A model generated the notes under the pieces. It was given only the letters and a program-made list of their open reading frames with translations, did no database searches and was not told the origin of the DNA. The position numbers were made by a program, and so were the translations under genes. 64,000 bases of DNA, from positions 248,001-312,000 of the forward strand of contig NZ_CP160849.1 in NCBI RefSeq assembly GCF_040790665.1. The letters run 5' to 3'. Shown piece by piece: positions 1 to 64,000 of the stretch (positions within the stretch are counted from its first letter, which is position 1; every line of letters begins with the position of its first letter). The DNA is from Sulfitobacter pontiacus. GTDB lineage: Bacteria; Pseudomonadota; Alphaproteobacteria; Rhodobacterales; Rhodobacteraceae.

Positions 1-143
1 CCCCGACCCTCCTAGTCTCATCACAGTTGCGCGCAACCTTCGAGGGGCGTTTGGACACTGCCGCAATATAAGCTCACACACCCGTGAACTTTTCCACGCG
101 CTACGGCGTTGAGCTTTAAATCCTTCAACTGCTGGAGCCATAT

Positions 144-1241
144 TTGGAACATCTGCCCTCAATCCGGCGCTCGCTTCAGTTGCTGGTCCTGATTTCCCTT
201 TTCGTCACCGCGTATTTCGCCAAGGACTTGATATTGCCCATTGTTCTGGGCTTTTTGCTTGCCCTGACCCTGTCGCCCGTGGGCCGTGCGCTTTATCGCA
301 TCGGCGTCCCGCATCCTGTGTCGGCCTTTTTGCTGGTGACGGCGACGAGCTTGGTGATTGCTGCCGTGGTTTTGCTGTCCGCGGGCACCGTGGCGATCTG
401 GAGCGACGAGATCCCGGAAATGGGCCGCGAGATCCAGATAAAGCTGAGCGGCGTGAGCAATGCGGTCGAAACGATGCGATCTGCCTCGGAAGAGGTAGAG
501 AAACTGGGCACCGAAACCGGCGGCAAACCGCAAGAGGTCGTCGTGCGCCAACCTGGATTGCTCGACACCGCGATGGATACGGTGAGCAAAACTGGGGCGT
601 CGCTGGCGGTGATCCTGATTCTGGCGCTGTTCTTACTTGGCTCTGGCGAGCTGTTTTACTTAAAACTTGTGCAATCCATGCCGACGTTAACGGAAAAGAA
701 ACGTGCGCTGCATACGGTCTATGACGTGGAGAAGCGGGTGTCGCGCTACCTGCTGACGATTGCCACGATCAATGCCGTGCTCGGCATATTAGTCGGGACC
801 TATCTGACAGTGCTGGGCTTGCCGTCGGCCTATATCTGGGGGATCGCGGCGTTCATGCTGAACTTCCTGCCTTATATCGGCGGGTTTGCGGGGGTGCTCT
901 TGGTCGCGGGATTCTCTCTCGTGACGTTTGATACCATCGGTTATGCGATGTTGGCCCCGATCGGTTACCTGACGCTGACCCTCTTAGAGGGGCAGATTAT
1001 CACCCCGTGGCTGGTCGGTCGCCGATTGGAAATGAATACCGTCGCGGTATTTCTAACGGTCGTGTTTTGGGGGTGGCTATGGGGCATCCCCGGCGCATTG
1101 GTCGCGGTGCCCTTTCTTGTGGTGTTCAAAGTCGTTTGCGAGAACTTTGAACCGCTCCATACCATCGGGAATTTCCTGTCCGCAGAGCAGGTTAAACCCG
1201 ATGATATGAAGGATCAGGAAGTCATGTCAGCCAGCGAGTGA
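144..1241 (+). CDS. AI-2E family transporter (PerM-like permease)
   Basis: A 365-residue integral membrane protein of the AI-2E/PerM family. Two hydrophobic hairpins lie at the N-terminus, then a soluble segment (about residues 85-140), then a cluster of hydrophobic spans. The C-terminal part carries the family-typical LPYIGG and EGQIITPWLVGRRLEMN motifs. The start is TTG, supported by a GGAG box six bases upstream. Members are putative exporters or solute carriers; the substrate cannot be read from sequence, and AI-2 itself is unproven for most. The last 15 bases overlap the end of the convergent dctM gene. Confidence 0.85.
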   Translation: MEHLPSIRRSLQLLVLISLFVTAYFAKDLILPIVLGFLLALTLSPVGRALYRIGVPHPVSAFLLVTATSLVIAAVVLLSAGTVAIWSDEIPEMGREIQIKLSGVSNAVETMRSASEEVEKLGTETGGKPQEVVVRQPGLLDTAMDTVSKTGASLAVILILALFLLGSGELFYLKLVQSMPTLTEKKRALHTVYDVEKRVSRYLLTIATINAVLGILVGTYLTVLGLPSAYIWGIAAFMLNFLPYIGGFAGVLLVAGFSLVTFDTIGYAMLAPIGYLTLTLLEGQIITPWLVGRRLEMNTVAVFLTVVFWGWLWGIPGALVAVPFLVVFKVVCENFEPLHTIGNFLSAEQVKPDDMKDQEVMSASE

Positions 1242-2627
1242 GGGCAGCCACAACACGATGGACGGGAAGGCCACCAACAGCGCGATTGTAACGGCATCCG
1301 CGATAAAGAACGGTGTCACGCCCTTGAACACGTCCTGAACGCTCAGGTCAGGGCGTACCCCTGCAACCACAAAGCAGTTGAGGCCAATGGGAGGCGTGAT
1401 CAGACAGAACTCTGCCATCTTCACCACCAAGATTCCGAACCAGATCGCACACATCGGCCCCGACATGCCAAAGGCGCTATCCGCGGCAGAGACGAACTCG
1501 CCCCCGTTCAGCGCCATGACAGCAGGATAGACGACCGGAAGTGTCAGAAGCAGCATGCCAATCGCATCCATGAACATCCCCAGCACCGCATAGGCCAGCA
1601 GGATGCACACGAGGATCAGGATTGGCGAGGCCTCAAGCCCCGAAATCCAGTCGGCGAACGCGCCCGGCAGATCGGCGAAGCCCAGGAACCGAACATAAAT
1701 CAGAACACCCCAAATGATGGTAAAGATCATCACCGTCAGCTTCGCGGTTTCAAGCAGCGCGTCCTTCAGCTCGGCCCACCGCATGCCACGATAAAGCGCC
1801 ATCAGGAACACGATAAACGCGCCCACGGCCCCGCCCTCGGTCGGGGTGCCCCATGCGTCGCCGAAGGGGTTGTAAACAAAGAAAATAATGATGATCACAA
1901 CCGCAAAGATCGGCATGGCGGCAGGGAGAGACGCGAACCGTTGCTTCCAGGTAAAGCCGCTTACGGGGGGGCCGACGCTTTTCCAGATGGTCGCAATGCC
2001 CACGATCAGCACGGCATAGACAATGGCCGAAAACGCACCGGGGATAAAGCCCGCCAGTAGCAGCTTGCCCACGTCTTGTTCAACGATGATCGCATAGATG
2101 ACAAGGATCGCTGACGGCGGGATCAAAGAGGCCAAAGTGCCCCCGGCCGCCACAACGCCCGCCGCGAATTTCTTGTTGTACCCGATCGCCAGCATCTCGG
2201 GGATGGCGATACGGGCAAACACCGCTGCCGTCGCGACCGAAGCACCGGAAACCGCTGCAAAGCCCGCTGTTGCAAAGACGGTCGACACAGCAAGACCGCC
2301 GGGCAGCCAAGCAATCCAGCGTTTTGCGGCCTCGAACAAGGCGCGGGTCAGACCGGCGTAATAGGCAAGAAAGCCGATCAGAATGAAGGTGGGAATCAAG
2401 CTTAGCGTCTGGCTCGACACTTTGGAGTGTGGCACCTGCCCCGCGGTCTTGATCGCGACCGTCAGCGCCCAGTCCAGCTCGGACCACTGCATGCCTTTCT
2501 TGGACCAAAAGATCCAGATCAGGCCGACCAGACCCGCCATTGCCGCGGCGAAAGCCACGCGCATACCGAGCACCACCATAAGCAGCAGCCCGCCCGAGAC
2601 CCACAGGCCAATTTCAATAGGATCCAT
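1227..2627 (-). CDS. dctM: TRAP transporter large permease (DctM subunit)
   Basis: A 466-residue, very hydrophobic protein with about a dozen spans, typical of the DctM/SiaM membrane subunit of tripartite ATP-independent periplasmic transporters. It contains the conserved GGTLASLIPPSAILVIYAI region and a C-terminal CLITPPIGLNCFVV motif. It imports a carboxylate-type solute delivered by the binding protein, using a sodium or proton gradient. It is the last gene of a dctP-dctQ-dctM run; dctQ ends two bases before its ATG, so the permease subunits are translationally linked. Confidence 0.93.
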   Translation of the reverse strand: MDPIEIGLWVSGGLLLMVVLGMRVAFAAAMAGLVGLIWIFWSKKGMQWSELDWALTVAIKTAGQVPHSKVSSQTLSLIPTFILIGFLAYYAGLTRALFEAAKRWIAWLPGGLAVSTVFATAGFAAVSGASVATAAVFARIAIPEMLAIGYNKKFAAGVVAAGGTLASLIPPSAILVIYAIIVEQDVGKLLLAGFIPGAFSAIVYAVLIVGIATIWKSVGPPVSGFTWKQRFASLPAAMPIFAVVIIIIFFVYNPFGDAWGTPTEGGAVGAFIVFLMALYRGMRWAELKDALLETAKLTVMIFTIIWGVLIYVRFLGFADLPGAFADWISGLEASPILILVCILLAYAVLGMFMDAIGMLLLTLPVVYPAVMALNGGEFVSAADSAFGMSGPMCAIWFGILVVKMAEFCLITPPIGLNCFVVAGVRPDLSVQDVFKGVTPFFIADAVTIALLVAFPSIVLWLPSLAG

Positions 2628-2629
2628 AA

Positions 2630-3259
2630 TCAGTCCCGCCCGTCTAGATGTTCAGCTTCCGCCATCGCCTGTTCGGCCGCGGATTGTACCAAGGGTACGG
2701 CAACGGGGTTTTCCAACCCCAATACAAAGGCCCGCCCATAGCCCCAGATCTGCAGCAGCAACCGCAAAGCCAGCACCGTAAAGGCCATTGGCACGATCAG
2801 TTTCGCGGGCCAGATCGGCAGACCGATATCGATGGAGCTGTCACGGCTCCACATCGGGGCGGCGAAGTCAAAGCTGCGCTGGAAATGCGCCCAAGAGCCC
2901 CAGATCAGCGCCAGCATAAGGATAAAGATCAGCACGACCGAGAATGTCTCGGCGGCCCATAGCGCGCGGCCTTTAAGCTGGCCGATCAGGATGTCCATGC
3001 GCACATGGCCGCCGTTCCGCTGGGTATAGGAAATCCCCATGATCGCGATCAACGGCATGGCGAATTCAATCCAGTCCACATACCCCGCCAGCGGCGTGCC
3101 AAAGAACTTGCGGCCGCCAACGGACCAGACGGCAAGCACCATCAGCATGAAAACGGCAATACCAGAGACCAGAGCAAACACGGTTTCAAGGCGTAAAAGC
3201 CCTTTGTCGATACGGCTAAGCAGACTGCCGTCTTCGAGCACGGCGGAGGAACCGGCCAT
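2630..3259 (-). CDS. dctQ: TRAP transporter small permease (DctQ subunit)
   Basis: A 209-residue protein with four predicted spans, the usual size and topology of DctQ. An ATG preceded by an AAGGAAAG box supports the start. In the family it forms the membrane complex with DctM and helps the binding protein dock. It lies between dctP (81-base gap with a hairpin) and dctM (two-base gap). Confidence 0.9.
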   Translation of the reverse strand: MAGSSAVLEDGSLLSRIDKGLLRLETVFALVSGIAVFMLMVLAVWSVGGRKFFGTPLAGYVDWIEFAMPLIAIMGISYTQRNGGHVRMDILIGQLKGRALWAAETFSVVLIFILMLALIWGSWAHFQRSFDFAAPMWSRDSSIDIGLPIWPAKLIVPMAFTVLALRLLLQIWGYGRAFVLGLENPVAVPLVQSAAEQAMAEAEHLDGRD

Positions 3260-3304
3260 GATGCTTTCCTTTCAAATGAGTGGGAGGGAGATCGTACAAA
3301 CAAA

Positions 3305-3328
3305 GGGGGCCTGCATCGGCAAGCCCCC
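3305..3328 (-). terminator. Hairpin between dctP and dctQ
   Basis: On the minus strand GGGGGC and GCCCCC arms enclose a 12-base interior that is followed by a T-rich stretch. Hairpins between binding-protein and permease genes often lower permease expression relative to the binding protein; that role is inferred here. Confidence 0.55.
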
Positions 3329-3340
3329 TCCTCGCGCCAA

Positions 3341-4357
3341 TTAGTTGGACGCGCGTTTTTCTTCAAGCGTTTTGACGACCAGGTCATAAAGCTCTTGGCC
3401 AGGGATGCCTTGGGCTTCCATATCCTTGATCCAGGCTTCGCGCGCAGGGTCAGCTGCCTTGGATTTGAACTCGGCCAGAACTTCGGGCGTGAACATCACT
3501 TTTTCAACGCCTTTTTCTTCCAGCACGGCGTCCCAGCGGTTCAGCAGCTCGCCATAGTTCGCCAGATAGTGATCCAGCGCCTCATCGACAGAACCGTCCA
3601 GCGCTTCTTTTTCCGCGTCCGACAGGGCCTCATAGGCATCGATGTTCACCACAACAGGGCAGTTCACCGTGCCGGGGTTGAGGTTCGCGGTCCACCAATC
3701 GGCCTTGTTGATCGTACCAAAGCTCAGGTGTGCGTGCTGCGCGAACGCCACGGTATCCACAACACCGGATTCCATTGCGTTATATGCCTCGGAGGAGGTC
3801 ACGGAGGTCGGCACAGCGCCCACGGTTTCGAAGGCTTTGCCCAGACCACCTGTCGCACGCACGCGCATGCCGTCAAAGGATTCCAGCGTATCGCGAGGCT
3901 CGCCTGTGCCAACAAGATTGTACTGCGGCATTGGCGAGGTCATCAGCATCTTGGCGTTCCACTGTGCCATCTCTTTGGCCACGGCGGGGTGTGCATACAC
4001 AGCGCGGGATACGGCAACTTCTTCTTCAAGGTTCTGAACCCCAAGGAAGGGCAGTTCTAGCACGGTGATCGCGCGGTTCTTATCGGCGTGGTAACCAGCA
4101 CAGAATTGCGCCATCTCGAAGGCACCGATGGAAATACCATCGAGGTTGTCGGAGTTCTTGGACAGACCGCCATAGCTGACATTGATGGTGAATTCGCCAT
4201 TGGTCTTTTCGGACACAAGCTCGGCAATCTTTTCGACATGCTCGGTGAAGGCACGACGTTTACCCCAGACAGAGGCGTTCCATTCCGTCGCGGCCGCTTG
4301 CGAGGCAAAAGCGAAAGTCAAAGCGCAGACAGCTGCGCCGTTCAGTAGATTGTTCAT
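3341..4357 (-). CDS. dctP: TRAP transporter substrate-binding protein (DctP family)
   Basis: A 338-residue periplasmic binding protein. The chosen ATG (MNNLLNGAAVC) has an AAGGGAGA ribosome site just upstream and begins a clear signal peptide ending at SQAAA. A longer reading frame upstream adds 44 residues of no leader character, so I reject it. The RVRATGG motif holds the conserved arginine that binds the ligand carboxylate in DctP proteins. The substrate is unknown. It is first in the dctPQM operon and divergent from acs across about 380 bases. Confidence 0.92.
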   Translation of the reverse strand: MNNLLNGAAVCALTFAFASQAAATEWNASVWGKRRAFTEHVEKIAELVSEKTNGEFTINVSYGGLSKNSDNLDGISIGAFEMAQFCAGYHADKNRAITVLELPFLGVQNLEEEVAVSRAVYAHPAVAKEMAQWNAKMLMTSPMPQYNLVGTGEPRDTLESFDGMRVRATGGLGKAFETVGAVPTSVTSSEAYNAMESGVVDTVAFAQHAHLSFGTINKADWWTANLNPGTVNCPVVVNIDAYEALSDAEKEALDGSVDEALDHYLANYGELLNRWDAVLEEKGVEKVMFTPEVLAEFKSKAADPAREAWIKDMEAQGIPGQELYDLVVKTLEEKRASN

Positions 4358-4737
4358 TGATATCTCCCTTATGCGGGCTGTTTGGGGCCCGCTTGGGCGA
4401 AATACTATCCTTAGGGCAACTTGCTGCCAACCCCTGAACATGTCTCTTGATTGCCCCTGTGGGAGCCTTCGGCGAGGATTTTTCACCATTTGGAACCATG
4501 CCCCGCGCGCGATCGGTCCCGTTAACAGGCAATCGGTGCTGTTTCCTAGGGTTTTGGCAGGGTTGTCAGCAAAATTTACTAGTCTGCGCAGAAAACGGAA
4601 AAATATTTACAGACAAACCGCGTGTTTCCATATGCTTATTTCCTTCTTTTCACTTCCCGTTATGATCTGCCAAGGGAGAGCCGCCACGCCTATGTGTCCG
4701 AGCGGCAGAAAACGAACAGAGTTCTGAGGGAGGAACC
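4358..4737. promoter_or_regulatory. Divergent promoter region between dctP and acs
   Basis: 380 bases without a supported gene. The left side ends in the dctP ribosome site and the right side in a GGGAGGAACC box before the acs ATG. It must carry both promoters, but I cannot name specific operators. Confidence 0.5.
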
Positions 4738-6693
4738 ATGTCCAACGTCGCCACACAGACCTATCCGCCATCCGACGACATGGCGGCCAATGCCCATGTG
4801 AACGCCGCGAAATATGACGCGATGTATCATGCCTCTATCGCGGACCCCGAAGGGTTCTGGCTGGAGCAGGCGCAGCGCATCGACTGGATGAAGCCGTTTA
4901 CCAAGGTCAAAGACGTCGACTTCACTTTCGGTCAGGTCAAGATCAATTGGTTTGCCGACGGTGCGCTGAACGTCAGCGCCAATTGCATCGACCGTCATCT
5001 TGAAATGCGCGGCGACCAGACCGCGATCATCTGGGAGCCGGACAGCCCGGACGAAGACGCGCAGCACATCAGCTATCGCGCCCTGCATGCCCAGACTTGT
5101 AAAATGGCCAATATCCTGCGCGATATCGGCGTCGGCAAAGGCGACCGGGTTATCATCTACATGCCGATGATCCCCGAAGCCGCCTATGCCATGCTGGCCT
5201 GCGCGCGCATCGGTGCGATCCATTCGATCGTCTTCGCCGGGTTCTCTCCGGATGCGCTGGCGGCACGGGTACAGGGGTCGGACGCCAAGGTTGTAATCAC
5301 CGCAGATTATGCGCCCCGCGGGGGCAAAGCGACACCGTTGAAGGCCAACGCGGACAAGGCTTTGGCAGGCTGCGACCCATTGGTCAAATGTCTGGTGGTG
5401 CGGCGCACTGGCGGTGATGTGGCATGGAATGATGCGCGCGACGTGGATTATACCGCGCTTGAAAAAGAGGCTTCTGACACTTGCGCGCCGGAAGAGATGA
5501 ACGCCGAGGATCCGCTGTTCATCCTCTATACCTCTGGCTCGACCGGTCAGCCCAAAGGGGTCGTGCATACGACGGGTGGCTATCTGGTCTATGCCGCGCT
5601 GACCCACGAGGTCACCTTTGATTACCACGATGGCGATGTCTATTGGTGCACGGCCGATGTGGGCTGGGTGACCGGCCACAGCTATATCGTCTACGGTCCG
5701 CTTGCCAACGGGGCCACAACGCTCATGTTCGAAGGCGTGCCCACCTACCCCGACGCCAGCCGCTTTTGGCAGATATGTGAAAAACACAAGGTAAATCAGT
5801 TCTACACCGCCCCGACCGCCATTCGCGCGCTGATGGGCAAGGGGCGCGCCTTTGTTGACGGTTGCGATCTGAGCAGCCTGAAACTGCTTGGCACCGTGGG
5901 CGAGCCGATCAATCCCGAAGCCTGGAATTGGTACAATGACGTTGTGGGCAAAGGGAACTGCCCCATCGTTGACACATGGTGGCAGACGGAAACCGGCGGT
6001 CACCTGATGACGCCGCTGCCCGGTGCCCACGCCACCAAACCCGGCGCCGCGATGAAGCCCTTCTTTGGGATCAAACCGGTCGTACTTGAACCCACCACCG
6101 GTGCCGAGATCGAGGGCAATGACGTCGAGGGGGTTCTGTGTATCGCGGACAGCTGGCCAGGCCAGATGCGCACGGTCTGGGGCGATCACGCGCGGTTCGA
6201 GCAGACCTATTTCAGCGACTACAAGGGCTATTACTTCACCGGTGACGGGTGCCGCCGGGACGCGGATGGCGATTACTGGATCACGGGGCGCGTGGATGAC
6301 GTGATCAACGTCTCCGGTCACCGTATGGGCACGGCCGAAGTCGAAAGCGCTTTGGTCGCCCACCCTAAGGTGGCAGAGGCTGCGGTCGTCGGGTTTCCCC
6401 ATGATATCAAGGGACAGGGCATCTATTGCTATGTCTCTTTGATGAGCGGTGAAAGCCCGAGCGAGGACCTGCGGGCCGAGCTGCGCAATTGGGTCCGCTC
6501 TGAGATTGGCCCGATCGCCTCGCCCGATATGATCCAATGGGCCCCCGGCTTGCCCAAAACCCGCTCAGGCAAGATCATGCGCCGCATCCTGCGCAAGATC
6601 GCAGAGAACGACTATGGCACGCTCGGCGATACATCCACCCTGGCAGAGCCCGAGGTTGTCGACGATCTGATCGCGAACCGGATGAACCGCTGA
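4738..6693 (+). CDS. acs: Acetyl-CoA synthetase
   Basis: A 651-residue AMP-forming acetate-CoA ligase, full length for the family. It shows the adenylate-forming core [11 protein letters not shown] (about residues 263-273), the TWWQTETGG acetate-pocket region, the TGDGCRRD hinge region, and the C-terminal [11 protein letters not shown] motif whose lysine is the known acetylation site. It converts acetate, ATP and CoA to acetyl-CoA in the cytoplasm. A GGGAGGAACC box precedes the ATG. The adjacent TRAP system may supply a carboxylate, but that link is only positional. Confidence 0.97.
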
Positions 6694-6706
6694 CCACATA
6701 ACGCGA

Positions 6707-6730
6707 AAGGGGCACCAACTGGTGCCCCTT
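6707..6730. terminator. Bidirectional terminator between acs and the DUF992 gene
   Basis: A perfect 10-bp stem AAGGGGCACC/GGTGCCCCTT with an AACT loop between convergent genes. The T-tract is short. Confidence 0.7.
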
Positions 6731-6755
6731 CTGCATATCGACCTATTGGCCTGAA

Positions 6756-7271
6756 TTAGCCTTCGACGCGTTGCAGTGTAATTTCACCCACGCCGATGGC
6801 AAAGTTTACGCCGTTCTGCGTGTTGACGCTCACCGGTTGCAGCGCCAGCGTGTCTTCGGAACCGCCGACCATGACGTTTGCACCTAGGCCCACACCAACA
6901 GTGGCTTCAGCAGAAACACCTTGATAGTCGCCGTTCAACCCGCCTTCGTAATATTCGGATTCAGTTGGTGCCAACACCAACCAGGACATCTGACCATTCT
7001 GGGTCTTGCCGATATCAATGCCGTAGCGTTTGATGTCGCCGATGTATGTCTCGTCAGCCAGCCCCTCTTGCACGGGATTGAAGGTGCAGGTCAGCTCGCG
7101 GGTAGACCCGAAGATGAAGCCCGTGCCATCACCAACGTCACAGCTCAGCGAGCCGACCTCGGTGTGGTCCACAGTCTCGCCGTCGTCGGCTAGTGCAGGC
7201 GTGGACAAAGCAGCGCCGGTGACAAGGGCTGCGACAGTCAGCTTGATGGGGGCAAAACGATTCAGTGTCAT
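6756..7271 (-). CDS. DUF992 family exported protein
   Basis: A 171-residue protein with a signal peptide (cleavage near ALA-DDGE) followed by a DUF992-like domain: two cysteines (SLSCDVG, LTCTF) that could form a disulfide, and glycine-rich beta segments near the C-terminus. The start MTLNRF has a GGAAGGA box seven bases upstream; ten extra residues upstream are rejected. Function is unknown. It converges with acs. Confidence 0.75.
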   Translation of the reverse strand: MTLNRFAPIKLTVAALVTGAALSTPALADDGETVDHTEVGSLSCDVGDGTGFIFGSTRELTCTFNPVQEGLADETYIGDIKRYGIDIGKTQNGQMSWLVLAPTESEYYEGGLNGDYQGVSAEATVGVGLGANVMVGGSEDTLALQPVSVNTQNGVNFAIGVGEITLQRVEG

Positions 7272-7552
7272 AGTTAATCCTTCCGGCGGGAAACCCGCCA
7301 ATAACAGTCGTGAGCGTCGGCATTCGGGTGCCTGTTGGCGGTAGCTGGAACCTCATATCCCAACACCCCTTCTCCGACAGGCAGTCCGAAATCTCGAAGT
7401 CATGCCTCTCAGTGGGGGAACAACACGGCAGGCGCTATTCGGTTCCACACAGCGGATTTTATCAGCCACCATCGCCACTCGCAGAGGGCGTGCCGCAACG
7501 GGCCGGGGTTTGCTGTCTGGACAAATCCGGCTCCCCGTGGCACCGCTGCGGC

Positions 7553-8071
7553 ATGGCTAATCCTTTGCACCACTTCATCCCCCTGCCCGATGCCACAGTC
7601 GAGCTACGCCGCGCCTTTGGCCGTTTTGGCACAGGGGTCACGATTGTGACGGTGCAGACCGCGAATGGCCCATTGGGGATGACCGCGAACTCCTTTTCCT
7701 CGGTTTCGCTGGACCCGCCCCTGGTGCAGTGGTCCCCCGCGCTCAGTTCCAAACGTCATGACGCATTTACCAACGCGGCGCAGTTCGCTGTGCATATTCT
7801 GGGTAGCGGTCAGCGGGCACTGGCAGATGCCTTTGCTGTCTCTGGCGGCGCGTTCGACCAATTCGACTGGACGGTTGGCCCCAATGGCGCACCGACACTG
7901 GCAGGCTGCCTCGCCAGCTTCCACTGTGACACCTTCGGCGTGCATCCGGCGGGTGACCATTCCATTGTCCTCGGGCAGGTCACGCACGCCGCTTATGACC
8001 CAGATGACAGCGTTGCGGGCCTGATGTATGACCAAGGCCGCTATGGCCGTTTTACACCGCTGACGGAATAG
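7553..8071 (+). CDS. Flavin reductase family protein
   Basis: A 172-residue FMN-binding split-barrel protein. FGTGVTIVTV and GMTANSFSSVSLDPPL are the family hallmarks, and the GDHSIVLGQV segment with the YDQGRY tail completes the domain. Such proteins reduce FMN with NAD(P)H for two-component monooxygenases, but no oxygenase partner is adjacent. The frame stays open further upstream, but the ATG of MANPLHHFIPLP fits the usual family length. Confidence 0.82.
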   Translation: MANPLHHFIPLPDATVELRRAFGRFGTGVTIVTVQTANGPLGMTANSFSSVSLDPPLVQWSPALSSKRHDAFTNAAQFAVHILGSGQRALADAFAVSGGAFDQFDWTVGPNGAPTLAGCLASFHCDTFGVHPAGDHSIVLGQVTHAAYDPDDSVAGLMYDQGRYGRFTPLTE

Positions 8072-8108
8072 CCCGTAAGCCTTTCCAGATGGTCAAAATC
8101 CCGGGGGT

Positions 8109-8141
8109 GTCCCGGCATCGCCGGGACGGGGGCTGGCCCCC
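8109..8141. terminator. Double hairpin between convergent genes
   Basis: A perfect 8-bp stem GTCCCGGC/GCCGGGAC with a 3-base loop is followed at once by a second GGGGG/CCCCC hairpin. It separates the flavin reductase gene from the end of tamB. No long T-tract is present. Confidence 0.5.
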
Positions 8142-8180
8142 ATCCCAGCTGAACCGCAGAACAAAGCGCTTAATGGCGGG

Positions 8181-11100
8181 TCAATAATCCTTCTCAAAGA
8201 AGATACCGATCCCGGTGTTCCCATCGGACCCTACCGTCCCCTTCGCCGTCAGGTTCTTGGTCAGATCAAGGTTGATAGACACATCCGCTGTCCCGTCAGA
8301 GGCGGCGGTCACATCGGTGTAGACATTCTCAGAAATGTATTTACCCGCGCGGACAGCCGTGGCACCGCTGTCTGTGGTGGTCACATCCAGATCGTCCAGC
8401 CCGAACCCTGTGCGCAGGTTAGAGATCACCCCCGCACCACCGCGTCCGGCAAGTGTCGCCACCGCGCTGGCGAGTTGCAGCGCCTGAAACGCCGAGATTT
8501 CAGAGATGTTTCGCCCAAACAGAAGCTGTGCCAGCACCTCGTCCTGCGGTGCATCGGGTGTCGATTCAAAGGAAACCTCGGGCGATGTGGCTTTGCCCTC
8601 GATCACGATACGAACCTCGCCTGTGTTGGTGGTCGTCGAGGTTACAAACCTCAGGTAGGGCACCAGATCGCCTTGGAAGCGCACGGCCCCCTCGTCCAGC
8701 TCGAACCGTTTGCCAAGAATATCCAGACGACCACGGATCAGGTCGAAGCGACCGGCCGAGATGATGCGATTGGTCGATCCCGTCAGCAAAAGGCTACCGC
8801 CCAGTTCCGCATCCAGACCACGGCCGCGCACGAAAATCCGCCGTGGCGCGTTGATGCGGACGTTCAGGCCAAACCCCGGCCCACTGTCGCTACTTGCCGC
8901 GGGATCCGTGCCCGCGTCGGCACCGGTCAAACCGGCCTTGCGACGGGTCGCAACTACGTCTGCTGGCGCGCCGATGAAATCGATCTGTGGAATATCACCG
9001 ATGCTGGTCATACCTGTTGACGGCACGCTTACCTCGGTCTCGCCCACGTCGATCTGACCGCTGATATTCGCCCCCCCCGAAAGCGGTCCCGCAAGACGCA
9101 GGGTGCCATCAAGCGACGTGCGATACAGCGATGGATCGATCAGCACGAGGTTGTTCAATCCGATCTGGATGTCGGCGGGCAGTGATCCGGTCAGGGTCAC
9201 CGCCCCGCCCGCCTTGATCTGCCCCCCGTCCGCGCTGCGCGCAGATAGGTCGATTTGCGCGCGGTTATTGGCCAGCCGGATATCCGCTGCGATGTCCTGA
9301 AGTGTCACCCGAAGGTTGGGGGCGGACAGCGACGCGTTAGAGGTTTGAATGCTCCCGTTGACCGACCCAAGTGCCGGCGGGCCGTTCACCGTCAAATCGA
9401 ACCGTGCCTGACCTTGCAAGCTCCGAGGCGCAATGAACGGGGCGGACAGCCCCAATGGCGCGTTCCCGTTCACGTCAAGGTTCAGATTGCCATCGCTGCC
9501 CACAAGCCCCGCGATCGTGGCACGGGTGCCCGCTGGTCCGGTGGCGTTCGTATTGACCCGCCAGCCAGCGCTTTCCTGCTGTGCGGTACCGGTCACATTC
9601 AGCGGGCCGGAAAGTTTTGGCACCACGGCCCCCAGATTGGGGATCGTGACATCATAATTCAGCGCGGGCGCATCCCCCGTGACAACCCCCTGCACAGACG
9701 CCCGGGCCGCATAGGGGCCCGTCGCGTTTGTATCTACGGCGATGCCGGCGGGCGTTTGCCGCACCGATCCTTTTGCCGCCAGCGGGCCGGACACGCCCGG
9801 CACCAGCGGCTGCACATTTGGCACCGACACGTCAAACGTCAGCGACATATCGGGGCCTGTGGCCAAGCCTTCCACCATCGCGCGCGCGCCATATGGGCCC
9901 GTCGCGTTGGTATCGACAAAGAACCCCTTTTCCGTCTGACGCACGGTCCCTGTCGCCGCAAGTGGCCCGTTCACCTGTGGCACCACCGCCTGAAGATTCG
10001 GGACCGATGCGTCGAAAGAGATATCGACCATAGGTGTTAACATCCCCTGAACGGCAACCTGCGCGGCGTAGGGGCCACTGGCTTTCGCGTCGATCTGGAA
10101 CCCTTCTTCCAACTGCTTGAGGTTGCCCGACGCCTCTACCGCGCCGGTCACCTGCGGCGCAAAAGCCTCTACCCGCGGGATCGAGGCGCTAAAGTCCAGA
10201 TCCAGCGGCGTCAGCAGCCCCTGGACCGAGGCGGTCACATCTTCGGGGGCGGAGGCTTTGGTGTCGACCTGCCACCCGTCCGGCGTCTGGCGGAGCACAC
10301 CATCCAATGCGATAGGGCCCTCGACCGGCGCGTCGGGCACAAAGTCACGCAGTTCGGGCACATCGGCGGTGAAGTTGAGCACCGCATTCTCGCCCGTTGC
10401 CAGCCCTTTGGCGGTGAGCGCGGCACCGTAGGGGCCGTCCGTCACGGCATCAACAGTCCAGCCACGGGTGTCCTGCTCGGCCTCGGCCTTGATCGTGATG
10501 GGACCGGAATATTGCGGCAGCACAGTCTCGATATCGTTCAGTTTTGCATCAAACCGCGCTTGCGAATTATTGCTACGCAGCTCGACGCCACCGCTGGCGG
10601 TCAATGCGTCATTTTCCAAAAGCAGGTCACGCACGAAGGTGCCCGTCTCGTCACGCGATGCGCCAAGGCTTAGCGTCGTGTCGCCAGCCAGCAATGCGTC
10701 CGCCTGTTCGATCCCCACTTTCAAATCCTGCGTCAGGCCAGAAATATTCAGGTCGAATGTCCCGTCCAGTGGCGTGATCTGACCCACGATCTCTACATTC
10801 GCGGCCCCGTCCATCTCGCGTCCGGCAAGAGCGGAAAAGCGGCTGATGTCAGTGGCTTCAAGGCGGGCTTTCAACTGGGTAAGAAAGCTATCGGCTGGCC
10901 CGCTAATCGTGACATCGCCGGTCAGACCATAATCCGCGCCAGAAAGATCAAGCCCCGTGATCTGAACCGGTGTGCCTTCGGTATAGGCGATGGTTGTACG
11001 CCCCGTGATGGACTGGCCGACCGCTTCGGAAACCGCGGCGTTGGTCAGCGTCAGCCCGTCAGCCGAAAATGCCAGATCGCCCATGAATTCGCCGACGGTC

Positions 11101-12338
11101 CCTGCCGCACCTTGCAACGTCCCGTTCAACTTCAGTTGCGTCGCGTCAATCGCCAGCGCGTCTGTGGCCAGTTCGGTCACGTCGAAGCTGGCGTCAATCG
11201 CGTCGCCATCTTGCGCGTTATAATTCACATCAAGCCCGACGCGCCGCACGTAAGTATCGCCCCCAGCCACTGGCAGCAAAACGCGACTGCCATCGGCGCT
11301 GGCGACAGTGCCCGTGATGTCGATCAGGCTGGGCCAGTTGTCGCTGTTCAGTGTGACCTTGCCCTGCAGTTCCGCGGATTGCGCCTTGAGGGCAAAATCG
11401 CTGACCTCGACACCGCCTTCGGCCTGCACCAAAGCATCCACGGTCAGCGCGACATCGGGGCCAAAAAATTCGCGGTATTGCGACAAGATCAGCGCGGTCA
11501 CGTCGCCGTTCAGATCGGCCTGAATACGGCGGTCAGGTGCGGCGCTATCGCCTTGGGCAGCAACGATAACCTGACCGGCAAGCCGTTGTTCGCCGTCGGT
11601 CGACAGGTTAATATCCGTTGCAAAATCAGAAAGCGGCCCCTGCCCCGCAATCACCAGATCGACGGACGGCTCATCAGGCAGTTTCAGCGTGCGCGAGATG
11701 ATGCCTTTGGCTTCCTCGGAAAGAGTCACGGCCATGTCCAGCAGGCTGTCATTGCGATCCAGATCAGCGGTAATTTTGAACTCGCCCTTCTTGCCATCGG
11801 TGCGCGCGGCCAGAATATCGACCGTCGCCGTGTCGTCATTCAACAGCGCCGTGGCTTGAACGGTCAGTGTGGCCGCTTCGCCCAGAATTGGCGCACCCAG
11901 ATTGATCTCGTCGACCGAAAAGTCAGCCACATCGATGGCGACGGGCAGATCGGGGATCGCCGGAAAGGTAAAGGGTTTCGCCTCGGGATCGGGGAGCGTT
12001 TCTTGCTGCGCCACGGGCAATCGCGGCACGCTCAGGCGTTTTGCGGTCAGGGCCTGCACCTCCAGCCGGCCGCGCAACAGTGCGGAGCGGTTCCAGTCCA
12101 ACTCCACCTCTTCCAGCGTCAGCCAGACCCCTTGGTCGTCAGCGATGGTCATCCGGTCGAACCGCGCGCGCGAGCTGAGCGCACCCGCGAAACCGTCAAT
12201 ACTGACCGTGCGGCCCGCGCCGCTGAGGGCGTCTTGGATTGTGCGGGTCAGGAAGCCTTTGTCATCCTCTTGGGCCGAAGCGACGGAGCCGACAAAGATC
12301 AGGGCGAAAACCAGAAAGCTGCGCATGAAGTGGATCAA
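8181..12338 (-). CDS. tamB: Translocation and assembly module protein TamB
   Basis: A 1385-residue AsmA/TamB-like protein: an N-terminal membrane anchor or signal (FLVFALIFVGSVASAQ), long beta-rich repeats that in the family form a hydrophobic groove across the periplasm, and the C-terminal DUF490/TamB domain (LRFVTSTTTNTGEVRIVIEGKATSPEV, LAQLLFGRNISEIS). With TamA it helps build outer-membrane proteins or move phospholipid. About residues 590-960 hold tandem repeats of roughly 74 residues. The TTG start overlaps the tamA stop (TTGA); an ATG four codons later at 12326 is an equally good start. Confidence 0.93.
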   Translation of the reverse strand: MIHFMRSFLVFALIFVGSVASAQEDDKGFLTRTIQDALSGAGRTVSIDGFAGALSSRARFDRMTIADDQGVWLTLEEVELDWNRSALLRGRLEVQALTAKRLSVPRLPVAQQETLPDPEAKPFTFPAIPDLPVAIDVADFSVDEINLGAPILGEAATLTVQATALLNDDTATVDILAARTDGKKGEFKITADLDRNDSLLDMAVTLSEEAKGIISRTLKLPDEPSVDLVIAGQGPLSDFATDINLSTDGEQRLAGQVIVAAQGDSAAPDRRIQADLNGDVTALILSQYREFFGPDVALTVDALVQAEGGVEVSDFALKAQSAELQGKVTLNSDNWPSLIDITGTVASADGSRVLLPVAGGDTYVRRVGLDVNYNAQDGDAIDASFDVTELATDALAIDATQLKLNGTLQGAAGTVGEFMGDLAFSADGLTLTNAAVSEAVGQSITGRTTIAYTEGTPVQITGLDLSGADYGLTGDVTISGPADSFLTQLKARLEATDISRFSALAGREMDGAANVEIVGQITPLDGTFDLNISGLTQDLKVGIEQADALLAGDTTLSLGASRDETGTFVRDLLLENDALTASGGVELRSNNSQARFDAKLNDIETVLPQYSGPITIKAEAEQDTRGWTVDAVTDGPYGAALTAKGLATGENAVLNFTADVPELRDFVPDAPVEGPIALDGVLRQTPDGWQVDTKASAPEDVTASVQGLLTPLDLDFSASIPRVEAFAPQVTGAVEASGNLKQLEEGFQIDAKASGPYAAQVAVQGMLTPMVDISFDASVPNLQAVVPQVNGPLAATGTVRQTEKGFFVDTNATGPYGARAMVEGLATGPDMSLTFDVSVPNVQPLVPGVSGPLAAKGSVRQTPAGIAVDTNATGPYAARASVQGVVTGDAPALNYDVTIPNLGAVVPKLSGPLNVTGTAQQESAGWRVNTNATGPAGTRATIAGLVGSDGNLNLDVNGNAPLGLSAPFIAPRSLQGQARFDLTVNGPPALGSVNGSIQTSNASLSAPNLRVTLQDIAADIRLANNRAQIDLSARSADGGQIKAGGAVTLTGSLPADIQIGLNNLVLIDPSLYRTSLDGTLRLAGPLSGGANISGQIDVGETEVSVPSTGMTSIGDIPQIDFIGAPADVVATRRKAGLTGADAGTDPAASSDSGPGFGLNVRINAPRRIFVRGRGLDAELGGSLLLTGSTNRIISAGRFDLIRGRLDILGKRFELDEGAVRFQGDLVPYLRFVTSTTTNTGEVRIVIEGKATSPEVSFESTPDAPQDEVLAQLLFGRNISEISAFQALQLASAVATLAGRGGAGVISNLRTGFGLDDLDVTTTDSGATAVRAGKYISENVYTDVTAASDGTADVSINLDLTKNLTAKGTVGSDGNTGIGIFFEKDY

Positions 12339-14158
12339 AACGATTGTCCAATACCGATATAAACTTGAAAATTCTCATCTGTTTCGGGGCCCGACACAGG
12401 CACCGCGAGGTCTACGCGGATGGGGCCGATGCCCGTGGCATAGCGCAGACCAAGCCCCGCGCCTGACTGCCAAGTGCCTGACCCGTCGTAGAATTCCTCG
12501 GCACCGATGTAGCCCGCGTCGGCAAAGGCAACGACGCCGATCTTGTCGCGTACCTGCCAACGCGCCTCTGCGGATAGGCCCGCAAAGCTGCGACCGCCCA
12601 CCGTATCGCCACTGGCCAGATCAACGCCAAGCGATTGGTAGGGTTGCCCGCGCACGGTGCCGCCGCCGCCGGAATAGAACAGATAGTCCGCGGGCGATTC
12701 AGCCAGCGTCGGGCCATAAACCGACCCGAGCTGCCCCCGCAGGGCAAAGGTGACGGGACGCGTGGTGCCAAAGGTTTTATAGCCGCGCACGTCGATGTAG
12801 GTGCGCACGCCGTTATCCGACCCCGACAGCGCCACAAAAGGGGTCACGCTGGCCTTGGCGTAGTAGCCATCTTTCGCATCAAGCCGATTGTCGCGGTAAT
12901 CATGTTCCGCGCTTAGGGGCAGCGTCAGTAACGTATATTTGTTCTCGCCAAAAGCGTCGCGGGTTTCAGCCGTCCGCAAACCGACGCCAAGCGTATAGGT
13001 CCGTTCCTCGCTGGCGATGCGTTCGATCCCGGCCTCAAGGTCGAGCTGACGCGAGAAATAGTTCACCTCGTCAAGCTGTTCGATCTCGGCCAGCGCATAG
13101 AAATTCGTGTCGGCGTTAAAGGTCGCGGGGCGTTCAAAACGGGTGCCAAGCCGATAATCCGTGCCGCCGGAATCGCCGCCGATCCCCGACACCTCGCCTT
13201 CGACACGTAGGCTTTCGGCCCCGCCCAGCAGGTTACGGTGCAGCCAGTAGGTGCTGACGCTAAGCCCTTCAAGCGACGACAGTTCCCCGCCGAAACCAAA
13301 GCGTCGCTTGGGCGCGTCAGTGATCTGCGCTGTAATCGGCAGAACATCGGGCGCGGTGATTTGCTCGGCCTCGATCATCGCGACAGAACTGAAAGCGCCC
13401 GTGCGCCGCAACCGTGTGGCGGCCAGATCAAGTTGCTCTTGTGAATAGACCTCTCCGGTGGGCAGGCCGGCGATTTTGACGATCCGGCGCAGGCGCACAT
13501 CGCTTTTTCCCTTTACCGTCAACTCTCCGAAACGCAGGCGCGGTCCCGGACGCAGACGCAGGGTTGCCGCCAGCGTGGCATCGGGCACGCGGGCGGTCAG
13601 CTGCTGGTCGGCCAGTTCGGCTTTGGCGTGGCCCTGATCGCGCCAGCCTTCGATACCGGCGGCGACGGTCTCTTTCATGACGCCGAGACTTGCGGTTTCA
13701 CCTGCGGCGAATTGTTCGGGCAGCTTGGTTTCGGGGGCGACTGGGGCGATTTCGGCCTTGTTAAAGCTGAACTTGCGACCGGTTTCGATGTTGATCACAG
13801 CGCGGTTGATCTGGCGCGGCGGGGCGACCGGCGCGATGGCAGAGGCGTCTACACCGTCGATGGTAATCTTGATGACGGCAGCAAAATACCCTTCGTCATA
13901 GAGCACGGCCAGAAGGCGGGCATAATCGGCCTGCGCGGCGGCCAAAAGCTCTTGCGTGGTGGGGTCTGCATCTTCGTCCGTTTGCTCGCGCAGAAGCGAT
14001 CCGCCGAGCACCGTCTCGTATAGATCAGAGTCCTTATCGATGCCGGTGATGTCGAGCGTCGCCGCAAGACCCGCCGTGCATCCTCCCCAGACCAAAGCTG
14101 CCGCGGCCGTAGACGCCCGCAGGAACTTTGCAAAACTGTCTGATTGAAAATGCCCCAT
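12335..14158 (-). CDS. tamA: Translocation and assembly module protein TamA (Omp85 family)
   Basis: A 607-residue outer-membrane protein with a signal sequence (ALVWGGCTAGLA), POTRA-type domains in roughly the first 260 residues, and a C-terminal Omp85 beta-barrel. The barrel shows GGGGTVRGQPYQSLG, matching the conserved GxxxxRG(F/Y) loop, and an aromatic C-terminus (GIGQSF). It works with TamB, whose gene overlaps by four bases. The barrel glycine-rich strands confirm the family. Confidence 0.93.
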   Translation of the reverse strand: MGHFQSDSFAKFLRASTAAAALVWGGCTAGLAATLDITGIDKDSDLYETVLGGSLLREQTDEDADPTTQELLAAAQADYARLLAVLYDEGYFAAVIKITIDGVDASAIAPVAPPRQINRAVINIETGRKFSFNKAEIAPVAPETKLPEQFAAGETASLGVMKETVAAGIEGWRDQGHAKAELADQQLTARVPDATLAATLRLRPGPRLRFGELTVKGKSDVRLRRIVKIAGLPTGEVYSQEQLDLAATRLRRTGAFSSVAMIEAEQITAPDVLPITAQITDAPKRRFGFGGELSSLEGLSVSTYWLHRNLLGGAESLRVEGEVSGIGGDSGGTDYRLGTRFERPATFNADTNFYALAEIEQLDEVNYFSRQLDLEAGIERIASEERTYTLGVGLRTAETRDAFGENKYTLLTLPLSAEHDYRDNRLDAKDGYYAKASVTPFVALSGSDNGVRTYIDVRGYKTFGTTRPVTFALRGQLGSVYGPTLAESPADYLFYSGGGGTVRGQPYQSLGVDLASGDTVGGRSFAGLSAEARWQVRDKIGVVAFADAGYIGAEEFYDGSGTWQSGAGLGLRYATGIGPIRVDLAVPVSGPETDENFQVYIGIGQSF

Positions 14159-14388
14159 GCGGTGCTCCCTGTACTCATAGAACGACGTGCCGTTGGGTGA
14201 GACATAGAGCGCGCGACCGCAACGTCAGCAAACTTGTTTATTATTCCCTTGTGCATAACGGAAAGCGCCTGCCATCGGCAAACAGTCTGTTGGGCAAAAT
14301 CGCGATTGTGAACCGCAAAACACATCCGGTTATGTCATTTTACGCAAGCAGGCGGAAGTTTGCCGTGAAAATGGCGGCGCATATGCGA
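14159..14388. other. Intergenic region upstream of tamA
   Basis: About 230 bases between the tamA start and the aconitase terminator. No gene is supported; it should contain the tamAB promoter. Confidence 0.4.
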
Positions 14389-14420
14389 AACGCCCGCCAG
14401 GGGGAAACCTGACGGGCGTT
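14389..14420 (-). terminator. Terminator of the aconitase gene
   Basis: A near-perfect 13-bp stem (AACGCCCGCCAGG/CCTGACGGGCGTT) with a 6-base loop. It lies 38 bases beyond the aconitase stop, with T residues on either side that allow termination both ways. Confidence 0.8.
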
Positions 14421-14457
14421 CTTTTCAAGGCCGTGCGAAACGGCTAGTGGCTGGTGG

Positions 14458-17232
14458 TTAGGCGGATTTCGCGAGGTTGCGCAGCACGTAGTGCAGAACG
14501 CCACCGTGTTCGATGTATTCAATCTCGATCGCGGTATCGATCCGGCACTTGATCATGATCTCTTTGACCGAACCGTCCGCCATGGTGATTGTGCACGGCA
14601 CTTCTTGCAGCGGCTTGATGGTATCCAGACCGCTGATCGAAACGGTTTCCTCACCCGTCAGACCCAGGCTCTTGCGGGTGTCGCCATTGGTGAATTCGAA
14701 CGGGATAACCCCCATGCCAACCAGGTTAGACCGGTGGATACGTTCAAAGTTCTCGGCGATGACCGCCTTGACGCCCAGCAAAGCTGTGCCCTTGGCCGCC
14801 CAGTCACGGGATGACCCCGCGCCGTATTGTTCACCACCGAAGATGACCAGCGGAGTGCCGTTTTCCTGATGCGCCATAGCCGCGTCAAAGATCGAGGTCT
14901 GTTCGCCATCGGGGCCTTTGGTATAGCCGCCCTCAACACCGTCCAGCATTTCGTTCTTGATACGGATGTTGGCGAATGTGCCGCGCATCATGACCTCGTG
15001 GTTACCACGACGGCTACCGTACGAGTTGAATTCACGCACAGGCACCTGACGTTCCACCAGATACTGACCCGCTGGCGTGGTTTCCTTGAAGGAACCGGCA
15101 GGCGAGATGTGGTCGGTCGTGATCATGTCACCCAGAACGGCAAGCACTTTGGCGTTCTCGATGTTGGTGATCACACCCGGCTCTGGCGACATGCCTTGGA
15201 AGTAGGGCGGGTTCTGCACATAGGTCGAGGTTGGTGGCCAGTCATAAGTCTTGGCGTCGGTGGTTTCGACGGACTGCCACTTTTCGTCGCCCTTGAAGAC
15301 GTCGGCATATTTTTCCTGGAAGGCTTCGCGGGTCACGGTCTGCTCGACCAGATCAGCGACTTCCTTGGATGTTGGCCAGATGTCTTTCAGATAGACGTCG
15401 TTGCCGTCCTTGTCCTGACCCAGCGGGCTGTTGGCCAGATCGACGTTCATGTCACCGACCAGCGCGTATGCCACGACCAGGGGAGGCGACGCCAGATAGT
15501 TGGCGCGCACGTCAGGCGAAATCCGCCCTTCAAAGTTCCGGTTACCCGAGAGGATGGATGTCCCGATCAGGTCGTAGTCGTTGATCGCCTTGCTGATCGG
15601 TGCTTCGAGCGGGCCGGAGTTACCGATACAGGTGGTGCAGCCATACCCGACGAGGTTGAAGCCGATGGCATCCAGATCCTCTTGCAGGTTTGCGGCCTCA
15701 AGATAGGCGGACACAACCTGGCTACCGGGCGCGAGCGACGTCTTGACCCAAGGCTTGCGTGTCAGGCCCAAGGCGCGTGCCTTGCGTGCAACCAGACCGG
15801 CACCGATCATCACATAGGGGTTGGATGTGTTGGTGCACGATGTGATCGACGCAATGACGATGGACCCGTCATGCAGCTGGTAGTTGCCATCTTCGGTCTG
15901 GACGTAGCCACGCTTGTGGTTGCCCTCGTCACCGGGGATGTCTTGAGGCTCGGGCTGGCCGCCCTCACCTTCCCAGCGGACTTCGGCGTTGGCTGTGGTG
16001 TCTTTACCTTCGCGCACGCCCTTCACGTATTCTGCAAATGCAGTATGTGCCGAGGTCAGAGCGATGTAGTCTTGCGGACGCTTCGGACCCGAGATCGCTG
16101 GCACGATGGTGCCCATGTCGAGCGACAGTGTGTCGGTGTAAACTGGCGCATAATCATCGCCGCGCCACATGCCGTTTTCCTTGGCATAGGCTTCGACCAG
16201 CGCGATGCGGTCTTCATCACGGCCGGTGGTGCGCATGTAACGCAGGGTTTCGGCGTCGATCGGGAAGAAGCCACAGGTCGCACCGTATTCGGGGGCCATG
16301 TTGGCAATTGTCGCGCGGTCCGCCAGAGGCAGGCTATCAAGGCCGGCACCGTAGAATTCAACGAATTTACCAACCACGCCCTTTTCGCGCAGCATTTCGA
16401 CCACTTTCAGCACCAGATCGGTCCCCGTGGTGCCTTCCATCATGGCACCGGTCAGCTCAAAGCCGATCACCTCGGGGATCAACATCGAAATCGGCTGACC
16501 CAGCATCGCGGCTTCGGCCTCGATCCCGCCAACGCCCCAGCCCAGAACGGCCATGCCGTTTACCATTGTGGTGTGGCTGTCGGTCCCGACGAGCGTGTCA
16601 GGATATGCGACTTCGACGCCGTCCTGATCCTTGTCGGTCCAGACGGTCTGCGCCAGATATTCAAGGTTCACCTGGTGGCAGATGCCGGTGCCGGGGGGTA
16701 CAACGCGGAAGTTGTTAAACGCCTTCTGACCCCATTTCAGGAAGGTGTAGCGTTCGATGTTGCGCTCGTATTCGCGGTCAACGTTCATCTGGAACGCGCG
16801 CGGGTTGCCGAACTCGTCGATCATGACCGAGTGGTCGATGACAAGATCAACAGGGTTCAGCGGGTTAATCTTGTCGGCATCGCCACCCAAGGCAACCAGC
16901 CCGTCGCGCATCGCCGCAAGGTCGACAACTGCGGGAACGCCGGTGAAATCCTGCATCAACACGCGTGCGGGACGGTAAGCGATCTCGCGCGGGTTCTGGC
17001 CGCCCTTGGCACCCCATTCGGCGAAGGCCTTGATGTCATCGACGGTGACAGTTTTGCCATCTTCGAAACGCAGCATGTTCTCAAGCACCACCTTAAGCGC
17101 GGCTGGCAAGTTAGAGAAATCACCCAGACCGGCTTCCTGCGCTGCAGGAATCGAATAATAAGCGATGGATTGGCTGCCCGAAGATAGAGTTTTGCGGGTT
17201 TTGGCGGTGTCCTGGCCAACGAAGATGGTCAT
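14458..17232 (-). CDS. acnA: Aconitate hydratase
   Basis: A 924-residue AcnA-type aconitase, full length. It contains VGTDSHTTMVNGMAVLGWGVGGIEAE, the cluster cysteine in ITSCTNTSNP and the paired cysteines in GYGCTTCIGNSGP that hold the 4Fe-4S cluster, and the C-terminal swivel-domain motif YGAGSSRDWAAKG. It interconverts citrate and isocitrate in the TCA cycle and feeds on the acetyl-CoA made by Acs. The ATG has a GGGAG box upstream. It is monocistronic with its own terminator. Confidence 0.97.
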   Translation of the reverse strand: MTIFVGQDTAKTRKTLSSGSQSIAYYSIPAAQEAGLGDFSNLPAALKVVLENMLRFEDGKTVTVDDIKAFAEWGAKGGQNPREIAYRPARVLMQDFTGVPAVVDLAAMRDGLVALGGDADKINPLNPVDLVIDHSVMIDEFGNPRAFQMNVDREYERNIERYTFLKWGQKAFNNFRVVPPGTGICHQVNLEYLAQTVWTDKDQDGVEVAYPDTLVGTDSHTTMVNGMAVLGWGVGGIEAEAAMLGQPISMLIPEVIGFELTGAMMEGTTGTDLVLKVVEMLREKGVVGKFVEFYGAGLDSLPLADRATIANMAPEYGATCGFFPIDAETLRYMRTTGRDEDRIALVEAYAKENGMWRGDDYAPVYTDTLSLDMGTIVPAISGPKRPQDYIALTSAHTAFAEYVKGVREGKDTTANAEVRWEGEGGQPEPQDIPGDEGNHKRGYVQTEDGNYQLHDGSIVIASITSCTNTSNPYVMIGAGLVARKARALGLTRKPWVKTSLAPGSQVVSAYLEAANLQEDLDAIGFNLVGYGCTTCIGNSGPLEAPISKAINDYDLIGTSILSGNRNFEGRISPDVRANYLASPPLVVAYALVGDMNVDLANSPLGQDKDGNDVYLKDIWPTSKEVADLVEQTVTREAFQEKYADVFKGDEKWQSVETTDAKTYDWPPTSTYVQNPPYFQGMSPEPGVITNIENAKVLAVLGDMITTDHISPAGSFKETTPAGQYLVERQVPVREFNSYGSRRGNHEVMMRGTFANIRIKNEMLDGVEGGYTKGPDGEQTSIFDAAMAHQENGTPLVIFGGEQYGAGSSRDWAAKGTALLGVKAVIAENFERIHRSNLVGMGVIPFEFTNGDTRKSLGLTGEETVSISGLDTIKPLQEVPCTITMADGSVKEIMIKCRIDTAIEIEYIEHGGVLHYVLRNLAKSA

Positions 17233-17466
17233 GGATGGCTCCCTTTATGGGTTAAAAAAGGTCGGTGACTTGGGGCCTAAATGCCTTATTGCGCGGGTCG
17301 TTTCAACTGCAAACACGCGCTTCTGGCGCTTTTGTATACCGTTGTGTACTGGATTGAGGCATTTCATACGCAATCCCGTGACGTTACAGCGCCTCAACAA
17401 AGGTTGAGTGGTAATTACAACGGGTGCAGTCTACGAATTGTGCATCCAAACCGAAAGTACCCTGCG

Positions 17467-18165
17467 ATGCCCCGCCTGTTTACGTCCCTGATTGCCGCTG
17501 GCCTGCTGTCCATAGCGCCCGCCTTTGCTCAGGATCGCCCCGTTGTCGTCGAACTCTATACCTCGCAAGGGTGCTCTTCCTGCCCTCCTGCTGACGAGAT
17601 GTTTGCCGAGCTGTCCAAACGGGACGACGTGATCGCGCTGGCGTTGCATGTGGATTATTGGGACTATATCGGCTGGCAAGACCCCTTTGGTGCGCCCGAG
17701 CACGCCGAACGCCAGCGCGCCTACGCGCTGACCGGTGGGCGGACGTCGATTTACACGCCCGAGATGATCGTCAACGGCCAGTCCGATGTGGTCGGCGCCA
17801 AACCCATGAAGTTGATGGAGGCGATCAACAAGCACAAAGAAGACGCTCCGCAGGTCGACCTATCTATCGCACGCGACGGGGAAACCCTGCGCATCAACGC
17901 GCATACGGTATCGGGTGCCGCCGGACCGTTTGACGTGCACATGTTGCGCTATCACCCGATGGCGGTCACGCAGGTCAAACGCGGCGAAAACGCGGGCCAC
18001 ACGTTCGAGAATTATAACATCGTCGAAGGCTGGCAGACGGTTGATCAATGGGACGGGCAAGCGCCGCTATCGCTCTCTGCCGCCATCACCGGCGATATGC
18101 CGGTGGTTGTGCTGGTGCAGCGCAGCAACGCGGGGCCGATTGTGGCAGCGGCGCGGATCAAATAG
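17467..18165 (+). CDS. DUF1223 thioredoxin-fold exported protein
   Basis: A 232-residue protein with a signal peptide ending near PAFAQ, then a thioredoxin-like domain with SQGCSSCPPAD (CxxC, about residues 35-41) and LHVDYWDYIGWQDPF, the DUF1223 hallmark. A redox role in the periplasm is likely from the CxxC, but no substrate is known. The ATG chosen begins the signal peptide; the 62-codon extension upstream lies in the promoter space shared with divergent acnA. Confidence 0.82.
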   Translation: MPRLFTSLIAAGLLSIAPAFAQDRPVVVELYTSQGCSSCPPADEMFAELSKRDDVIALALHVDYWDYIGWQDPFGAPEHAERQRAYALTGGRTSIYTPEMIVNGQSDVVGAKPMKLMEAINKHKEDAPQVDLSIARDGETLRINAHTVSGAAGPFDVHMLRYHPMAVTQVKRGENAGHTFENYNIVEGWQTVDQWDGQAPLSLSAAITGDMPVVVLVQRSNAGPIVAAARIK

Positions 18166-18193
18166 TCGTTCAAAATACCTAGATGTTTAGGCA

Positions 18194-19102
18194 TTAATTG
18201 TCGTGGATGCGCCAGCGACGATGGACCCAGAACCATTGCCCGGGATCCGCTTCGACCCGTGCGGTAAGACTGTCATTCAAAGCCTGCGTCATCGTGACAG
18301 CATCGCTGTGTGGCACAGGGGCCTCCAGCACCGTGTCGAATGACACCCCATCAGCCTGTCGAATGCCGTAGAACGGGATCAACAGCGCGTCATAGCGCAG
18401 TGCCAGCTCGGCGGCAGAAAGCGCTGTATTGGCAGGTTGCCCCAAGAAATCGAGCGCTGGCGCGCCAAAGACGTGTTGATCAAACAGCAGTACCAGCTGC
18501 CCGCCGTCTTTTAGATGCCGTACGAAACCCGCCGTGCCGCGCCGGCCTTGCGGGAAGACAGGGCCGCCGAAAGCCTCCATCGTTTGGACGTAATGCGCGT
18601 TGAAATAAGGGTTCTTCATGTTGCGGTAGAGCCCGCCGATGTCATACCCCCGCGCCACAAGACAGGCACGCATCGCTTCGTAGTTGCCATGGTGGCCCGT
18701 CACCAGAATGACCGGCTTGCCTTGTTCTGCCGCTTTTTCCAGCGCCGCGACGCCTGCGCCGGTCGGCGTATTCTTTGCCATACGCTTGGGGAAGTCGCGC
18801 GCCGAATAGTTTTCGATAAAGCTGCGCCCCACATTGTTAAGGCACTTTGAGGCAATTTCTGCGCGCCGTTCTTGCGGCATCTGCGGCCAGATCATCGCAA
18901 GATTTTCAAGCGCCCGCGCCCGATATCCCGCGACCGGACCGATCACATGTTGAACGACCCAGCCGACGAAGGCTATGCGCGCTTTATAGGGCAGCACCAA
19001 AGCCAGCCGAATAAGGCCGACGATAAAGGCATTGGTCAGGTAGTGCCCTGCACGTCGGCTAAATCGAACTTTCTTGGGATATTTGGGACTGGCCATGCGC
19101 AT
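18194..19102 (-). CDS. Lysophospholipid/lipid A acyltransferase family protein (LpxL/HtrB-like)
   Basis: A 302-residue inner-membrane acyltransferase with an N-terminal hydrophobic segment, the catalytic H-x4-E motif in TGHHGNYEA (about residues 137-142), LFDQHV (substrate-binding block), and WFWVHRRW near the C-terminus. These match LpxL/LpxM late acyltransferases that add secondary acyl chains to lipid A. Which position it acylates cannot be told. It stands alone, convergent with the DUF1223 gene. Confidence 0.87.
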   Translation of the reverse strand: MRMASPKYPKKVRFSRRAGHYLTNAFIVGLIRLALVLPYKARIAFVGWVVQHVIGPVAGYRARALENLAMIWPQMPQERRAEIASKCLNNVGRSFIENYSARDFPKRMAKNTPTGAGVAALEKAAEQGKPVILVTGHHGNYEAMRACLVARGYDIGGLYRNMKNPYFNAHYVQTMEAFGGPVFPQGRRGTAGFVRHLKDGGQLVLLFDQHVFGAPALDFLGQPANTALSAAELALRYDALLIPFYGIRQADGVSFDTVLEAPVPHSDAVTMTQALNDSLTARVEADPGQWFWVHRRWRIHDN

Positions 19103-19222
19103 CTGCCTGCAAGGAAAAGCGCCCCTAAGGGGCGGGGCCTGCCGTTCATACCGCGCAGGGCCCCGCGCAACAAGCGTGTTTCACCCGGGCGGCGATGCGC
19201 CACCGGATGTAACAGCGGCTGG

Positions 19223-19747
19223 TTAATAGCTAAACGTCTGACCGGTTGCGATCGCTGTCCGCAAGGAGGTTTCGGCCCATGTCCCTGCCCCGCCATGCGC
19301 GCGAATGGCACGAAGTTCGGCCAAAGCTTCGGGGATATCGCCCTGCTCTACCAAAGCTTGCCCGCGATAGGACCGCGCGAGAACATTCGCAGGGTTGGCT
19401 GCCAGCGCACGCGCATAGAACGCCATTCCGCCAGCTTGGTCGCCCATTTTGCGCGTCGTGAACCCCATGTAGGTCAAGCGACGATCGTCATGCTCAGGCA
19501 TAGCGGCAAGAACGATCTGCGCATCCGAGTATTCGCCTGCATAGGCCAGTTCACGAACAGTTTGATAAAGGTCATCCGGTGTTAACCGGCTATCCTTTGC
19601 ATCGATACAGGTCTTTGACTTCTTGTCATACACCTGCCCGTCTTCGCATTTCACAACGGGCTTCGGTGGGGACGTATCATTGGAGCCAGCGGCAAAGGCC
19701 GCGAAAGGAATAGCCAATGACAGGATGGACGCAAACACAACACGCAT
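19223..19747 (-). CDS. Exported tetratricopeptide-repeat protein
   Basis: A 174-residue protein with a signal peptide (MRVVFASILSLAIPFAAFA) and a CEDGQVYDKKSKTCI segment with two cysteines, then TPR-like helices (YAGEYSDAQIVLAAMPEHD, AFYARALAANPANVLARSYRGQAL). The start used here opens the signal peptide; 16 residues upstream are rejected. Likely periplasmic; the partner is unknown. Confidence 0.72.
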   Translation of the reverse strand: MRVVFASILSLAIPFAAFAAGSNDTSPPKPVVKCEDGQVYDKKSKTCIDAKDSRLTPDDLYQTVRELAYAGEYSDAQIVLAAMPEHDDRRLTYMGFTTRKMGDQAGGMAFYARALAANPANVLARSYRGQALVEQGDIPEALAELRAIRAHGGAGTWAETSLRTAIATGQTFSY

Positions 19748-19874
19748 ACTCAAACACTCCTGAACTAAATACACGGCTGATGTTAGACGATCCACGCCAT
19801 AGGTAAAGCACTAGGTTCCACCCTAACGTCACGATATGGCGCGAGATAGGGCATTAATACGTAGTTTTTGAATC

Positions 19875-19907
19875 AAAAAGGCTGCACCGCCGTCAAGCGA
19901 TGCAGCC
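19875..19907 (-). terminator. Terminator of purB
   Basis: On the minus strand GGCTGCA and TGCAGCC arms with a 14-base loop are followed by TTTTT. It lies 20 bases beyond the purB stop. Confidence 0.8.
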
Positions 19908-19926
19908 CTAAATGCCTGCGCGTGTA

Positions 19927-21231
19927 TCAGTCCTTGAAGACGCGCTTAAAGATCGTATCAACATGTTTGGTGTGGTAGCCCAGATCAAATTTTTCCTCGA
20001 TCTCTTCTGCACTTAGTGCGGCGAGGACTTCTTCGTCAGCCAGCAGCTCGGTCTTGAAATCCTTGCCGTCTTCCCAGACCTTCATGGCGTTGCGCTGAAC
20101 CAGCTTGTAGCTGTCTTCGCGGCTCACGCCGGCCTGCGTGAGCGCGAGCAAGACACGTTGCGACATCACAAGACCGCTAAACTTGTTCATATTTGCGAGC
20201 ATGTTGTCAGGATAAATCAGCATATTGTCGATGACGCCGGTCAAACGGTGCAGCGCGAAGTCAAGGGTGATGGTGGTGTCGGGGCCGATCGCACGCTCAA
20301 CGCTGGAGTGGGAGATATCGCGTTCATGCCACATGGTGACATTTTCCATCGCTGGAATCACAGCCATCCGAATTGTACGGGCCAGCCCGGTCAGGTTCTC
20401 GGTCAGCACAGGGTTTTTCTTGTGCGGCATCGCCGAAGACCCCTTCTGACCTGCCGAGAAAAACTCAGCCCCTTCCAAGACTTCGGTCCGTTGCATGTGC
20501 CGCACTTCGGTCGCAACGTTCTCGATAGAGCTGGCGATCACACCAAGTGCTGCGAAAAATGCCGCGTGACGGTCACGGGGGATGATCTGCGTGCTCACGG
20601 GTTCGGGCGACAGGCCCAGCTTTTCGCAGACATGTTCCTCGACCCGCGGATCGATATTCGCAAATGTCCCCACAGCGCCGGAAATCGCACCGGTAGCAAT
20701 CTCGGAGCGTGCTGTTTTCAGCCGCGTCAGGTTGCGGTCCATCTCTGCATAAAAGCGCGCAAAGGTAAGGCCCATCGTTGTGGGTTCAGCGTGGATCCCG
20801 TGGCTGCGCCCGACGCGTACAGTATTTTTATGTTCCATGGCACGGCGTTTCAGCGCGGCCAGCAGCAAACCCATGTCTTCGATCAGAATATCAGCTGCGC
20901 GGGTTAATTGCACGTTAAAGCAGGTGTCCAATACGTCAGAAGAGGTCATCCCCTGGTGCACAAAACGCGCCTCGTCGCTGCCCACATGCTCTGCCAGATG
21001 CGTCAAGAACGCGATAACGTCATGTTTTGTAACGGCTTCAATCTCGTCAATTCGCGCGACATCAAACTCGACATCTTTGGCTTTCCAAACCGCCTCCGCA
21101 TTCTCGCGCGGGATCACCCCAAGGTCGGCCATGGCGTCACAGGCATGCGCCTCGATCTCGTACCAGATGCGGAACTTGGTTTCGGGGGACCAGATCGCAA
21201 CCATCTCGGGGCGGGAATAACGGGGAATCAT
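19927..21231 (-). CDS. purB: Adenylosuccinate lyase
   Basis: A 434-residue enzyme of the fumarase/aspartase superfamily. It carries the signature GSSAMPHKKNP, the TSSDVLDT segment, and GRSHGIHAEPTT with the catalytic histidine. It makes AMP from adenylosuccinate and AICAR from SAICAR in purine synthesis. The ATG of MIPRYSRPEMV is the family start; the 23 extra upstream residues are rejected. It is monocistronic. Confidence 0.96.
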   Translation of the reverse strand: MIPRYSRPEMVAIWSPETKFRIWYEIEAHACDAMADLGVIPRENAEAVWKAKDVEFDVARIDEIEAVTKHDVIAFLTHLAEHVGSDEARFVHQGMTSSDVLDTCFNVQLTRAADILIEDMGLLLAALKRRAMEHKNTVRVGRSHGIHAEPTTMGLTFARFYAEMDRNLTRLKTARSEIATGAISGAVGTFANIDPRVEEHVCEKLGLSPEPVSTQIIPRDRHAAFFAALGVIASSIENVATEVRHMQRTEVLEGAEFFSAGQKGSSAMPHKKNPVLTENLTGLARTIRMAVIPAMENVTMWHERDISHSSVERAIGPDTTITLDFALHRLTGVIDNMLIYPDNMLANMNKFSGLVMSQRVLLALTQAGVSREDSYKLVQRNAMKVWEDGKDFKTELLADEEVLAALSAEEIEEKFDLGYHTKHVDTIFKRVFKD

Positions 21232-21485
21232 GTGGTGATACCTTTGTTTTGGGGTGTTTTGATGTACGCGCGGGATAGACCGCGGGGGGGTAAAGAACAA
21301 GTCTGAACCCTTGTGCCACCAAGGCAGGGACGCTTACTGCCTCGCCCATAGGCGCCTCCGGCGGGAGTTTTCAGAGCAAAATGAAGAAGGGACGGGTTTG
21401 TCCCATTCAGGTCTGGCAGTTTACCTTCGGACAGGCAAAGGTGCCGGAAATTGAATATATTACGCTATTAAGGAATCGCTAAGAA

Positions 21486-22634
21486 ATGTCTGATACGTCT
21501 CGCTTAAGCCCCGCTACGATTGCTGCCCAAGCAGCGGGAGCGGTTGATGCGCAAACCGGCGGGGTGGTTCCGGCGCTGCCTATGGCCACGACCTATCTGC
21601 GGGATGAAACATACCAACCGCTGCGTGCAGACAACATCTACCTGCGCGATCAGAGCGATATTGTACGCGTTGCAGAAAAAGTGCTCTCTCAACTGGAGGG
21701 GGCGAAAGAATCGCTGCTGTTCCCGTCAGGCATGGCAGCGCTTGCCGCCGTCTTCCGTACCGTCCCAAATGGCGGGCGCGTGCTGGTGCAAAGCCAGATT
21801 TACTGGGGCACCACCAAGTGGATCCGGGATTTCTGCACCCGGCGTGACATTGAACTGCGAGAGGTCGAAGCCTCTGACAAGGCGGCGTTTGCCGCCGCCT
21901 GCGAGAGCTTTGGACCAACCTTGGCGCTCATCGAAACGCCATCAAACCCGTGGCTTCGCGTGGTCGATATCCAGGCTGCGGCTGATGCGGTGCATAGCGC
22001 GGGTGGGTTGCTTGTGGTGGATAGCACGGCCGCGACGCCGATTCTGCAACAGCCGCTTAAACACGGTGCCGACATTGTAATGCATTCTGCCACAAAGGGC
22101 ATTAATGGCCATTCGGACGTATTGGCGGGCGTTCTGGCGACCAATGACGTCACGGGCCGCGTGTGGGAAGATATCAAAGCGGACCGGCATGATGCAGGCG
22201 CGGTTATCGGCCCGTTTGAAGCATGGTTGCTGGTCCGCGGGATGCGCACCCTGCCCCTGCGCGCCAAGCACATGTCGTGCAACGCCATGGAATTAGCAGC
22301 ATTTTTGCAAAATCACCCGAAAATCGAAAAGGTTCTATATCCGGGTCTTGCGTCACATACGGGCCACGATTTGGCGACGCGGCAAATGTCAGGAGGATTT
22401 GGGTCGCTTTTGTCTTGCATTGTAAAGGGTGGCGGCGCAGCGGCGCTGGAAGTTGTCGGCAAGCTGGAAGTTTTTCATCGCGCAACGTCTTTGGGCGGGG
22501 TCGAAAGCCTTGTTGAACACCGCCACACGATCGAACCCCACACCGGAATTCCCGAAGGGTTGCTGCGTTTATCGGTGGGGATTGAAGATATAGAAGATCT
22601 AAAACGCGACTTGAGCCAAGCGCTTGATGCATAA
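21486..22634 (+). CDS. metC: Cystathionine beta-lyase / trans-sulfuration PLP enzyme
   Basis: A 382-residue Cys/Met-metabolism PLP enzyme. The Schiff-base lysine is in HSATKGINGHSD (about residue 204), and PSGMAALAAVF and LVVDSTAATP bind the cofactor; SLGGVESLVEHR is the C-terminal signature. The SLGG-E pattern and divergence from metY point to a MetC-type beta-lyase, though gamma-type activity cannot be excluded. It ends about 70 bases before the left junction of the island. Confidence 0.88.
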   Translation: MSDTSRLSPATIAAQAAGAVDAQTGGVVPALPMATTYLRDETYQPLRADNIYLRDQSDIVRVAEKVLSQLEGAKESLLFPSGMAALAAVFRTVPNGGRVLVQSQIYWGTTKWIRDFCTRRDIELREVEASDKAAFAAACESFGPTLALIETPSNPWLRVVDIQAAADAVHSAGGLLVVDSTAATPILQQPLKHGADIVMHSATKGINGHSDVLAGVLATNDVTGRVWEDIKADRHDAGAVIGPFEAWLLVRGMRTLPLRAKHMSCNAMELAAFLQNHPKIEKVLYPGLASHTGHDLATRQMSGGFGSLLSCIVKGGGAAALEVVGKLEVFHRATSLGGVESLVEHRHTIEPHTGIPEGLLRLSVGIEDIEDLKRDLSQALDA

Positions 22635-22702
22635 AGATACTTCGGGGCGCTCGCGCCCCGGGACCCCATGTCTTTCGAAGATGATTTGAAGGATACAACC
22701 AG

Positions 22703-22731
22703 TGGTGCGGTCGGAGAGACTCGAACTCTCA
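22703..22731. repeat. attL: left junction, 29-bp copy of the tRNA-Leu 3' end
   Basis: Identical over 29 bases to 37543-37571, the T-arm, acceptor strand and CCA of tRNA-Leu(GAG). Identity stops sharply on both sides. The left copy has no matching 5' half, so it is an attachment-site duplicate rather than a tRNA. Confidence 0.95.
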
Positions 22732-22802
22732 AAATCCTCGCCGAATTCATGACCAATTAACTGATTTTATTGAATTAAATACCATCTGCCCACTCCCCCA
22801 AC

Positions 22803-22832
22803 TGGGACATGAGTTGGGACAAATTATGGGAC
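22803..22832. repeat. Left arm-type repeats: three TGGGAC boxes at 12-bp spacing
   Basis: TGGGAC begins at 22803, 22815 and 22827. The same three boxes with the same spacing occur inside the right junction (37457-37486). This pattern fits integrase arm-binding sites. Confidence 0.75.
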
Positions 22833-22975
22833 GCAGCACTCATGCACAACCGCTTGCTGTAGGGGAAGGGCAGTCATTTTACATGGCTACACTTTGTCCT
22901 TCGTTAGCAGGGTCTTGCTATTTCATACGCCCCCCCTATCAACTTAGATCAAAGTAACAGACAGGAGATAGAAAG

Positions 22976-23188
22976 ATGGAATTTCAAGTTAGGATAACGC
23001 TGCCCGAAGCGCCGAATGATAATCTAGCTGAACGCTTAAATCCCCATGGAATTGTTGCCCAATTCCGAGCCCCCGTTCCTCCACAAACAGAGCAGGACAT
23101 ATTCGCGGGGGATCTTGCTGACAATCTCGTTTCCGAGGGCATCGTATCGGAAGAACGACGCGGAGACCTTATTTTCTTCTTTGAGTGA
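22976..23188 (+). CDS. Small hypothetical protein next to attL
   Basis: A 70-residue protein with an AGGAG box eight bases before its ATG. It is acidic at the C-terminus (SEERRGDLIFFFE) and has no signal, span or recognised domain. It is one of two small plus-strand genes in an otherwise minus-strand island. No function can be assigned. Confidence 0.5.
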   Translation: MEFQVRITLPEAPNDNLAERLNPHGIVAQFRAPVPPQTEQDIFAGDLADNLVSEGIVSEERRGDLIFFFE

Positions 23189-24237
23189 TTACCCCAGCCG
23201 TTCGCCCAAAGACAATAGTGATCGGCCTGCGTTTAATAGTCTGAAAAATTTGCCTTCTGCCATACGTGCTGAGTATAATGTAGTTTACATTACCGTTGTG
23301 CAAGTTGGTCGGGGGCATTTTCAGGTAAGTCATTCCCAATAAATATTTGACAATATTGGCAGGTCACTCACCTGACAAAACGTCGTTGCAATTGAGCTGG
23401 CCTATTTAAGCAAAAATCATGCATTGAGGATCGCGCACTTGGAATGCTGCGATGCCAAAAGCTACCCCGTTCCCAGGCAGCCCCCCCTCAATATCAACGG
23501 AAAAGCTGCGCGCTAAAGGATAGTAAATTCAAAACCATCTGCCGTTAGGAACTTTAGTAAACTGAATATTTGGCGTGACGGTAACCGCGGACTATCAGTC
23601 CGCCCCACGTATCAGAGTACCTGACAACACCCTATTCAACCAAATCCGTTCAATTCAATATTGTATATCAAGTAGACTTTTCGAATCACCCTACAGGGCC
23701 TCAAACAATACCGCAATTCGAGGAATGCTATAACCGACGGGACCGATACTACTTGATATCGACTAGGGTGAAAAGGGGCGTAAAATGCGCAAATTGAAAT
23801 CAGTCCTAATCTCACTTGAACAAATTCTATAGCGGACCTAACTTAACCCCGGTGGTTTGTAGTTGCCGCTTTCACACTTTCGAGTTTGAGTAAGCTGTTT
23901 GGCAGGACATCTTGTTGCACTTCAATTCCGAAGGCTGAACTGCCTCAGATCATTTACCCTGAGTGTGCGTTAAATTAACTCCCTTCAGTCCGACTGAAAA
24001 GCGAATTCTATCAAGAAGCACTCCTTCAGGTATCCCGATCACTGCAAAACGCGCCTGTGATAACTATTATTTCCTGGACGTATGACAGAGATCGGCTGAT
24101 GCAATCACGAAAATGATTCTCTTCAATACCAATTGCATTTACTATTCGATAGAACTGATCAGGGCCTGAAGAAGTTATACACTGCATGATCTAGCCGATT
24201 CTCCTATTCGAACATAGCTGGGATTATTGCCGTTGGC
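23189..24237. other. 1-kb AT-rich stretch without a recognisable gene
   Basis: All frames are broken by stops; the longest frame (ending at 23342) has no start context or coding look. The stretch holds an 11-bp inverted repeat (ATATCAAGTAG at 23665-23675, CTACTTGATAT at 23749-23759) interlaced with an 8-bp pair (TCACCCTA at 23686-23693, TAGGGTGA at 23764-23771). It may be decayed sequence or hold a non-coding RNA; nothing further is supported. Confidence 0.5.
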
Positions 24238-27200
24238 CTATCTCATCCATGCTCTAACTCTTCTATTAGCATTTGAGACGTCGACGATTTGATCATCTTC
24301 CGATAAATGTGGCTGAATTTCTTCCCTCAGGCGCTCAACCAATCGTGCTCGGCTTGGCGATACCCTCCGAAGTATCTCTTCAGCGCTTACGGCAAACGCA
24401 AAGGCCAACTTATAGTTCCCCTTTTTATGAAGACACTCGGCGACCCACTGGCGAGCATAAGCCTGATTAGACAGACGATTTAGGTCAGTAGATTCTTCCA
24501 ATGCCCTAGTCGATTTACGATAGCAAACTAGAGCATCATCTTCCCGTCCTTGAAGCTGTAAGCATCTACCAACGTTGCCCTGCTTATTTCCTCTTTCAAC
24601 TTCCACGGTAGATGCGGGATCAATCAACTCAGATAAGGGCGTATCTCCCAAGAAATACTTAAGGGCCGAATCTATATCACCTGCATCACGCTGCGCGAGG
24701 GCTAGATTATGGCTACTTCCATACTGAGTGTCTACGTTAGTACGATCCTTGAGGCCCAACCCAATCTCAGCCCATTCAATTGCTTCTACGTAATTCCCCC
24801 TAATCCAACTTGAATAGCACCTCATGTCACAATAGTGAATGTAGCGGGCCGTCTTCTCGGGTATAGTCTGCTCAAACCTTTCAAGGATTTGGTTTGCACC
24901 TAAATAATCGCCAAGATCATCAAGGCACTTTACAAATTCTCCAACGATTTCGTCAAAACCTTTGTAATCAGACGATGCTACATTCCAATCGACAGCCTCC
25001 AATAGCGATCTTGCGACACGAATAAACTCTTCAGAATGCCCGCCTCCAATTAGCGCTGCAAGGGCATCATTAAGACTTTTTACAGCATCTTGATACTGTT
25101 GTGCTGCAATCTCAAGTTCAGCTTTTTGGGTCCATCTGCCCAGTAAAGAAAGCGGCAAAGAGAAACCAAGCATCTTTGTTAAAGATTTTATTATTGTTTC
25201 ATATTGACCAATTACCAAATTGATGAAGTCTTTCCGCTCATCAGGTGAAAAATTTTGTATTACAAACTGTCGAACCAAGGGATGAAGGTCATATAAATCT
25301 GGAGAATTAATTTCTGGTTTCACGACCACTAAGTTAAGTCGAATAAGTGAACTAAGTGCTTTCTTGAATTTGTTGTACCTCAGCCGAGAGGAAACATATT
25401 TTTCTAGGGTTTCCATTGTCTCCGGCCTTACAGCCTCGGCCATTATCCGCAACAATGTCTGTTCCCGTTCTGGGAGTCTTGTCCATATCGAAGAAAGAAC
25501 ATTCGGAGTTTCTTCCCGCCCCCGCCGCAAATCCTCAAGTAATCCAGCTAAAGTAACACCTGGAACCTGAGCGACCTGTACCGCGATCAGGTCAAGCCAA
25601 AAAGGGTGTCCTTTAGTCATTTCGTGTGCTGCTTCAATCTCTGTTTTCTCTACAACGACACTGTCTCCGCCCCGCTTCGCAAACAAAGCGATAGTTTCAG
25701 TGATACTCAGACCGGGCATTGGAATTGAAATCACACTTGCTTCTGAATATTTCACCTTAGGTCGACAGGTTAGAATAAGTTGACTGGTGGTCTCCGCGTT
25801 AGCAAAGCCTTCGACCAATCTCGCTAGCAAACCAACGAATCGAAAATTCTCCAAGTCGACATAGTGATCGACGTTGTCGAAGACGAAAATAGTCTTCGCA
25901 TTAGCACTGCAATCAACTAGCAAATCTGCAAGATCGGCGTCGCTACTATCAGCTAGCATTTCACTTGTGGTTTCCTCTGAGGTAATGCGGTCAACGGCAG
26001 CAATAACTTGTGTTCGAATGCTGTCGGCGGCTTCTTTACAGTCGCGCCAATCCCAGAACAGAAAATTAGAAGAGGTTGTGAAGGTGTCTTTGATATGCTT
26101 CGCGGCAGTCAGTGATTTGCCCTGCCCCCCCATACCGGTAAGAATTATAACTTGAGCCTGTGTCGTCTCCAAGGATCGCAATTCGGCGTCACGTCCGACC
26201 CAAGCCTCAATGTTCGGTGGACGATCACAATCCAGTAATTTTAGGTTTTGGGGGGTAGATACGAAATCAGCGGTAGAAGCCTTTTTCGGAGTTTGCGTAG
26301 AATGGAGCTTACAAGAAATACTCCACCTTTCAGCCAACTTGCTAAGAAAGTTGTGACAGTCTATTCCAGCGTATAAACTAACTCTACCCCTGTCCAGTCC
26401 CGGTTGAAGTACTGACCGCAAATGCAGTGGAATCGCTGGGGTGGTGTCATAAAATGCCCAAAGCACTTCTGGAAAACTTGCAGTATTGCCACCTAGATCT
26501 TTGAGCGCTGAGGTTAGAATATCCTCCCATCCCCCGTATGCAAGTACGACAACCAATTTGTCTTTCAGGTGCTCAAGAAGGGAGGATTTGAGTGTAGGAC
26601 GTGACTGCAGTAATTGAATCCCAGTGTGCAGTGTATCGGTACCCTGCCAATAACCGTGAAAATGAACTATCCGACATCCATCAGCACGCGTGTTTCCCAA
26701 ATCGCCGTCACCAATTAAGGAAGTCTGCCAAGCCAGTCCGTCAGCACGTCGGATCGCCACCTGTACCAAAGGGTCAAAGTTGGAAGTCAGAAGAGTTTTG
26801 CCGAAAACGTTCTGTTCTTTTGCAATGAGGTGACCGAGAGCTTCGACTCCTCTTGAGAGATGCCACCCGTCGCCATCGTTTTCCAGCTCTCGCAACTGTT
26901 CATCGTTTAAAGAACTAATAGCATCTACGGTCGAAACCGGATTAACGATGGGTATGCGTGCGTTGAGCACAGCTTCACGAACGATCTGATTGCATGCGTC
27001 TTGCCCGCGCCTGCCCTGTAAAAAGTGAAATGCCGCCTGATATTGGTTTGGGGATTCCGTGACAGTCTTCTCGAGTGATATGCGTTGAGTTGAACCTTCG
27101 GGAAATCGCTTTCTGATCCGCCCAATCATATCCTCGACATTCGAAACGCCCGGTTGCCCTCGTTCTTCTGGAGCAGTTAGCGGTGCTCCAACCACAAAAA

Positions 27201-27291
27201 CGACTTCCTTCGGTGATGCACGCAGCCCATCAGAAAGCCGATCTAGTAACGCTTCCTCATCAAAAAATGAAATATTTTCAAAACTAGACAT
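24238..27291 (-). CDS. SIR2-STAND-TPR protein, Avs-like antiphage NLR candidate
   Basis: A 1017-residue protein in three parts. Residues about 1-300 look SIR2-like: VVFVVGAP at the N-terminus, LTSNFDPLV (about 168) and FHGYW (about 214) match the NAD-pocket asparagine and histidine motifs, and VLAYGGWED is the later strand. Residues about 360-650 are an NB-ARC/NACHT-type STAND ATPase with WVGRDAEL, Walker A GMGGQGKS (about 383-391), Walker B TIFVFDNVD (about 465), and KGHPFWLDL. The C-terminal third has TPR-like helices. In known SIR2-STAND defenses a phage protein triggers oligomerisation and NAD+ loss; the trigger here is unknown. The ATG at 27291 is used; an in-frame GTG four codons upstream is possible. 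Confidence 0.85.
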   Translation of the reverse strand: MSSFENISFFDEEALLDRLSDGLRASPKEVVFVVGAPLTAPEERGQPGVSNVEDMIGRIRKRFPEGSTQRISLEKTVTESPNQYQAAFHFLQGRRGQDACNQIVREAVLNARIPIVNPVSTVDAISSLNDEQLRELENDGDGWHLSRGVEALGHLIAKEQNVFGKTLLTSNFDPLVQVAIRRADGLAWQTSLIGDGDLGNTRADGCRIVHFHGYWQGTDTLHTGIQLLQSRPTLKSSLLEHLKDKLVVVLAYGGWEDILTSALKDLGGNTASFPEVLWAFYDTTPAIPLHLRSVLQPGLDRGRVSLYAGIDCHNFLSKLAERWSISCKLHSTQTPKKASTADFVSTPQNLKLLDCDRPPNIEAWVGRDAELRSLETTQAQVIILTGMGGQGKSLTAAKHIKDTFTTSSNFLFWDWRDCKEAADSIRTQVIAAVDRITSEETTSEMLADSSDADLADLLVDCSANAKTIFVFDNVDHYVDLENFRFVGLLARLVEGFANAETTSQLILTCRPKVKYSEASVISIPMPGLSITETIALFAKRGGDSVVVEKTEIEAAHEMTKGHPFWLDLIAVQVAQVPGVTLAGLLEDLRRGREETPNVLSSIWTRLPEREQTLLRIMAEAVRPETMETLEKYVSSRLRYNKFKKALSSLIRLNLVVVKPEINSPDLYDLHPLVRQFVIQNFSPDERKDFINLVIGQYETIIKSLTKMLGFSLPLSLLGRWTQKAELEIAAQQYQDAVKSLNDALAALIGGGHSEEFIRVARSLLEAVDWNVASSDYKGFDEIVGEFVKCLDDLGDYLGANQILERFEQTIPEKTARYIHYCDMRCYSSWIRGNYVEAIEWAEIGLGLKDRTNVDTQYGSSHNLALAQRDAGDIDSALKYFLGDTPLSELIDPASTVEVERGNKQGNVGRCLQLQGREDDALVCYRKSTRALEESTDLNRLSNQAYARQWVAECLHKKGNYKLAFAFAVSAEEILRRVSPSRARLVERLREEIQPHLSEDDQIVDVSNANRRVRAWMR

Positions 27292-27735
27292 TTGCACTGC
27301 CACCCATATTAGCCCGACCGTAGGGCGACTTTATAACCTTTACACCCAACGTTATACGAGGGGCGCATTTCTTTAACGTTTGTTTTTTTAGAAGAACTGT
27401 TTGTCATGTCTAGAAAAAGTCCGCCCGCGATATTGTATGAAGGCTGTTCCTTAGTGAAGATAGGTTCAAGCTCTTATTTTCTGCCTCGATAGCGCGATAC
27501 CAGTGAAAACTGTAAGTCGAACCATTTTCATTTATCCCTGCTATGGCGAGTCCAGAACCCACTCGTGTTGCTCTGAAATGTGCATTCAGCTGCTGGGTTA
27601 ATTACGCTGCGGTACTGGGTACCCCCCAATGGGTCCCCTAGTTTAATTTATATAGGGTAGCGCACCGCCAAGGTTGGCAAATCAAGAACTTCGGCAGCGA
27701 ATAAAACAGGATTTATCTGATTTAAATAAATCCTG
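27292..27735. other. Intergenic region between the recombinase and NLR genes
   Basis: About 440 bases with no supported gene. The right part lies just downstream of the serine recombinase stop and the left part must hold the promoter of the SIR2-STAND gene. Confidence 0.4.
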
Positions 27736-28299
27736 TTAAGCAGATAGGTAGCGGTAGACGCTGCTGCGGGCGATACCAAGCTCCTGTGCGATGGCTGTGG
27801 GCGTCAGTCCCTTGTCCTTCATGGCTTTTACCTGTGCGGCGTCTATGGTCGCAGGACGACCCTTGAAGGGGGAGTCGTCACCCTTGGCAAGCGCTGCGTC
27901 TATGCCTTCGCGCTGGCGGTCCTTGCGTATCTCAGTTTCAAACGTGGATATCGCTGAAAGCATCGAGAAGAACAGGCGTCCTGCGCTGGTAGTGGTATCG
28001 ATGTCCTGCTCCAGCACCTTGAGGCCTACACCCTTCTCCTCAAGGATATGGGCGATATTGTGTAGATCGCGGGATGATCGGGCCAAGCGGTCCAAACGCG
28101 TCACAACGACTGTATCACCCTTGCGGATGCCACGGCTAAGCATGTCCTCCAGTGCGGCGCGTCCGGTCCTTTTGGTTCCGCTAGCCTTCTCTGTGTAGAG
28201 GTGGTCCGGGTGGACGCCTGCGCCCGTTAGGGCGGCAATCTGGATATCCAACTTCTGCCCTGCGCTGCTTACCCGTGCATATCCGATTAGTTCACCCAT
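27736..28299 (-). CDS. Serine recombinase (resolvase/invertase family)
   Basis: A 187-residue small serine recombinase. The N-terminal catalytic domain has YARVSSAGQ with the nucleophile serine, VVTRLDRLARSSRDL, and the long E-helix region (RLFFSMLSAISTFETEIRKDRQREGI). The C-terminus is a helix-turn-helix (TPTAIAQELGIARSSVYRYL). An AGGAG box six bases upstream decides the ATG at 28299 over upstream alternatives. It could resolve replicated dimers of the island or invert a segment; two inverted copies of a palindromic repeat lie 170-265 bases upstream. Confidence 0.92.
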   Translation of the reverse strand: MGELIGYARVSSAGQKLDIQIAALTGAGVHPDHLYTEKASGTKRTGRAALEDMLSRGIRKGDTVVVTRLDRLARSSRDLHNIAHILEEKGVGLKVLEQDIDTTTSAGRLFFSMLSAISTFETEIRKDRQREGIDAALAKGDDSPFKGRPATIDAAQVKAMKDKGLTPTAIAQELGIARSSVYRYLSA

Positions 28300-28465
28300 G
28301 ATCATCTCCTGTCTCATTAGACTGTCCGTTAAATAGATAGCGTCCCATATATGATTCGGAAAGTCTAATAGGACACATTCAGGCACATTTCACATGTCCG
28401 GAAAGAGTATACTCAAAACGGACGCCGGGATGATCGGAAACCGGAGGGGCGCGGCGATCAGGTCA

Positions 28466-28563
28466 CCCGCTAACGCGGGGGGGATGCCCACTCGATAGGT
28501 CATAGGGGCGATAGGCCAGCGGGATGTGGATGTGGGTTGATGGTATTCCCCCGCGTTAGCGGG
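28466..28563. repeat. Inverted pair of CCCGCTAACGCGGG palindromes
   Basis: Copies at 28466-28479 and, reversed, at 28550-28563. Flanking bases (GGGGGGATGC and GCATCC) also match in inverted form. They lie upstream of the serine recombinase and could be its target or operator sites, but similar copies occur elsewhere in the island. Confidence 0.65.
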
Positions 28564-28773
28564 ATGCAGGTCCACCTTGGCGAAAAGTAATTTTATTGTA
28601 TTCGAGTCGCTTCATGCGCAACTTTGTTACTTGATGGTTACAGGGGTCAAGGCCCTGTGTTTTATGATAATATATTCAATTTACCGAATGTGATGGATGA
28701 TTTCGCGGGGTTGCACCATTACGGTCGTGCAGGGGCTGAGCGGAAGTTTTAGGGTCAAGAAGGTCTGAAAGCA

Positions 28774-29098
28774 GGAATGCAGTACGATACAGTGGAATGC
28801 AGTAAGAATACAGTGGCCACTGCAGACGTAAGTCATTGAAATGAAACAATATTCATCGAAAATGCAGTAATACAGTGGAATTTGCCCGTTTGCCGCTGTG
28901 CTATTTTATTTTTTTTTCGATCCTGCTTAGCGGGGGAGAGGGTGTGTAAAAAAAATATTTCCTAGAGTCTTAAGACCTAAATTCCTACTGTATTACTGCA
29001 TTTCTCAAAAAAATACATATAAAACAAAGACTTAAAGAAAATTCTCACTGCATTCCCACTGTATTCCTACTGCATTCTTACTGCAGTGCACTGTATTT
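28774..29098. repeat. Iteron array, candidate replication origin
   Basis: Repeats of GAATGCAGTA / GAATACAGTGG at 10-11 bp steps run forward at about 28774-28816 and 28859-28878, and in reverse at 28984-29003 and 29045-29098. A 17-bp perfect inverted repeat (28860-28876 and 28987-29003) brackets an AT-rich core of about 110 bases. It sits just 3' of the replication gene, as in the origins of staphylococcal pathogenicity islands. No coding frame crosses it. Confidence 0.78.
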
Positions 29099-29156
29099 TC
29101 CCGCTCCTCCCGCCTTTTCGCCTCCCTCGCGCAACATGCGGGCGAGTTCAAGAACA

Positions 29157-29214
29157 GAAAAGGCCCGCTAACGCGGGCCTCTACTGTGTCAGGCATCCAG
29201 CCCGCTAACGCGGG
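29157..29214 (-). terminator. Tandem palindromes, terminator of the replication gene
   Basis: AGGCCCGC-TAAC-GCGGGCCT at 29161-29180 is followed on the minus strand by TTTTCTG, an intrinsic terminator form. A second copy of the 14-base palindrome lies at 29201-29214, within a partly duplicated unit of about 37 bases sharing TCAGGC and GCATCCA flanks. Confidence 0.7.
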
Positions 29215-29225
29215 CCTATACTCTG

Positions 29226-32200
29226 TCAGGCTGCCCGACGCTTCTCAAATTGCAAGGTCCAGACCTTGGTGCCCCCCTTGGTTCCCTTTTCCAGAAAGTA
29301 GGTTCCGCCATCACGGTCAGCCCGGAATGTTTCTGCAAACCGTCCGAACTGGCGAGACAGTGCCGTGGTGTCATTGTAGGTCTGCGAATGCTTATCGTAA
29401 GCCCAGCCGTTGATGTAGAGTGGATCGCCATCATCGAAGCCTTCCAGTTCTGCCTTGACAGATACGCCATTCTTAAAGCGCTTAGCGTCTCCTACCGCGA
29501 AGTTCGTACCGACATCGAACTGGATGATGCGTTCCTTCAGTAGATTGATGGGGCTATCCTGCTCCTCGTTAGCGGACTTAAGCATTTCGCGGTTACCCAT
29601 GAACCCGCCCATGCCTGCGGCCTCAAGAACACCACCGACGACGCCGGACCAGTTCTCATATGAAGCTAGAACCGTGTCTGTCTGCTTTACCATCCCCTGC
29701 GCCACCCAGTTCTGGATGATCGTCAGGCAGGCCCATACAAGGTCTCCCCGGTTTTCAGAAGCCCACCCACAGATATTGCCATGCCGGAACCCAGTACGCT
29801 TTTCAGGGTTTTCCATCTCTGCGTCCAAATCGATCATGATCAGACGACGGATAAGCTCCGGCGAAAACTTTACGTCGTTACCTGTGAACACCCATGCGCA
29901 GCGGACATCGACCTCAACCGTTTGTGTCTTTCCCAAGATACGAGCCTGATACACAGGCGTAGTCATGGCGGAGGCCAATTCCCCACTATCGACGGAGTGG
30001 TTGATGTTGTCGAAGAACACGATGTTCTGTCCGTTCGAAAGGACTGACGTCAAGGTCTTGCCCATCTCATCGTTCCCTCCGGGCATTGCCAGCGCAGGCG
30101 TAGCGCGACCCGCCGCGATGATAGAGATTGCATCCACAAGAAGTGATGCACCTGTACCTGGAGCGGGCTTGTTTAGAAGGTGACCGGGTGTAGCCCCGTC
30201 GATCATTTCCCGCATAAACGGCAGGAGGATCAAGGCCATCATATTGGTAACCGCCGCTACACCCTCTCCATGCAGAGCCTGTTCTACGATTTCAGGACGC
30301 GTTAGAGCACCCAGCGGGAAGTCTGCTAGCACTTCTTCAATGAGGAGCCGCTTCGCCTCATAGACCTCTTGGCTGGTTGGCACAGCGCTAACGCGCTTCA
30401 TCACCAGTTCGCTTTGCAGGTATATTTCTGAACCGCTGTGGTATCCGTTCTCAGTAACTAGCGCTCCATCAGCGGCGAAAAATGGTGTGTCGACCGCACC
30501 TCTGATAGGCAACAAAAACTCAGACAGGTCCCCGGCGAAAACGTCCTCCACTACATCCTTCGGAGGGTAAATGTGCTGGGTCTCACCTTCGTTCGTTTGC
30601 CTGTGAAAGCTGGCAACGTCTCCGAGCTGCCGTCGCTTCATTGCGTGATTTGTAATGCGAAGACGCCCATTTCGAACGATTGCTGCGTCTTCCATATACT
30701 CAAAGAAAAACGGGGTTTCTTCGTTCGCTCTCTTGATGGCCTCACAGGCGTACCGCGTTTGGTCAGGCGCTGGTTCAGTGACTAGGATTCCATCTGGACG
30801 GTCGCCCTTTTCGCTGGTGGTGCTGCGTAATGTCTTCGCCACCTTCTTCCAGAGATCCTTGACGGGCTGCTTACCTAAGACGGTCGCGGCGACAATGGCA
30901 TCCATGAGGCGGGCCTTGGTCGTGGAATCCACCCCCTCCTTTATTGCCTCTTCGATCAGCGTTGCGATTTCGTGCTCCGTGGTATCCTTGTCCAATGCCA
31001 TTGCACGTTCTTCAAAGGTGGCCCGCTTTTCCTGTTCGCGCTCCTTCTTGATCTCCACAGGTTCGAATGGGTCATCGACACCATCCTCTCCTTCGAGGAT
31101 GAATCCGAGGTCGATATCCATGATAGCATCCTCTTCGAACCATCCCTGCCGAAGAGCCTCTTCAAGGTGCTGTAGCTTGTGTCGACCTTGGCAGGCGTCG
31201 TGATGGCAAAACCAAGTCCAATACTCCGACTGAGAGTCCACTGCGTTAACCGCCATCGTCGCTGTACCACCTTCAGAGGTGTGCTCATGTTCGAAGGGGC
31301 ATTCGGTGTGGACGTGTCCCTGTGCTTCACCACCTGCGTTGCGCACACGATCTGGGCACAGGGTCTCCATCAGGTCCGCGAGCATGAAGCGGTCCTTCGC
31401 GGTGCGGTGCCAGTCGTTCAGGCTCTTCCCGGACGGCGTCAGCGCCATCGGTGGACGTTCATCACCAGACATGTCTGCGGCCATCGTGAAGGCGTTCACC
31501 TCCCGATTGGACGTGTAGACGCTCTTCTTCATCGGCTTGACGTCATCGAACTTGAGGGGAGTCCCCATCACTACCGCCGCACACCAGTCGTCACTACCCT
31601 TCGGGTGGCGGGCTGTATAGAACAGGCGGCTTGGATCGGTACAGGACGTATCGAAGTGGATGCCAAGGGTGTTCTGAGCTAGACCTGTGATCTTGTCTTC
31701 CCACAGGTCCAAGGATGCCTGCTGCGTATCAGCCAGATCGATCAGCTTGACCGGAGCCTCCAGAGGAAAGATGAGACGAAACTTTTCAAGCGGAGGAGTG
31801 TCAAGAATGATCTTTACACCCTCGGTCGTCTGCACCTTCTGCGCACTTACAGCACAAGCAGAAATGAAACTTTCCTCGTAGCGGTTCTTGTCGAATTCTC
31901 GCAGGTATTGCTTGATTTCAGCCTCAGTCGGATCACGCGCAACCTTAAGCTTTCGAAGCACTTCGTCGCGCTTCAGCTCAAGACCTGTCGTGCCATTGTT
32001 ATAGGACGTGTAGACAATACATAGTAGGCCCTTTTCTTCAACATCCGCGAGGACATCATCGAGCTTTGCGCCGGAGTCGATATCCAGACCCATGGCATAC
32101 ATGGTGTCCATCGCCTTGGCCTTGCGAGCACCTCCTACAGACGATCCTAGGACGATGCATGGGCCTGCCTTGTGCTTGCTTTCAGGGTGGCGGGAGAAGC

Positions 32201-32627
32201 CCCACGCAGGGGCGTTGCCGCTTCCGGCACCCCCACCAATCCACTGTCCCCACGTCATTGTGGGAGATTGCCATTCCGAATCTTGTGTATTTCTACGGTC
32301 GCGTGCTCCCCACATCTCCCCTGTCAGGAAGGACACCTCTCGATTGAGGAATTCCGCCAGACCTTCCGACTCGGTGCCTAGGATTTCAGCGTCGTTCAGT
32401 GAGGGAAGGTACACAGGTTCATCAGCTAGAACTTCGCGGCTGCTTCCATCTTGGTAGTCGGCAATCTCCACCACGTTACTCGCCGCGTACTTTGCCAGTC
32501 CCCCTGCGTAGGATGCTGTGCGAACTGATCCATCTTCGCCGAACAGGTTCAGCCCTGCCTTTAAGAAAGGGGCAGCAATCGTTTCTTCCGACGCATCGCT
32601 ACGCTGGGTAGTAGTAGTACTAGTCAT
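29226..32627 (-). CDS. Primase-polymerase/helicase-like replication protein
   Basis: A 1133-residue protein. The N-terminal part resembles archaeo-eukaryotic primase-polymerases: GLDIDSG (about 178-184) as the metal-binding DxD and DPSRLFYTARHPKG (about 330-343). Residues about 440-485 hold a Cys/His cluster (CPFEHEH, CHHDAC) like a zinc finger. The C-terminal part is a helicase-type ATPase with PGTGASLLVD (about 819), Walker B NIVFFDNIN (about 868) and FSPELIRRLIMIDLD (about 920). The P-loop has alanine where lysine is usual. It likely starts replication at the adjacent iterons. The ATG at 32627 is used; an in-frame GTG ten codons earlier is possible; neither has a clear ribosome site. Confidence 0.82.
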   Translation of the reverse strand: MTSTTTTQRSDASEETIAAPFLKAGLNLFGEDGSVRTASYAGGLAKYAASNVVEIADYQDGSSREVLADEPVYLPSLNDAEILGTESEGLAEFLNREVSFLTGEMWGARDRRNTQDSEWQSPTMTWGQWIGGGAGSGNAPAWGFSRHPESKHKAGPCIVLGSSVGGARKAKAMDTMYAMGLDIDSGAKLDDVLADVEEKGLLCIVYTSYNNGTTGLELKRDEVLRKLKVARDPTEAEIKQYLREFDKNRYEESFISACAVSAQKVQTTEGVKIILDTPPLEKFRLIFPLEAPVKLIDLADTQQASLDLWEDKITGLAQNTLGIHFDTSCTDPSRLFYTARHPKGSDDWCAAVVMGTPLKFDDVKPMKKSVYTSNREVNAFTMAADMSGDERPPMALTPSGKSLNDWHRTAKDRFMLADLMETLCPDRVRNAGGEAQGHVHTECPFEHEHTSEGGTATMAVNAVDSQSEYWTWFCHHDACQGRHKLQHLEEALRQGWFEEDAIMDIDLGFILEGEDGVDDPFEPVEIKKEREQEKRATFEERAMALDKDTTEHEIATLIEEAIKEGVDSTTKARLMDAIVAATVLGKQPVKDLWKKVAKTLRSTTSEKGDRPDGILVTEPAPDQTRYACEAIKRANEETPFFFEYMEDAAIVRNGRLRITNHAMKRRQLGDVASFHRQTNEGETQHIYPPKDVVEDVFAGDLSEFLLPIRGAVDTPFFAADGALVTENGYHSGSEIYLQSELVMKRVSAVPTSQEVYEAKRLLIEEVLADFPLGALTRPEIVEQALHGEGVAAVTNMMALILLPFMREMIDGATPGHLLNKPAPGTGASLLVDAISIIAAGRATPALAMPGGNDEMGKTLTSVLSNGQNIVFFDNINHSVDSGELASAMTTPVYQARILGKTQTVEVDVRCAWVFTGNDVKFSPELIRRLIMIDLDAEMENPEKRTGFRHGNICGWASENRGDLVWACLTIIQNWVAQGMVKQTDTVLASYENWSGVVGGVLEAAGMGGFMGNREMLKSANEEQDSPINLLKERIIQFDVGTNFAVGDAKRFKNGVSVKAELEGFDDGDPLYINGWAYDKHSQTYNDTTALSRQFGRFAETFRADRDGGTYFLEKGTKGGTKVWTLQFEKRRAA

Positions 32628-32834
32628 AAGTCTTGGTCTTCTTTCTCTCTTTTTCACCCGTGGCGGGCTGCTGTGTTATTTTAGCTTCAAGCTGAAATGT
32701 CTTTTCGCATTACCTCTTGCAATTCCTGTGTAAGTGTGAATCACGATTCGATCAACGAATCATTTTATGATTCTCGTGTTTTCTGTTTTTTGTAGCGCCC
32801 GGGTCACGAAAGACCGCTACAGCCTAGAAAAAGC

Positions 32835-32957
32835 TTGACAAATGGGGGCGTACCGGGTTAGGTTTATTGGAGTAGGGGGTTGTGTCCCTATTTCTTTTCC
32901 TTGGTGTAGTCCTTTCTCCTACACCCTGCGCCGCTCCTTATTGGGGCGGCGTTTTTT
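32835..32957 (+). ncRNA. Candidate structured small RNA opposite the terS end
   Basis: A TTGACA box at 32835 is followed after 18 bases by TAGGTT. Downstream come three hairpins in a row: TAGGG/CCCTA (32873-32890), GGTGTAG/CTACACC (32903-32925) and CGCCGCTCC/GGGGCGGCG (32929-32951), the last followed by six T. This is a complete promoter-to-terminator unit of roughly 85-90 transcribed bases with no coding frame. It lies between the replication gene and the terS-like gene and ends at the terS stop codon. Confidence 0.55.
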
Positions 32958-33525
32958 ATTGCTCATCCCTTGCCGCTGCCCGGTGCGCCCTGTTCCGGGC
33001 CATCGTGCCCACCTCAGGCGAAACCTCTACATCTTTCGCTGGCTGATCATCGACGATCTTGACTGTAGGCGCTGCTAGCTTTGCGAGAATGGACATCATA
33101 TGATCAATATCAATATCGATCTTTTGACCTCTGGTCTTAGGTGCGTCACTGCCCCGCGCTTCTGCATCTCGGATCAACTTTTCCAAGGACCGCGTCGCGT
33201 CTGTGGCTGACTTCCAGTCGCCAGAGGCGCGGGCCTTCGCTAAAATTTTACGATACTGTTCTGCGCACCAAGAAATGGTAATGCCTAGGTCAGCGAGGCT
33301 CCCGCCTGAGCTTCTTGGGGCCATGCTCGCGAAAATGCGTGCGGCTTCTTCATTTCGCAGCTCATTGACTCTCGATGCCACCTTCTTCGCGAGGCGCGAT
33401 GCCGCCGCCCTGTTGTTGGTGGTGGCATATCCGGCGCGAGCATAAGCCTCTCGTTGCTTGACCCCACCGGCGAGCAACCGCGCAAATCTCTCGTGCTGCT
33501 TGTTGGGTAATTCTGCTGCCATCAC
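32956..33525 (-). CDS. Terminase small subunit-like DNA-binding protein
   Basis: A 189-residue protein whose N-terminus (LPNKQHERFARLLAGGVKQREAYARAGY, followed by RLAKKVASRVNELRN) matches the helix-turn-helix start of phage terminase small subunits, which recognise packaging sites. The rest is charged and ends in a basic tail (ARNRAHRAAARDEQ). It overlaps the gene before it by four bases, at the end of an operon of small island genes. No large subunit is present, so it could redirect a helper phage terminase, as PICI TerS proteins do. Assignment rests on the HTH region only. Confidence 0.62.
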   Translation of the reverse strand: MMAAELPNKQHERFARLLAGGVKQREAYARAGYATTNNRAAASRLAKKVASRVNELRNEEAARIFASMAPRSSGGSLADLGITISWCAEQYRKILAKARASGDWKSATDATRSLEKLIRDAEARGSDAPKTRGQKIDIDIDHMMSILAKLAAPTVKIVDDQPAKDVEVSPEVGTMARNRAHRAAARDEQ

Positions 33526-33818
33526 ACAGGCTCCAAGACGTTTAAGATATCAACCAGCCCGCCGTCCGGGAATGCAGTGAAAAGGTCAGACTTTCCTCCT
33601 GCGCCACGTGCCGTGGTCCACTCTCCATCGGTGTTGGTAGACTGAGCAAAACCAGCTTGAAGCAGCACCGACATGGTCAGAACTGCATCGTCATCCAGCT
33701 CTCGCTTCAAGCGATTAAAGTCGACGTAAAATCCTTGACCGCGTAATTCAAACGCGTCCATCGAATTTGTTAAAAATCTGGCGAGCTGCGTGCTCAAACC
33801 TGCTGTCTGTTCGTACAT
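33522..33818 (-). CDS. Hypothetical island protein
   Basis: A 98-residue protein of unknown function (MYEQTAGLSTQLARFL start). It has no span or signal. Its stop overlaps the terS-like start by four bases, so the two are likely co-translated. It lies 93 bases after the preceding gene of the operon. Confidence 0.65.
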   Translation of the reverse strand: MYEQTAGLSTQLARFLTNSMDAFELRGQGFYVDFNRLKRELDDDAVLTMSVLLQAGFAQSTNTDGEWTTARGAGGKSDLFTAFPDGGLVDILNVLEPV

Positions 33819-33911
33819 TTATCAGTTCTTTCTCTTAGTTGTTGGAGGTGATCCGGCGACGGGAGAAACGTCGCCGCCGGATCGACTGGCTGTGGGCAGG
33901 CCAGTATTCTT

Positions 33912-34169
33912 TCACGATGCTTGATCTTGATCCTGCGCTCGGCGCGCGGAAAGGATTTCGTCTATCTGCTGTTGAATTCGAGCTGCCTCCTCGGCAAGCT
34001 GCTGGGGCGTCCAGAACCGGCGGCGCTCTAAACCCCGTTGGAGCTTTTCCCTGACGGCCTTACGCTTTTGAGCTTCTTTCCCAGATCGCTTTGGCCGTGC
34101 TGAAGCATCGCTGTGATCGTCACTTGTGATTGAATCTAGAAAGCTTTCGCGGCTCACAGCAGCCCCCAC
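33912..34169 (-). CDS. Small charged hypothetical protein
   Basis: An 85-residue, highly charged protein, basic in the middle (KRSGKEAQKRKAVREKLQRGLERRR) with a helix likely to coil (QLAEEAARIQQQIDEIL). It overlaps the upstream gene by 16 bases. It may bind nucleic acid or act as a scaffold-like helper; that is speculation from composition. Confidence 0.6.
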   Translation of the reverse strand: MGAAVSRESFLDSITSDDHSDASARPKRSGKEAQKRKAVREKLQRGLERRRFWTPQQLAEEAARIQQQIDEILSARRAQDQDQAS

Positions 34170-34660
34170 TTTCTCGCCAGTGCCACACGCTGCGCCGGGT
34201 TCTTAACCTCTTGCAAAAGTTCGATCTTTTCGGCGCGGGACCTAAGATCATCCTGCACTGGCGGTGGCGTTGCGATTCCAAGCTCTCGCGCCATTGAAAT
34301 TCGTCGGGCGCGGTCATCGCTGCTGCGCTCATAGTGCACTACTTCCTTGCCCGCGTTGACCTTCTGCAATGCCACCGCCATGGCTTCCTGATCGCCAGCG
34401 GCGATATCTGCCTTAAGCTTGCTGTCTGATAGACTTGACAGTTCCAGCATTTGGCGGTCCAGCTCGTCACGATCAAGCGTAGCGCCAAGCGTCGCGTTGC
34501 GCAGCTCCGCGATGGCGGTACAGTCTTCGATGGTCAGGTCTACACCATGCTGCTCTCTGGCAGCGCTGATCGTGTCCTGCACCAGTGCAGAAAATCGATC
34601 TGTCAAAACAGGGCTGGAATTAACGATATTGTTGAATGTTTCGAAACTCTGGGGCATCAT
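34154..34660 (-). CDS. Hypothetical island protein
   Basis: A 168-residue, mostly helical protein, no recognised domain. The C-terminus (NPAQRVALARKWGLL) and the centre (HYERSSDDRARRISMARELGI) are basic. Its ATG overlaps the stop of the preceding gene (ATGA). It may be a packaging or regulatory gene by position. Confidence 0.62.
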   Translation of the reverse strand: MMPQSFETFNNIVNSSPVLTDRFSALVQDTISAAREQHGVDLTIEDCTAIAELRNATLGATLDRDELDRQMLELSSLSDSKLKADIAAGDQEAMAVALQKVNAGKEVVHYERSSDDRARRISMARELGIATPPPVQDDLRSRAEKIELLQEVKNPAQRVALARKWGLL

Positions 34661-35157
34661 GCAGCCTCCTCAAAATTAGTATTACGGCAATTGACGAGCG
34701 CAAACGCTGGGGCAATACCTGCGACATCGCAGGTCGCATCGACTCCGACGACACATCGCAAAACGTCACGTTGCAGGAGCAGAAGGTCCGAAAGGGTCCC
34801 AACAGATTCCATGACGGAAGGCACGGCCATCGCACTGTTCGCCACCGACGCAAAGAAGAGGCTACGCGCTACATCAAAACGTGCACGGCAATCTTGGGGC
34901 AGCACGGCAAACAGCGCCTTTGCAGTAGTCACATCATCAGCGACGTACAGGCGATCATCTTGGACCGCGACTGTAGCGACCAGCCGCTGCATGGCCCCGT
35001 CATCCACTTCCTTTTGCTTCAGGGTTAGGAGGGCATCCGCCAGACCAAATCGGTGCGGCCTTGATCGCACGTCGCGGGGTACGCTCTCCAACCGCCGTCG
35101 TGCTGTACCAAGATGGACGCCGACGGCATCTGCGTAGTCAAAAACTGTTATATTCAT
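34657..35157 (-). CDS. HTH protein, first gene of the small-gene operon
   Basis: A 166-residue protein with an N-terminal winged-helix-like segment (MNITVFDYADAVGVHLGTARRRLESVP) of the kind found in Nu1-type and MerR-like DNA binders. An AGGAAA box precedes the ATG. It opens the minus-strand operon that runs to the terS-like gene and faces the divergent small gene at 35383. It could be a regulator, excisionase or DNA-recognition subunit; the sequence does not decide. Confidence 0.6.
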   Translation of the reverse strand: MNITVFDYADAVGVHLGTARRRLESVPRDVRSRPHRFGLADALLTLKQKEVDDGAMQRLVATVAVQDDRLYVADDVTTAKALFAVLPQDCRARFDVARSLFFASVANSAMAVPSVMESVGTLSDLLLLQRDVLRCVVGVDATCDVAGIAPAFALVNCRNTNFEEAA

Positions 35158-35382
35158 TATTTCCTGCTCATTTTGTTAATGTTAAATTCTTCTGTTGACT
35201 TAACCTACTAAATATTGCAGCCAGAGTCAATCGAATCAACAAAACGGGTCAGAAAATGGTAAGTAATTGCGGCGAGATGTCAGGCAAAATGACATTATCA
35301 CGTCATTTATACTAACCTTTACAATAGGTTATGACTCCACATAGTTTCGACCTATGGAAACTTTGAATGGAGAAGAATAATC
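35158..35382. promoter_or_regulatory. Divergent control region with two inverted repeats
   Basis: AAATGAC/GTCATTT (35287-35293 and 35302-35308) and TAACCT/AGGTTA (35313-35331) lie side by side between divergent genes, an operator-like layout. On the plus strand TTGACT lies at about 35194. A repressor is not identified. Confidence 0.5.
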
Positions 35383-35571
35383 ATGAAAACTTTTGAGCAG
35401 ATGCACGGCGACCTAATTTCCGCGACATCGGGGCTGGCAGATACCTGCCTCTCGCCGATGTCAGATGTATTATTGCAACATCTGAGCGGGATGCTGGCAC
35501 AGGTGCAGGAACAGCTATCCGCGATGCAGGAAGCCATGCCTACAGGCAACGCAGTTCATCTTGATAGGTGA
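35383..35571 (+). CDS. Small hypothetical island protein
   Basis: A 62-residue protein with a GGAGAAG box upstream. It is largely helical (LLQHLSGMLAQVQEQLSAMQEAM), possibly a short coiled coil. It is divergent from the HTH operon and followed by a palindromic repeat. Function unknown. Confidence 0.45.
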   Translation: MKTFEQMHGDLISATSGLADTCLSPMSDVLLQHLSGMLAQVQEQLSAMQEAMPTGNAVHLDR

Positions 35572-35579
35572 TGCATCCA

Positions 35580-35747
35580 CCCGCTAACGCGGCTCAACTT
35601 CAGCGACGACATGAAGGCTGAAGTAGAAACACACCTGCGTGCCACACTCGAGGTCCTGAAGTCGATAGGAGAGCCAATGCAGGCCATATCCGCGATGCTT
35701 TGGCGGGATGATATATAGAATGAGCAGAGGCCCCTGACGGGGCCTCT
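35580..35747. repeat. Palindrome copy and hairpin downstream of the integrase gene
   Basis: CCCGCTAACGCGG at 35580-35592 (with GCATCCA upstream as at the 29.2-kb copy) belongs to the island repeat family. AGAGGCCCC/GGGGCCTCT with a TGAC loop at 35726-35747 lies beyond the integrase stop and may end its transcript, though no T-tract follows. Confidence 0.55.
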
Positions 35748-35774
35748 CTGTAGGTCTGCTAGGTATCGTCCTGC

Positions 35775-37439
35775 CTAGTCTCGGACACACCTTGCGATCT
35801 CTTCCAGCGCTTCAAGCTTGGTCGCCAGCAGGTCGTCGCCGCCATACCCAGCCTCAACGACATCTTCACCGTCGAGACGCCCTGCAATCAGGCGGCGTGT
35901 TTCCTTATCGATCTTGGCGCGTCGTGCTGCGTCTGTCCAAGAATGCCGCAGGCTGTGGAAGGTCATACCCTCTTCGGTCAAACCCAACTTTTCACGAACG
36001 GTGCGGGAAAAGTTTTTGCCGTACACCTCAGTGAAACGCCCACGCCTGTCTGGAGCAACCTCAACCAAACTCTTCTTCTTCGTCAGATTGTCTGTGAAGC
36101 TGCGCTGGAAAAGGTACTTCGCCCCCGCCGCCATGCGACTTTGCCAGTACTCGATAAAACCTGCCGCCAAAATGGGTGAAGGTATCGGAATGGTTCGCAA
36201 GCTGTGCTTATTCTTAATTTTTTGATCTTCGCCTAGGTCTGTGATGTCCATGACGTATATGTTGCCCACCAACCGGACGTCATTGATCGTCAGCTGACCT
36301 ATCTCCTCACGGCGTGCCCCCGTGTAAGCAGCGAACATAGGCATCCAATAGTCCATTACCTGACGATCAAAAGTTTTTGCGCAGTGATCCAAGATCATTC
36401 CCACTTGCGTGGGCGTATAAGGTATAACGTCCGATTGCTTTGCCTTGCTGTGCTTCACCTTCTCACCTACCGGCTCGTATCCCGCGAAGGGGTCCGACAG
36501 AAGCAGGCCAGCCCTCGCCACCGCGTACTTGGTCATCGCTTTTAGGTGGTCACTGTATCGCTTCCGAGTCTTGTAGCTGATCGACTCTAGACCCTCCGCC
36601 CTCCCCTTCGCCACCGCATCCAAAATTGACAGACTACGCACATCACGCCGCCCGCTAGATGGCAGACCGCGTAGAACCTCATCGAACTTGTGAAGATGCG
36701 CCCGCGTCCATTTTTCAATCGGGATGTCACCATGAAGTTCGACCCAGCGGCGAACCGTGTTCGCGACCGCCTCACGGTTCTGCATGGTGTAATTGTGCGC
36801 GTCTATGAAACCCTCGGAAAGCTCACGGATTCCGGTTATCCCTTCGTCTATGCCATCCGGCGGCGGCGGGACGTCTTCACCTAGAGCACCCGCAACCACC
36901 TTTAGACGCCGCGTCTCTGCGGTAAGGTGATCTATCCGGGCATGCGCCTCTCTACGCCCTAGCTCCTGCTCCAGACGTCCTACAGAAGGTGTGTCAGGCT
37001 CTCCCCCGCTGACGCGGGTCGGCGGCGTTTCGTGACCACCTTCCACCTCGATATAATTATCATCTGCTAGCTCAGCCCCCACCCCCGCCAACGTGAAAGC
37101 TGCCACCGCGCGTTGCTCTTTGATCTGACGCAGAAGGCCATGGACGCCGCCTAGCTCTGCCAGCAGCGCCGCGTCAGCGGGATCCAATGTCGCCGCTATA
37201 CGCTCTTGCTCTTCTTTACGTTCTAGATTGCGAAGCTGCTGGCGAAAGATAGCCCTCTGGTCTTCCACCTTGTCCTTTGCGGTCTGGGCATCGGTTGTCT
37301 TCATAGTGCCATCAAAGATTAGCTTAAACTTACCCGGAGTCCTCGACGGGTACAGATTTTGAATCTTGGAGGGGATGGGGATGTTGAAATGGTATGTCCC
37401 GTTTCTCTTCTTCGTACCAGCTACCTTTGTCATGACCAT
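35775..37439 (-). CDS. Tyrosine integrase of the island
   Basis: A 554-residue site-specific recombinase. The N-terminus (GTYHFNIPIPSKIQNLYP) resembles the DUF6538-type domain; then an arm/core-binding region and a C-terminal catalytic domain with YTGARREEIGQL (first Arg, about 375), FHSLRHSWTDAA (His and second Arg, about 495) and the likely nucleophile in VEAGYGGDD (about 530). It lies beside the tRNA-Leu attachment site. A longer frame to 37493 would code over the TGGGAC repeats, so I prefer a start at 37439 or 37433. A variant palindrome (CCCGCTGACGCGGG, 37005-37018) lies inside the gene. Confidence 0.92.
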   Translation of the reverse strand: MVMTKVAGTKKRNGTYHFNIPIPSKIQNLYPSRTPGKFKLIFDGTMKTTDAQTAKDKVEDQRAIFRQQLRNLERKEEQERIAATLDPADAALLAELGGVHGLLRQIKEQRAVAAFTLAGVGAELADDNYIEVEGGHETPPTRVSGGEPDTPSVGRLEQELGRREAHARIDHLTAETRRLKVVAGALGEDVPPPPDGIDEGITGIRELSEGFIDAHNYTMQNREAVANTVRRWVELHGDIPIEKWTRAHLHKFDEVLRGLPSSGRRDVRSLSILDAVAKGRAEGLESISYKTRKRYSDHLKAMTKYAVARAGLLLSDPFAGYEPVGEKVKHSKAKQSDVIPYTPTQVGMILDHCAKTFDRQVMDYWMPMFAAYTGARREEIGQLTINDVRLVGNIYVMDITDLGEDQKIKNKHSLRTIPIPSPILAAGFIEYWQSRMAAGAKYLFQRSFTDNLTKKKSLVEVAPDRRGRFTEVYGKNFSRTVREKLGLTEEGMTFHSLRHSWTDAARRAKIDKETRRLIAGRLDGEDVVEAGYGGDDLLATKLEALEEIARCVRD

Positions 37440-37441
37440 TT

Positions 37442-37486
37442 GTCCCAAATTGATGTTGGGACATAAGTTGGGACAAATACTGGGAC
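37442..37486. repeat. Right arm-type repeats: three TGGGAC boxes at 12-bp spacing
   Basis: TGGGAC begins at 37457, 37469 and 37481, with an inverted TGTCCCA at 37441. The same array occurs inside attL. Because it overlaps the region just upstream of the integrase start, integrase binding here could also repress its own gene. Confidence 0.75.
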
Positions 37487-37542
37487 AAAACAAGCTGGAA
37501 CTGCCTATTATGTACGAAATTCAATAATATAGGGGGACAAAT

Positions 37543-37571
37543 TGGTGCGGTCGGAGAGACTCGAACTCTCA
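37543..37571. repeat. attR: right junction inside tRNA-Leu
   Basis: The 29-base copy identical to 22703-22731. It defines the right end of the island. Confidence 0.95.
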
Positions 37572-37628
37572 CGGGTGTTACCCCACAGCGACCTCAACGC
37601 TGCGCGTCTACCATTCCGCCACGACCGC
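37543..37628 (-). tRNA. tRNA-Leu (anticodon GAG)
   Basis: 86 bases with a genomically encoded CCA. The acceptor stem GCGGTCG/CGACCGC, anticodon stem CAGCG/CGCTG with loop TTGAGGT (anticodon GAG), a variable arm and the T-arm GAGAGTTCGAGTCTCTC fold well. Its 3' 29 bases form attR of the island, and integration leaves the gene intact. Confidence 0.96.
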
Positions 37629-37802
37629 ACGCCATGGTTGGTGAGGGTCGTTTAGACAAACTCTTTCACAAAGTGAAGAGCAAAATTGCGCCAGATTAAG
37701 TCCTTGTTCAGATTCGTGTGATTTATCATTCAATCGGGCGGGGTGGCTTGAAAAACAAGGCGAAGACGTAAACTTAAAGGAGGATATGAACCGAGGAACA
37801 TT

Positions 37803-38474
37803 ATGACCCAAGCGCCCATAGATCCCCCTGCCCTGCAGATCGACATCGTTTCTGACGTGATGTGCCCTTGGTGTATTGTCGGGTACCGCCAGCTAGAGCA
37901 GGCGTTAGCCGCCTTGAACATTGGCGCGTTCATCCGCTGGCACCCTTTCGAGCTTAACCCCCAAATGGGCCCCGAAGGTCAGAACCTGACCGAACATATT
38001 GCCGAAAAATATGGTGCATCGCCTGAGCAATCGGCGCAAAACCGCGCGCATCTTGTGCAGCTTGGCACAGAACTTGGAATCGACTTCAATTTCAACGCCG
38101 ATAGCCGCATCGTCAACAGCTTTGCTGCACACCAATTGCTGGATTGGGCTCAAGATCAGAACCTGCAGCACCCACTTAAGCTTGCGTTGTTTGAAGCACA
38201 TTTTACGAAGGGATTGGATGTTTCAGACCATAGTGTCCTCGTTGATGTCGCTGCAGATGTCGGATTGGATCGTAGTTCTGCGCAGGACGTTCTCGACAGC
38301 GGCAGCCATGTAGAACGTGTTCGCGAACGCCAGTCGGTTTGGACATCGCAGGGAATTTCTGGCGTGCCTTCAATGATCTTCGCGGGCAAATACCTTGTGA
38401 CCGGTGCGCAGGGTGTCGATAATTATGTGCAAATTATCCAAAAAGTAATTCAAGAGGTAAGCGCCGCGGAATGA
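37803..38474 (+). CDS. DsbA/FrnE-like thiol oxidoreductase
   Basis: A 223-residue DsbA-fold protein without a signal peptide. The active site is DVMCPWCIVGYRQLE (CPWC, about residues 20-23), and SGVPSMIFAGKYLVTGAQ holds the cis-proline loop. FrnE-type proteins act as cytoplasmic disulfide enzymes. A GAGG box precedes the ATG. It is the first host gene right of the island, followed by lipB. Confidence 0.88.
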   Translation: MTQAPIDPPALQIDIVSDVMCPWCIVGYRQLEQALAALNIGAFIRWHPFELNPQMGPEGQNLTEHIAEKYGASPEQSAQNRAHLVQLGTELGIDFNFNADSRIVNSFAAHQLLDWAQDQNLQHPLKLALFEAHFTKGLDVSDHSVLVDVAADVGLDRSSAQDVLDSGSHVERVRERQSVWTSQGISGVPSMIFAGKYLVTGAQGVDNYVQIIQKVIQEVSAAE

Positions 38475-38510
38475 CTGTCTCGTTTACCTCGGCTCAACGG
38501 TGCGCACAGA

Positions 38511-39167
38511 ATGGTTGAATGGATCACCTCCAAGGGCCTTGTCGATTACCGGGAAGCCGAAGCATGGATGGAGGAACGCGCGTCCCTTATCGCCGCGGGG
38601 AATGCCGATGAATGCGTCTGGCTTGTAGAGCATGCTCCGCTATATTCTGCCGGCACCTCAGCAAAATCGGAAGATTTGACTGACCCAAAGCGGTTTCCGG
38701 TATATGAAACGCGCCGCGGCGGACAGTACACATACCATGGGCCGGGGCAGCGGGTTGTTTATGTGATGCTGGACGTCGGTAAACGCGGCCGGGACGTCAG
38801 ACGTTTTGTTCAAGACCTTGAACATTGGGTGATCGCGACCCTTGCAAGCTTTACCATCAAAGGCGAGATCAAGGAGGGGCGCGTCGGCGTCTGGGTGGAA
38901 CGCCCCGAGAAACCGCTCGCGGCGCAAGGCGGTATTCGTGAAGATAAAATCGCGGCGATCGGTATCCGGCTTAGAAAATGGGTCAGCTTTCACGGAATCA
39001 GCATAAATGTTGATCCAAATCTTGAGCATTTTTCCGGGATCGTCCCCTGTGGGATCCAAGAACATGGCGTTACGTCTTTAGTAGACCTTGGCCTGCCAGT
39101 TACGATGGAAGACGTTGATATCGCCCTGAAAGCGCAGTTCGACACGGTTTTCCCTCCGCTGTCTTAG
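38511..39167 (+). CDS. lipB: Octanoyltransferase LipB
   Basis: A 218-residue lipoate-protein ligase B-type enzyme: [16 protein letters not shown], the catalytic lysine in [20 protein letters not shown], and the cysteine in GIVPCGI. It moves octanoyl groups from acyl carrier protein to lipoyl domains of 2-oxoacid dehydrogenases, the first step of lipoate synthesis. The gene is 36 bases after the FrnE-like gene. Confidence 0.95.
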
Positions 39168-39486
39168 TACGCGCCCAAAGACGGATAATGTACCTCGCCG
39201 CTCAAACGTTTCACTGCGCTCGTGCTATTTCCGCCGCGGCTTTACGGTTTCTTCATCGCTAGAGGCGTATGTCATCCAGCATGATGAGCACTTCTGACAC
39301 CTCCTACCCCCGTCACTACAAGGCTGTGCGCCTCCGACACAGTTTGATAAATGATCTGTCTTTTTTCGTGCCCTGCGTCAAAGGCGGCCATTGCCCATAT
39401 TGGCAAGCCGCACTAGAACGAACCTTAATTCAATGCGCGCCCCCTGTCGGGGTGTGAGTTGACAACCCAATCTCAGGAGGCACCGC
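39168..39486. other. Region upstream of ctaD without a supported gene
   Basis: 319 bases. A 62-codon frame (39269-39457) has no ribosome site and no recognisable product. The region must carry the ctaD promoter; an AGGAGG box lies just before the ctaD ATG. Confidence 0.45.
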
Positions 39487-41160
39487 ATGGCAGACGCAGC
39501 CATTCACGGGCAAGACCATCACGACGAGCGCGGATTTTTCACGCGCTGGTTTATGTCCACAAACCACAAAGACATCGGGCTATTGTACCTGATTGTTTCG
39601 GCCCTCGTTGGCTTCATCTCTGTATGTTTCACCATATATATGCGTTTGGAGCTTATGCACCCAGGCGTGCAATATATGTGTATGGAAGGCGCGCGGTTTA
39701 TCGCTGATAGCGCAGCGACCTGTACGCCAAACGGCCACCTTTGGAACGTTCTGATCACCGCGCACGGCATCTTGATGATGTTCTTCGTGGTTATTCCCGC
39801 TTTGTTCGGTGGTTTCGGTAACTATTTGATGCCATTGCAAATTGGCGCGCCTGACATGGCGTTCCCGCGGATGAACAACCTCTCTTTCTGGCTATATGTC
39901 GGCGGCACAACGCTTGCAGTCTGCTCCGTGCTGACACCCGGCGGCAGCGGCCAGCTTGGCTCAGGTGTGGGCTGGGTTCTCTATCCGCCGCTCTCTGTTC
40001 GTGAAGGCGGCATGTCGATGGATTTCGCAATTTTCGCTGTGCACGTATCCGGCGCGTCGTCGATCCTGGGTGCGATCAACATGATCACAACATTCCTCAA
40101 CATGCGCGCCCCTGGCATGACGTTGTTCAAAGTGCCGCTGTTCAGCTGGTCCATCTTTGTTACAAGCTGGTTGATCCTTCTGTCCCTGCCCGTTTTGGCC
40201 GGTGCCATCACCATGCTTTTGATGGATCGCAACTTCGGATTCGCATTCTTTGACCCAGCAGGCGGTGGTGATCCGGTTTTGTATCAGCACATTCTGTGGT
40301 TTTTTGGTCACCCCGAAGTGTATATTATTATTCTTCCAGGCTTCGGCATCATCAGCCACGTCATCGCGACCTTCAGCCGCAAACCTATCTTCGGGTATCT
40401 TCCGATGGTTTGGGCGATCATCGCGATTGGCGCATTGGGCTTCGTCGTTTGGGCGCACCACATGTACACCGTTGGTATGTCTCTGAACCAACAAGCTTAC
40501 TTCATGTTGGCTACTATGGTTATCGCGGTGCCGACGGGCGTTAAGGTATTCAGCTGGATTGCGACCATGTGGGGTGGTTCGGTTGAATTCAAAACACCTA
40601 TGCTGTGGGCCTTCGGCTTCCTGTTTCTTTTCACCGTTGGCGGTGTGACAGGTATCGTTCTCTCGCAGGCAGCTGTGGACCGCTACTACCACGACACATA
40701 CTATGTGGTTGCGCACTTCCACTATGTGATGAGCCTTGGTGCCGTCTTCGCGATCTTCGCCGGTATTTATTTCTACCTGCCGAAGTTCACGGGCCGCATG
40801 TATCCTGAATGGGCTGGCAAGCTGCACTTCTGGGCGATGTTCATTGGCGCGAACCTGACGTTCTTCCCACAGCACTTCCTGGGCCGTCAGGGCATGCCAC
40901 GTCGCTATATCGATTATCCTGATGCTTTTGCATATTGGAACCTGTGGTCGTCGATCGGCGCGTTCCTCAGCTTTGCGTCCTTTATCTTCTTCTTCGGTGT
41001 TATGTTCTACACGTTGACACGTGGGGCCCGTAGCCCAGCTGCGAACCCTTGGAACGAATATGCGGACACTCTGGAATGGACGCTGGCAAGCCCCCCACCA
41101 GAGCATACGTTCGAAATTCTTCCCAAGCAGGAAGAATGGGACAAACAGCCTAGCCACTAA
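39487..41160 (+). CDS. ctaD: Cytochrome c oxidase subunit I (aa3-type)
   Basis: A 557-residue heme-copper oxidase core subunit with about 12 spans. Visible ligands: HGILMMFF (heme a His), [10 protein letters not shown] (CuB His with the cross-linked Tyr), AHHMYTVG (two CuB His) and [12 protein letters not shown] (heme a3 and heme a His). It reduces oxygen and pumps protons in the inner membrane. No other oxidase subunit lies in the window, common in Rhodobacterales where ctaD stands apart from ctaC/ctaE. Confidence 0.97.
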
Positions 41161-41182
41161 GCTAGCACAACATTGAAATGAG

Positions 41183-41211
41183 AGGCTCCAACGGCGGTTG
41201 GGGCCTTTTTT
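41183..41211 (+). terminator. Terminator of ctaD
   Basis: A stem AGGCTCCAAC/GTTGGGGCCT (one wobble pair) followed by six T, 22 bases beyond the ctaD stop. Confidence 0.85.
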
Positions 41212-41397
41212 CGTTCTACACCGACACTCGGTACAGTTTCATAAAGACGAATGTTTATCGGCGGTTAGCCGAAATTTTACCACGTCCCCCAGTAAAATAA
41301 GGGCTTCCCAAAATTGTCTGAAATTAATTTCGAAAAATGTTATTTTTCCTCTTGCGGCTCACCGCTGCTATGGGTATTCCACGCCCTACCAGAGGAT

Positions 41398-41472
41398 GCG
41401 GGCGTAGCTCAGGGGTAGAGCATAACCTTGCCAAGGTTAGGGTCGGGCGTTCGAATCGCCTCGCCCGCTCCA
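41398..41472 (+). tRNA. tRNA-Gly (anticodon GCC)
   Basis: 75 bases with encoded CCA. Acceptor GCGGGCG/CGCCCGC, D-arm AGCTC-AGGGGTA-GAGC, anticodon loop TTGCCAA (GCC at 41430-41432) and T-arm with GTTCGAATC. Confidence 0.97.
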
Positions 41473-41502
41473 ACTGGTTCTCTGCTTACCCAGCAGGACA
41501 GC

Positions 41503-41526
41503 AAGGCCACCTTCGGGTGGCCTTTT
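41503..41526 (+). terminator. Terminator of tRNA-Gly
   Basis: AAGGCCACC/GGTGGCCTT with a TTCG tetraloop and a following TT run, 30 bases after the tRNA. Confidence 0.85.
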
Positions 41527-41529
41527 GCT

Positions 41530-42030
41530 GTTCTGGGCCCCAAAACAATGAAGCTGTTCACAGGCCCACAAAGGGCCAGCACACTTACCAGTTCGGACAA
41601 CGGTCCGTTCATTGGTGCCCAGTCTAGAACTCTGATCAGGGTTGAAGCAGGCACGGCTACGGCGCAAAATATACTGTCGCCACAATGATACGCCCAAGCA
41701 GCAAGTGACAAAGCTTTCACCGCTGAATGCCCTCACTCTGTGGCCGACAAGGGTTCCCTAGGCCTCTCTCTGAGGGCAGTAGCACAACGGGGCCCGATAC
41801 CCCCCCCTGCGAGAGCACGTGAGGCGTTTCAGGCCAGTACCAACGAAGCTGGGGCACGTGGATATTCGCGAGGCTCTACGCGCTCTGCCTGTCCTTGCGG
41901 ATCATCGCTGATGAGTTGGATTAAACGCCCCAGCCGCGTGCGTCAGAGCCAAACATAGAGCATGTTTCAATATGGCAACGAACGAGTTTCTGCCGACGCC
42001 TAACGTCAGTCAAATACCGTTGTGATCAAA
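41530..42030. other. 500-base region without a supported gene
   Basis: Short frames on both strands lack ribosome sites and conserved features; one plus-strand frame (41740-41958) has an odd Arg/Ser/Pro-rich product. Nothing is recognised. Confidence 0.4.
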
Positions 42031-42031
42031 A

Positions 42032-42058
42032 GAAAAAGCGGGCGCTGAAAGCACCCGC
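42032..42058 (-). terminator. Terminator of the lipoprotein gene
   Basis: On the minus strand GCGGGTGCT-TTC-AGCGCCCGC followed by TTTTTCTTTT, 86 bases beyond the gene. Confidence 0.85.
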
Positions 42059-42143
42059 CTGCGTCGGCTTATACCTGTTCGAATGATGGCACTATGAACA
42101 CGCCCGCCATACAGCAAACGCCGGTGACGCCATTATTGTCTGC

Positions 42144-42869
42144 TTAAAGAAGAGATATCGTCGATCGTGCTGATAGGGTTTCACGTTCCATCTGTTCGAT
42201 GGCGCGAATGTGCCACTCCAAACCGGTTTGACCTTGATCGGCTGCTTCGGCCAAGTTGTTCTGCGCCAGCTTCGCCTGGTCGGCCGACAGAACCAACGCC
42301 TCGGCGACCTCTGCGCGGCTGGTGCGTATATCGGCAAGCTGCGCGTCATAAGCATGCTCCGAAATCGCCCCTGAGGCCTTGAGCTGATTCAACGTCGCCA
42401 CATCTTCTTGCTGCTGTGCGAGCATCTGGGGAAGATGTGTCGTGATACCATCCAGTTGGTCATTGGACTTGCGGATACTGCGCACGAGGTCATTGGCAGA
42501 AACCAGCTCCATCCGTTGGGCGACTTCTCGTTTTCCGGCGAGATTCCCGCTCACCGCACCAACAACGCCACCGGCCGCAGCGGCTCGCAGGCAGCCCGAG
42601 GCATCGGATGCGGCAAGCACCGAGATACCGCAGCCCACCGCGGCACCAACCGCGGCATGCTTGATTGTGGAGTTGCGGACAATATCGCGCATCAACGCGT
42701 CAAGCGCGGCGGTTTGCTCCACCATACCGGCGTCGTTCTCACGGTTTTCTTTGAAGCTTAGCGTGCCGGACGAAGGGCCGAATTGCGCAGCGCGATCGGC
42801 AGTGGGCGCAGCACATCCTGAAACAAGAACAGCAGCGGCGAGGGAAATCGTTAGAACAGTGGTTTTCAT
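42144..42869 (-). CDS. Lipoprotein with a glycine-rich hydrophobic segment
   Basis: A 241-residue protein with a signal peptide and lipobox VSGC, so lipid-anchored at about residue 19. A glycine/alanine-rich segment (HAAVGAAVGCGISVLAASDASGCLRAAAAGGVVGAVSGNLAG) resembles the glycine-zipper stretches of outer-membrane lipoproteins; a coiled-coil-like helical region follows. Function unknown. Confidence 0.75.
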   Translation of the reverse strand: MKTTVLTISLAAAVLVSGCAAPTADRAAQFGPSSGTLSFKENRENDAGMVEQTAALDALMRDIVRNSTIKHAAVGAAVGCGISVLAASDASGCLRAAAAGGVVGAVSGNLAGKREVAQRMELVSANDLVRSIRKSNDQLDGITTHLPQMLAQQQEDVATLNQLKASGAISEHAYDAQLADIRTSRAEVAEALVLSADQAKLAQNNLAEAADQGQTGLEWHIRAIEQMERETLSARSTISLL

Positions 42870-43121
42870 TACATGGATCCGTTGAGCTAGGCGTATTCGC
42901 GACGAATAGATGAAAATTATGCCGATTTTACGGCATGTTCGCCATGAAGTTTTCCGACGTTAACGTTTATCTATTCACCTTCGTGCCACAAATGCCCATA
43001 GTTCCCGCACAGGGTGAATTTTTTAAAAAGTCATATTGTTGCCGGTTTTGTTCACTATCGTTTAGGGAGTTCGACATAGGTTGCCTCGGAGCCCCGAAGC
43101 AAATCTTGGAAGGAGACCACA

Positions 43122-44066
43122 TTGAAAATTCTAGCAGTCGACGATGATCCATTCATTCTAGAACTCCTTCCCGCAATGTTTGAACAGGCAGACCTGAACG
43201 ATCTGCACACGGCCCCTTCGGGTCCGGCTGCTCTCGACATGATCAAAGCTCAGAAGGTGCCATTCGATTGCTTGCTGCTGGACGTCGATATGCCGGAAAT
43301 GGACGGGATCGAGCTTTGCCGAAGAATTCGCACTGTCCCCGGGTATGAGGACAAACCGGTTTTGATGCTGACGGCGAAGACAGATTCGATCTCTATCGAG
43401 AAAGCGTTTGCCGCCGGTGCGAATGACTACATCGCCAAGCCATTTAACCTGAAGGACATCTACAACCGCATTCGCGTGGCCGAACGTCTTTTGGTGTCAT
43501 CCAAGACCATCAAACGCATCGACGCGAGCGACCTGTCCAAAGAAGGCACACAGGTAGCTGAAGATATCACACTGGCCGACAAGGTCTTTTTGGCGAATGT
43601 CGGCAGGCTGATCCTGTCATTCTCCCTTGGAAACTACATCACGCAGCTCGATCGGAGCGAACTGGACAACTATCAGGTTTTCGGCGTGTCGATTGATGAT
43701 GCGGAACGTATTTTCGAAGAAACGTCACAACAGAGTTTTCTTCATCTCCTTACCAGCGTGGCAGAAACCCTGACCGATCTTATCACCTGCCCCCATCTGC
43801 TGATGTCCTACGAAGGCAACGGTGCCTTCCTGTGTATTACGCGCGACCCGAACCTGCCCGAATGGGACCGGATGGAGGCTGGCCTACAGGCCAAGCTGGA
43901 CGCGCTGAACTTGCTAAGCGATGATCTGAAGCAAGAGAGCATCAGCCTATCAGTCGGCACGCCCATTGCGCCGAATGCGAACCGGACCCAACGGGTGAAA
44001 AAGACCTTCGAACGGGCGCTATCGCGGGCTGAAATGCGCTATGCGAGCAAATGCGCCGCCGCCTGA
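43122..44066 (+). CDS. Response regulator with degenerate GGDEF-like output domain
   Basis: A 314-residue protein. Residues 1-120 form a receiver domain: VDDD acidic pocket, phospho-acceptor in LLLDVDMPEMDG, TAKTD threonine site, and the KPFNL lysine. The C-terminal half ends in an arrangement like a GGDEF domain (LLMSYEGNGAFLCI in place of GGDEF, ISLSVGTPI, then FERALSRAEMRYASK), with the catalytic residues missing, so it is unlikely to make c-di-GMP. The TTG start has a GGAAGGAGA box. No kinase gene is adjacent. Confidence 0.82.
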   Translation: MKILAVDDDPFILELLPAMFEQADLNDLHTAPSGPAALDMIKAQKVPFDCLLLDVDMPEMDGIELCRRIRTVPGYEDKPVLMLTAKTDSISIEKAFAAGANDYIAKPFNLKDIYNRIRVAERLLVSSKTIKRIDASDLSKEGTQVAEDITLADKVFLANVGRLILSFSLGNYITQLDRSELDNYQVFGVSIDDAERIFEETSQQSFLHLLTSVAETLTDLITCPHLLMSYEGNGAFLCITRDPNLPEWDRMEAGLQAKLDALNLLSDDLKQESISLSVGTPIAPNANRTQRVKKTFERALSRAEMRYASKCAAA

Positions 44067-44068
44067 TC

Positions 44069-44404
44069 CTAGTTGATCGGGAATTGCACCAGACACTGCG
44101 CCGCATGTTTGCGGTAATCCTCTAGCGTCTGATCAATCGAGCGGCGGTCGCGCATTTTGCCCATGGCGGATTTCTTTTGCGCCCGCGTGCCGCTCACGTG
44201 GCGTTCTAGGATCAGGACCGTTACGCCCAGCATGATGGTCTTTTCATCCTCACCGATCATGTCCGCACGCGCCAAGGTCACCGCCGTATAGGCGATCATA
44301 TTGGCGCAGCGCAGCGCCGCGGCCTCTTCCCCTTCATAGGTAAGCGCATGCGCTGGCCCCCAAAGAACAGATCCGCAAAGAAGCGCAGAAAGCAGGAGCC
44401 TCAA
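44069..44404 (-). CDS. Small exported hypothetical protein
   Basis: A 111-residue protein with a signal peptide (cleavage near AHA-LTYE) and two cysteines (LRCANM, AQCLVQ) that could form a disulfide. Function unknown. Its ATG overlaps the stop of the RAM-domain gene by four bases, suggesting coupled translation. Confidence 0.7.
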   Translation of the reverse strand: MRLLLSALLCGSVLWGPAHALTYEGEEAAALRCANMIAYTAVTLARADMIGEDEKTIMLGVTVLILERHVSGTRAQKKSAMGKMRDRRSIDQTLEDYRKHAAQCLVQFPIN

Positions 44405-44640
44405 AACGCTTTGAACGTCATCGTTGTCAGCGAACGTTCAATCCCTTCGATGTCCAGAAGGTTATCGTTGATGTAAACGCCAATATCTTTTCCCGAAGGA
44501 ATATAAAGCTTCATCAAAAGATCGTAATCACCAGAGGTTGAATACAGCTCGGAGTGTATTTCCCGCAGCGCGACCTCTTCGGCAACGCGATACGTACTGC
44601 CGGGCCGGCACCGGATCTGGATAAAAACGCAGGTAGACAT
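44401..44640 (-). CDS. Stand-alone Lrp/AsnC ligand-binding (RAM) domain protein
   Basis: A 79-residue protein matching only the effector domain of Lrp/AsnC regulators ([51 protein letters not shown]). It lacks the DNA-binding helix-turn-helix. Such single-domain RAM proteins may bind amino acids and modulate partners. It overlaps the small exported-protein gene. Confidence 0.85.
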
Positions 44641-44790
44641 GGACAGGCCTTAGGCTGGTTACAACACGTCCAAGCTGACATAAGGGGGCAACAGCCGCAA
44701 TCGCTGATTGGGACCGATCGGCATCGAAACGCTTTGTCTTGGCGCGACGGCCTGCCCTGCTATAAGAGCCCGAAAGACGGAGATATTCAC

Positions 44791-45378
44791 ATGCGCCAGA
44801 CCACCATCAATCGCTCGACCGCAGAGACCGAGATCAGCGTCGAAATCAACCTCGACGGGACAGGTTCCTACGCCAACCACACGGGCATCGGGTTCTTCGA
44901 TCACATGCTGGATCAATTGGCGCGTCATTCGCTGATCGATATGAAAATCACCGCAAACGGCGATCTTCACATTGATGACCACCACACCGTCGAGGACGTA
45001 GGCATCACGCTGGGCCAAGCGCTAAGCACGGCATTGGGCGACAAACGCGGCATTCGCCGCTACGGCGCGTGCCTGCTACCAATGGACGATGCCTTGGTGC
45101 GTACCGCGCTTGATCTGTCGGCGCGGCCCTTCTTGATCTGGAATGTGGACCTGCCGACTGCAAAAATCGGGAATTTCGACAGCGAATTGGTACGGGAGTT
45201 TTTCCAGGCGCTCAGCACGCATGGCGGGATCACCTTGCACATTGATATGCTGCATGGCCTGAACAGCCACCACATCGCCGAGGCCGTCTTTAAGTCTGTC
45301 GCCCGCGCCCTGCGCGAAGCGGTAGAAACCGACCCTCGGAAATCTTCTGATATCCCCTCGACCAAGGGTGCGCTGTAA
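44791..45378 (+). CDS. hisB: Imidazoleglycerol-phosphate dehydratase
   Basis: A 195-residue single-function HisB. It shows the metal-ligand motifs [22 protein letters not shown], and [16 protein letters not shown] that bind two manganese ions. It makes imidazole acetol phosphate in histidine synthesis. The ATG at 44791 matches the family start ([15 protein letters not shown]); the 79-codon extension upstream is rejected. hisH follows after two bases. Confidence 0.96.
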
Positions 45379-45380
45379 CG

Positions 45381-46019
45381 ATGTTAACTGCGATTATCGA
45401 TTACGAATCGGGCAACCTTCATTCGGCGCATAAGGCGTTCGAACGGATGGCGCGTGAGTGTAATGCTGGCGATGTAGTGGTCACCGCTGACGCCGATGTC
45501 GTGGCGCGCGCCGACCGCCTTGTGCTGCCCGGCGACGGCGCATTCCCCTCCTGCATGGCCGCGCTGAAAGGCCAAAGCGGCATCTATGCCGCCATGGTTG
45601 AATCCGCCGTCGACAAGGGCCGCCCCTTTCTTGGGATCTGTGTGGGCATGCAGTTGATGGCATCCATGGGGCGCGAGTATGAAGACACAGCAGGCCTAGG
45701 CTGGATCAGTGGCGAAGTGACCAAGATCACGCCACGCGACCCATCCCTAAAAGTACCGCATATGGGATGGAACGACCTTGTCATAGACCAGCCTCACCCC
45801 GTTTTCGACGGAATCGAAACCGGGGATCACACGTATTTTGTCCATAGTTACCATATGGATGTACAGGACGAGGCCGAGCGGTTGGCCCATGTCGATTATG
45901 CTGGTGACGTCACTGCTGTTATCGGCCGTGACACCATGATCGGCATGCAATTCCACCCGGAAAAAAGCCAGACAACCGGCCTTCGTATGATTGCGAACTT
46001 TCTGAACTGGCGCCCCTGA
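45381..46019 (+). CDS. hisH: Imidazole glycerol phosphate synthase subunit HisH
   Basis: A 212-residue glutamine amidotransferase. The nucleophile is in FLGICVGMQLMA and the His/Glu pair in GMQFHPEKSQ. It supplies ammonia to HisF. It starts two bases after hisB; the HisF partner lies about 1.9 kb further on, beyond two opposed DUF2147 genes and hisA. Confidence 0.96.
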   Translation: MLTAIIDYESGNLHSAHKAFERMARECNAGDVVVTADADVVARADRLVLPGDGAFPSCMAALKGQSGIYAAMVESAVDKGRPFLGICVGMQLMASMGREYEDTAGLGWISGEVTKITPRDPSLKVPHMGWNDLVIDQPHPVFDGIETGDHTYFVHSYHMDVQDEAERLAHVDYAGDVTAVIGRDTMIGMQFHPEKSQTTGLRMIANFLNWRP

Positions 46020-46034
46020 ACCGGGCACTGCCTT

Positions 46035-46427
46035 CTATCGAAGGCGGGTCCAGATCATTTCGTCGCAAGCATTTCCTGTGCAGGTCTGTAACCGCATCGC
46101 ATTGCCGTCGACCAACATCTTCGCCTTATGTTTTTTTGAGGCAGAAGGCTCCAGCAACGTGCCGACATAGCTTCCGTCTGGTTGCGGCTTCATATCCCAG
46201 AAGACCCGTTTGCCAACCGCTGTAGAGCGTTTGTCATATCCACGCCGATCCTTGGCACGCTCGACGGTGCCGCATAACGCAGGGCCGCAGGGCTTCGCCC
46301 GCACGTGAACAACCAAGCCGTTAACATCCGGCGCAGTTTTCCAGACACCTTCAACTACATCAGCAAATACAGTCGTCGAAGAAGCTGCAAAAATAGCAGC
46401 ATAGAAAATATATTTTGTTAAAAACAT
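46035..46427 (-). CDS. DUF2147 family exported protein (copy 1)
   Basis: A 130-residue protein with a signal peptide (AIFAASSTTVFA) and a DUF2147-like domain: GVWKTAPDVNGLVVHV, PCGPALCGTV, KRVFWDMKPQPDGSYVGTLLEPSASKKHKAKM, and CTGNACDEMIWTRL at the C-terminus. The start opens the signal peptide. It is a paralog of the next gene and opposes the his genes. Function unknown. Confidence 0.82.
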   Translation of the reverse strand: MFLTKYIFYAAIFAASSTTVFADVVEGVWKTAPDVNGLVVHVRAKPCGPALCGTVERAKDRRGYDKRSTAVGKRVFWDMKPQPDGSYVGTLLEPSASKKHKAKMLVDGNAMRLQTCTGNACDEMIWTRLR

Positions 46428-46557
46428 CGTATCACTCCCCCAAGCGACACATGCCTTACAGCTTTTTAGCAACGCACCAAAAAACCAAGGCGCGGGCATA
46501 TTCTACACCCGCGTCCCGATTCGCGCAAATCCCACTCATTTGGGATGGAAATGAAGG

Positions 46558-46947
46558 TTACTGGACCCGCTGCCAGTCCTGCTTTGAACACAGCAACCCG
46601 CCCGCGACACAGCCCGACAGTTTCAGGCTGTTACCGGCGACGCTCATCTTGCCGATGTAGATTTTGTTGTTTGAAGGTCGCCAAACCTTACCTGCATATT
46701 TGCCGCTCCCGTCAGGTTTCATGTCGATGACCAACTGCTTGCCGATATTTTCGGACTTATATTCGCCCGACGCGTTGAACGTCCGCTGAATCGTACCGCA
46801 GATCGCCCCGCCACAGGGGGTCATTTTGACATGCGCATAAGCCCCGTCATCCGGTTGCGTTTTCCAAACGCCAACCGCCGGGTCGGCAGCCATGGCTGTT
46901 CCTGCAAAACCAATGCCAACGATGGCCGCAATAATCGTTCTTTTCAT
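46558..46947 (-). CDS. DUF2147 family exported protein (copy 2)
   Basis: A 129-residue paralog of the gene 130 bases downstream: signal peptide (FAGTAMAA), GVWKTQPDDGAYAHV, CGGAICGTIQRTF, MKPDGSGKYAGKVWRPSNNKIYIGKM, and a CVAGGLLCSKQDWQRV tail. A GGAGG box precedes the ATG, which rules out the longer frame. The two copies probably arose by tandem duplication. Confidence 0.84.
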   Translation of the reverse strand: MKRTIIAAIVGIGFAGTAMAADPAVGVWKTQPDDGAYAHVKMTPCGGAICGTIQRTFNASGEYKSENIGKQLVIDMKPDGSGKYAGKVWRPSNNKIYIGKMSVAGNSLKLSGCVAGGLLCSKQDWQRVQ

Positions 46948-47090
46948 GATATATCCTCCCGATATGCTCTCAGATTGAAGCCAATACGACGATTCAGGCA
47001 AGCTTGACGTAGGGGACACCTCTGCTGCGTTGCAAAAACCTGCCCGCCGTGGCAATTGAAACCAACTCCCCCAATGCCAAGGGCAACACT

Positions 47091-47807
47091 ATGATCCTCT
47101 ACCCCGCTATTGACCTTAAAGACGGCCAAGCCGTTCGTCTTGTGCACGGCGACATGGAAAAATCCACTGTTTTCAACGATGACCCCGCGGCGCAGGCCCG
47201 TGAGTTTGTGGATGCGGGCTGCACTTGGCTTCACTTGGTGGACTTGAACGGTGCCTTCGCAGGGACGCCGGTCAATGCCGCCCCGGTGGAAGCGATTTTG
47301 AAGTCTTGCAACGTCCCCGCCCAGTTGGGAGGCGGCATTCGCGATATGGCGACGATCGAAGCTTGGCTGGACAAGGGTCTGGCACGCGTCATTCTGGGCA
47401 CTGTCGCGGTCGAAAATCCCGCTTTGGTGCGTGAAGCAGCGCGAGCTTTTCCTGGCAAGGTCGCGGTCGGCATTGACGCCAGAAATGGTCGCGTGGCAAC
47501 CAAGGGATGGGCTGAGGAAACCGACGTAATGGTTACAGATCTCGCTAAATCTTTCGAAGATGCAGGTGTCGCGGCGCTGATCTACACCGATATCATGCGA
47601 GACGGGGCCATGGGCGGTCCAAACATTGACGCCACCGCCGCTTTGGCGCGTGCCGTCAATATTCCTGTCATCGCCTCCGGGGGCGTCAGCTCCCTTGCTG
47701 ACCTTGAGGCGTTGAAAGAAACTGGCGTGATATCCGGTGCCATTTCCGGCCGGGCGCTTTATGATGGCGCGATCGACCTGAGCGAAGCTTTGAAGGCCCT
47801 CGCCTGA
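47091..47807 (+). CDS. hisA: ProFAR isomerase HisA
   Basis: A 238-residue beta/alpha barrel: [19 protein letters not shown] with the catalytic Asp, [20 protein letters not shown], and [12 protein letters not shown]. It isomerises ProFAR to PRFAR in histidine synthesis. The ATG used starts the typical MILYPAIDL; 14 upstream codons are rejected. Confidence 0.96.
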
Positions 47808-47838
47808 GTTTCCAAATGGTTTCAAATCCTCGGGTGGT

Positions 47839-47870
47839 TTGGAGGGCAGACAGCCCTCCAACGGTTTTTT
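47839..47870 (+). terminator. Hairpin with T-tract between hisA and hisF
   Basis: TTGGAGGGC/GCCCTCCAA (9-bp stem, 5-base loop) followed by CGG and six T. It looks like an intrinsic terminator, so hisF-hisE may have its own promoter or depend on read-through. Confidence 0.65.
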
Positions 47871-47897
47871 CCGCTGCCCCGTCGCGAGAAAGAAGAC

Positions 47898-48659
47898 ATG
47901 CTTAAGACCCGTATTATTCCTTGCCTCGATGTCGCCGATGGTCGCGTTGTCAAAGGCGTTAATTTTGTTGGCTTGCGCGATGCCGGTGACCCGGTTGACG
48001 CAGCGATCGCATATGACGCTGCAGGGGCGGACGAGCTTTGTTTTCTTGATATCCACGCCACACATGAAAACCGTGGTACCATGTTCGACCTGGTCACACG
48101 CACAGCCGAACACTGCTATATCCCGCTTACTGTAGGTGGCGGTGTACGCACCGTTGCAGATGTTCGCGCCCTGCTTTTGGCTGGCGCCGACAAGGTCAGC
48201 TTTAACTCTGCCGCGGTGGCTAATCCGGACATTATTGCGCAGGCAGCAGACCAATTCGGCAGCCAGTGCATTGTCTGTGCCATCGATGCGAAAACCGTCG
48301 CCCCCGGAAAGTGGGAGATTTTTACCCACGGTGGCCGCAAACCCACGGGCATAGATGCCGTCGAATTCGCAAAGACGGTCACTAAGAAAGGCGCAGGAGA
48401 GATTCTACTTACCTCAATGGACCGTGACGGTACCAAGCAAGGGTTTAACATTCCGCTAACGCGCGCGATTTCCGACGCGGTTTCTGTGCCTGTCATCGCC
48501 TCTGGCGGTGTCGGAACGCTGGATCATCTTGTCGATGGCGTCGTTCAGGGCGGCGCTTCAGCGGTGCTCGCAGCCTCGATCTTTCACTTCGGCGAATTTA
48601 CGGTCGCTCAGGCGAAACAACACATGGCTGATGCCGGTATCCCAATGAGGCTTTCATGA
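47898..48659 (+). CDS. hisF: Imidazole glycerol phosphate synthase subunit HisF
   Basis: A 253-residue barrel with [18 protein letters not shown] (catalytic Asp), [14 protein letters not shown], and [23 protein letters not shown]. It closes the imidazole ring using ammonia from HisH. Its stop overlaps the hisE start (ATGA). Confidence 0.97.
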
Positions 48660-48961
48660 CGCTCGACGATCTATTTGCAACAATCCAATCAAGAAAAACT
48701 GCCGATCCATCAAGCAGTTGGACGGCGCAGCTTCTGGCAAAAGGCCCCGAGAAATGCGCCGAAAAATTCGGTGAAGAAGCGGTCGAAGCGATCATTGAGG
48801 CCGTGAAGGACGATAAAGCTGGTCTTACATCGGAAGCCGCAGATGTGCTGTACCACCTGCTTGTCATGCTCGCATCCCGCGACGTCGCGCTGTCAGATGT
48901 ACTGGATGAACTGAGCAGCCGACAGGCGCAAAGTGGCCTCGCTGAAAAAGCCGCCCGCTAA
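48656..48961 (+). CDS. hisE: Phosphoribosyl-ATP pyrophosphatase HisE
   Basis: A 101-residue single-domain His[34 protein letters not shown] and [13 protein letters not shown] are the all-alpha NTP pyrophosphohydrolase motifs. It hydrolyses PR-ATP to PR-AMP. HisI is not fused here and not in the window. Confidence 0.95.
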
Positions 48962-49011
48962 CACGGGGCACGTTGACCACAGTATATTTCGTGACGCGTA
49001 GCAAACTGGGG

Positions 49012-49479
49012 TCAAAGCTTGCTGGAGATTATCCCCGTTGCAAAACCTCCCATGCGCAATTCGCCGAAAAGGCGCTGATATTCAATCTTCGGGCATCTGT
49101 TTTGAATGACGGTCACGCCCTTTGCTTCCGCATTTGCGGCAGCTTTAGGGTGCTGCACCCCGATTTGCATCCAGATCGTCGCCAGATCAGGAAACACCTG
49201 TAATGCCTCTTCAACGATTTCTGGCACAGTCTCTGACCGTCTAAAAATATCGACCATGTCAACGCCACCCTCGATGTCTGACAGCTGCGAAACCACCGTT
49301 ACCCCCAATAGTGTCTTCCCAGCATGCACCGGATTTACCGGAACAATATCGTACCCCTTGGTCTTCAAATATCGCGCGACATAATAGCTTGGCCGAACCG
49401 GGTTCAACGAAGCCCCCACGACCGCGATCCGCTTCGTCTGCGTCAGAATATTTTTCAGTTGGGTATCGGTGTAGGTCAT
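49012..49479 (-). CDS. CoA-binding domain protein (YccU-like)
   Basis: A 155-residue Rossmann-type protein with a CoA-binding fold: RIAVVGASLNPVRPSYYVARYL, YDIVPVNP, DMVDIFRRSETVPEIVEEAL, and GVTVIQNRCPKIEYQRL. Function unknown; it stands alone, convergent with hisE. Confidence 0.85.
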   Translation of the reverse strand: MTYTDTQLKNILTQTKRIAVVGASLNPVRPSYYVARYLKTKGYDIVPVNPVHAGKTLLGVTVVSQLSDIEGGVDMVDIFRRSETVPEIVEEALQVFPDLATIWMQIGVQHPKAAANAEAKGVTVIQNRCPKIEYQRLFGELRMGGFATGIISSKL

Positions 49480-49710
49480 GCTTCTTACTAAACCTCTAAC
49501 GGTTCGAAAAAAAGCGCCCTCGACGATAAACGTGAGGGCGCAAAGGTATGGAACGAGGGACAGTTAGGTGATCGGCGAGAGTTCCAAACTCGCCGTCATA
49601 CACAGAAGGTAGGAACGATTTGCTCCATTCAAAGAGCATGTGACAAATCCGTGAAGAAACGATGAATGCGCCAGCCATTTTCCGCCGAATCTCGCTTCTG
49701 ACAGCGTAAA

Positions 49711-50028
49711 CTAGTCAAATATATCGTCGATCACATCCGCGACCTCACTCGCGATCTTTGTGATCCAGGTTTTCTTTTTCTTCACTTTTCGATGCTTAGG
49801 CTTGCGAATAGCAGCTGCCGCTTGGGCATGTGGAAATTTCCGCATCCCCGCCGCAGGCCTGCCGCCGGTATTGGGCTTTTCAGAATCGCGAGGGAGCGGA
49901 ATTTGTTTCAGATCATGCAATGGTGCGCCGCATTGTGCGCAAGCCAGCTCGTGCCGCCCTGCCCCCAATGTCAGCGCTGCCTTGCTGCCGCAAAAACAGC
50001 ATGTCGCGATTTTTGTCGGGTAATTCAT
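49711..50028 (-). CDS. Small zinc-ribbon protein
   Basis: A 105-residue protein whose first 45 residues form a zinc ribbon (CCFC and CAQC pairs), then a basic, Lys/Arg-rich linker (IRKPKHRKVKKKKTWITK) and an acidic end (ADVIDDIFD). It may bind nucleic acid. The ATG at 50028 is preferred; 18 upstream codons overlap rlmB. Confidence 0.6.
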   Translation of the reverse strand: MNYPTKIATCCFCGSKAALTLGAGRHELACAQCGAPLHDLKQIPLPRDSEKPNTGGRPAAGMRKFPHAQAAAAIRKPKHRKVKKKKTWITKIASEVADVIDDIFD

Positions 50029-50038
50029 GCAATTATGC

Positions 50039-50815
50039 TCAGCTGTGATCCCGCGACGCATATAGCGCGATTGCCGCTGCATTTGACACGTTTAGCGAAC
50101 CGAACCCGCCGCCTGCGTCGATTCGGACCAGCGCATCGACGGTTTCTTTGGTTTTTTCACGCAGACCTGGCCCTTCGGCCCCCAGCACAAGCGCCACCGG
50201 ACGGTCGCGCTTCCCCTCCAGCGCAGATTCGACAGTCATATCGGCTTCGCCGTCCAGACCAAGAACAAGATACCCCATCGATTGAAGCTCCTTGATCGCG
50301 TCGGCTAGGTTCCGGACACGCAAATACGGCTGCCTCTCCATCGCGCCACTCGCTGTTTTCGCAAGCGCCCCGGTCTCGGGCGCAGCGTGATGACGCATGC
50401 CCACAACCGCCGATGCACCTAAAACCTCTGCGGACCGCAGAATTGCACCAACGTTATGCGGGTCTGTCACCCGATCCAGCAGCAACACGCGCGGTGCTTC
50501 GGCCCCGATGCAGACATCCTTGAGCGCCCCCCAACTCAGCGGTTTGACCTCTAGTACGGCTCCTTGATGCACCGACCCGGGGTCCAGCGGCGGGCGGAAT
50601 TTTCGCGGATCAACGACCTCTGGTTCAATGCCGGCCTTGGCAATCGCCTCTTCCAGCTTGATCTGAGCATTCGGCGTAACCATCAGCTTAATCTTTTCAC
50701 GCGCGGGATTTTCCAGCGCGTCGCGCACTGCATGAAGGCCAAACAACCAAACTGTTTGGTTCGCATCTGCCTTTTTTTCCTGCTCTTTTTGCACAACCCA
50801 CTTAGGTTTTTTCAT
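50039..50815 (-). CDS. rlmB: 23S rRNA 2'-O-ribose methyltransferase RlmB (SpoU family)
   Basis: A 258-residue SpoU methyltransferase: an N-terminal substrate-binding domain (WLFGLHAVRDALENP), then LLDRVTDPHNVGAILRSAEVLGAS (motif 1), VLGAEGPGL (motif 2) and GFGSLNVSNAAAIALYA (motif 3, trefoil knot). It methylates G2251 of 23S rRNA in the studied members. The basic N-terminus (KKPKWVVQKEQEKKAD) is typical. Confidence 0.93.
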   Translation of the reverse strand: MKKPKWVVQKEQEKKADANQTVWLFGLHAVRDALENPAREKIKLMVTPNAQIKLEEAIAKAGIEPEVVDPRKFRPPLDPGSVHQGAVLEVKPLSWGALKDVCIGAEAPRVLLLDRVTDPHNVGAILRSAEVLGASAVVGMRHHAAPETGALAKTASGAMERQPYLRVRNLADAIKELQSMGYLVLGLDGEADMTVESALEGKRDRPVALVLGAEGPGLREKTKETVDALVRIDAGGGFGSLNVSNAAAIALYASRDHS

Positions 50816-50942
50816 CGCCGAACCTTCTATCTTTCATCGCAAGGTAAAATTCCCTGCATTTCGCGCCGGTTTTCGCCTTGACGCCTATACTGCCCGCTTG
50901 TAATCACGCCTTCACATCCGGTGCAATGCACAGGGTGAAAGT

Positions 50943-51026
50943 GGGCGACAGGCCGCAAGGTGTGGCAGGGGACTGTAACTCCCTCGCGGAGACGCACGCC
51001 TGGTTCGATTCCAGGGTCGCCCACCA
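50943..51026 (+). tRNA. tRNA-Tyr (anticodon GTA)
   Basis: 84 bases with encoded CCA. Acceptor GGGCGAC/GTCGCCC, anticodon GTA at 50975-50977 in loop CTGTAAC, a long variable arm (typical of bacterial tRNA-Tyr) and T-arm with GTTCGATTC. Confidence 0.96.
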
Positions 51027-51147
51027 CTTTCCCCTTTTCGACTATCCTTAAGTATAGCGGCACAGCCGTTTGATACATTGTGTTCCGATGTGAATTTGTG
51101 ACACATCTTATGCATTTAGAACGCATACGAAATGATAGGGGTGACCC

Positions 51148-52152
51148 GTGTCCCATGCTTCCCGGCCGGATCAGGCTTTCAACATCGCGATCGTCGGGCA
51201 ACACGGGCGGCTGGCTTATGAGGCTCTGTTGTTTGCCGCATCGCTGCGCCACCACAGCCCCCATTTTTCGGGCAACCTCTATGTGATGGAGCCGCAGCCC
51301 GGCCCGCTTTGGTCGGACGATCCACGAATCAAGAACCCCGATGTTATCAGCGCGCTCCACAACCTTGGCGCAGAGGTTATTCCGTTTGACACAAAGCACT
51401 TCGGTGAGAGCTATCCATATGGAAATAAAATCGAAATGCTCAATGCGCTTCCAAAAGCTGAGCCCTTCGTTTTCTTCGATACGGACACGTTGATCACTGG
51501 CGACCTGATGTCGGTCCCCTTCGACTTTGACCGCCCGATGGCATCCATGCGGCGCACAAACACATGGCCTGTTCCCCAGCTGTACGGACCACAATACGCC
51601 GGTCTGTGGAAATCCCTTTATGACAAGTTTGACCTAGATTTTGACAGCAGCCTCGACCTGTCTCAGCCCGACGACTATTGGCAACGGTATCTGTATTTCA
51701 ACGCAGGTTTCTTTTTCTATCGCTGCCCTCACGAATTTGGTGAAAAGTTTTTGCACTATGCGCTGGCGATCCGCGATGACGCGCCGGAAGAGCTTTGCGC
51801 GCAGTCTTTTGACCCTTGGCTTGACCAAGTCGCGTTGCCGCTAGTTATTCATGCGCTTGGTGGGGCGCGCGATACCTTGCCTGACGGGCTGATCGACGGG
51901 TCTGTTAGCTGCCACTATCGCCTGCTGCCCTTGCTTTACGCGCGCGAACCGGACCACGTCGTTGACACTTTAGAAACGATTGCAGCACCAAATAAACTGA
52001 AGAAAGTTTTAAAGGGTTCGGAGCCGATCAAGCGGATGGTCTATCAAGGCCGCGGTCGCAAGGCGCGGGCTCTCTTTGATCAGGACAACTTGCCGCGCAA
52101 AGAGCAGGCCATTCGGAATCGTTTGAAATCAAACGGCTACTGGATGCGGTAG
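51148..52152 (+). CDS. GT8-like glycosyltransferase-type protein
   Basis: A 334-residue protein with a GTG start. It has an N-terminal nucleotide-binding look (FNIAIVGQHGRLAYEALLFAASL), and FVFFDTDTLITGDL provides the DxD metal-sugar-nucleotide motif of GT-A glycosyltransferases. RYLYFNAGFFFYR resembles the NaGv segment of family 8. The acceptor is unknown; no polysaccharide locus is adjacent. It follows tRNA-Tyr. Confidence 0.68.
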   Translation: MSHASRPDQAFNIAIVGQHGRLAYEALLFAASLRHHSPHFSGNLYVMEPQPGPLWSDDPRIKNPDVISALHNLGAEVIPFDTKHFGESYPYGNKIEMLNALPKAEPFVFFDTDTLITGDLMSVPFDFDRPMASMRRTNTWPVPQLYGPQYAGLWKSLYDKFDLDFDSSLDLSQPDDYWQRYLYFNAGFFFYRCPHEFGEKFLHYALAIRDDAPEELCAQSFDPWLDQVALPLVIHALGGARDTLPDGLIDGSVSCHYRLLPLLYAREPDHVVDTLETIAAPNKLKKVLKGSEPIKRMVYQGRGRKARALFDQDNLPRKEQAIRNRLKSNGYWMR

Positions 52153-52274
52153 CGTCGACCGCATTTCATCCGAGTCGGTAAACAACCTCCTAAGCGTGAC
52201 AGAAGCGACCTACAGCTTGTGCGTTCACATCGGTTCACCTAACCATATTGAAGACAATTTTAGGGAGAACAACG

Positions 52275-53567
52275 ATGACAGATAGCCCCAACTATGGTTT
52301 TGATACCCTGCAGATACACGCAGGGGCCAAACCTGATCCGGCGACCGGTGCGCGGCAGACGCCGATCTACCAAACCACGGCCTATGTGTTTCGCGATGCG
52401 GACCACGCGGCGGCGTTGTTCAACCTGCAAGAGGTGGGGTTCATCTATTCCCGCCTGACGAACCCGACCGTTGCTGTTTTGCAGGAACGCATCGCCACGC
52501 TTGAGGGGGGCGTTGGTGCCGTGTGTTGCTCTTCCGGGCACGCGGCACAGATTATGGCATTGTTCCCGCTGATGGGGCCGGGCAAAAACATTATCGCCTC
52601 TACCCGTCTGTATGGGGGCACGGTGACGCAGTTCAGCCAAACGATCAAACGTTTCGGTTGGTCTTGCAAGTTTGTCGACTTTGACGACGTTGATGCCGTG
52701 AAAGCAGCGGTTGACGACGATACCCGCGCGATCTTTGGCGAAGCCATTGCCAATCCTGGCGGCTACATCATGGACGTACGTGCCATTGCCGACGTGGCGG
52801 ATGCGGCAGGCGTTCCGCTGATCATCGACAACACAACGGCGACGCCCTACCTGTGCCGCCCGATCGAACTTGGCGCGACTCTGGTGGTACATTCGACGAC
52901 GAAATACCTGACCGGCAACGGCACGGTAACAGGCGGCTGTATTGTGGATTCAGGCAAGTTCGATTGGTCCGCGAATGATAAATTCCCGTCGCTGAGCCAA
53001 CCGGAACCTGCTTACCACGGTCTCAACTTTCACGAGACCTTTGGCGGCTTGGCCTTTACCTTCCACGGCATCGCCATCGGTTTGCGGGATCTTGGCATGA
53101 CGATGAACCCGCAGGCTGCGCATTACACGCTGATGGGGACAGAGACACTTTCGCTGCGCATGGAACGCCACGTAGAAAACGCCCAGAAAATCGCGGCTTG
53201 GCTCGAGAATGATGACCGCGTCGACTATGTCACCTATGCGGGGCTCGAATCCTCGCCCTATTTCGAGCGTGCGAAAAGCGTTTGCCCCAAGGGGGCCGGC
53301 GGGTTGTTCACCTTTGCGGTGAAGGGCGGATACGACGCCTGCGTCAAATTGGTAAATGCGTTGGAGATTTTCAGCCATGTCGCAAATCTTGGCGACACCC
53401 GGTCGCTGATCATCCACTCTGCCTCCACCACGCACCGACAGCTTAGCCCCGAGCAGCAAGAAGCCGCGGGTGCCGGCGCGAATGTTGTGCGCGTTTCCAT
53501 CGGGACAGAGGATGCCGCCGACCTGATCGCCGATCTAGATCAAGCGCTGTCCAAAGCGACGGCTTAA
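52275..53567 (+). CDS. metY: O-acetylhomoserine aminocarboxypropyltransferase/sulfhydrylase
   Basis: A 430-residue PLP enzyme of the Cys/Met family. The Schiff-base lysine is in VVHSTTKYLTGNGTVTGG; LNPTVAVLQERIATLEGG and ETPSNP-like EAIANPGG segments and the SHVANLGDTRSLIIHSASTTHRQL tail are typical of O-acetylhomoserine sulfhydrylases. It makes homocysteine from O-acetylhomoserine and sulfide. A GGGAGA box sets the ATG at 52275. No SAM-II-like motif was seen in its leader. Confidence 0.93.
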   Translation: MTDSPNYGFDTLQIHAGAKPDPATGARQTPIYQTTAYVFRDADHAAALFNLQEVGFIYSRLTNPTVAVLQERIATLEGGVGAVCCSSGHAAQIMALFPLMGPGKNIIASTRLYGGTVTQFSQTIKRFGWSCKFVDFDDVDAVKAAVDDDTRAIFGEAIANPGGYIMDVRAIADVADAAGVPLIIDNTTATPYLCRPIELGATLVVHSTTKYLTGNGTVTGGCIVDSGKFDWSANDKFPSLSQPEPAYHGLNFHETFGGLAFTFHGIAIGLRDLGMTMNPQAAHYTLMGTETLSLRMERHVENAQKIAAWLENDDRVDYVTYAGLESSPYFERAKSVCPKGAGGLFTFAVKGGYDACVKLVNALEIFSHVANLGDTRSLIIHSASTTHRQLSPEQQEAAGAGANVVRVSIGTEDAADLIADLDQALSKATA

Positions 53568-53585
53568 GCTACGACCTATAAAAGA

Positions 53586-53614
53586 CCCCCGCCAAAGCAA
53601 CCCTTCGGCGGGGG
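53586..53614 (+). terminator. Terminator of metY
   Basis: CCCCCGCC/GGCGGGGG stem with a 13-base loop, followed by TATGTTT. It lies 18 bases beyond the stop. Confidence 0.8.
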
Positions 53615-53660
53615 TATGTTTACCCATTCAAACCTTCAAATGCCGCGAGGCAGCAGAGGG

Positions 53661-54365
53661 TTAGTCAGCCTCGGCGATTTCGAACTGCAGCGTGACTTGC
53701 GCGCTGATGTCGATCTCTCCGGTCTCGATGGGCATATCCATACTTTTCATCTGGGCACCCCGCATTTCCATCGGGCGGAAACCCTGGCTCGATTCGGACA
53801 TGCTGGTGAGTTTACCAAGCTTAACGCCAGCGGCATCTGCAAGCTGCTGCGCACGCGCCATCGCATCCTGAACGGCCCCTTCTCGGGCCTTAGCCAGCGC
53901 CGCTGCATTATCCTGCAAGCCGAACTGCAAGCCGTTAAAATCATTCGCGCCCTCGGCCACGACCGCATCCAGCAATTGCCCAAGTTTGCTTAGATCGCGA
54001 ACCGTCACACTGACGGTGTTGCCCGCCTCATAGCCCGATACTTCCACCGGGGACGCATCTTCGCGGGGGCGGTTGTCATAGACGGGCCGCAGATAAAGCC
54101 CGCTGGTCTGACGGTCGAGGCCCGCGATCTTCAATGTGTCCAATTGGTCTAGAATGCCGCGCACTTTTTCCGAAGTCTGCGCCATTGCGTCCGAAGCAGA
54201 GGCCGCCCGCTCGCTCACGCCCAAGCGGATCGTCGCGGTATCAGGGGCAAGCGATACAATGCCCTCGCCATTCACGGTGATCCCCTGCGGCGCTTGTTGC
54301 GCCAGCGCACCTGACGCGAAACCGGCACAGACGATCGCGGCAATTTTCAACATTCGCATATTCAT
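53661..54365 (-). CDS. SIMPL (DUF541) domain exported protein
   Basis: A 234-residue periplasmic protein with a signal peptide (AAIVCAGFASGALA) and a SIMPL domain: ITVNGEGIVSLAPDTATIRLGVSERA, DIKTSG-like LQTSGLYLRPVYD, and SVTVRDLSKLGQLLDAVVAEGAND. Role unknown; members form large assemblies. Divergent from the large gene to its right. Confidence 0.87.
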   Translation of the reverse strand: MNMRMLKIAAIVCAGFASGALAQQAPQGITVNGEGIVSLAPDTATIRLGVSERAASASDAMAQTSEKVRGILDQLDTLKIAGLDRQTSGLYLRPVYDNRPREDASPVEVSGYEAGNTVSVTVRDLSKLGQLLDAVVAEGANDFNGLQFGLQDNAAALAKAREGAVQDAMARAQQLADAAGVKLGKLTSMSESSQGFRPMEMRGAQMKSMDMPIETGEIDISAQVTLQFEIAEAD

Positions 54366-54583
54366 GACCTTTTTTTACTGTGATATCCCTTGGCAACATA
54401 TGTGGCCTCCCGCCTAAGTTGCCGCAAGCCTCCTCTGCGCTCCGCTCTTTTCATGAGCAAACTACTGCTCTATTCTTTTGCTGTGAACGGGCGCTCTGTT
54501 TTGCAGGCGATCCCCATGGTATTGGAAATCTGCTGCCGTCCGAATGTCCCACCGTCCCAATGCCTCTAGTCAAAAGCGTTCCA

Positions 54584-57214
54584 ATGAAGCCCAATTTTGC
54601 ACTGTCTCTCTCCTTCGAAGGTATTCGCCTGCTGCACCGCGCCCCTGATGGATGGCGGCAGGTGGGCGAAGTGGCCGTCGACGCGGAGGATATGGCCGCC
54701 CAACTGGCCGCCTTGCGCAGCACCGCCACCGCGCTAGAGCCGAGCGGCCTGCGTAGTAAGCTACTGATTCCGAACGATCAAATCAAATACATGACGATCG
54801 ACACCGCAGGGCTTAGCAATCAGGCGCGGCGCGAACAGGCCGAGGTGGCGCTTGATGGCGCGACGCCCTATGCCGTCGAAGATCTGGTCTTTGACATCAG
54901 CAATGACGGCCCCCGCACGCATATCGCCGCCGTCGCCCGCGAAACACTGGCCGAGGCCGAAGCCTTCGCGACCGAGCATCGTTTTCACCCCGTCAGCTTT
55001 GCCGCCCAGTCCGACGATCATGATTTTACCGGCGAGGCGTTTTTCGGCCCAACAGACTCCGCCCCCAAGTGGTTGGAGCCGGGCGATTCTGTGGAGCGTG
55101 ACAAAGGGCCATTCGTTATCCTGGGCGATGTGGAACTCCCGCCGGAGGACACTTCGCCGGCGAAAGGTGATACGGCTGCTGAGGCGGAAAGCCCCGGTAA
55201 AGCCGATGATGTGACGGCGGATGCGTCGCAGGAGGGTGACAGCACGTCGGATGCTCCGGCGGCTGATGTCGCAAAGCCGGAAGCCAAGACGGCTGATGCT
55301 CCTCAGCCTGCAAGCCAGAAACCAGCAGACGCCCCCGCGCCCAAAGCGGCAAAGCTTGACGCGCCTCGCGTTGCACCCGCGTCCCCATCGGTGACGCCCC
55401 CGCCAAGCAAGGTGTCGGCCCCCGCCCACGCCAAAACACCCGAAGTGTCAGCTGGCAAGGCAACGGCACCCGCGGTACAGAAACCAGCCGCCCCATCTGC
55501 TGAAAAAAATGTGGCAGCGACACCCAAGCCCGCGCCCGCCGTGTCCAAAGCCCCCGCGGATTTTTCCAGCCGACGCAGCGCGCCCATCGTTACGGGTGCC
55601 GCCGCGCGCGGTAGCGTGCAGCCCTTGTCGCACACGGGCGGGCCGGTCCCCGATAGCAGTTCGTTAACCGGTGCCAAACACACACAACCTGCCAAGTCGT
55701 CGCCTTTCGGCTTTCTGAAACGCCGCAAGCCCCGCGCGACACCACCTCCGCCCAAACCAATTGCCGCAAAAGCGGCCCCCATTCCCGGCAAGGCCCTTGC
55801 CACGGGGGCCAGCGAAGTCGACCAGATGACTGTTTTCGGGGCCCGCAAAGAGCAGTCCATCGGAGGAAAGCCGCGCTTTTTGGGGCTGGTCCTGACCGCA
55901 GCCTTGCTGGTGTTCCTCGCGGGCGTCGCAGCTTGGGCGTCTGTCTTCCTTGATGATGGGTTAGCGCTTTCGCGGCTCTTTGGCAGTCGTGACACCACGC
56001 AGACCGCCTCTGCCCCACCGGAGCCGGCGGTCAAACAGCAAGTGGAAAGCCGCGAGGACCCCATCGTACCGCAGACCCCGCCCGAGAATACGGCTGACAC
56101 CACTGTCGCCGCGCTTGATCCCACGCTCAGCGATGAGGACGGTGCGGTTTTGGACGCGATGCGCGTGCCACAGCAGCTGCAACCGCGCGAGCTGACCGCG
56201 CAGGAAATCGAAGCGAAATACGCGACAACCGGCATTTGGGCCATCGCGCCAAAGACACCAAAAGCGCCGTCGATGGTGACGCTGGATGATCTGTTCATGA
56301 CCAGCATCGATCCCGTCAGCACCTCGAATGACGCTGTTGCACTGCCGACGCTCGCGTCCTTTGGCGGGGATACGGTCGATATCAGCTCGGCCCCTCCGGC
56401 GGCGGCGGGCACGTCGTTCACGCTGGATGATCGTGGTCTGGTTGTTCCAAGTCCGAATGGCACGTTGAACGCGGATGGGGTTTTGGTTTTCGCCGGGCAA
56501 CCGGCCCGTGTGCCCCCTGCGACCCTCGCCCGTCCCGGTGCGGTCGAAGAGGAAGAGGTCGAGGATACGGTTGTTGCCGCGCTGCTTGGCTTTCGCCCCA
56601 AACTGCGCCCCGAGGATCTGCCCGAACAGAACGAGCGCGCTAATCTGGGCGGGGTGACCCGCAACGAACTTGCCGCGTTCCGCCCAACCCTGCGCAGCGC
56701 CGATGTCATCAAGGCCGCTGCTGCAGCCAAACAGGCCGAGGTTGACGCCGCAGCAGAGGCAGCAGCCGCCGCGATCAAAGCCGCCTTGCCGCAAGAGCCC
56801 GTGAACAACGCGACGCAATACGCGACAGAAGTGTCCAAGCGACCAGACACGCGCCCCGGTAACTTTTCGCGCATCGTACGTCGGGCCGAACGGGCGCAGC
56901 CCGCGCCTGTGACGGTCGCCAGTGCGCCGGCTGCGGTCACGCCGCAGGTGGTACAGCCTTCGGTGCCGTCGAAAGCCTCCGTATCGAAGCAGGCAACTGT
57001 GAAAAATGCGATCAAACTGCGTCAAATCAATCTGATCGGAGTCTACGGCAAACCCTCAAGCCGCCGCGCCTTGATCCGGCTGAGCAACGGGCGGTACCAG
57101 AAGGTTGCCGTCGGGGATCGTCTGGATGGCGGCCGCGTCTCCGCGATTGGAGAGGCTGAATTGCGGTATAACCGCCGCGGGCGCGATGTCGTGCTCAAGA
57201 TGCCCCGCGGCTAA
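54584..57214 (+). CDS. Single-span protein with GspL/PilM-like head and GspC/PilP-like tail
   Basis: An 876-residue protein. The first 180 residues (LSLSFEGIRLLHRAP, LIPNDQIKYMTID, RREQAEVALDGATPYAVEDL) resemble the cytoplasmic actin-like domain of GspL/PilM. Then a Pro/Ala-rich linker, one span (GLVLTAALLVFLAGVAAWA, about residues 432-450), a second Ala-rich region with repeated FRPxLR motifs (LGFRPKLRPEDLP, AAFRPTLRSADVI), and a C-terminal 60 residues (LIGVYGKPSSRRALIRLSNGRYQKVAVGDRLDGG) like the GspC/PilP HR domain. It may scaffold an envelope machine; no other secretion genes are nearby. The start at 54584 is chosen for the clean domain onset. Confidence 0.65.
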   Translation: MKPNFALSLSFEGIRLLHRAPDGWRQVGEVAVDAEDMAAQLAALRSTATALEPSGLRSKLLIPNDQIKYMTIDTAGLSNQARREQAEVALDGATPYAVEDLVFDISNDGPRTHIAAVARETLAEAEAFATEHRFHPVSFAAQSDDHDFTGEAFFGPTDSAPKWLEPGDSVERDKGPFVILGDVELPPEDTSPAKGDTAAEAESPGKADDVTADASQEGDSTSDAPAADVAKPEAKTADAPQPASQKPADAPAPKAAKLDAPRVAPASPSVTPPPSKVSAPAHAKTPEVSAGKATAPAVQKPAAPSAEKNVAATPKPAPAVSKAPADFSSRRSAPIVTGAAARGSVQPLSHTGGPVPDSSSLTGAKHTQPAKSSPFGFLKRRKPRATPPPPKPIAAKAAPIPGKALATGASEVDQMTVFGARKEQSIGGKPRFLGLVLTAALLVFLAGVAAWASVFLDDGLALSRLFGSRDTTQTASAPPEPAVKQQVESREDPIVPQTPPENTADTTVAALDPTLSDEDGAVLDAMRVPQQLQPRELTAQEIEAKYATTGIWAIAPKTPKAPSMVTLDDLFMTSIDPVSTSNDAVALPTLASFGGDTVDISSAPPAAAGTSFTLDDRGLVVPSPNGTLNADGVLVFAGQPARVPPATLARPGAVEEEEVEDTVVAALLGFRPKLRPEDLPEQNERANLGGVTRNELAAFRPTLRSADVIKAAAAAKQAEVDAAAEAAAAAIKAALPQEPVNNATQYATEVSKRPDTRPGNFSRIVRRAERAQPAPVTVASAPAAVTPQVVQPSVPSKASVSKQATVKNAIKLRQINLIGVYGKPSSRRALIRLSNGRYQKVAVGDRLDGGRVSAIGEAELRYNRRGRDVVLKMPRG

Positions 57215-57246
57215 GCCCCGCAAGATCTGACTGCTCGCTACATGAA

Positions 57247-57272
57247 AAAGCCGCATCCGAAGATGCGGCTTT
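57247..57272. terminator. Bidirectional terminator between convergent genes
   Basis: A perfect 11-bp stem AAAGCCGCATC/GATGCGGCTTT with a CGAA loop, with A/T runs on both sides. Confidence 0.88.
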
Positions 57273-57280
57273 CTGTCGTT

Positions 57281-58375
57281 TCAGGCTTCGCTCAACTCGC
57301 CACTGTCGATTTGTTCTTGCTCGATGCTCTCGAACAGCGCCTTGAAGTTCCCTTCGCCAAAACCGTCGTCCCCTTTACGCTCGATAAACTCGAAGAAGAT
57401 CGGCCCAATGACAGTTTTCGAGAATATCTGAAGCAAAATGCGGGTTTCGCCGCCATCCACGACCCCTTCCCCGTCAATCAGGATGCCGTGTTTCTTCATC
57501 CGATCAAGCGGCTCTTGGTGGCCGGTGACGCGATCCTTGCTCATCTTATAGTAGGTCTCGGGCGGGCCGGGCATGAATTTCAACCCGTTGTCCGCAATGG
57601 CATCCGTCGCATCATAGATGTTCCGCGCGCCCACGGCGATGTGCTGGATCCCCTCGCCGTTGTATTTCTTGAGATAGGCCACGATCTGCCCCTTCTCGTC
57701 GCGATCCTCGTTGATCGGGATACGGATGCGGCCGCAGGGAGATGTCAGCGCACGCGAGGTAAGGCCGGTAAACTTGCCTTCAATATCGAAAAACCGGATC
57801 TCGCGAAAATTGAACAGATCGCCGTAGAACTTGAACCAGACGTCCATGTTCCCCTTAAACACATTATGCGTCAAGTGATCGAGATAGTAGAAACCGACGC
57901 CAGCGGGTTTGGATTGCGCGATCCAGTCGTATTCCTCGTTATAGGGCGACGTGTCGTAATACTGATCCACAAAGTAGATTAACGACCCGCCGATCCCCTT
58001 GATCGCGGGCACATCCAGCACCTTGCCTGCGCCTGTATATTCCTCCGCCCCTTTGGCAACAGCGTGGTCCAGCGCCTTTTGCGCATCCACAACCCGCCAG
58101 CCCATCGAGGGCGCACAGGGGCCATGCTCGGCCACAAAGCCTGCGGCAAAGCTGTCAGGGTCAGCGTTCAGCACATAGGTAATGTCCCCCTGCTGCCAGA
58201 GTTCGATTTTCTGCGTTTTGTGGTTCGCCACATGGGCATAGCCCATACGGGTAAATAGATCGCGAAGCTCCTGCGGGTCGGCGCTGGCGAATTCGACGAA
58301 TTCGAACCCGTCGGTGCCGGCCGGGTTTTCATCAGTGATTTTGGATTTTTCGGCGTCATGCGGAAACGGACCCAT
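57281..58375 (-). CDS. hppD: 4-hydroxyphenylpyruvate dioxygenase
   Basis: A 364-residue non-heme iron dioxygenase. Its metal ligands are in DHLTHNV (His), GIQHIAVG (His) and FFEFIERKG (Glu), and the C-terminus GFGEGNFKALFESIE is the gating helix. It turns 4-hydroxyphenylpyruvate to homogentisate in tyrosine breakdown. An AAAGGAG box sets the ATG at 58375. It is divergent from an Lrp/AsnC-type gene that may regulate it. Confidence 0.95.
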   Translation of the reverse strand: MGPFPHDAEKSKITDENPAGTDGFEFVEFASADPQELRDLFTRMGYAHVANHKTQKIELWQQGDITYVLNADPDSFAAGFVAEHGPCAPSMGWRVVDAQKALDHAVAKGAEEYTGAGKVLDVPAIKGIGGSLIYFVDQYYDTSPYNEEYDWIAQSKPAGVGFYYLDHLTHNVFKGNMDVWFKFYGDLFNFREIRFFDIEGKFTGLTSRALTSPCGRIRIPINEDRDEKGQIVAYLKKYNGEGIQHIAVGARNIYDATDAIADNGLKFMPGPPETYYKMSKDRVTGHQEPLDRMKKHGILIDGEGVVDGGETRILLQIFSKTVIGPIFFEFIERKGDDGFGEGNFKALFESIEQEQIDSGELSEA

Positions 58376-58508
58376 GAGATGCTCCTTTGATAGCGTTCGT
58401 GCGCAGTCTATCGCCGGAACCACGCTATCTTTGCGCAAACATACAAGTGTGACTGGCTATTCGCGCGGGGTTGACGCATGGTTTTATCATTCTATGTGAG
58501 AATACCGC

Positions 58509-58967
58509 ATGACATTAGATGATATCGATAAACGCCTGCTGGCGGCGCTGCAAAAGAACGCGCATCTCACTGCTCAAGAGTTGGGAGAGAAGCTGCACCT
58601 ATCCCCGTCCCAAGCAGGTCGGCGGCGGCAACGGCTTGAAACCGAAGGGTATATCCAAGGCTACACGGCCCGGCTCAACCCCGAACGGTTGGGGCTGACG
58701 GTACAGGGGTTTGTGCAGGTCCATCTGGGCACCCACGGGCCCGAACATTCCGCCAGCTTTGCGCGGCTTTTGGCCACCCGCCCCGAAATCGTTAGCGCGT
58801 GGACGATGACGGGGGATGCGGATTATTTGCTGCGCGTCTATTGTGCAGACCTGCCCAGCCTGAACCGCCTCATCCATGATGTGCTGCTCCCCCATGGTGC
58901 TGTCGCAAAAGTGCATAGCCAGATCGTTATGGATCAGCTTAAACGAGACGGGCCCTTGCCCACCTGA
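58509..58967 (+). CDS. Lrp/AsnC family transcriptional regulator
   Basis: A 152-residue regulator: an N-terminal HTH (LTAQELGEKLHLSPSQAGRRRQRLETEGYIQGY) and a RAM domain (FVQVHLGTHGPEH, AWTMTGDADYLLRVY). It is divergent from hppD with 133 bases between the starts, so control of tyrosine catabolism is the natural guess. Confidence 0.92.
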   Translation: MTLDDIDKRLLAALQKNAHLTAQELGEKLHLSPSQAGRRRQRLETEGYIQGYTARLNPERLGLTVQGFVQVHLGTHGPEHSASFARLLATRPEIVSAWTMTGDADYLLRVYCADLPSLNRLIHDVLLPHGAVAKVHSQIVMDQLKRDGPLPT

Positions 58968-59003
58968 TTGACCCGCTCGGGGCCTGCCCGACACAAAGAA
59001 AGT

Positions 59004-60950
59004 ATGCCCCTTATGGAAGGTTTCCTGTTTCAAGCCTCGATCTATCTCGCTGCGGCGGTGATTGCGGTTCCCATCGCATCGCGTCTGGGGCTGGGGTCGG
59101 TGCTGGGATATCTCGCCGCGGGGATCCTGATCGGGCCGGCCTTCGGGCTGGTTGGATCGGAGACCAAGGATTTGCAGCATTTCGCCGAATTTGGTGTCGT
59201 GATGATGCTGTTCCTCATCGGGCTAGAGCTTGAACCCCGCGCCCTGTGGAACATGCGCCACCGTCTGCTGGGGCTTGGCGGGATGCAGGTCGTGCTTAGC
59301 GCTGCGGCGCTGATGGGCATCGCGATGGCTTATGACCAACCGATGGGTGTGGCGATTGCGATCGGCCTCACGCTGTCGCTGTCGTCAACAGCGATCGTGC
59401 TGCAAACCCTTTCAGAAAAGGGTTTGATGCAAACAGCGGGTGGACGATCCGTCTTTTCGGTGCTGCTGACGCAAGATATCGCGGTGATCCCGATCCTCGC
59501 GTTCCTGCCGCTGCTTGTGGCGCAGCTGCCCGCGCAAATGCGACCGGACGGATCGATCTCGGTGAACCCCGAGGATGCCGCCCATGGGGCAGAGGCAGCC
59601 TCGGGGCACGGTCCTGCGGCGGCGGGTCATGGTGCGGAAACCGCGCAGGCGGCGATTTCACTGGTTCAGGGGCTGCCGGGTTGGGCCATAACGCTGGTCA
59701 CCTTGGGTGCCATTGCCGGGATCATCATCACCGGTGTGTTCTTCACCCGCCCCGTTTTCCGGTTTATCCACGCTGCCAAGCTGCGCGAGATGTATACCGC
59801 TTTGGCCCTGCTGATCGTCGTCGGGATTTCCTTCCTGATGATGCTGGTGGGCCTGTCGCCCGCGCTTGGGGCCTTCCTTGCAGGAGTGGTGCTGGCCAGC
59901 AGCGAATTCCGGCACGAACTGGAAACCGACCTTGAGCCGTTCAAAGGACTGCTGCTGGGGCTGTTCTTCATCACCGTGGGGGCGGGTATCAACTTTGACC
60001 TGCTGTTCGCCGATACGATCATCATCGTCGGGATGGCGCTGCTGGTTATTCTGGTGAAGGGCCTGATTCTTTACGGGCTTGGCACCTTGTTCAAGCTGCA
60101 AGGGCGCGACCGCTGGCTCTTTGCGCTTGGTCTGGCGCAGGCGGGTGAATTCGGCTTTGTGCTGGTCAGCTTCTCGGTCGCCACGGGAGTCATGCCCAAT
60201 GACGTGGCCGAGACATTGTTGCTGGTCGTCGCCCTATCGATGCTGATCACACCGCTGCTGTTCATCACCTATGACCAGATCAGCAAACGGATGGATACGA
60301 AATCCGGCCCCATCGTTGCGGACGAGATTGACGAGCAGGGCACCGTGATCATCGCGGGTGTCGGACGGTTCGGGCAGATTGTGAACCGTCTGGTGCAGGC
60401 CAGCGGCTTTCGCACCGTCGTTCTGGACCACAACCCCGAAACCATCGCCGTCATGCGCCGCTTTGGCTTCAAGGCGTTCCTGGGCGATCCGACCCGCGCT
60501 GACATTCTGCGCAAGGCCGGTCTGCGCGATGCCAAGGTTCTGGTAGTCGCGTTGGATGATCCCAAGTCGGCCTTGCAGCTTATCGCCTATGCGCGCAAGG
60601 AACGGCCCGACCTGCATATCGTAACCCGCGCCCATGACCGGACAGATGTGTACCAACAATACCAGGCCGGCGCGAATGACATCGTGCGCGAAATGTTCGA
60701 CAGCTCGCTTCGGGCGGGGCGCTATGTGTTGGAGAATCTCGGGCTCTCCGACTACGAGGCGGCAGAGGCGCAGCGGATGTTCTATTCGCACGACCGTGCG
60801 TCTGTGCGCGAGCTGGCGGCCCTGTGGCGCCCTGACATCCCACCAAGCGAGAACAAAGCCTATGTGGCGCGCGCGAAAGAGCTGCAAAAGGATCTGGAAA
60901 CCGCTTTCCTGAACCGAATTGACCAAGAGGATAAGACCCAAGGGTCGTAG
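59004..60950 (+). CDS. Kef-type K+/H+ antiporter with RCK domain
   Basis: A 648-residue CPA2 transporter. About 12 spans cover the first 430 residues (GSVLGYLAAGILIGP, LFLIGLELEPRALW, SLSSTAIVLQTLSEKG). A His/Gly-rich loop (about 195-215) follows the first half. The C-terminal RCK/TrkA-N domain is clear: VIIAGVGRFGQIVNRLVQASG with the GxGxxG motif, then GDPTRADILRKAGL. It exports K+ in exchange for H+, gated by nucleotide or thiol signals in KefB/C. Two ATG codons (59004, 59013) are possible. Confidence 0.92.
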   Translation: MPLMEGFLFQASIYLAAAVIAVPIASRLGLGSVLGYLAAGILIGPAFGLVGSETKDLQHFAEFGVVMMLFLIGLELEPRALWNMRHRLLGLGGMQVVLSAAALMGIAMAYDQPMGVAIAIGLTLSLSSTAIVLQTLSEKGLMQTAGGRSVFSVLLTQDIAVIPILAFLPLLVAQLPAQMRPDGSISVNPEDAAHGAEAASGHGPAAAGHGAETAQAAISLVQGLPGWAITLVTLGAIAGIIITGVFFTRPVFRFIHAAKLREMYTALALLIVVGISFLMMLVGLSPALGAFLAGVVLASSEFRHELETDLEPFKGLLLGLFFITVGAGINFDLLFADTIIIVGMALLVILVKGLILYGLGTLFKLQGRDRWLFALGLAQAGEFGFVLVSFSVATGVMPNDVAETLLLVVALSMLITPLLFITYDQISKRMDTKSGPIVADEIDEQGTVIIAGVGRFGQIVNRLVQASGFRTVVLDHNPETIAVMRRFGFKAFLGDPTRADILRKAGLRDAKVLVVALDDPKSALQLIAYARKERPDLHIVTRAHDRTDVYQQYQAGANDIVREMFDSSLRAGRYVLENLGLSDYEAAEAQRMFYSHDRASVRELAALWRPDIPPSENKAYVARAKELQKDLETAFLNRIDQEDKTQGS

Positions 60951-60973
60951 CCCCCCTCGCCCTTCAGACACCA

Positions 60974-61010
60974 AAAAGCCGCGCCCGATATGATATCAGG
61001 CGCGGCTTTT
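60974..61010. terminator. Bidirectional terminator between kef-like gene and carD
   Basis: A 12-bp perfect stem AAAAGCCGCGCC/GGCGCGGCTTTT with A and T runs in both directions, between convergent genes. Confidence 0.9.
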
Positions 61011-61029
61011 CAAAATTTAACGGTTGCGA

Positions 61030-61545
61030 TCAGGCAGCGGCGACGCGGCTTTCCAACACATCACCGACCTGCTTGGAGGCCGCCAGTTCGTCCCCACCGG
61101 CGACGGCGGCAACTTCACGGGTCAGTCGCTCAAGCGCGGCTTCATACAGCTGACGCTCGGAATAGCTTTGCTCGCGCTGGTCGTCGGTGCGGTGCAGGTC
61201 GCGTACGACTTCGGCGATGGCGATCAGATCACCGGAGTTGATCTTTTGCTCATATTCCTGCGCACGGCGCGACCACATGGCGCGTTTGACCTTGGCCTTA
61301 CCCTTCAGGGTTTTCATCGCATGGCTGATCACGTCAGGGCTGCTGAGCGCGCGCATGCCAATTTCTGTCGCCTTATGGGTGGGGACCCGCAGCGTCATCT
61401 TGTCTTTCTCGAACGCGATCACGAACAGCTCCAGCGAGATGCCCGCGACTTCCTGCTCTTCGACCGAGATGATCTGACCAACGCCATGCGCCGGATAAAC
61501 AACGAATTCATTCGGGCGGAAATCTAGCTTCTTCGACTTGCTCAT
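61030..61545 (-). CDS. carD: CarD family transcriptional regulator
   Basis: A 171-residue CarD/CdnL-type protein: the N-terminal RNA polymerase-interacting domain (FRPNEFVVYPAHGVGQIISVEEQEVAG, LRVPTHKATEIGMRALSS) and a C-terminal helical DNA-binding domain (WSRRAQEYEQKINSGDLIAIAEVVRDLHR). CarD binds the polymerase beta subunit and stabilises open complexes at many alphaproteobacterial promoters. Confidence 0.94.
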   Translation of the reverse strand: MSKSKKLDFRPNEFVVYPAHGVGQIISVEEQEVAGISLELFVIAFEKDKMTLRVPTHKATEIGMRALSSPDVISHAMKTLKGKAKVKRAMWSRRAQEYEQKINSGDLIAIAEVVRDLHRTDDQREQSYSERQLYEAALERLTREVAAVAGGDELAASKQVGDVLESRVAAA

Positions 61546-61851
61546 ACAGTGGCTCCTTGGGCGCGGGGACGGCCCGCATGGGTAAATATGCTGTCACAAC
61601 GACAAAGGCCGACCGGCCCAAAGAGCCGTCAGCCTCATTTCATAACTTCAGATGTTCTGGTTCAACCTGTGCAAAACGGTTGAGATTTGGCGCGTAGGTA
61701 TCATCATTTGCGACAACGTATATCACAAAATTAGCCCCCCCGAAAGCGGGGGGCCGCATAGATTCGATCAAATACGTGTTAATCGAATAAATAAAGGGGA
61801 TCAGGTGGCGTCACACGCAGCGATCACCCCATGCACCCAAGTGCGAATCGC
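61546..61851. other. Intergenic region between carD and fdxA
   Basis: About 300 bases holding the carD promoter and, at 61734-61754, a hairpin (GCCCCCCCG-AAAG-CGGGGGGC) that on the minus strand is followed by TAATTTTG and terminates the fdxA transcript. No gene is seen. Confidence 0.55.
61734..61754 (-). terminator. Terminator of fdxA
   Basis: A G/C stem with an AAAG loop; the minus-strand transcript continues into TAATTTTGTG. It lies about 100 bases past the fdxA stop. Confidence 0.7.
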
Positions 61852-62190
61852 TTAGCCGCCTTCGCCGGGTGCTTCAGAGAAATACTTCTCAAGCTTGCCC
61901 TCTTCACCATCGCGTTCCTCTGCCTCGGGCAGCGGGTCTTTCTTGGTGATGATCACGGGCCACAGTTCGGAGTATTTGCGGTTGAATTCAACCCACTTCT
62001 CCATATCCGGCTCTGTATCGGGGCGGATCGCGTCGGCGGGGCATTCAGGTTCGCAAACGCCGCAGTCGATGCATTCATCTGGATGAATGACCAACATGTT
62101 TTCGCCTTCATAGAAGCAATCCACCGGACATACTTCAACGCAGTCAGTGTATTTGCAGGCGATACAGGCATCGTTAACGATATAGGTCAT
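61852..62190 (-). CDS. fdxA: FdxA-type 7Fe ferredoxin
   Basis: A 112-residue ferredoxin: [23 protein letters not shown] carries the 3Fe-4S/4Fe-4S cysteines and [17 protein letters not shown] the second set. It carries electrons in the cytoplasm. It follows the S4-domain and helicase genes on the same strand, a linkage common in alphaproteobacteria. Confidence 0.95.
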
Positions 62191-62242
62191 AACATCATCT
62201 TTTATGGCAGGTTTAACGCAGGAGATACGTCAGCACAGCGTA

Positions 62243-62629
62243 TCATTCAAGGTGGCGCGCCCGAGAAAGATCAAGCACGCGGCGATCACGCTTACTGGGG
62301 CGCCCTTTTCCCTCAAATGCCGGATTTTCAGGTTGTTTTTTCTCGGATCGGGGGACCGGCGGGGACAGATCGGTGTAAAGCGTTTGCGCCTCGGGGGCCG
62401 GACCACGGCGGGTGCCGATGCCCTCTATCTGGATCACCCGCACATCGTCGCCCATAGCAAAGGTCAGTACGTCGCCAACCACAACCAGTGTCGCACGCTT
62501 TTGCGCGACGCTGCCGTTGACCCTGACGGCCCCCGCTTGCACGCGGGCAGCCGCCAGAGAACGCGTTTTATAAAACCGCGCATGCCACAGCCATTTATCA
62601 AGCCGCAGCTTTGTCGGCGCTTCGGACAA
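62243..62629 (-). CDS. S4-domain RNA-binding protein (Hsp15/HslR-like)
   Basis: A 128-residue protein with an N-terminal S4 domain (LRLDKWLWHARFYKTRSLAAARVQAGAVRVNGS) and a basic tail (GRPSKRDRRVLDL). Hsp15-type proteins bind nascent-chain-blocked 50S subunits. Its start abuts the stop of the helicase gene. Confidence 0.9.
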   Translation of the reverse strand: MSEAPTKLRLDKWLWHARFYKTRSLAAARVQAGAVRVNGSVAQKRATLVVVGDVLTFAMGDDVRVIQIEGIGTRRGPAPEAQTLYTDLSPPVPRSEKKQPENPAFEGKGRPSKRDRRVLDLSRARHLE

Positions 62630-64000
62630 TTACTTGTTGTCTTTCAGCCCCATCAGCGCAGCGGCGAATGGGTTGTCGGGGTCGATCGGCTTTTCGGCAC
62701 GGGCGGGCTTGCTGCTGAACTTCTGGGCTTTGCCGCCCTTGTCCCCACGCGGTGCACCCTTTTTGCCACGCGGTCCGGGTTTCCCCTTCCCTTGCGGACG
62801 ATCCCCACCGCCGCGACGCTGGCCTTGGGCATTGCCACGGGGCGTGCGCCCCCAGGTAAAGACATAATATGTCTCAAGCTCGGCACCTGCGATATCGGCG
62901 TCAGGCGCTGTGCCTTGGGGGTTTTCCTCGGCAGGGGTGTCGGGGATGTGGTCGTCGACCTCTGGTGTCTCGGCCAGCTCCTCGACCATCGGGGCGATCC
63001 CGTCATCGGGCATATCCGCGGTTGCGGGCACGATGTCATCCGCCTGAGCAGCCGCCGGATCTTCGACAATACCACCGGCTGGTTGCTCGGCCGCGACGTC
63101 CATCACGGGCGTCTCGGCGTCCGCGCCCTTGTCGGCAGCCATCGGTGCACCGTCATGGGGCACGACGGTATCAACGGCTTTCACCTTGGTGCGCTCAGCC
63201 TTTTCGGCCTTGTAGCCCAGACCTTCCATCAACGTGGCGAATTGTTCAAGCGTCATGCCCGTAATCGAGAGCATATCGGCCTTCGCCTCGAACCCGCCAC
63301 GCGAATCTTCGGAGCGCAGCATATCGGCCAGACGTTCCAGCATATCGATACGGATCGCGCGTTCGCCCGCGTTGCGGTATCCAGCCATCGTCGCAGCGCC
63401 TTCGGGCGCGCTGGTGTCTACGGGGATGGTGACCAGCCCAGGGGGCGGCGATTCAGGGAATTCGTTCAGCCCCTTGGAAATCGACCACAGCACCAGACGC
63501 AAACGGGTCGGCGCGGGCTTCAGCAACAAAGGCATAAAGATGGTGAATTGACCAAAGCGCAAACCATGCTTGCGCAGCGCGCCACGGGCGTCCTGATCCA
63601 GGGCTTTCACCTCGTCCGCCACATCAGCGCGGGGCAGAATACCAAGGTTTTCAACCATGCGGAAGGCAAAGCCACGGGCCAGACCGGTCAGCGCCTCATC
63701 CTTTGACAGGGCGATCAGTGGCTCGAACAGGGCTGCGACCTTGCGGTCGATGAAATGCTGCAAACGGCGCTGCACTTTTTGCGCAACCTCGGGGCCCGCA
63801 ACGTCATCGACGAAGACCTCGACACCGGGTTTCAACGGATCGGAGCCCGCAACCAGTTTACCCACGGCAGAGCTGCCCCACATGAGGCCGCCCTGCTCTG
63901 TGAAATCAATCTCTGTATCAGGCGCGTTGTAGAAACGATCCGCCCGCAAATGGAACTGAGGAGCCAGCGCCTGCAACGATGCAGCTTTGATCGTTTTATC
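62630..64000 (-). CDS. SUV3-like helicase, C-terminal part (runs off the window)
   Basis: The frame is open to the right edge, so at least 456 C-terminal residues are seen and the start is missing. The visible part (LMWGSSAVGKLVAGSD, LARGFAFRMVENLGILPR, RFGQFTIFMPLLLKPAPTRLRLVLW) matches the C-terminal region of alphaproteobacterial SUV3/Mgs-type helicases. The end is a Gly/Lys/Arg-rich low-complexity tail (QGKGKPGPRGKKGAPRGDKGGK) that likely binds RNA. The helicase motifs themselves would lie outside the window, so the call rests on the C-terminal part and the neighbours. Confidence 0.7.
   Translation of the reverse strand, partial: DKTIKAASLQALAPQFHLRADRFYNAPDTEIDFTEQGGLMWGSSAVGKLVAGSDPLKPGVEVFVDDVAGPEVAQKVQRRLQHFIDRKVAALFEPLIALSKDEALTGLARGFAFRMVENLGILPRADVADEVKALDQDARGALRKHGLRFGQFTIFMPLLLKPAPTRLRLVLWSISKGLNEFPESPPPGLVTIPVDTSAPEGAATMAGYRNAGERAIRIDMLERLADMLRSEDSRGGFEAKADMLSITGMTLEQFATLMEGLGYKAEKAERTKVKAVDTVVPHDGAPMAADKGADAETPVMDVAAEQPAGGIVEDPAAAQADDIVPATADMPDDGIAPMVEELAETPEVDDHIPDTPAEENPQGTAPDADIAGAELETYYVFTWGRTPRGNAQGQRRGGGDRPQGKGKPGPRGKKGAPRGDKGGKAQKFSSKPARAEKPIDPDNPFAAALMGLKDNK

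Follow-up and report, generated by a model that had tools for sequence, protein, structure and literature searches.

What kind of element occupies the tRNA-Leu locus of Sulfitobacter pontiacus (Rhodobacterales), and on what does it depend? We analyzed a 64,000-nt stretch of the genome (the window), in which an island of 14,840 bp lies at positions 22703-37571. The initial annotation read it as a PICI-like satellite of a Rhodobacterales phage. That reading was right in kind and is sharpened here by a likely helper group and by sister islands; the likeness to PICIs is one of design. We put at roughly 85% the probability that the island is a phage satellite, belonging to a Rhodobacterales family that lives on DSS3P8-type phages by the mechanism proposed below.

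Boundaries and gene content of the island

The island is bounded by an exact duplication of TGGTGCGGTCGGAGAGACTCGAACTCTCA, as initially annotated; the two 29-bp copies are identical at 29/29 positions and the right copy forms the 3' end of tRNA-Leu(GAG) (Table 1). The longest repeat in 50 Markov shuffles of the window was 14-18 bp, and the longest in the window itself, att excepted, was 15 bp. The GC content is 0.511 in the island versus 0.579 in its flanks, and an Rfam scan matched nothing except the tRNA. A search for related genomes with and without the insert, as first proposed, yielded related islands in other genera and an empty site in three relatives of the same genus (G192, G396 and G425). 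In G192, the match to the flanking gene lies 99 bp from the tRNA flank, compared with 14,940 bp in the host, and the joined flanks align at 722/759 positions with one intact att; in G396 and G425 the flanks also align, with spacings of 104 and 103 bp. A single att copy is present in the empty-site relative L063. Arrays of TGGGACA units at both island ends are putative integrase arm sites; as a rare word TGGGACA was rejected (10 copies in the window, 7.15 expected), only the end arrays being notable.

Table 1. Features of the island, with positions in the window
Feature	Position	Strand	Basis or remark
att duplicate, distal copy	22703..22731	.	TGGTGCGGTCGGAGAGACTCGAACTCTCA, exact 29-bp repeat
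Arm-type repeat (putative), TGGGACA units, inward of distal att	22803..22832	.	27/30 match to 37457-37486
SIR2-STAND(NB-ARC)-TPR protein, predicted defence cargo	24238..27303	-	Pfam and SIR2-Ago models
Small serine resolvase/invertase	27736..28386	-	PF00239, 6e-37
Shared hairpin, 5-bp arms	28466..28479	.	Hairpin scan
Shared hairpin, 5-bp arms	28550..28563	.	Hairpin scan
Candidate replication origin, two opposed iteron arrays around AT-rich DNA	about 28784..29093	.	Unit about TGCAGTAGGAA, 10-11-bp repeats
Shared hairpin, 8-bp arms, just past primase	29161..29180	.	Hairpin scan
Shared hairpin, 6-bp arms	29200..29215	.	Hairpin scan
Primase-helicase (Rep), 1143 aa	29226..32657	-	Core of phage type; C-terminus of satellite type, starting near residue 1036
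Shared hairpin inside primase gene	30384..30397	.	Hairpin scan
Terminase small subunit (TerS)	32956..33525	-	34-44% identity to six DSS3P8-type phage proteins
orf98, 4-bp overlap with TerS start	33522..33818	-	Weak relative in L044, E 3e-5
orf85	33912..34169	-	Related ORFs in L043, L044 and L049, E 4e-4 to 3.5e-6
orf168, widespread small satellite gene	34154..34660	-	Family F1, 11/15 loci
orf166, conserved satellite gene	34657..35157	-	Family F3; predicted N-terminal Xis/MerR-like winged helix
Tyrosine integrase, 572 aa from TTG (554 aa from ATG at 37439)	35775..37493	-	Phage_integrase (PF00589), 4.8e-9; phrog_1, 5e-23
Shared hairpin inside integrase gene	37005..37018	.	Only exact CCCGCTGACGCGGG in 3.55-Mb genome
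Arm-type repeats (putative), TGGGACA units, inward of tRNA-side att, upstream of int	37441..37487	.	Repeat comparison
att copy, tRNA 3' end	37543..37571	.	TGGTGCGGTCGGAGAGACTCGAACTCTCA, 29/29 identical to distal copy
tRNA-Leu (GAG), integration target	37543..37628	-	ARAGORN; Rfam tRNA, 54.9 bits

The insert thus has the form of a phage satellite, compact, att-bounded and with an integrase, whose assignment was borne out, but without a virion structural module. For the window proteins, the matches listed from Pfam and PHROGs include no TerL, portal, capsid or conjugation family, in agreement with the first reading, and the TerL, portal, capsid and tail genes that mark a prophage were not found among them. 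Nor did a window protein match a capsid-size (cpm type) family in these databases; no such gene was recognized, and no cos/pac site or repressor gene was recognized in the island. The earlier statement that an AlpA-like gene is lacking holds in that no Stl/AlpA repressor was recognized, but it may be wrong in function, as orf166 starts with a predicted Xis/MerR-type winged helix (AF2 model pLDDT 89; weak Foldseek match to Pukovnik Xis, probability 0.66, E 3.1). A fold search with orf168 gave no match. The serine resolvase, absent from the earlier gene list, has relatives in 14/19 loci.

The SIR2-STAND gene was also recovered: the protein combines a SIR2 region (residues about 150-312, from Ago-SIR2 models), a STAND NTPase (NB-ARC, 379-569) and a repeat sensor (TPR, 907-979), as in NLR-type defence proteins, and its role in defence is predicted. 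In Pfam, the TPR (9e-7) and NB-ARC (4.1e-5) matches were both just under the cut-offs and SIR2_2 was weak (0.016), while the SIR2-Ago models gave 1.6e-6; the only Avs model among the matches listed was Avs4 (E 0.049). The gene has a GC content of 0.464, and a search of 390 Rhodobacterales genomes with its product found, apart from the protein itself, a single relative. A PADLOC search of ten further cargo proteins, from L045, L051, L053, L056, L067 and L069, gave two weak named matches, both in L045.

Replication module and a shared hairpin

The primase-helicase matches phrog_10537 (unknown function, E 1e-284) and its helicase part phrog_19930 ('DNA polymerase/primase', 2.7e-22); no Pfam or NCBIfam family matched, and a PDB search with the primase profile returned nothing. 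The core is 68% identical to that of phage MD18 versus 45% to that of a Roseivivax island, whereas the C-terminus matches the Roseivivax island at 51/98 residues versus 9/24 for MD18 and 8/20 for the best-scoring phage. The C-terminus, encoded beside the island's own iterons, is swapped relative to the core; by analogy with SaPI Rep proteins, in which origin specificity lies in the C-terminus, it may determine origin specificity. In the primase tree, five phage primases fall inside the island set with open forks, and the starred branches force at least two label changes; the tree is compatible with transfer in either direction between islands and phages. The window primase is absent from the 15 other same-genus genomes searched, and outside the order a class-wide search found only helicase-part matches, in 3/385 genomes besides the host's own.

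As initially annotated, iterons lie just beyond the end of the replication gene, an arrangement also found in PICIs, but their position is about 28784-29093; the 32-nt tandem at 29163-29231, a candidate array, was rejected and is two copies of the hairpin described below. The word AATGCAGT occurs six times in 500 bp at the candidate origin, a count reached in 0/200 shuffles. Across the whole window the loose pattern with one mismatch is not enriched (17 against 20.4 expected), so that only the exact clustering at the origin is notable. Iterons directly follow the primase gene in 10 of 15 loci (0/200 shuffles each) and are not significant in the other five (L045, L052, L053, L055 and L056); among the control segments upstream, those of L045 and L054 (2/15) also beat all 200 shuffles. 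No iteron-like cluster was found beside the phage primases in 500-bp windows of the phage pieces.

The islands and the DSS3P8-type phages have a hairpin in common, GC[GTYA/TRAC]GC, whose complementary arms covary. It was counted 83 times in 152 kb of islands, 99 times in 314 kb of DNA from phages other than V10 and not once in 400 kb of host DNA. The arms pair at 83/112 cores in the ten islands described below (shuffled maximum, 26) and at 99/135 cores in the phages (shuffled maximum, 28). In the window island alone, pairing at 6/10 cores was not significant (87/2000 shuffles as high) because most of its arms are alike; the evidence for covariation comes from the ten islands and the phages. 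When any closing pairs were accepted, with the same loops and 5-bp arms, the islands contained 106 hairpins, compared with 5 in the 400 kb of host DNA, 4 in the flanks (110 kb), 3 in part of phiCbK and 1 in part of XM05. The 14-mer CCCGCTGACGCGGG was rejected as a specific marker: it occurs in 91/390 Rhodobacterales genomes, where a reversed control also scores in many; even so, 23 of the 122 sites listed are no more than 15 kb from a primase match. Among short loci with primase relatives, hairpins are present in 16/32, or 12/28 without four that belong to larger loci used elsewhere, and so track some primase subgroups only.

Of the island hairpins, 66/83 fall within ORFs picked mechanically (such ORFs take up 88% of island sequence), and neither orientation is clearly favoured with respect to the primase (GTYA 46, TRAC 37); both findings tend to speak against plain transcription terminators, although some phage copies precede T runs. 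In MD18, a hand count against the annotation favoured the sense strand for the TRAC loop by 26:8, at odds with a scripted count on mechanical ORFs (11 sense and 14 antisense inside ORFs). Lagging-strand signals oriented from the origin were unsupported in the islands (Fisher p 0.26). We know of no role for this hairpin. Our tentative and rather doubtful suggestion is that satellites and helpers share a structural DNA code, in which a GC-closed four-base loop (GTYA/TRAC) is fixed while the arms vary yet keep their pairing. In single-stranded DNA the hairpin might be recognized by the replication or packaging machinery of the phage, perhaps by the shared primase-helicase, and serve for priming or self-recognition, so that satellites would need it for copying with the phage. 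The signature could be used to find further satellites.

Sister islands and the likely helper phages

Eighteen further loci carry a primase relative, 17 in Rhodobacterales genomes and one, the single locus from a viral-contig search, on a viral contig. Ten islands, that of the window included, are att-bounded at tRNA-Leu, -Val, -Thr or -Phe sites and measure 12.9-16.2 kb (mean, 15.2); they share int, orf166 and/or orf168, TerS or a tape measure, the primase and, in most, the resolvase. Among matches listed for 62 selected proteins from eight att-bounded islands including the window's (25 of the 36 matching PHROGs families and 15/15 Pfam families listed), there was no TerL, portal, capsid or conjugation family. 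The prospect that relatives would hold TerL or conjugation genes was accordingly not borne out in this set, where one protein did match a family named 'tail protein'. Five sisters that lack TerS carry a shortened tape-measure gene related to that of DSS3P8-type phages, and L045 has a 508-aa partial one; the Roseivivax protein (1080 aa) is 735 residues shorter than that of MD18 (1815 aa) and keeps phage-like ends. For L054, the tape-measure ORF was taken from a separate plus-strand listing, mechanical picking having chosen antisense frames.

TerS is absent from 8/19 loci (in two, the contig ends soon after the primase). This absence, together with the island's own replication module, resolvase and defence cargo, would fit an integrative element or defence island that replicates by itself, has borrowed phage genes and makes no use of phage particles. 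We regard this as very unlikely: in the five TerS-less sisters a tape-measure gene is retained whose ends match those of the phages, the matches listed include no transfer family, and, to our knowledge, TerS has no use outside packaging.

The window TerS was first described as a lone terminase-small-subunit-like gene, and this description stands: its homologue adjoins TerL, directly upstream, in 5/5 phage loci examined. With regard to the possibility that it better matches a non-packaging family, four terminase-small-subunit families match from 2.5e-6, and phrog_32222, of unknown function, scores slightly better (6.5e-7). In satellite terms, TerS would be the gene able to redirect helper packaging. 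For the primase (56-66% identity) and for TerS (34-44%), the top six among 50,697 phage records coincide: DSS3P8, V10, MD18, MAL1, RcXuper and RpAliso, siphophages of about 147 kb. The tape measure of one sister island has the same top six, and for each of the three proteins a clear gap separates them from the next record. The relatives of the primase and TerS thus give the Rhodobacterales phage of the first reading a likely identity, the DSS3P8-type group. These phages are autonomous, of 146-150 kb, with a prolate head and a long non-contractile tail; we know of none that infects this island's host. A search of the host genome for a DSS3P8-like TerL, run without a positive control, gave no match at E<=1e-3. 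The primase locus was inspected in five of the phages, and in each a nicotinamide/nicotinate phosphoribosyltransferase gene and a NadM-type gene lie beside the primase; gene sets of this kind are reported to restore NAD+.

Two clearly phage-related genes, the primase and TerS, might also be left from an integrated DSS3P8-like prophage that lost its structural genes, and DSS3P8 itself is described as having an integrase and a repressor gene (PMC4961962). We consider such a remnant very improbable. The other island proteins, including the small satellite genes, have no match in the DSS3P8-type phage pieces searched, and one gene set recurs in ten islands of almost equal size, most of them with their own iterons; decay would not produce such a pattern repeatedly.

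Proposed mechanism and comparison with known systems

Judged from sequence, the islands form a new satellite family that would work like PICIs, with a likely helper group named. When a phage infects, the integrase would cut the island out at the tRNA-Leu att, probably aided by orf166 as excisionase or regulator. Replication would be started at the adjacent iterons by the primase-helicase, with its phage-type core and a satellite-type C-terminal domain predicted to bind the origin, and multimers would be resolved by the serine resolvase. The island TerS would then steer the helper large terminase onto island DNA, which may be packed in helper heads, either remodelled or as concatemers of about ten copies. 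As cargo, the SIR2-STAND gene would defend the cell or keep out competing phages. Counting against this proposal are the moderate identity of TerS (34-44%) and its absence from 8/19 loci, the lack of a recognized capsid-size, cos/pac or repressor gene, and the derivation of all support from sequence.

For the Rhodobacterales, which have many marine members, this would mean a family of satellites whose likely helpers are already cultured on Ruegeria pomeroyi DSS-3, Phaeobacter inhibens and Rhodobacter capsulatus. The model predicts a circular form, packaging and, for the tape-measure sisters, shorter tails, by about 40% relative to the helper for the Roseivivax halotolerans island; phage NAD-synthesis-type genes facing a satellite SIR2-type gene may offer a model for a three-way arms race over NAD between phage, satellite and host.

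PICIs (SaPI/EcCI) are elements of about 15 kb, att-flanked, with a tyrosine integrase, a Rep with an adjacent iteron origin, a lone TerS and a defence or cargo end. By description, the window island is alike in all these respects; it differs in its primase core of phage stock, in the serine resolvase of most family members, in having no recognized Stl/AlpA repressor or capsid-size gene, and in its likely 147-kb siphophage helper. Among the papers listed in our literature search, none describes a PICI of Rhodobacterales. Strict descent from SaPI/EcCI-type elements would account for the same modules (int, a putative Xis/AlpA-like regulator, a Rep gene followed by iterons, TerS and cargo) but is highly unlikely, as the small ORFs, TerS and primase match no PICI-named family in Pfam, PHROGs or NCBIfam, which may hold few such families, and the primase and TerS are of DSS3P8-type phage stock.

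PLE11 of Vibrio cholerae, a satellite of the large lytic phage ICP1, is reported to use its own tape measure, 95 residues shorter, and to make tails 10 nm shorter (PMC12987554). Five sister islands likewise carry a tape measure shorter than the phage's, by 735 residues in the Roseivivax island, with phage-like ends; the window island lacks a tape measure but has TerS. The PICMIs, as described, are small marine satellites of virulent phages that adjoin fis in Vibrionaceae, package as concatemers and in one case carry a defence system (PMC10803314). The present island is similarly a small predicted phage satellite with a predicted defence gene, but this Rhodobacterales family occupies tRNA sites, tRNA-Leu in the window, and has TerS and a resolvase. 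The DSS3P8-type phages differ from the islands in being autonomous, in their own primase C-terminus and in the small satellite genes, which were not found in the pieces searched; they share with them the primase core, TerS, the tape measure of the sisters and, in the scan of phages other than V10, the hairpins.

Insertion site, gene content and proposed satellite family

The initial annotation described the island as a PICI-like satellite; we class it, not as a PICI, but as a putative new satellite family that would work like one. The proposed att duplication at tRNA-Leu was borne out: the right copy of the exact 29-bp repeat is the 3' end of tRNA-Leu(GAG), and 50 Markov-shuffled versions of the window had longest repeats of 14-18 bp. 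In the closest relative found (G192), the distance from a cystathionine-synthase-like gene match to the tRNA flank was 99 bp, versus 14,940 bp in the host, and this site aligned with the joined window flanks at 722 of 759 positions, including a single unbroken att copy. Two further genomes, G396 and G425, showed the same empty-site arrangement, with gaps of 104 and 103 bp. These empty sites in related genomes and the exact repeat indicate that the insertion is real, precise and missing from those species. TGGGACA repeats just within both island ends resemble integrase arm sites.

Starting at the tRNA, the minus strand encodes, in order, tyrosine integrase, orf166, orf168, orf85, orf98, TerS, primase-helicase, serine resolvase and SIR2-STAND-TPR, which confirmed the annotated integrase, primase-helicase and lone TerS. 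The GC content of the cargo gene (0.464) was below that of the core genes (0.51-0.57). About 1 kb at the distal end of the island lacked a convincing gene, and a small ORF lies beside it.

Coordinates of the island and of features in related loci
Feature	Locus	Position	Remark
Island	Window	22703-37571	Insert of 14,840 bp; exact 29-bp repeat at both ends
Small ORF	Window	22976-23188	Plus strand
Gene-poor stretch	Window	23200-24190	STAND gene to distal att
Tape-measure gene	L049 (bounded sister)	15750-18992	
NAD-synthesis genes	L003 (phage MD18)	36834-39634	Beside primase
NAD-synthesis genes	L005-L008 (phage loci)	near 525-3600	Beside primase
'Putative transposase' gene	L003 (phage MD18)	28268-29137	

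A primase-alignment scan of 84,980 species genomes gave at least 13 loci, those listed all in Rhodobacterales genera; a viral-contig scan with the primase gave one locus and 390 Rhodobacterales genomes gave four more, making 18 further loci with a primase relative. Some primase match was present in 45 of the 390 genomes, the host's included. With the window included, a repeat at the end of a tRNA (Leu, Val, Thr or Phe) delimited 10 of 19 loci, and the other nine ran to contig ends or gave no boundary. The bounded islands measured 14,840 (window), 14,977, 14,868, 15,586, 15,094, 15,507, 16,185, 15,736, 15,982 and 12,895 bp (mean 15,167 bp, sd 926), lengths other than the window's taking in the second repeat copy. 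Their repeats were 15-53 bp long, the shortest (L043) beginning exactly at the tRNA end; the shuffle control applies to the window repeat only. So uniform a size, close to a tenth of that of the phage genome, hints at a limit set by packaging.

Among the 19 loci, orf168 and the resolvase were each shared by 14, TerS by 11 and orf166 by 10. The confirmed primase match covered only the N-terminal half of the query in L052-L054 and only the C-terminal half in L068; judging from these alignments, the four primases may be chimeric, possibly through module swaps between satellite replication proteins. The genome of Thalassovita taeanensis (G381), which has the same GTDB family label as the host, contains both L047 and a second satellite, L069, which uses tRNA-Leu(GAG) as the window does. 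In the best-ranked papers of the literature searched, most subscription papers and preprints lying outside it, we found no satellites of DSS3P8-type phages or of Rhodobacterales, which is not proof of the family's novelty.

Phage relatives and candidate replication origin

Protein searches against 50,697 phage records gave the primase and TerS identical top six records: Roseobacter phage DSS3P8, Ruegeria phages vB_RpoS-V10 and RpAliso, Bacteriophage DSS3_MAL1, Phaeobacter phage MD18 and Rhodobacter phage RcXuper. Identities were 56-66% over 83-85% of the primase (next matches listed, 28-29%) and 34-44% for TerS (E 5e-24 to 2e-18; next best, 8e-4). The TerS homologue was directly followed by the large terminase in all five phage loci examined (five of the six phages), which supports the annotation of a terminase small subunit; the following gene was annotated as a terminase in four, and in MD18 it encodes a 564-aa hypothetical protein that we infer to be the large terminase. 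In excerpts of the published descriptions, DSS3P8 is a lytic siphovirus whose prolate head measures about 130 x 40 nm and whose tail is about 300 nm; although lytic, it has integrase and repressor genes (PMC4961962). MD18 is likewise described as lytic, and its prolate head has a length of about 100 nm (PMC7643831). A single search of the host genome, run without a positive control, detected no DSS3P8-like TerL at E<=1e-3. The MD18 'putative transposase' ('transposase' in DSS3P8) is probably misnamed; the gene in the same place in MAL1, RcXuper and RpAliso is named SPFH/prohibitin.

Between primase and resolvase, iterons of 10-11 bp form two opposed arrays flanking AT-rich DNA. In 10 of 15 loci, none of 200 shuffles reached the level of 8-mer repetition seen directly after the primase; the same held for 2 of the 15 upstream control segments (L045 and L054). 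Compared by eye, the origin words varied by island; several ended in GCA (CCTACTGCA in the window, CTACCAGCA in L051, CTACCCGCA in L046, ACTCCCGCA in L044, CTCCCCGCA in L050 and ACCCCTGCA in L049), and those of L047, L048 and L054 did not. From residue 1036, the window primase had no real match in phages (9/24 residues with MD18, 8/20 with the best-scoring phage) or in its tree partner L044 (8/18), and shared 51/98 identities with the Roseivivax island; its core matched MD18 at 68% identity and Roseivivax at 45%. The L047 and L048 primases have phage-type C-termini. The window primase is likely to pair a phage-type core for replication with an origin-reading end of the satellite type. SaPI Rep, which has a comparable origin-reader design, offers a parallel. 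In the primase tree, the window paired with the Citreimonas island (100/99), and five phages fell inside the island set and CbK-type phages outside, indicating that genes moved between phages and satellites, whichever way.

A hairpin shared by islands and phages

The only 12-mer common to all ten bounded islands and the compared DNA of all five phages was CCGCGTCAGCGG. The hairpin pattern, chosen after this comparison, is GC, then GTCA, TGAC, GTTA or TAAC, then GC, with complementary arms beyond; cores with three further pairs were counted as paired, and only after the pattern was set was it counted in the host, the flanks and the other phages. The ten islands contained 112 cores, 83 of them paired, in 21 distinct versions, and the nine unbounded loci had 42 of 74 paired. 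Paired cores numbered 34/54 in MD18 and, in parts of the other phages, 27/33 in DSS3P8 (two pieces overlapping by 0.9 kb, with no core in the overlap), 14/18 in MAL1, 13/17 in RcXuper and 11/13 in RpAliso. None was paired in 110 kb of island flanks (0/21), in 20 stretches (400 kb) of the host genome (0/65), in phage RC1 (0/3) or in parts of phiCbK (0/6) and Erythrobacter XM05 (0/4). Random re-pairing of the arms gave at most 26 in the islands versus 83 observed, and 28 in the phages versus 99; when every loop of 3-8 nt was surveyed, the GC[GTYA/TRAC]GC core was the only large outlier. All four exact copies of CCCGCTAACGCGGG in the 3.55-Mb genome lie within the island. The hairpin was near 12 of 28 other primase relatives and missing from 16, and may follow a primase subgroup. 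L018-L024 and L075-L077, which matched the primase over its helicase part alone and lacked hairpins within the 3-4 kb examined, are perhaps a separate element family that also occurs outside Rhodobacterales.

Predicted defence cargo and tape measures

The SIR2-STAND gene had one relative besides itself in 390 Rhodobacterales genomes (64% identity; L078 in G304), and it probably moves as cargo, since this sole relative has another integrase gene and a tRNA-Thr nearby. Cargo of the sister islands includes AbiJ/CHC2, NERD, LmuA-like and beta-protein genes. All five phage primase loci examined carry a nicotinamide phosphoribosyltransferase gene ('nicotinate' in MAL1) and a NadM-type gene, a set resembling the NAD+ reconstitution pathways. 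Such pathways are reported to blunt SIR2 defences in excerpts of a review (PMC12300627). The phage genes may be a counter to SIR2 defences like that of the island.

Five bounded sisters without TerS (L043, L044, L049, L053 and L054, the last recognised by similarity only) encode a tape measure within their cargo half. TerS was found in four of the ten bounded islands, a tape measure in five and neither in one (L067); L045 has TerS and a 508-aa partial tape measure. The Roseivivax tape measure (1080 aa, versus 1815 aa in MD18) was 66% identical to that of MD18 over the first 50 residues and 67% over the last 430, with a much shorter middle, and its six best phage records were those of the primase and TerS; for the tape measures of the four remaining sisters, MD18 was the sole comparison. 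The tape measures of all five sisters have phage-like ends and a much shortened middle, which predicts shorter tails. PLE11, a satellite of ICP1, has its own tape measure that is known to shorten tails, and putative tape-measure genes are mentioned for other satellites too, according to excerpts of the PLE11 study (PMC12987554).
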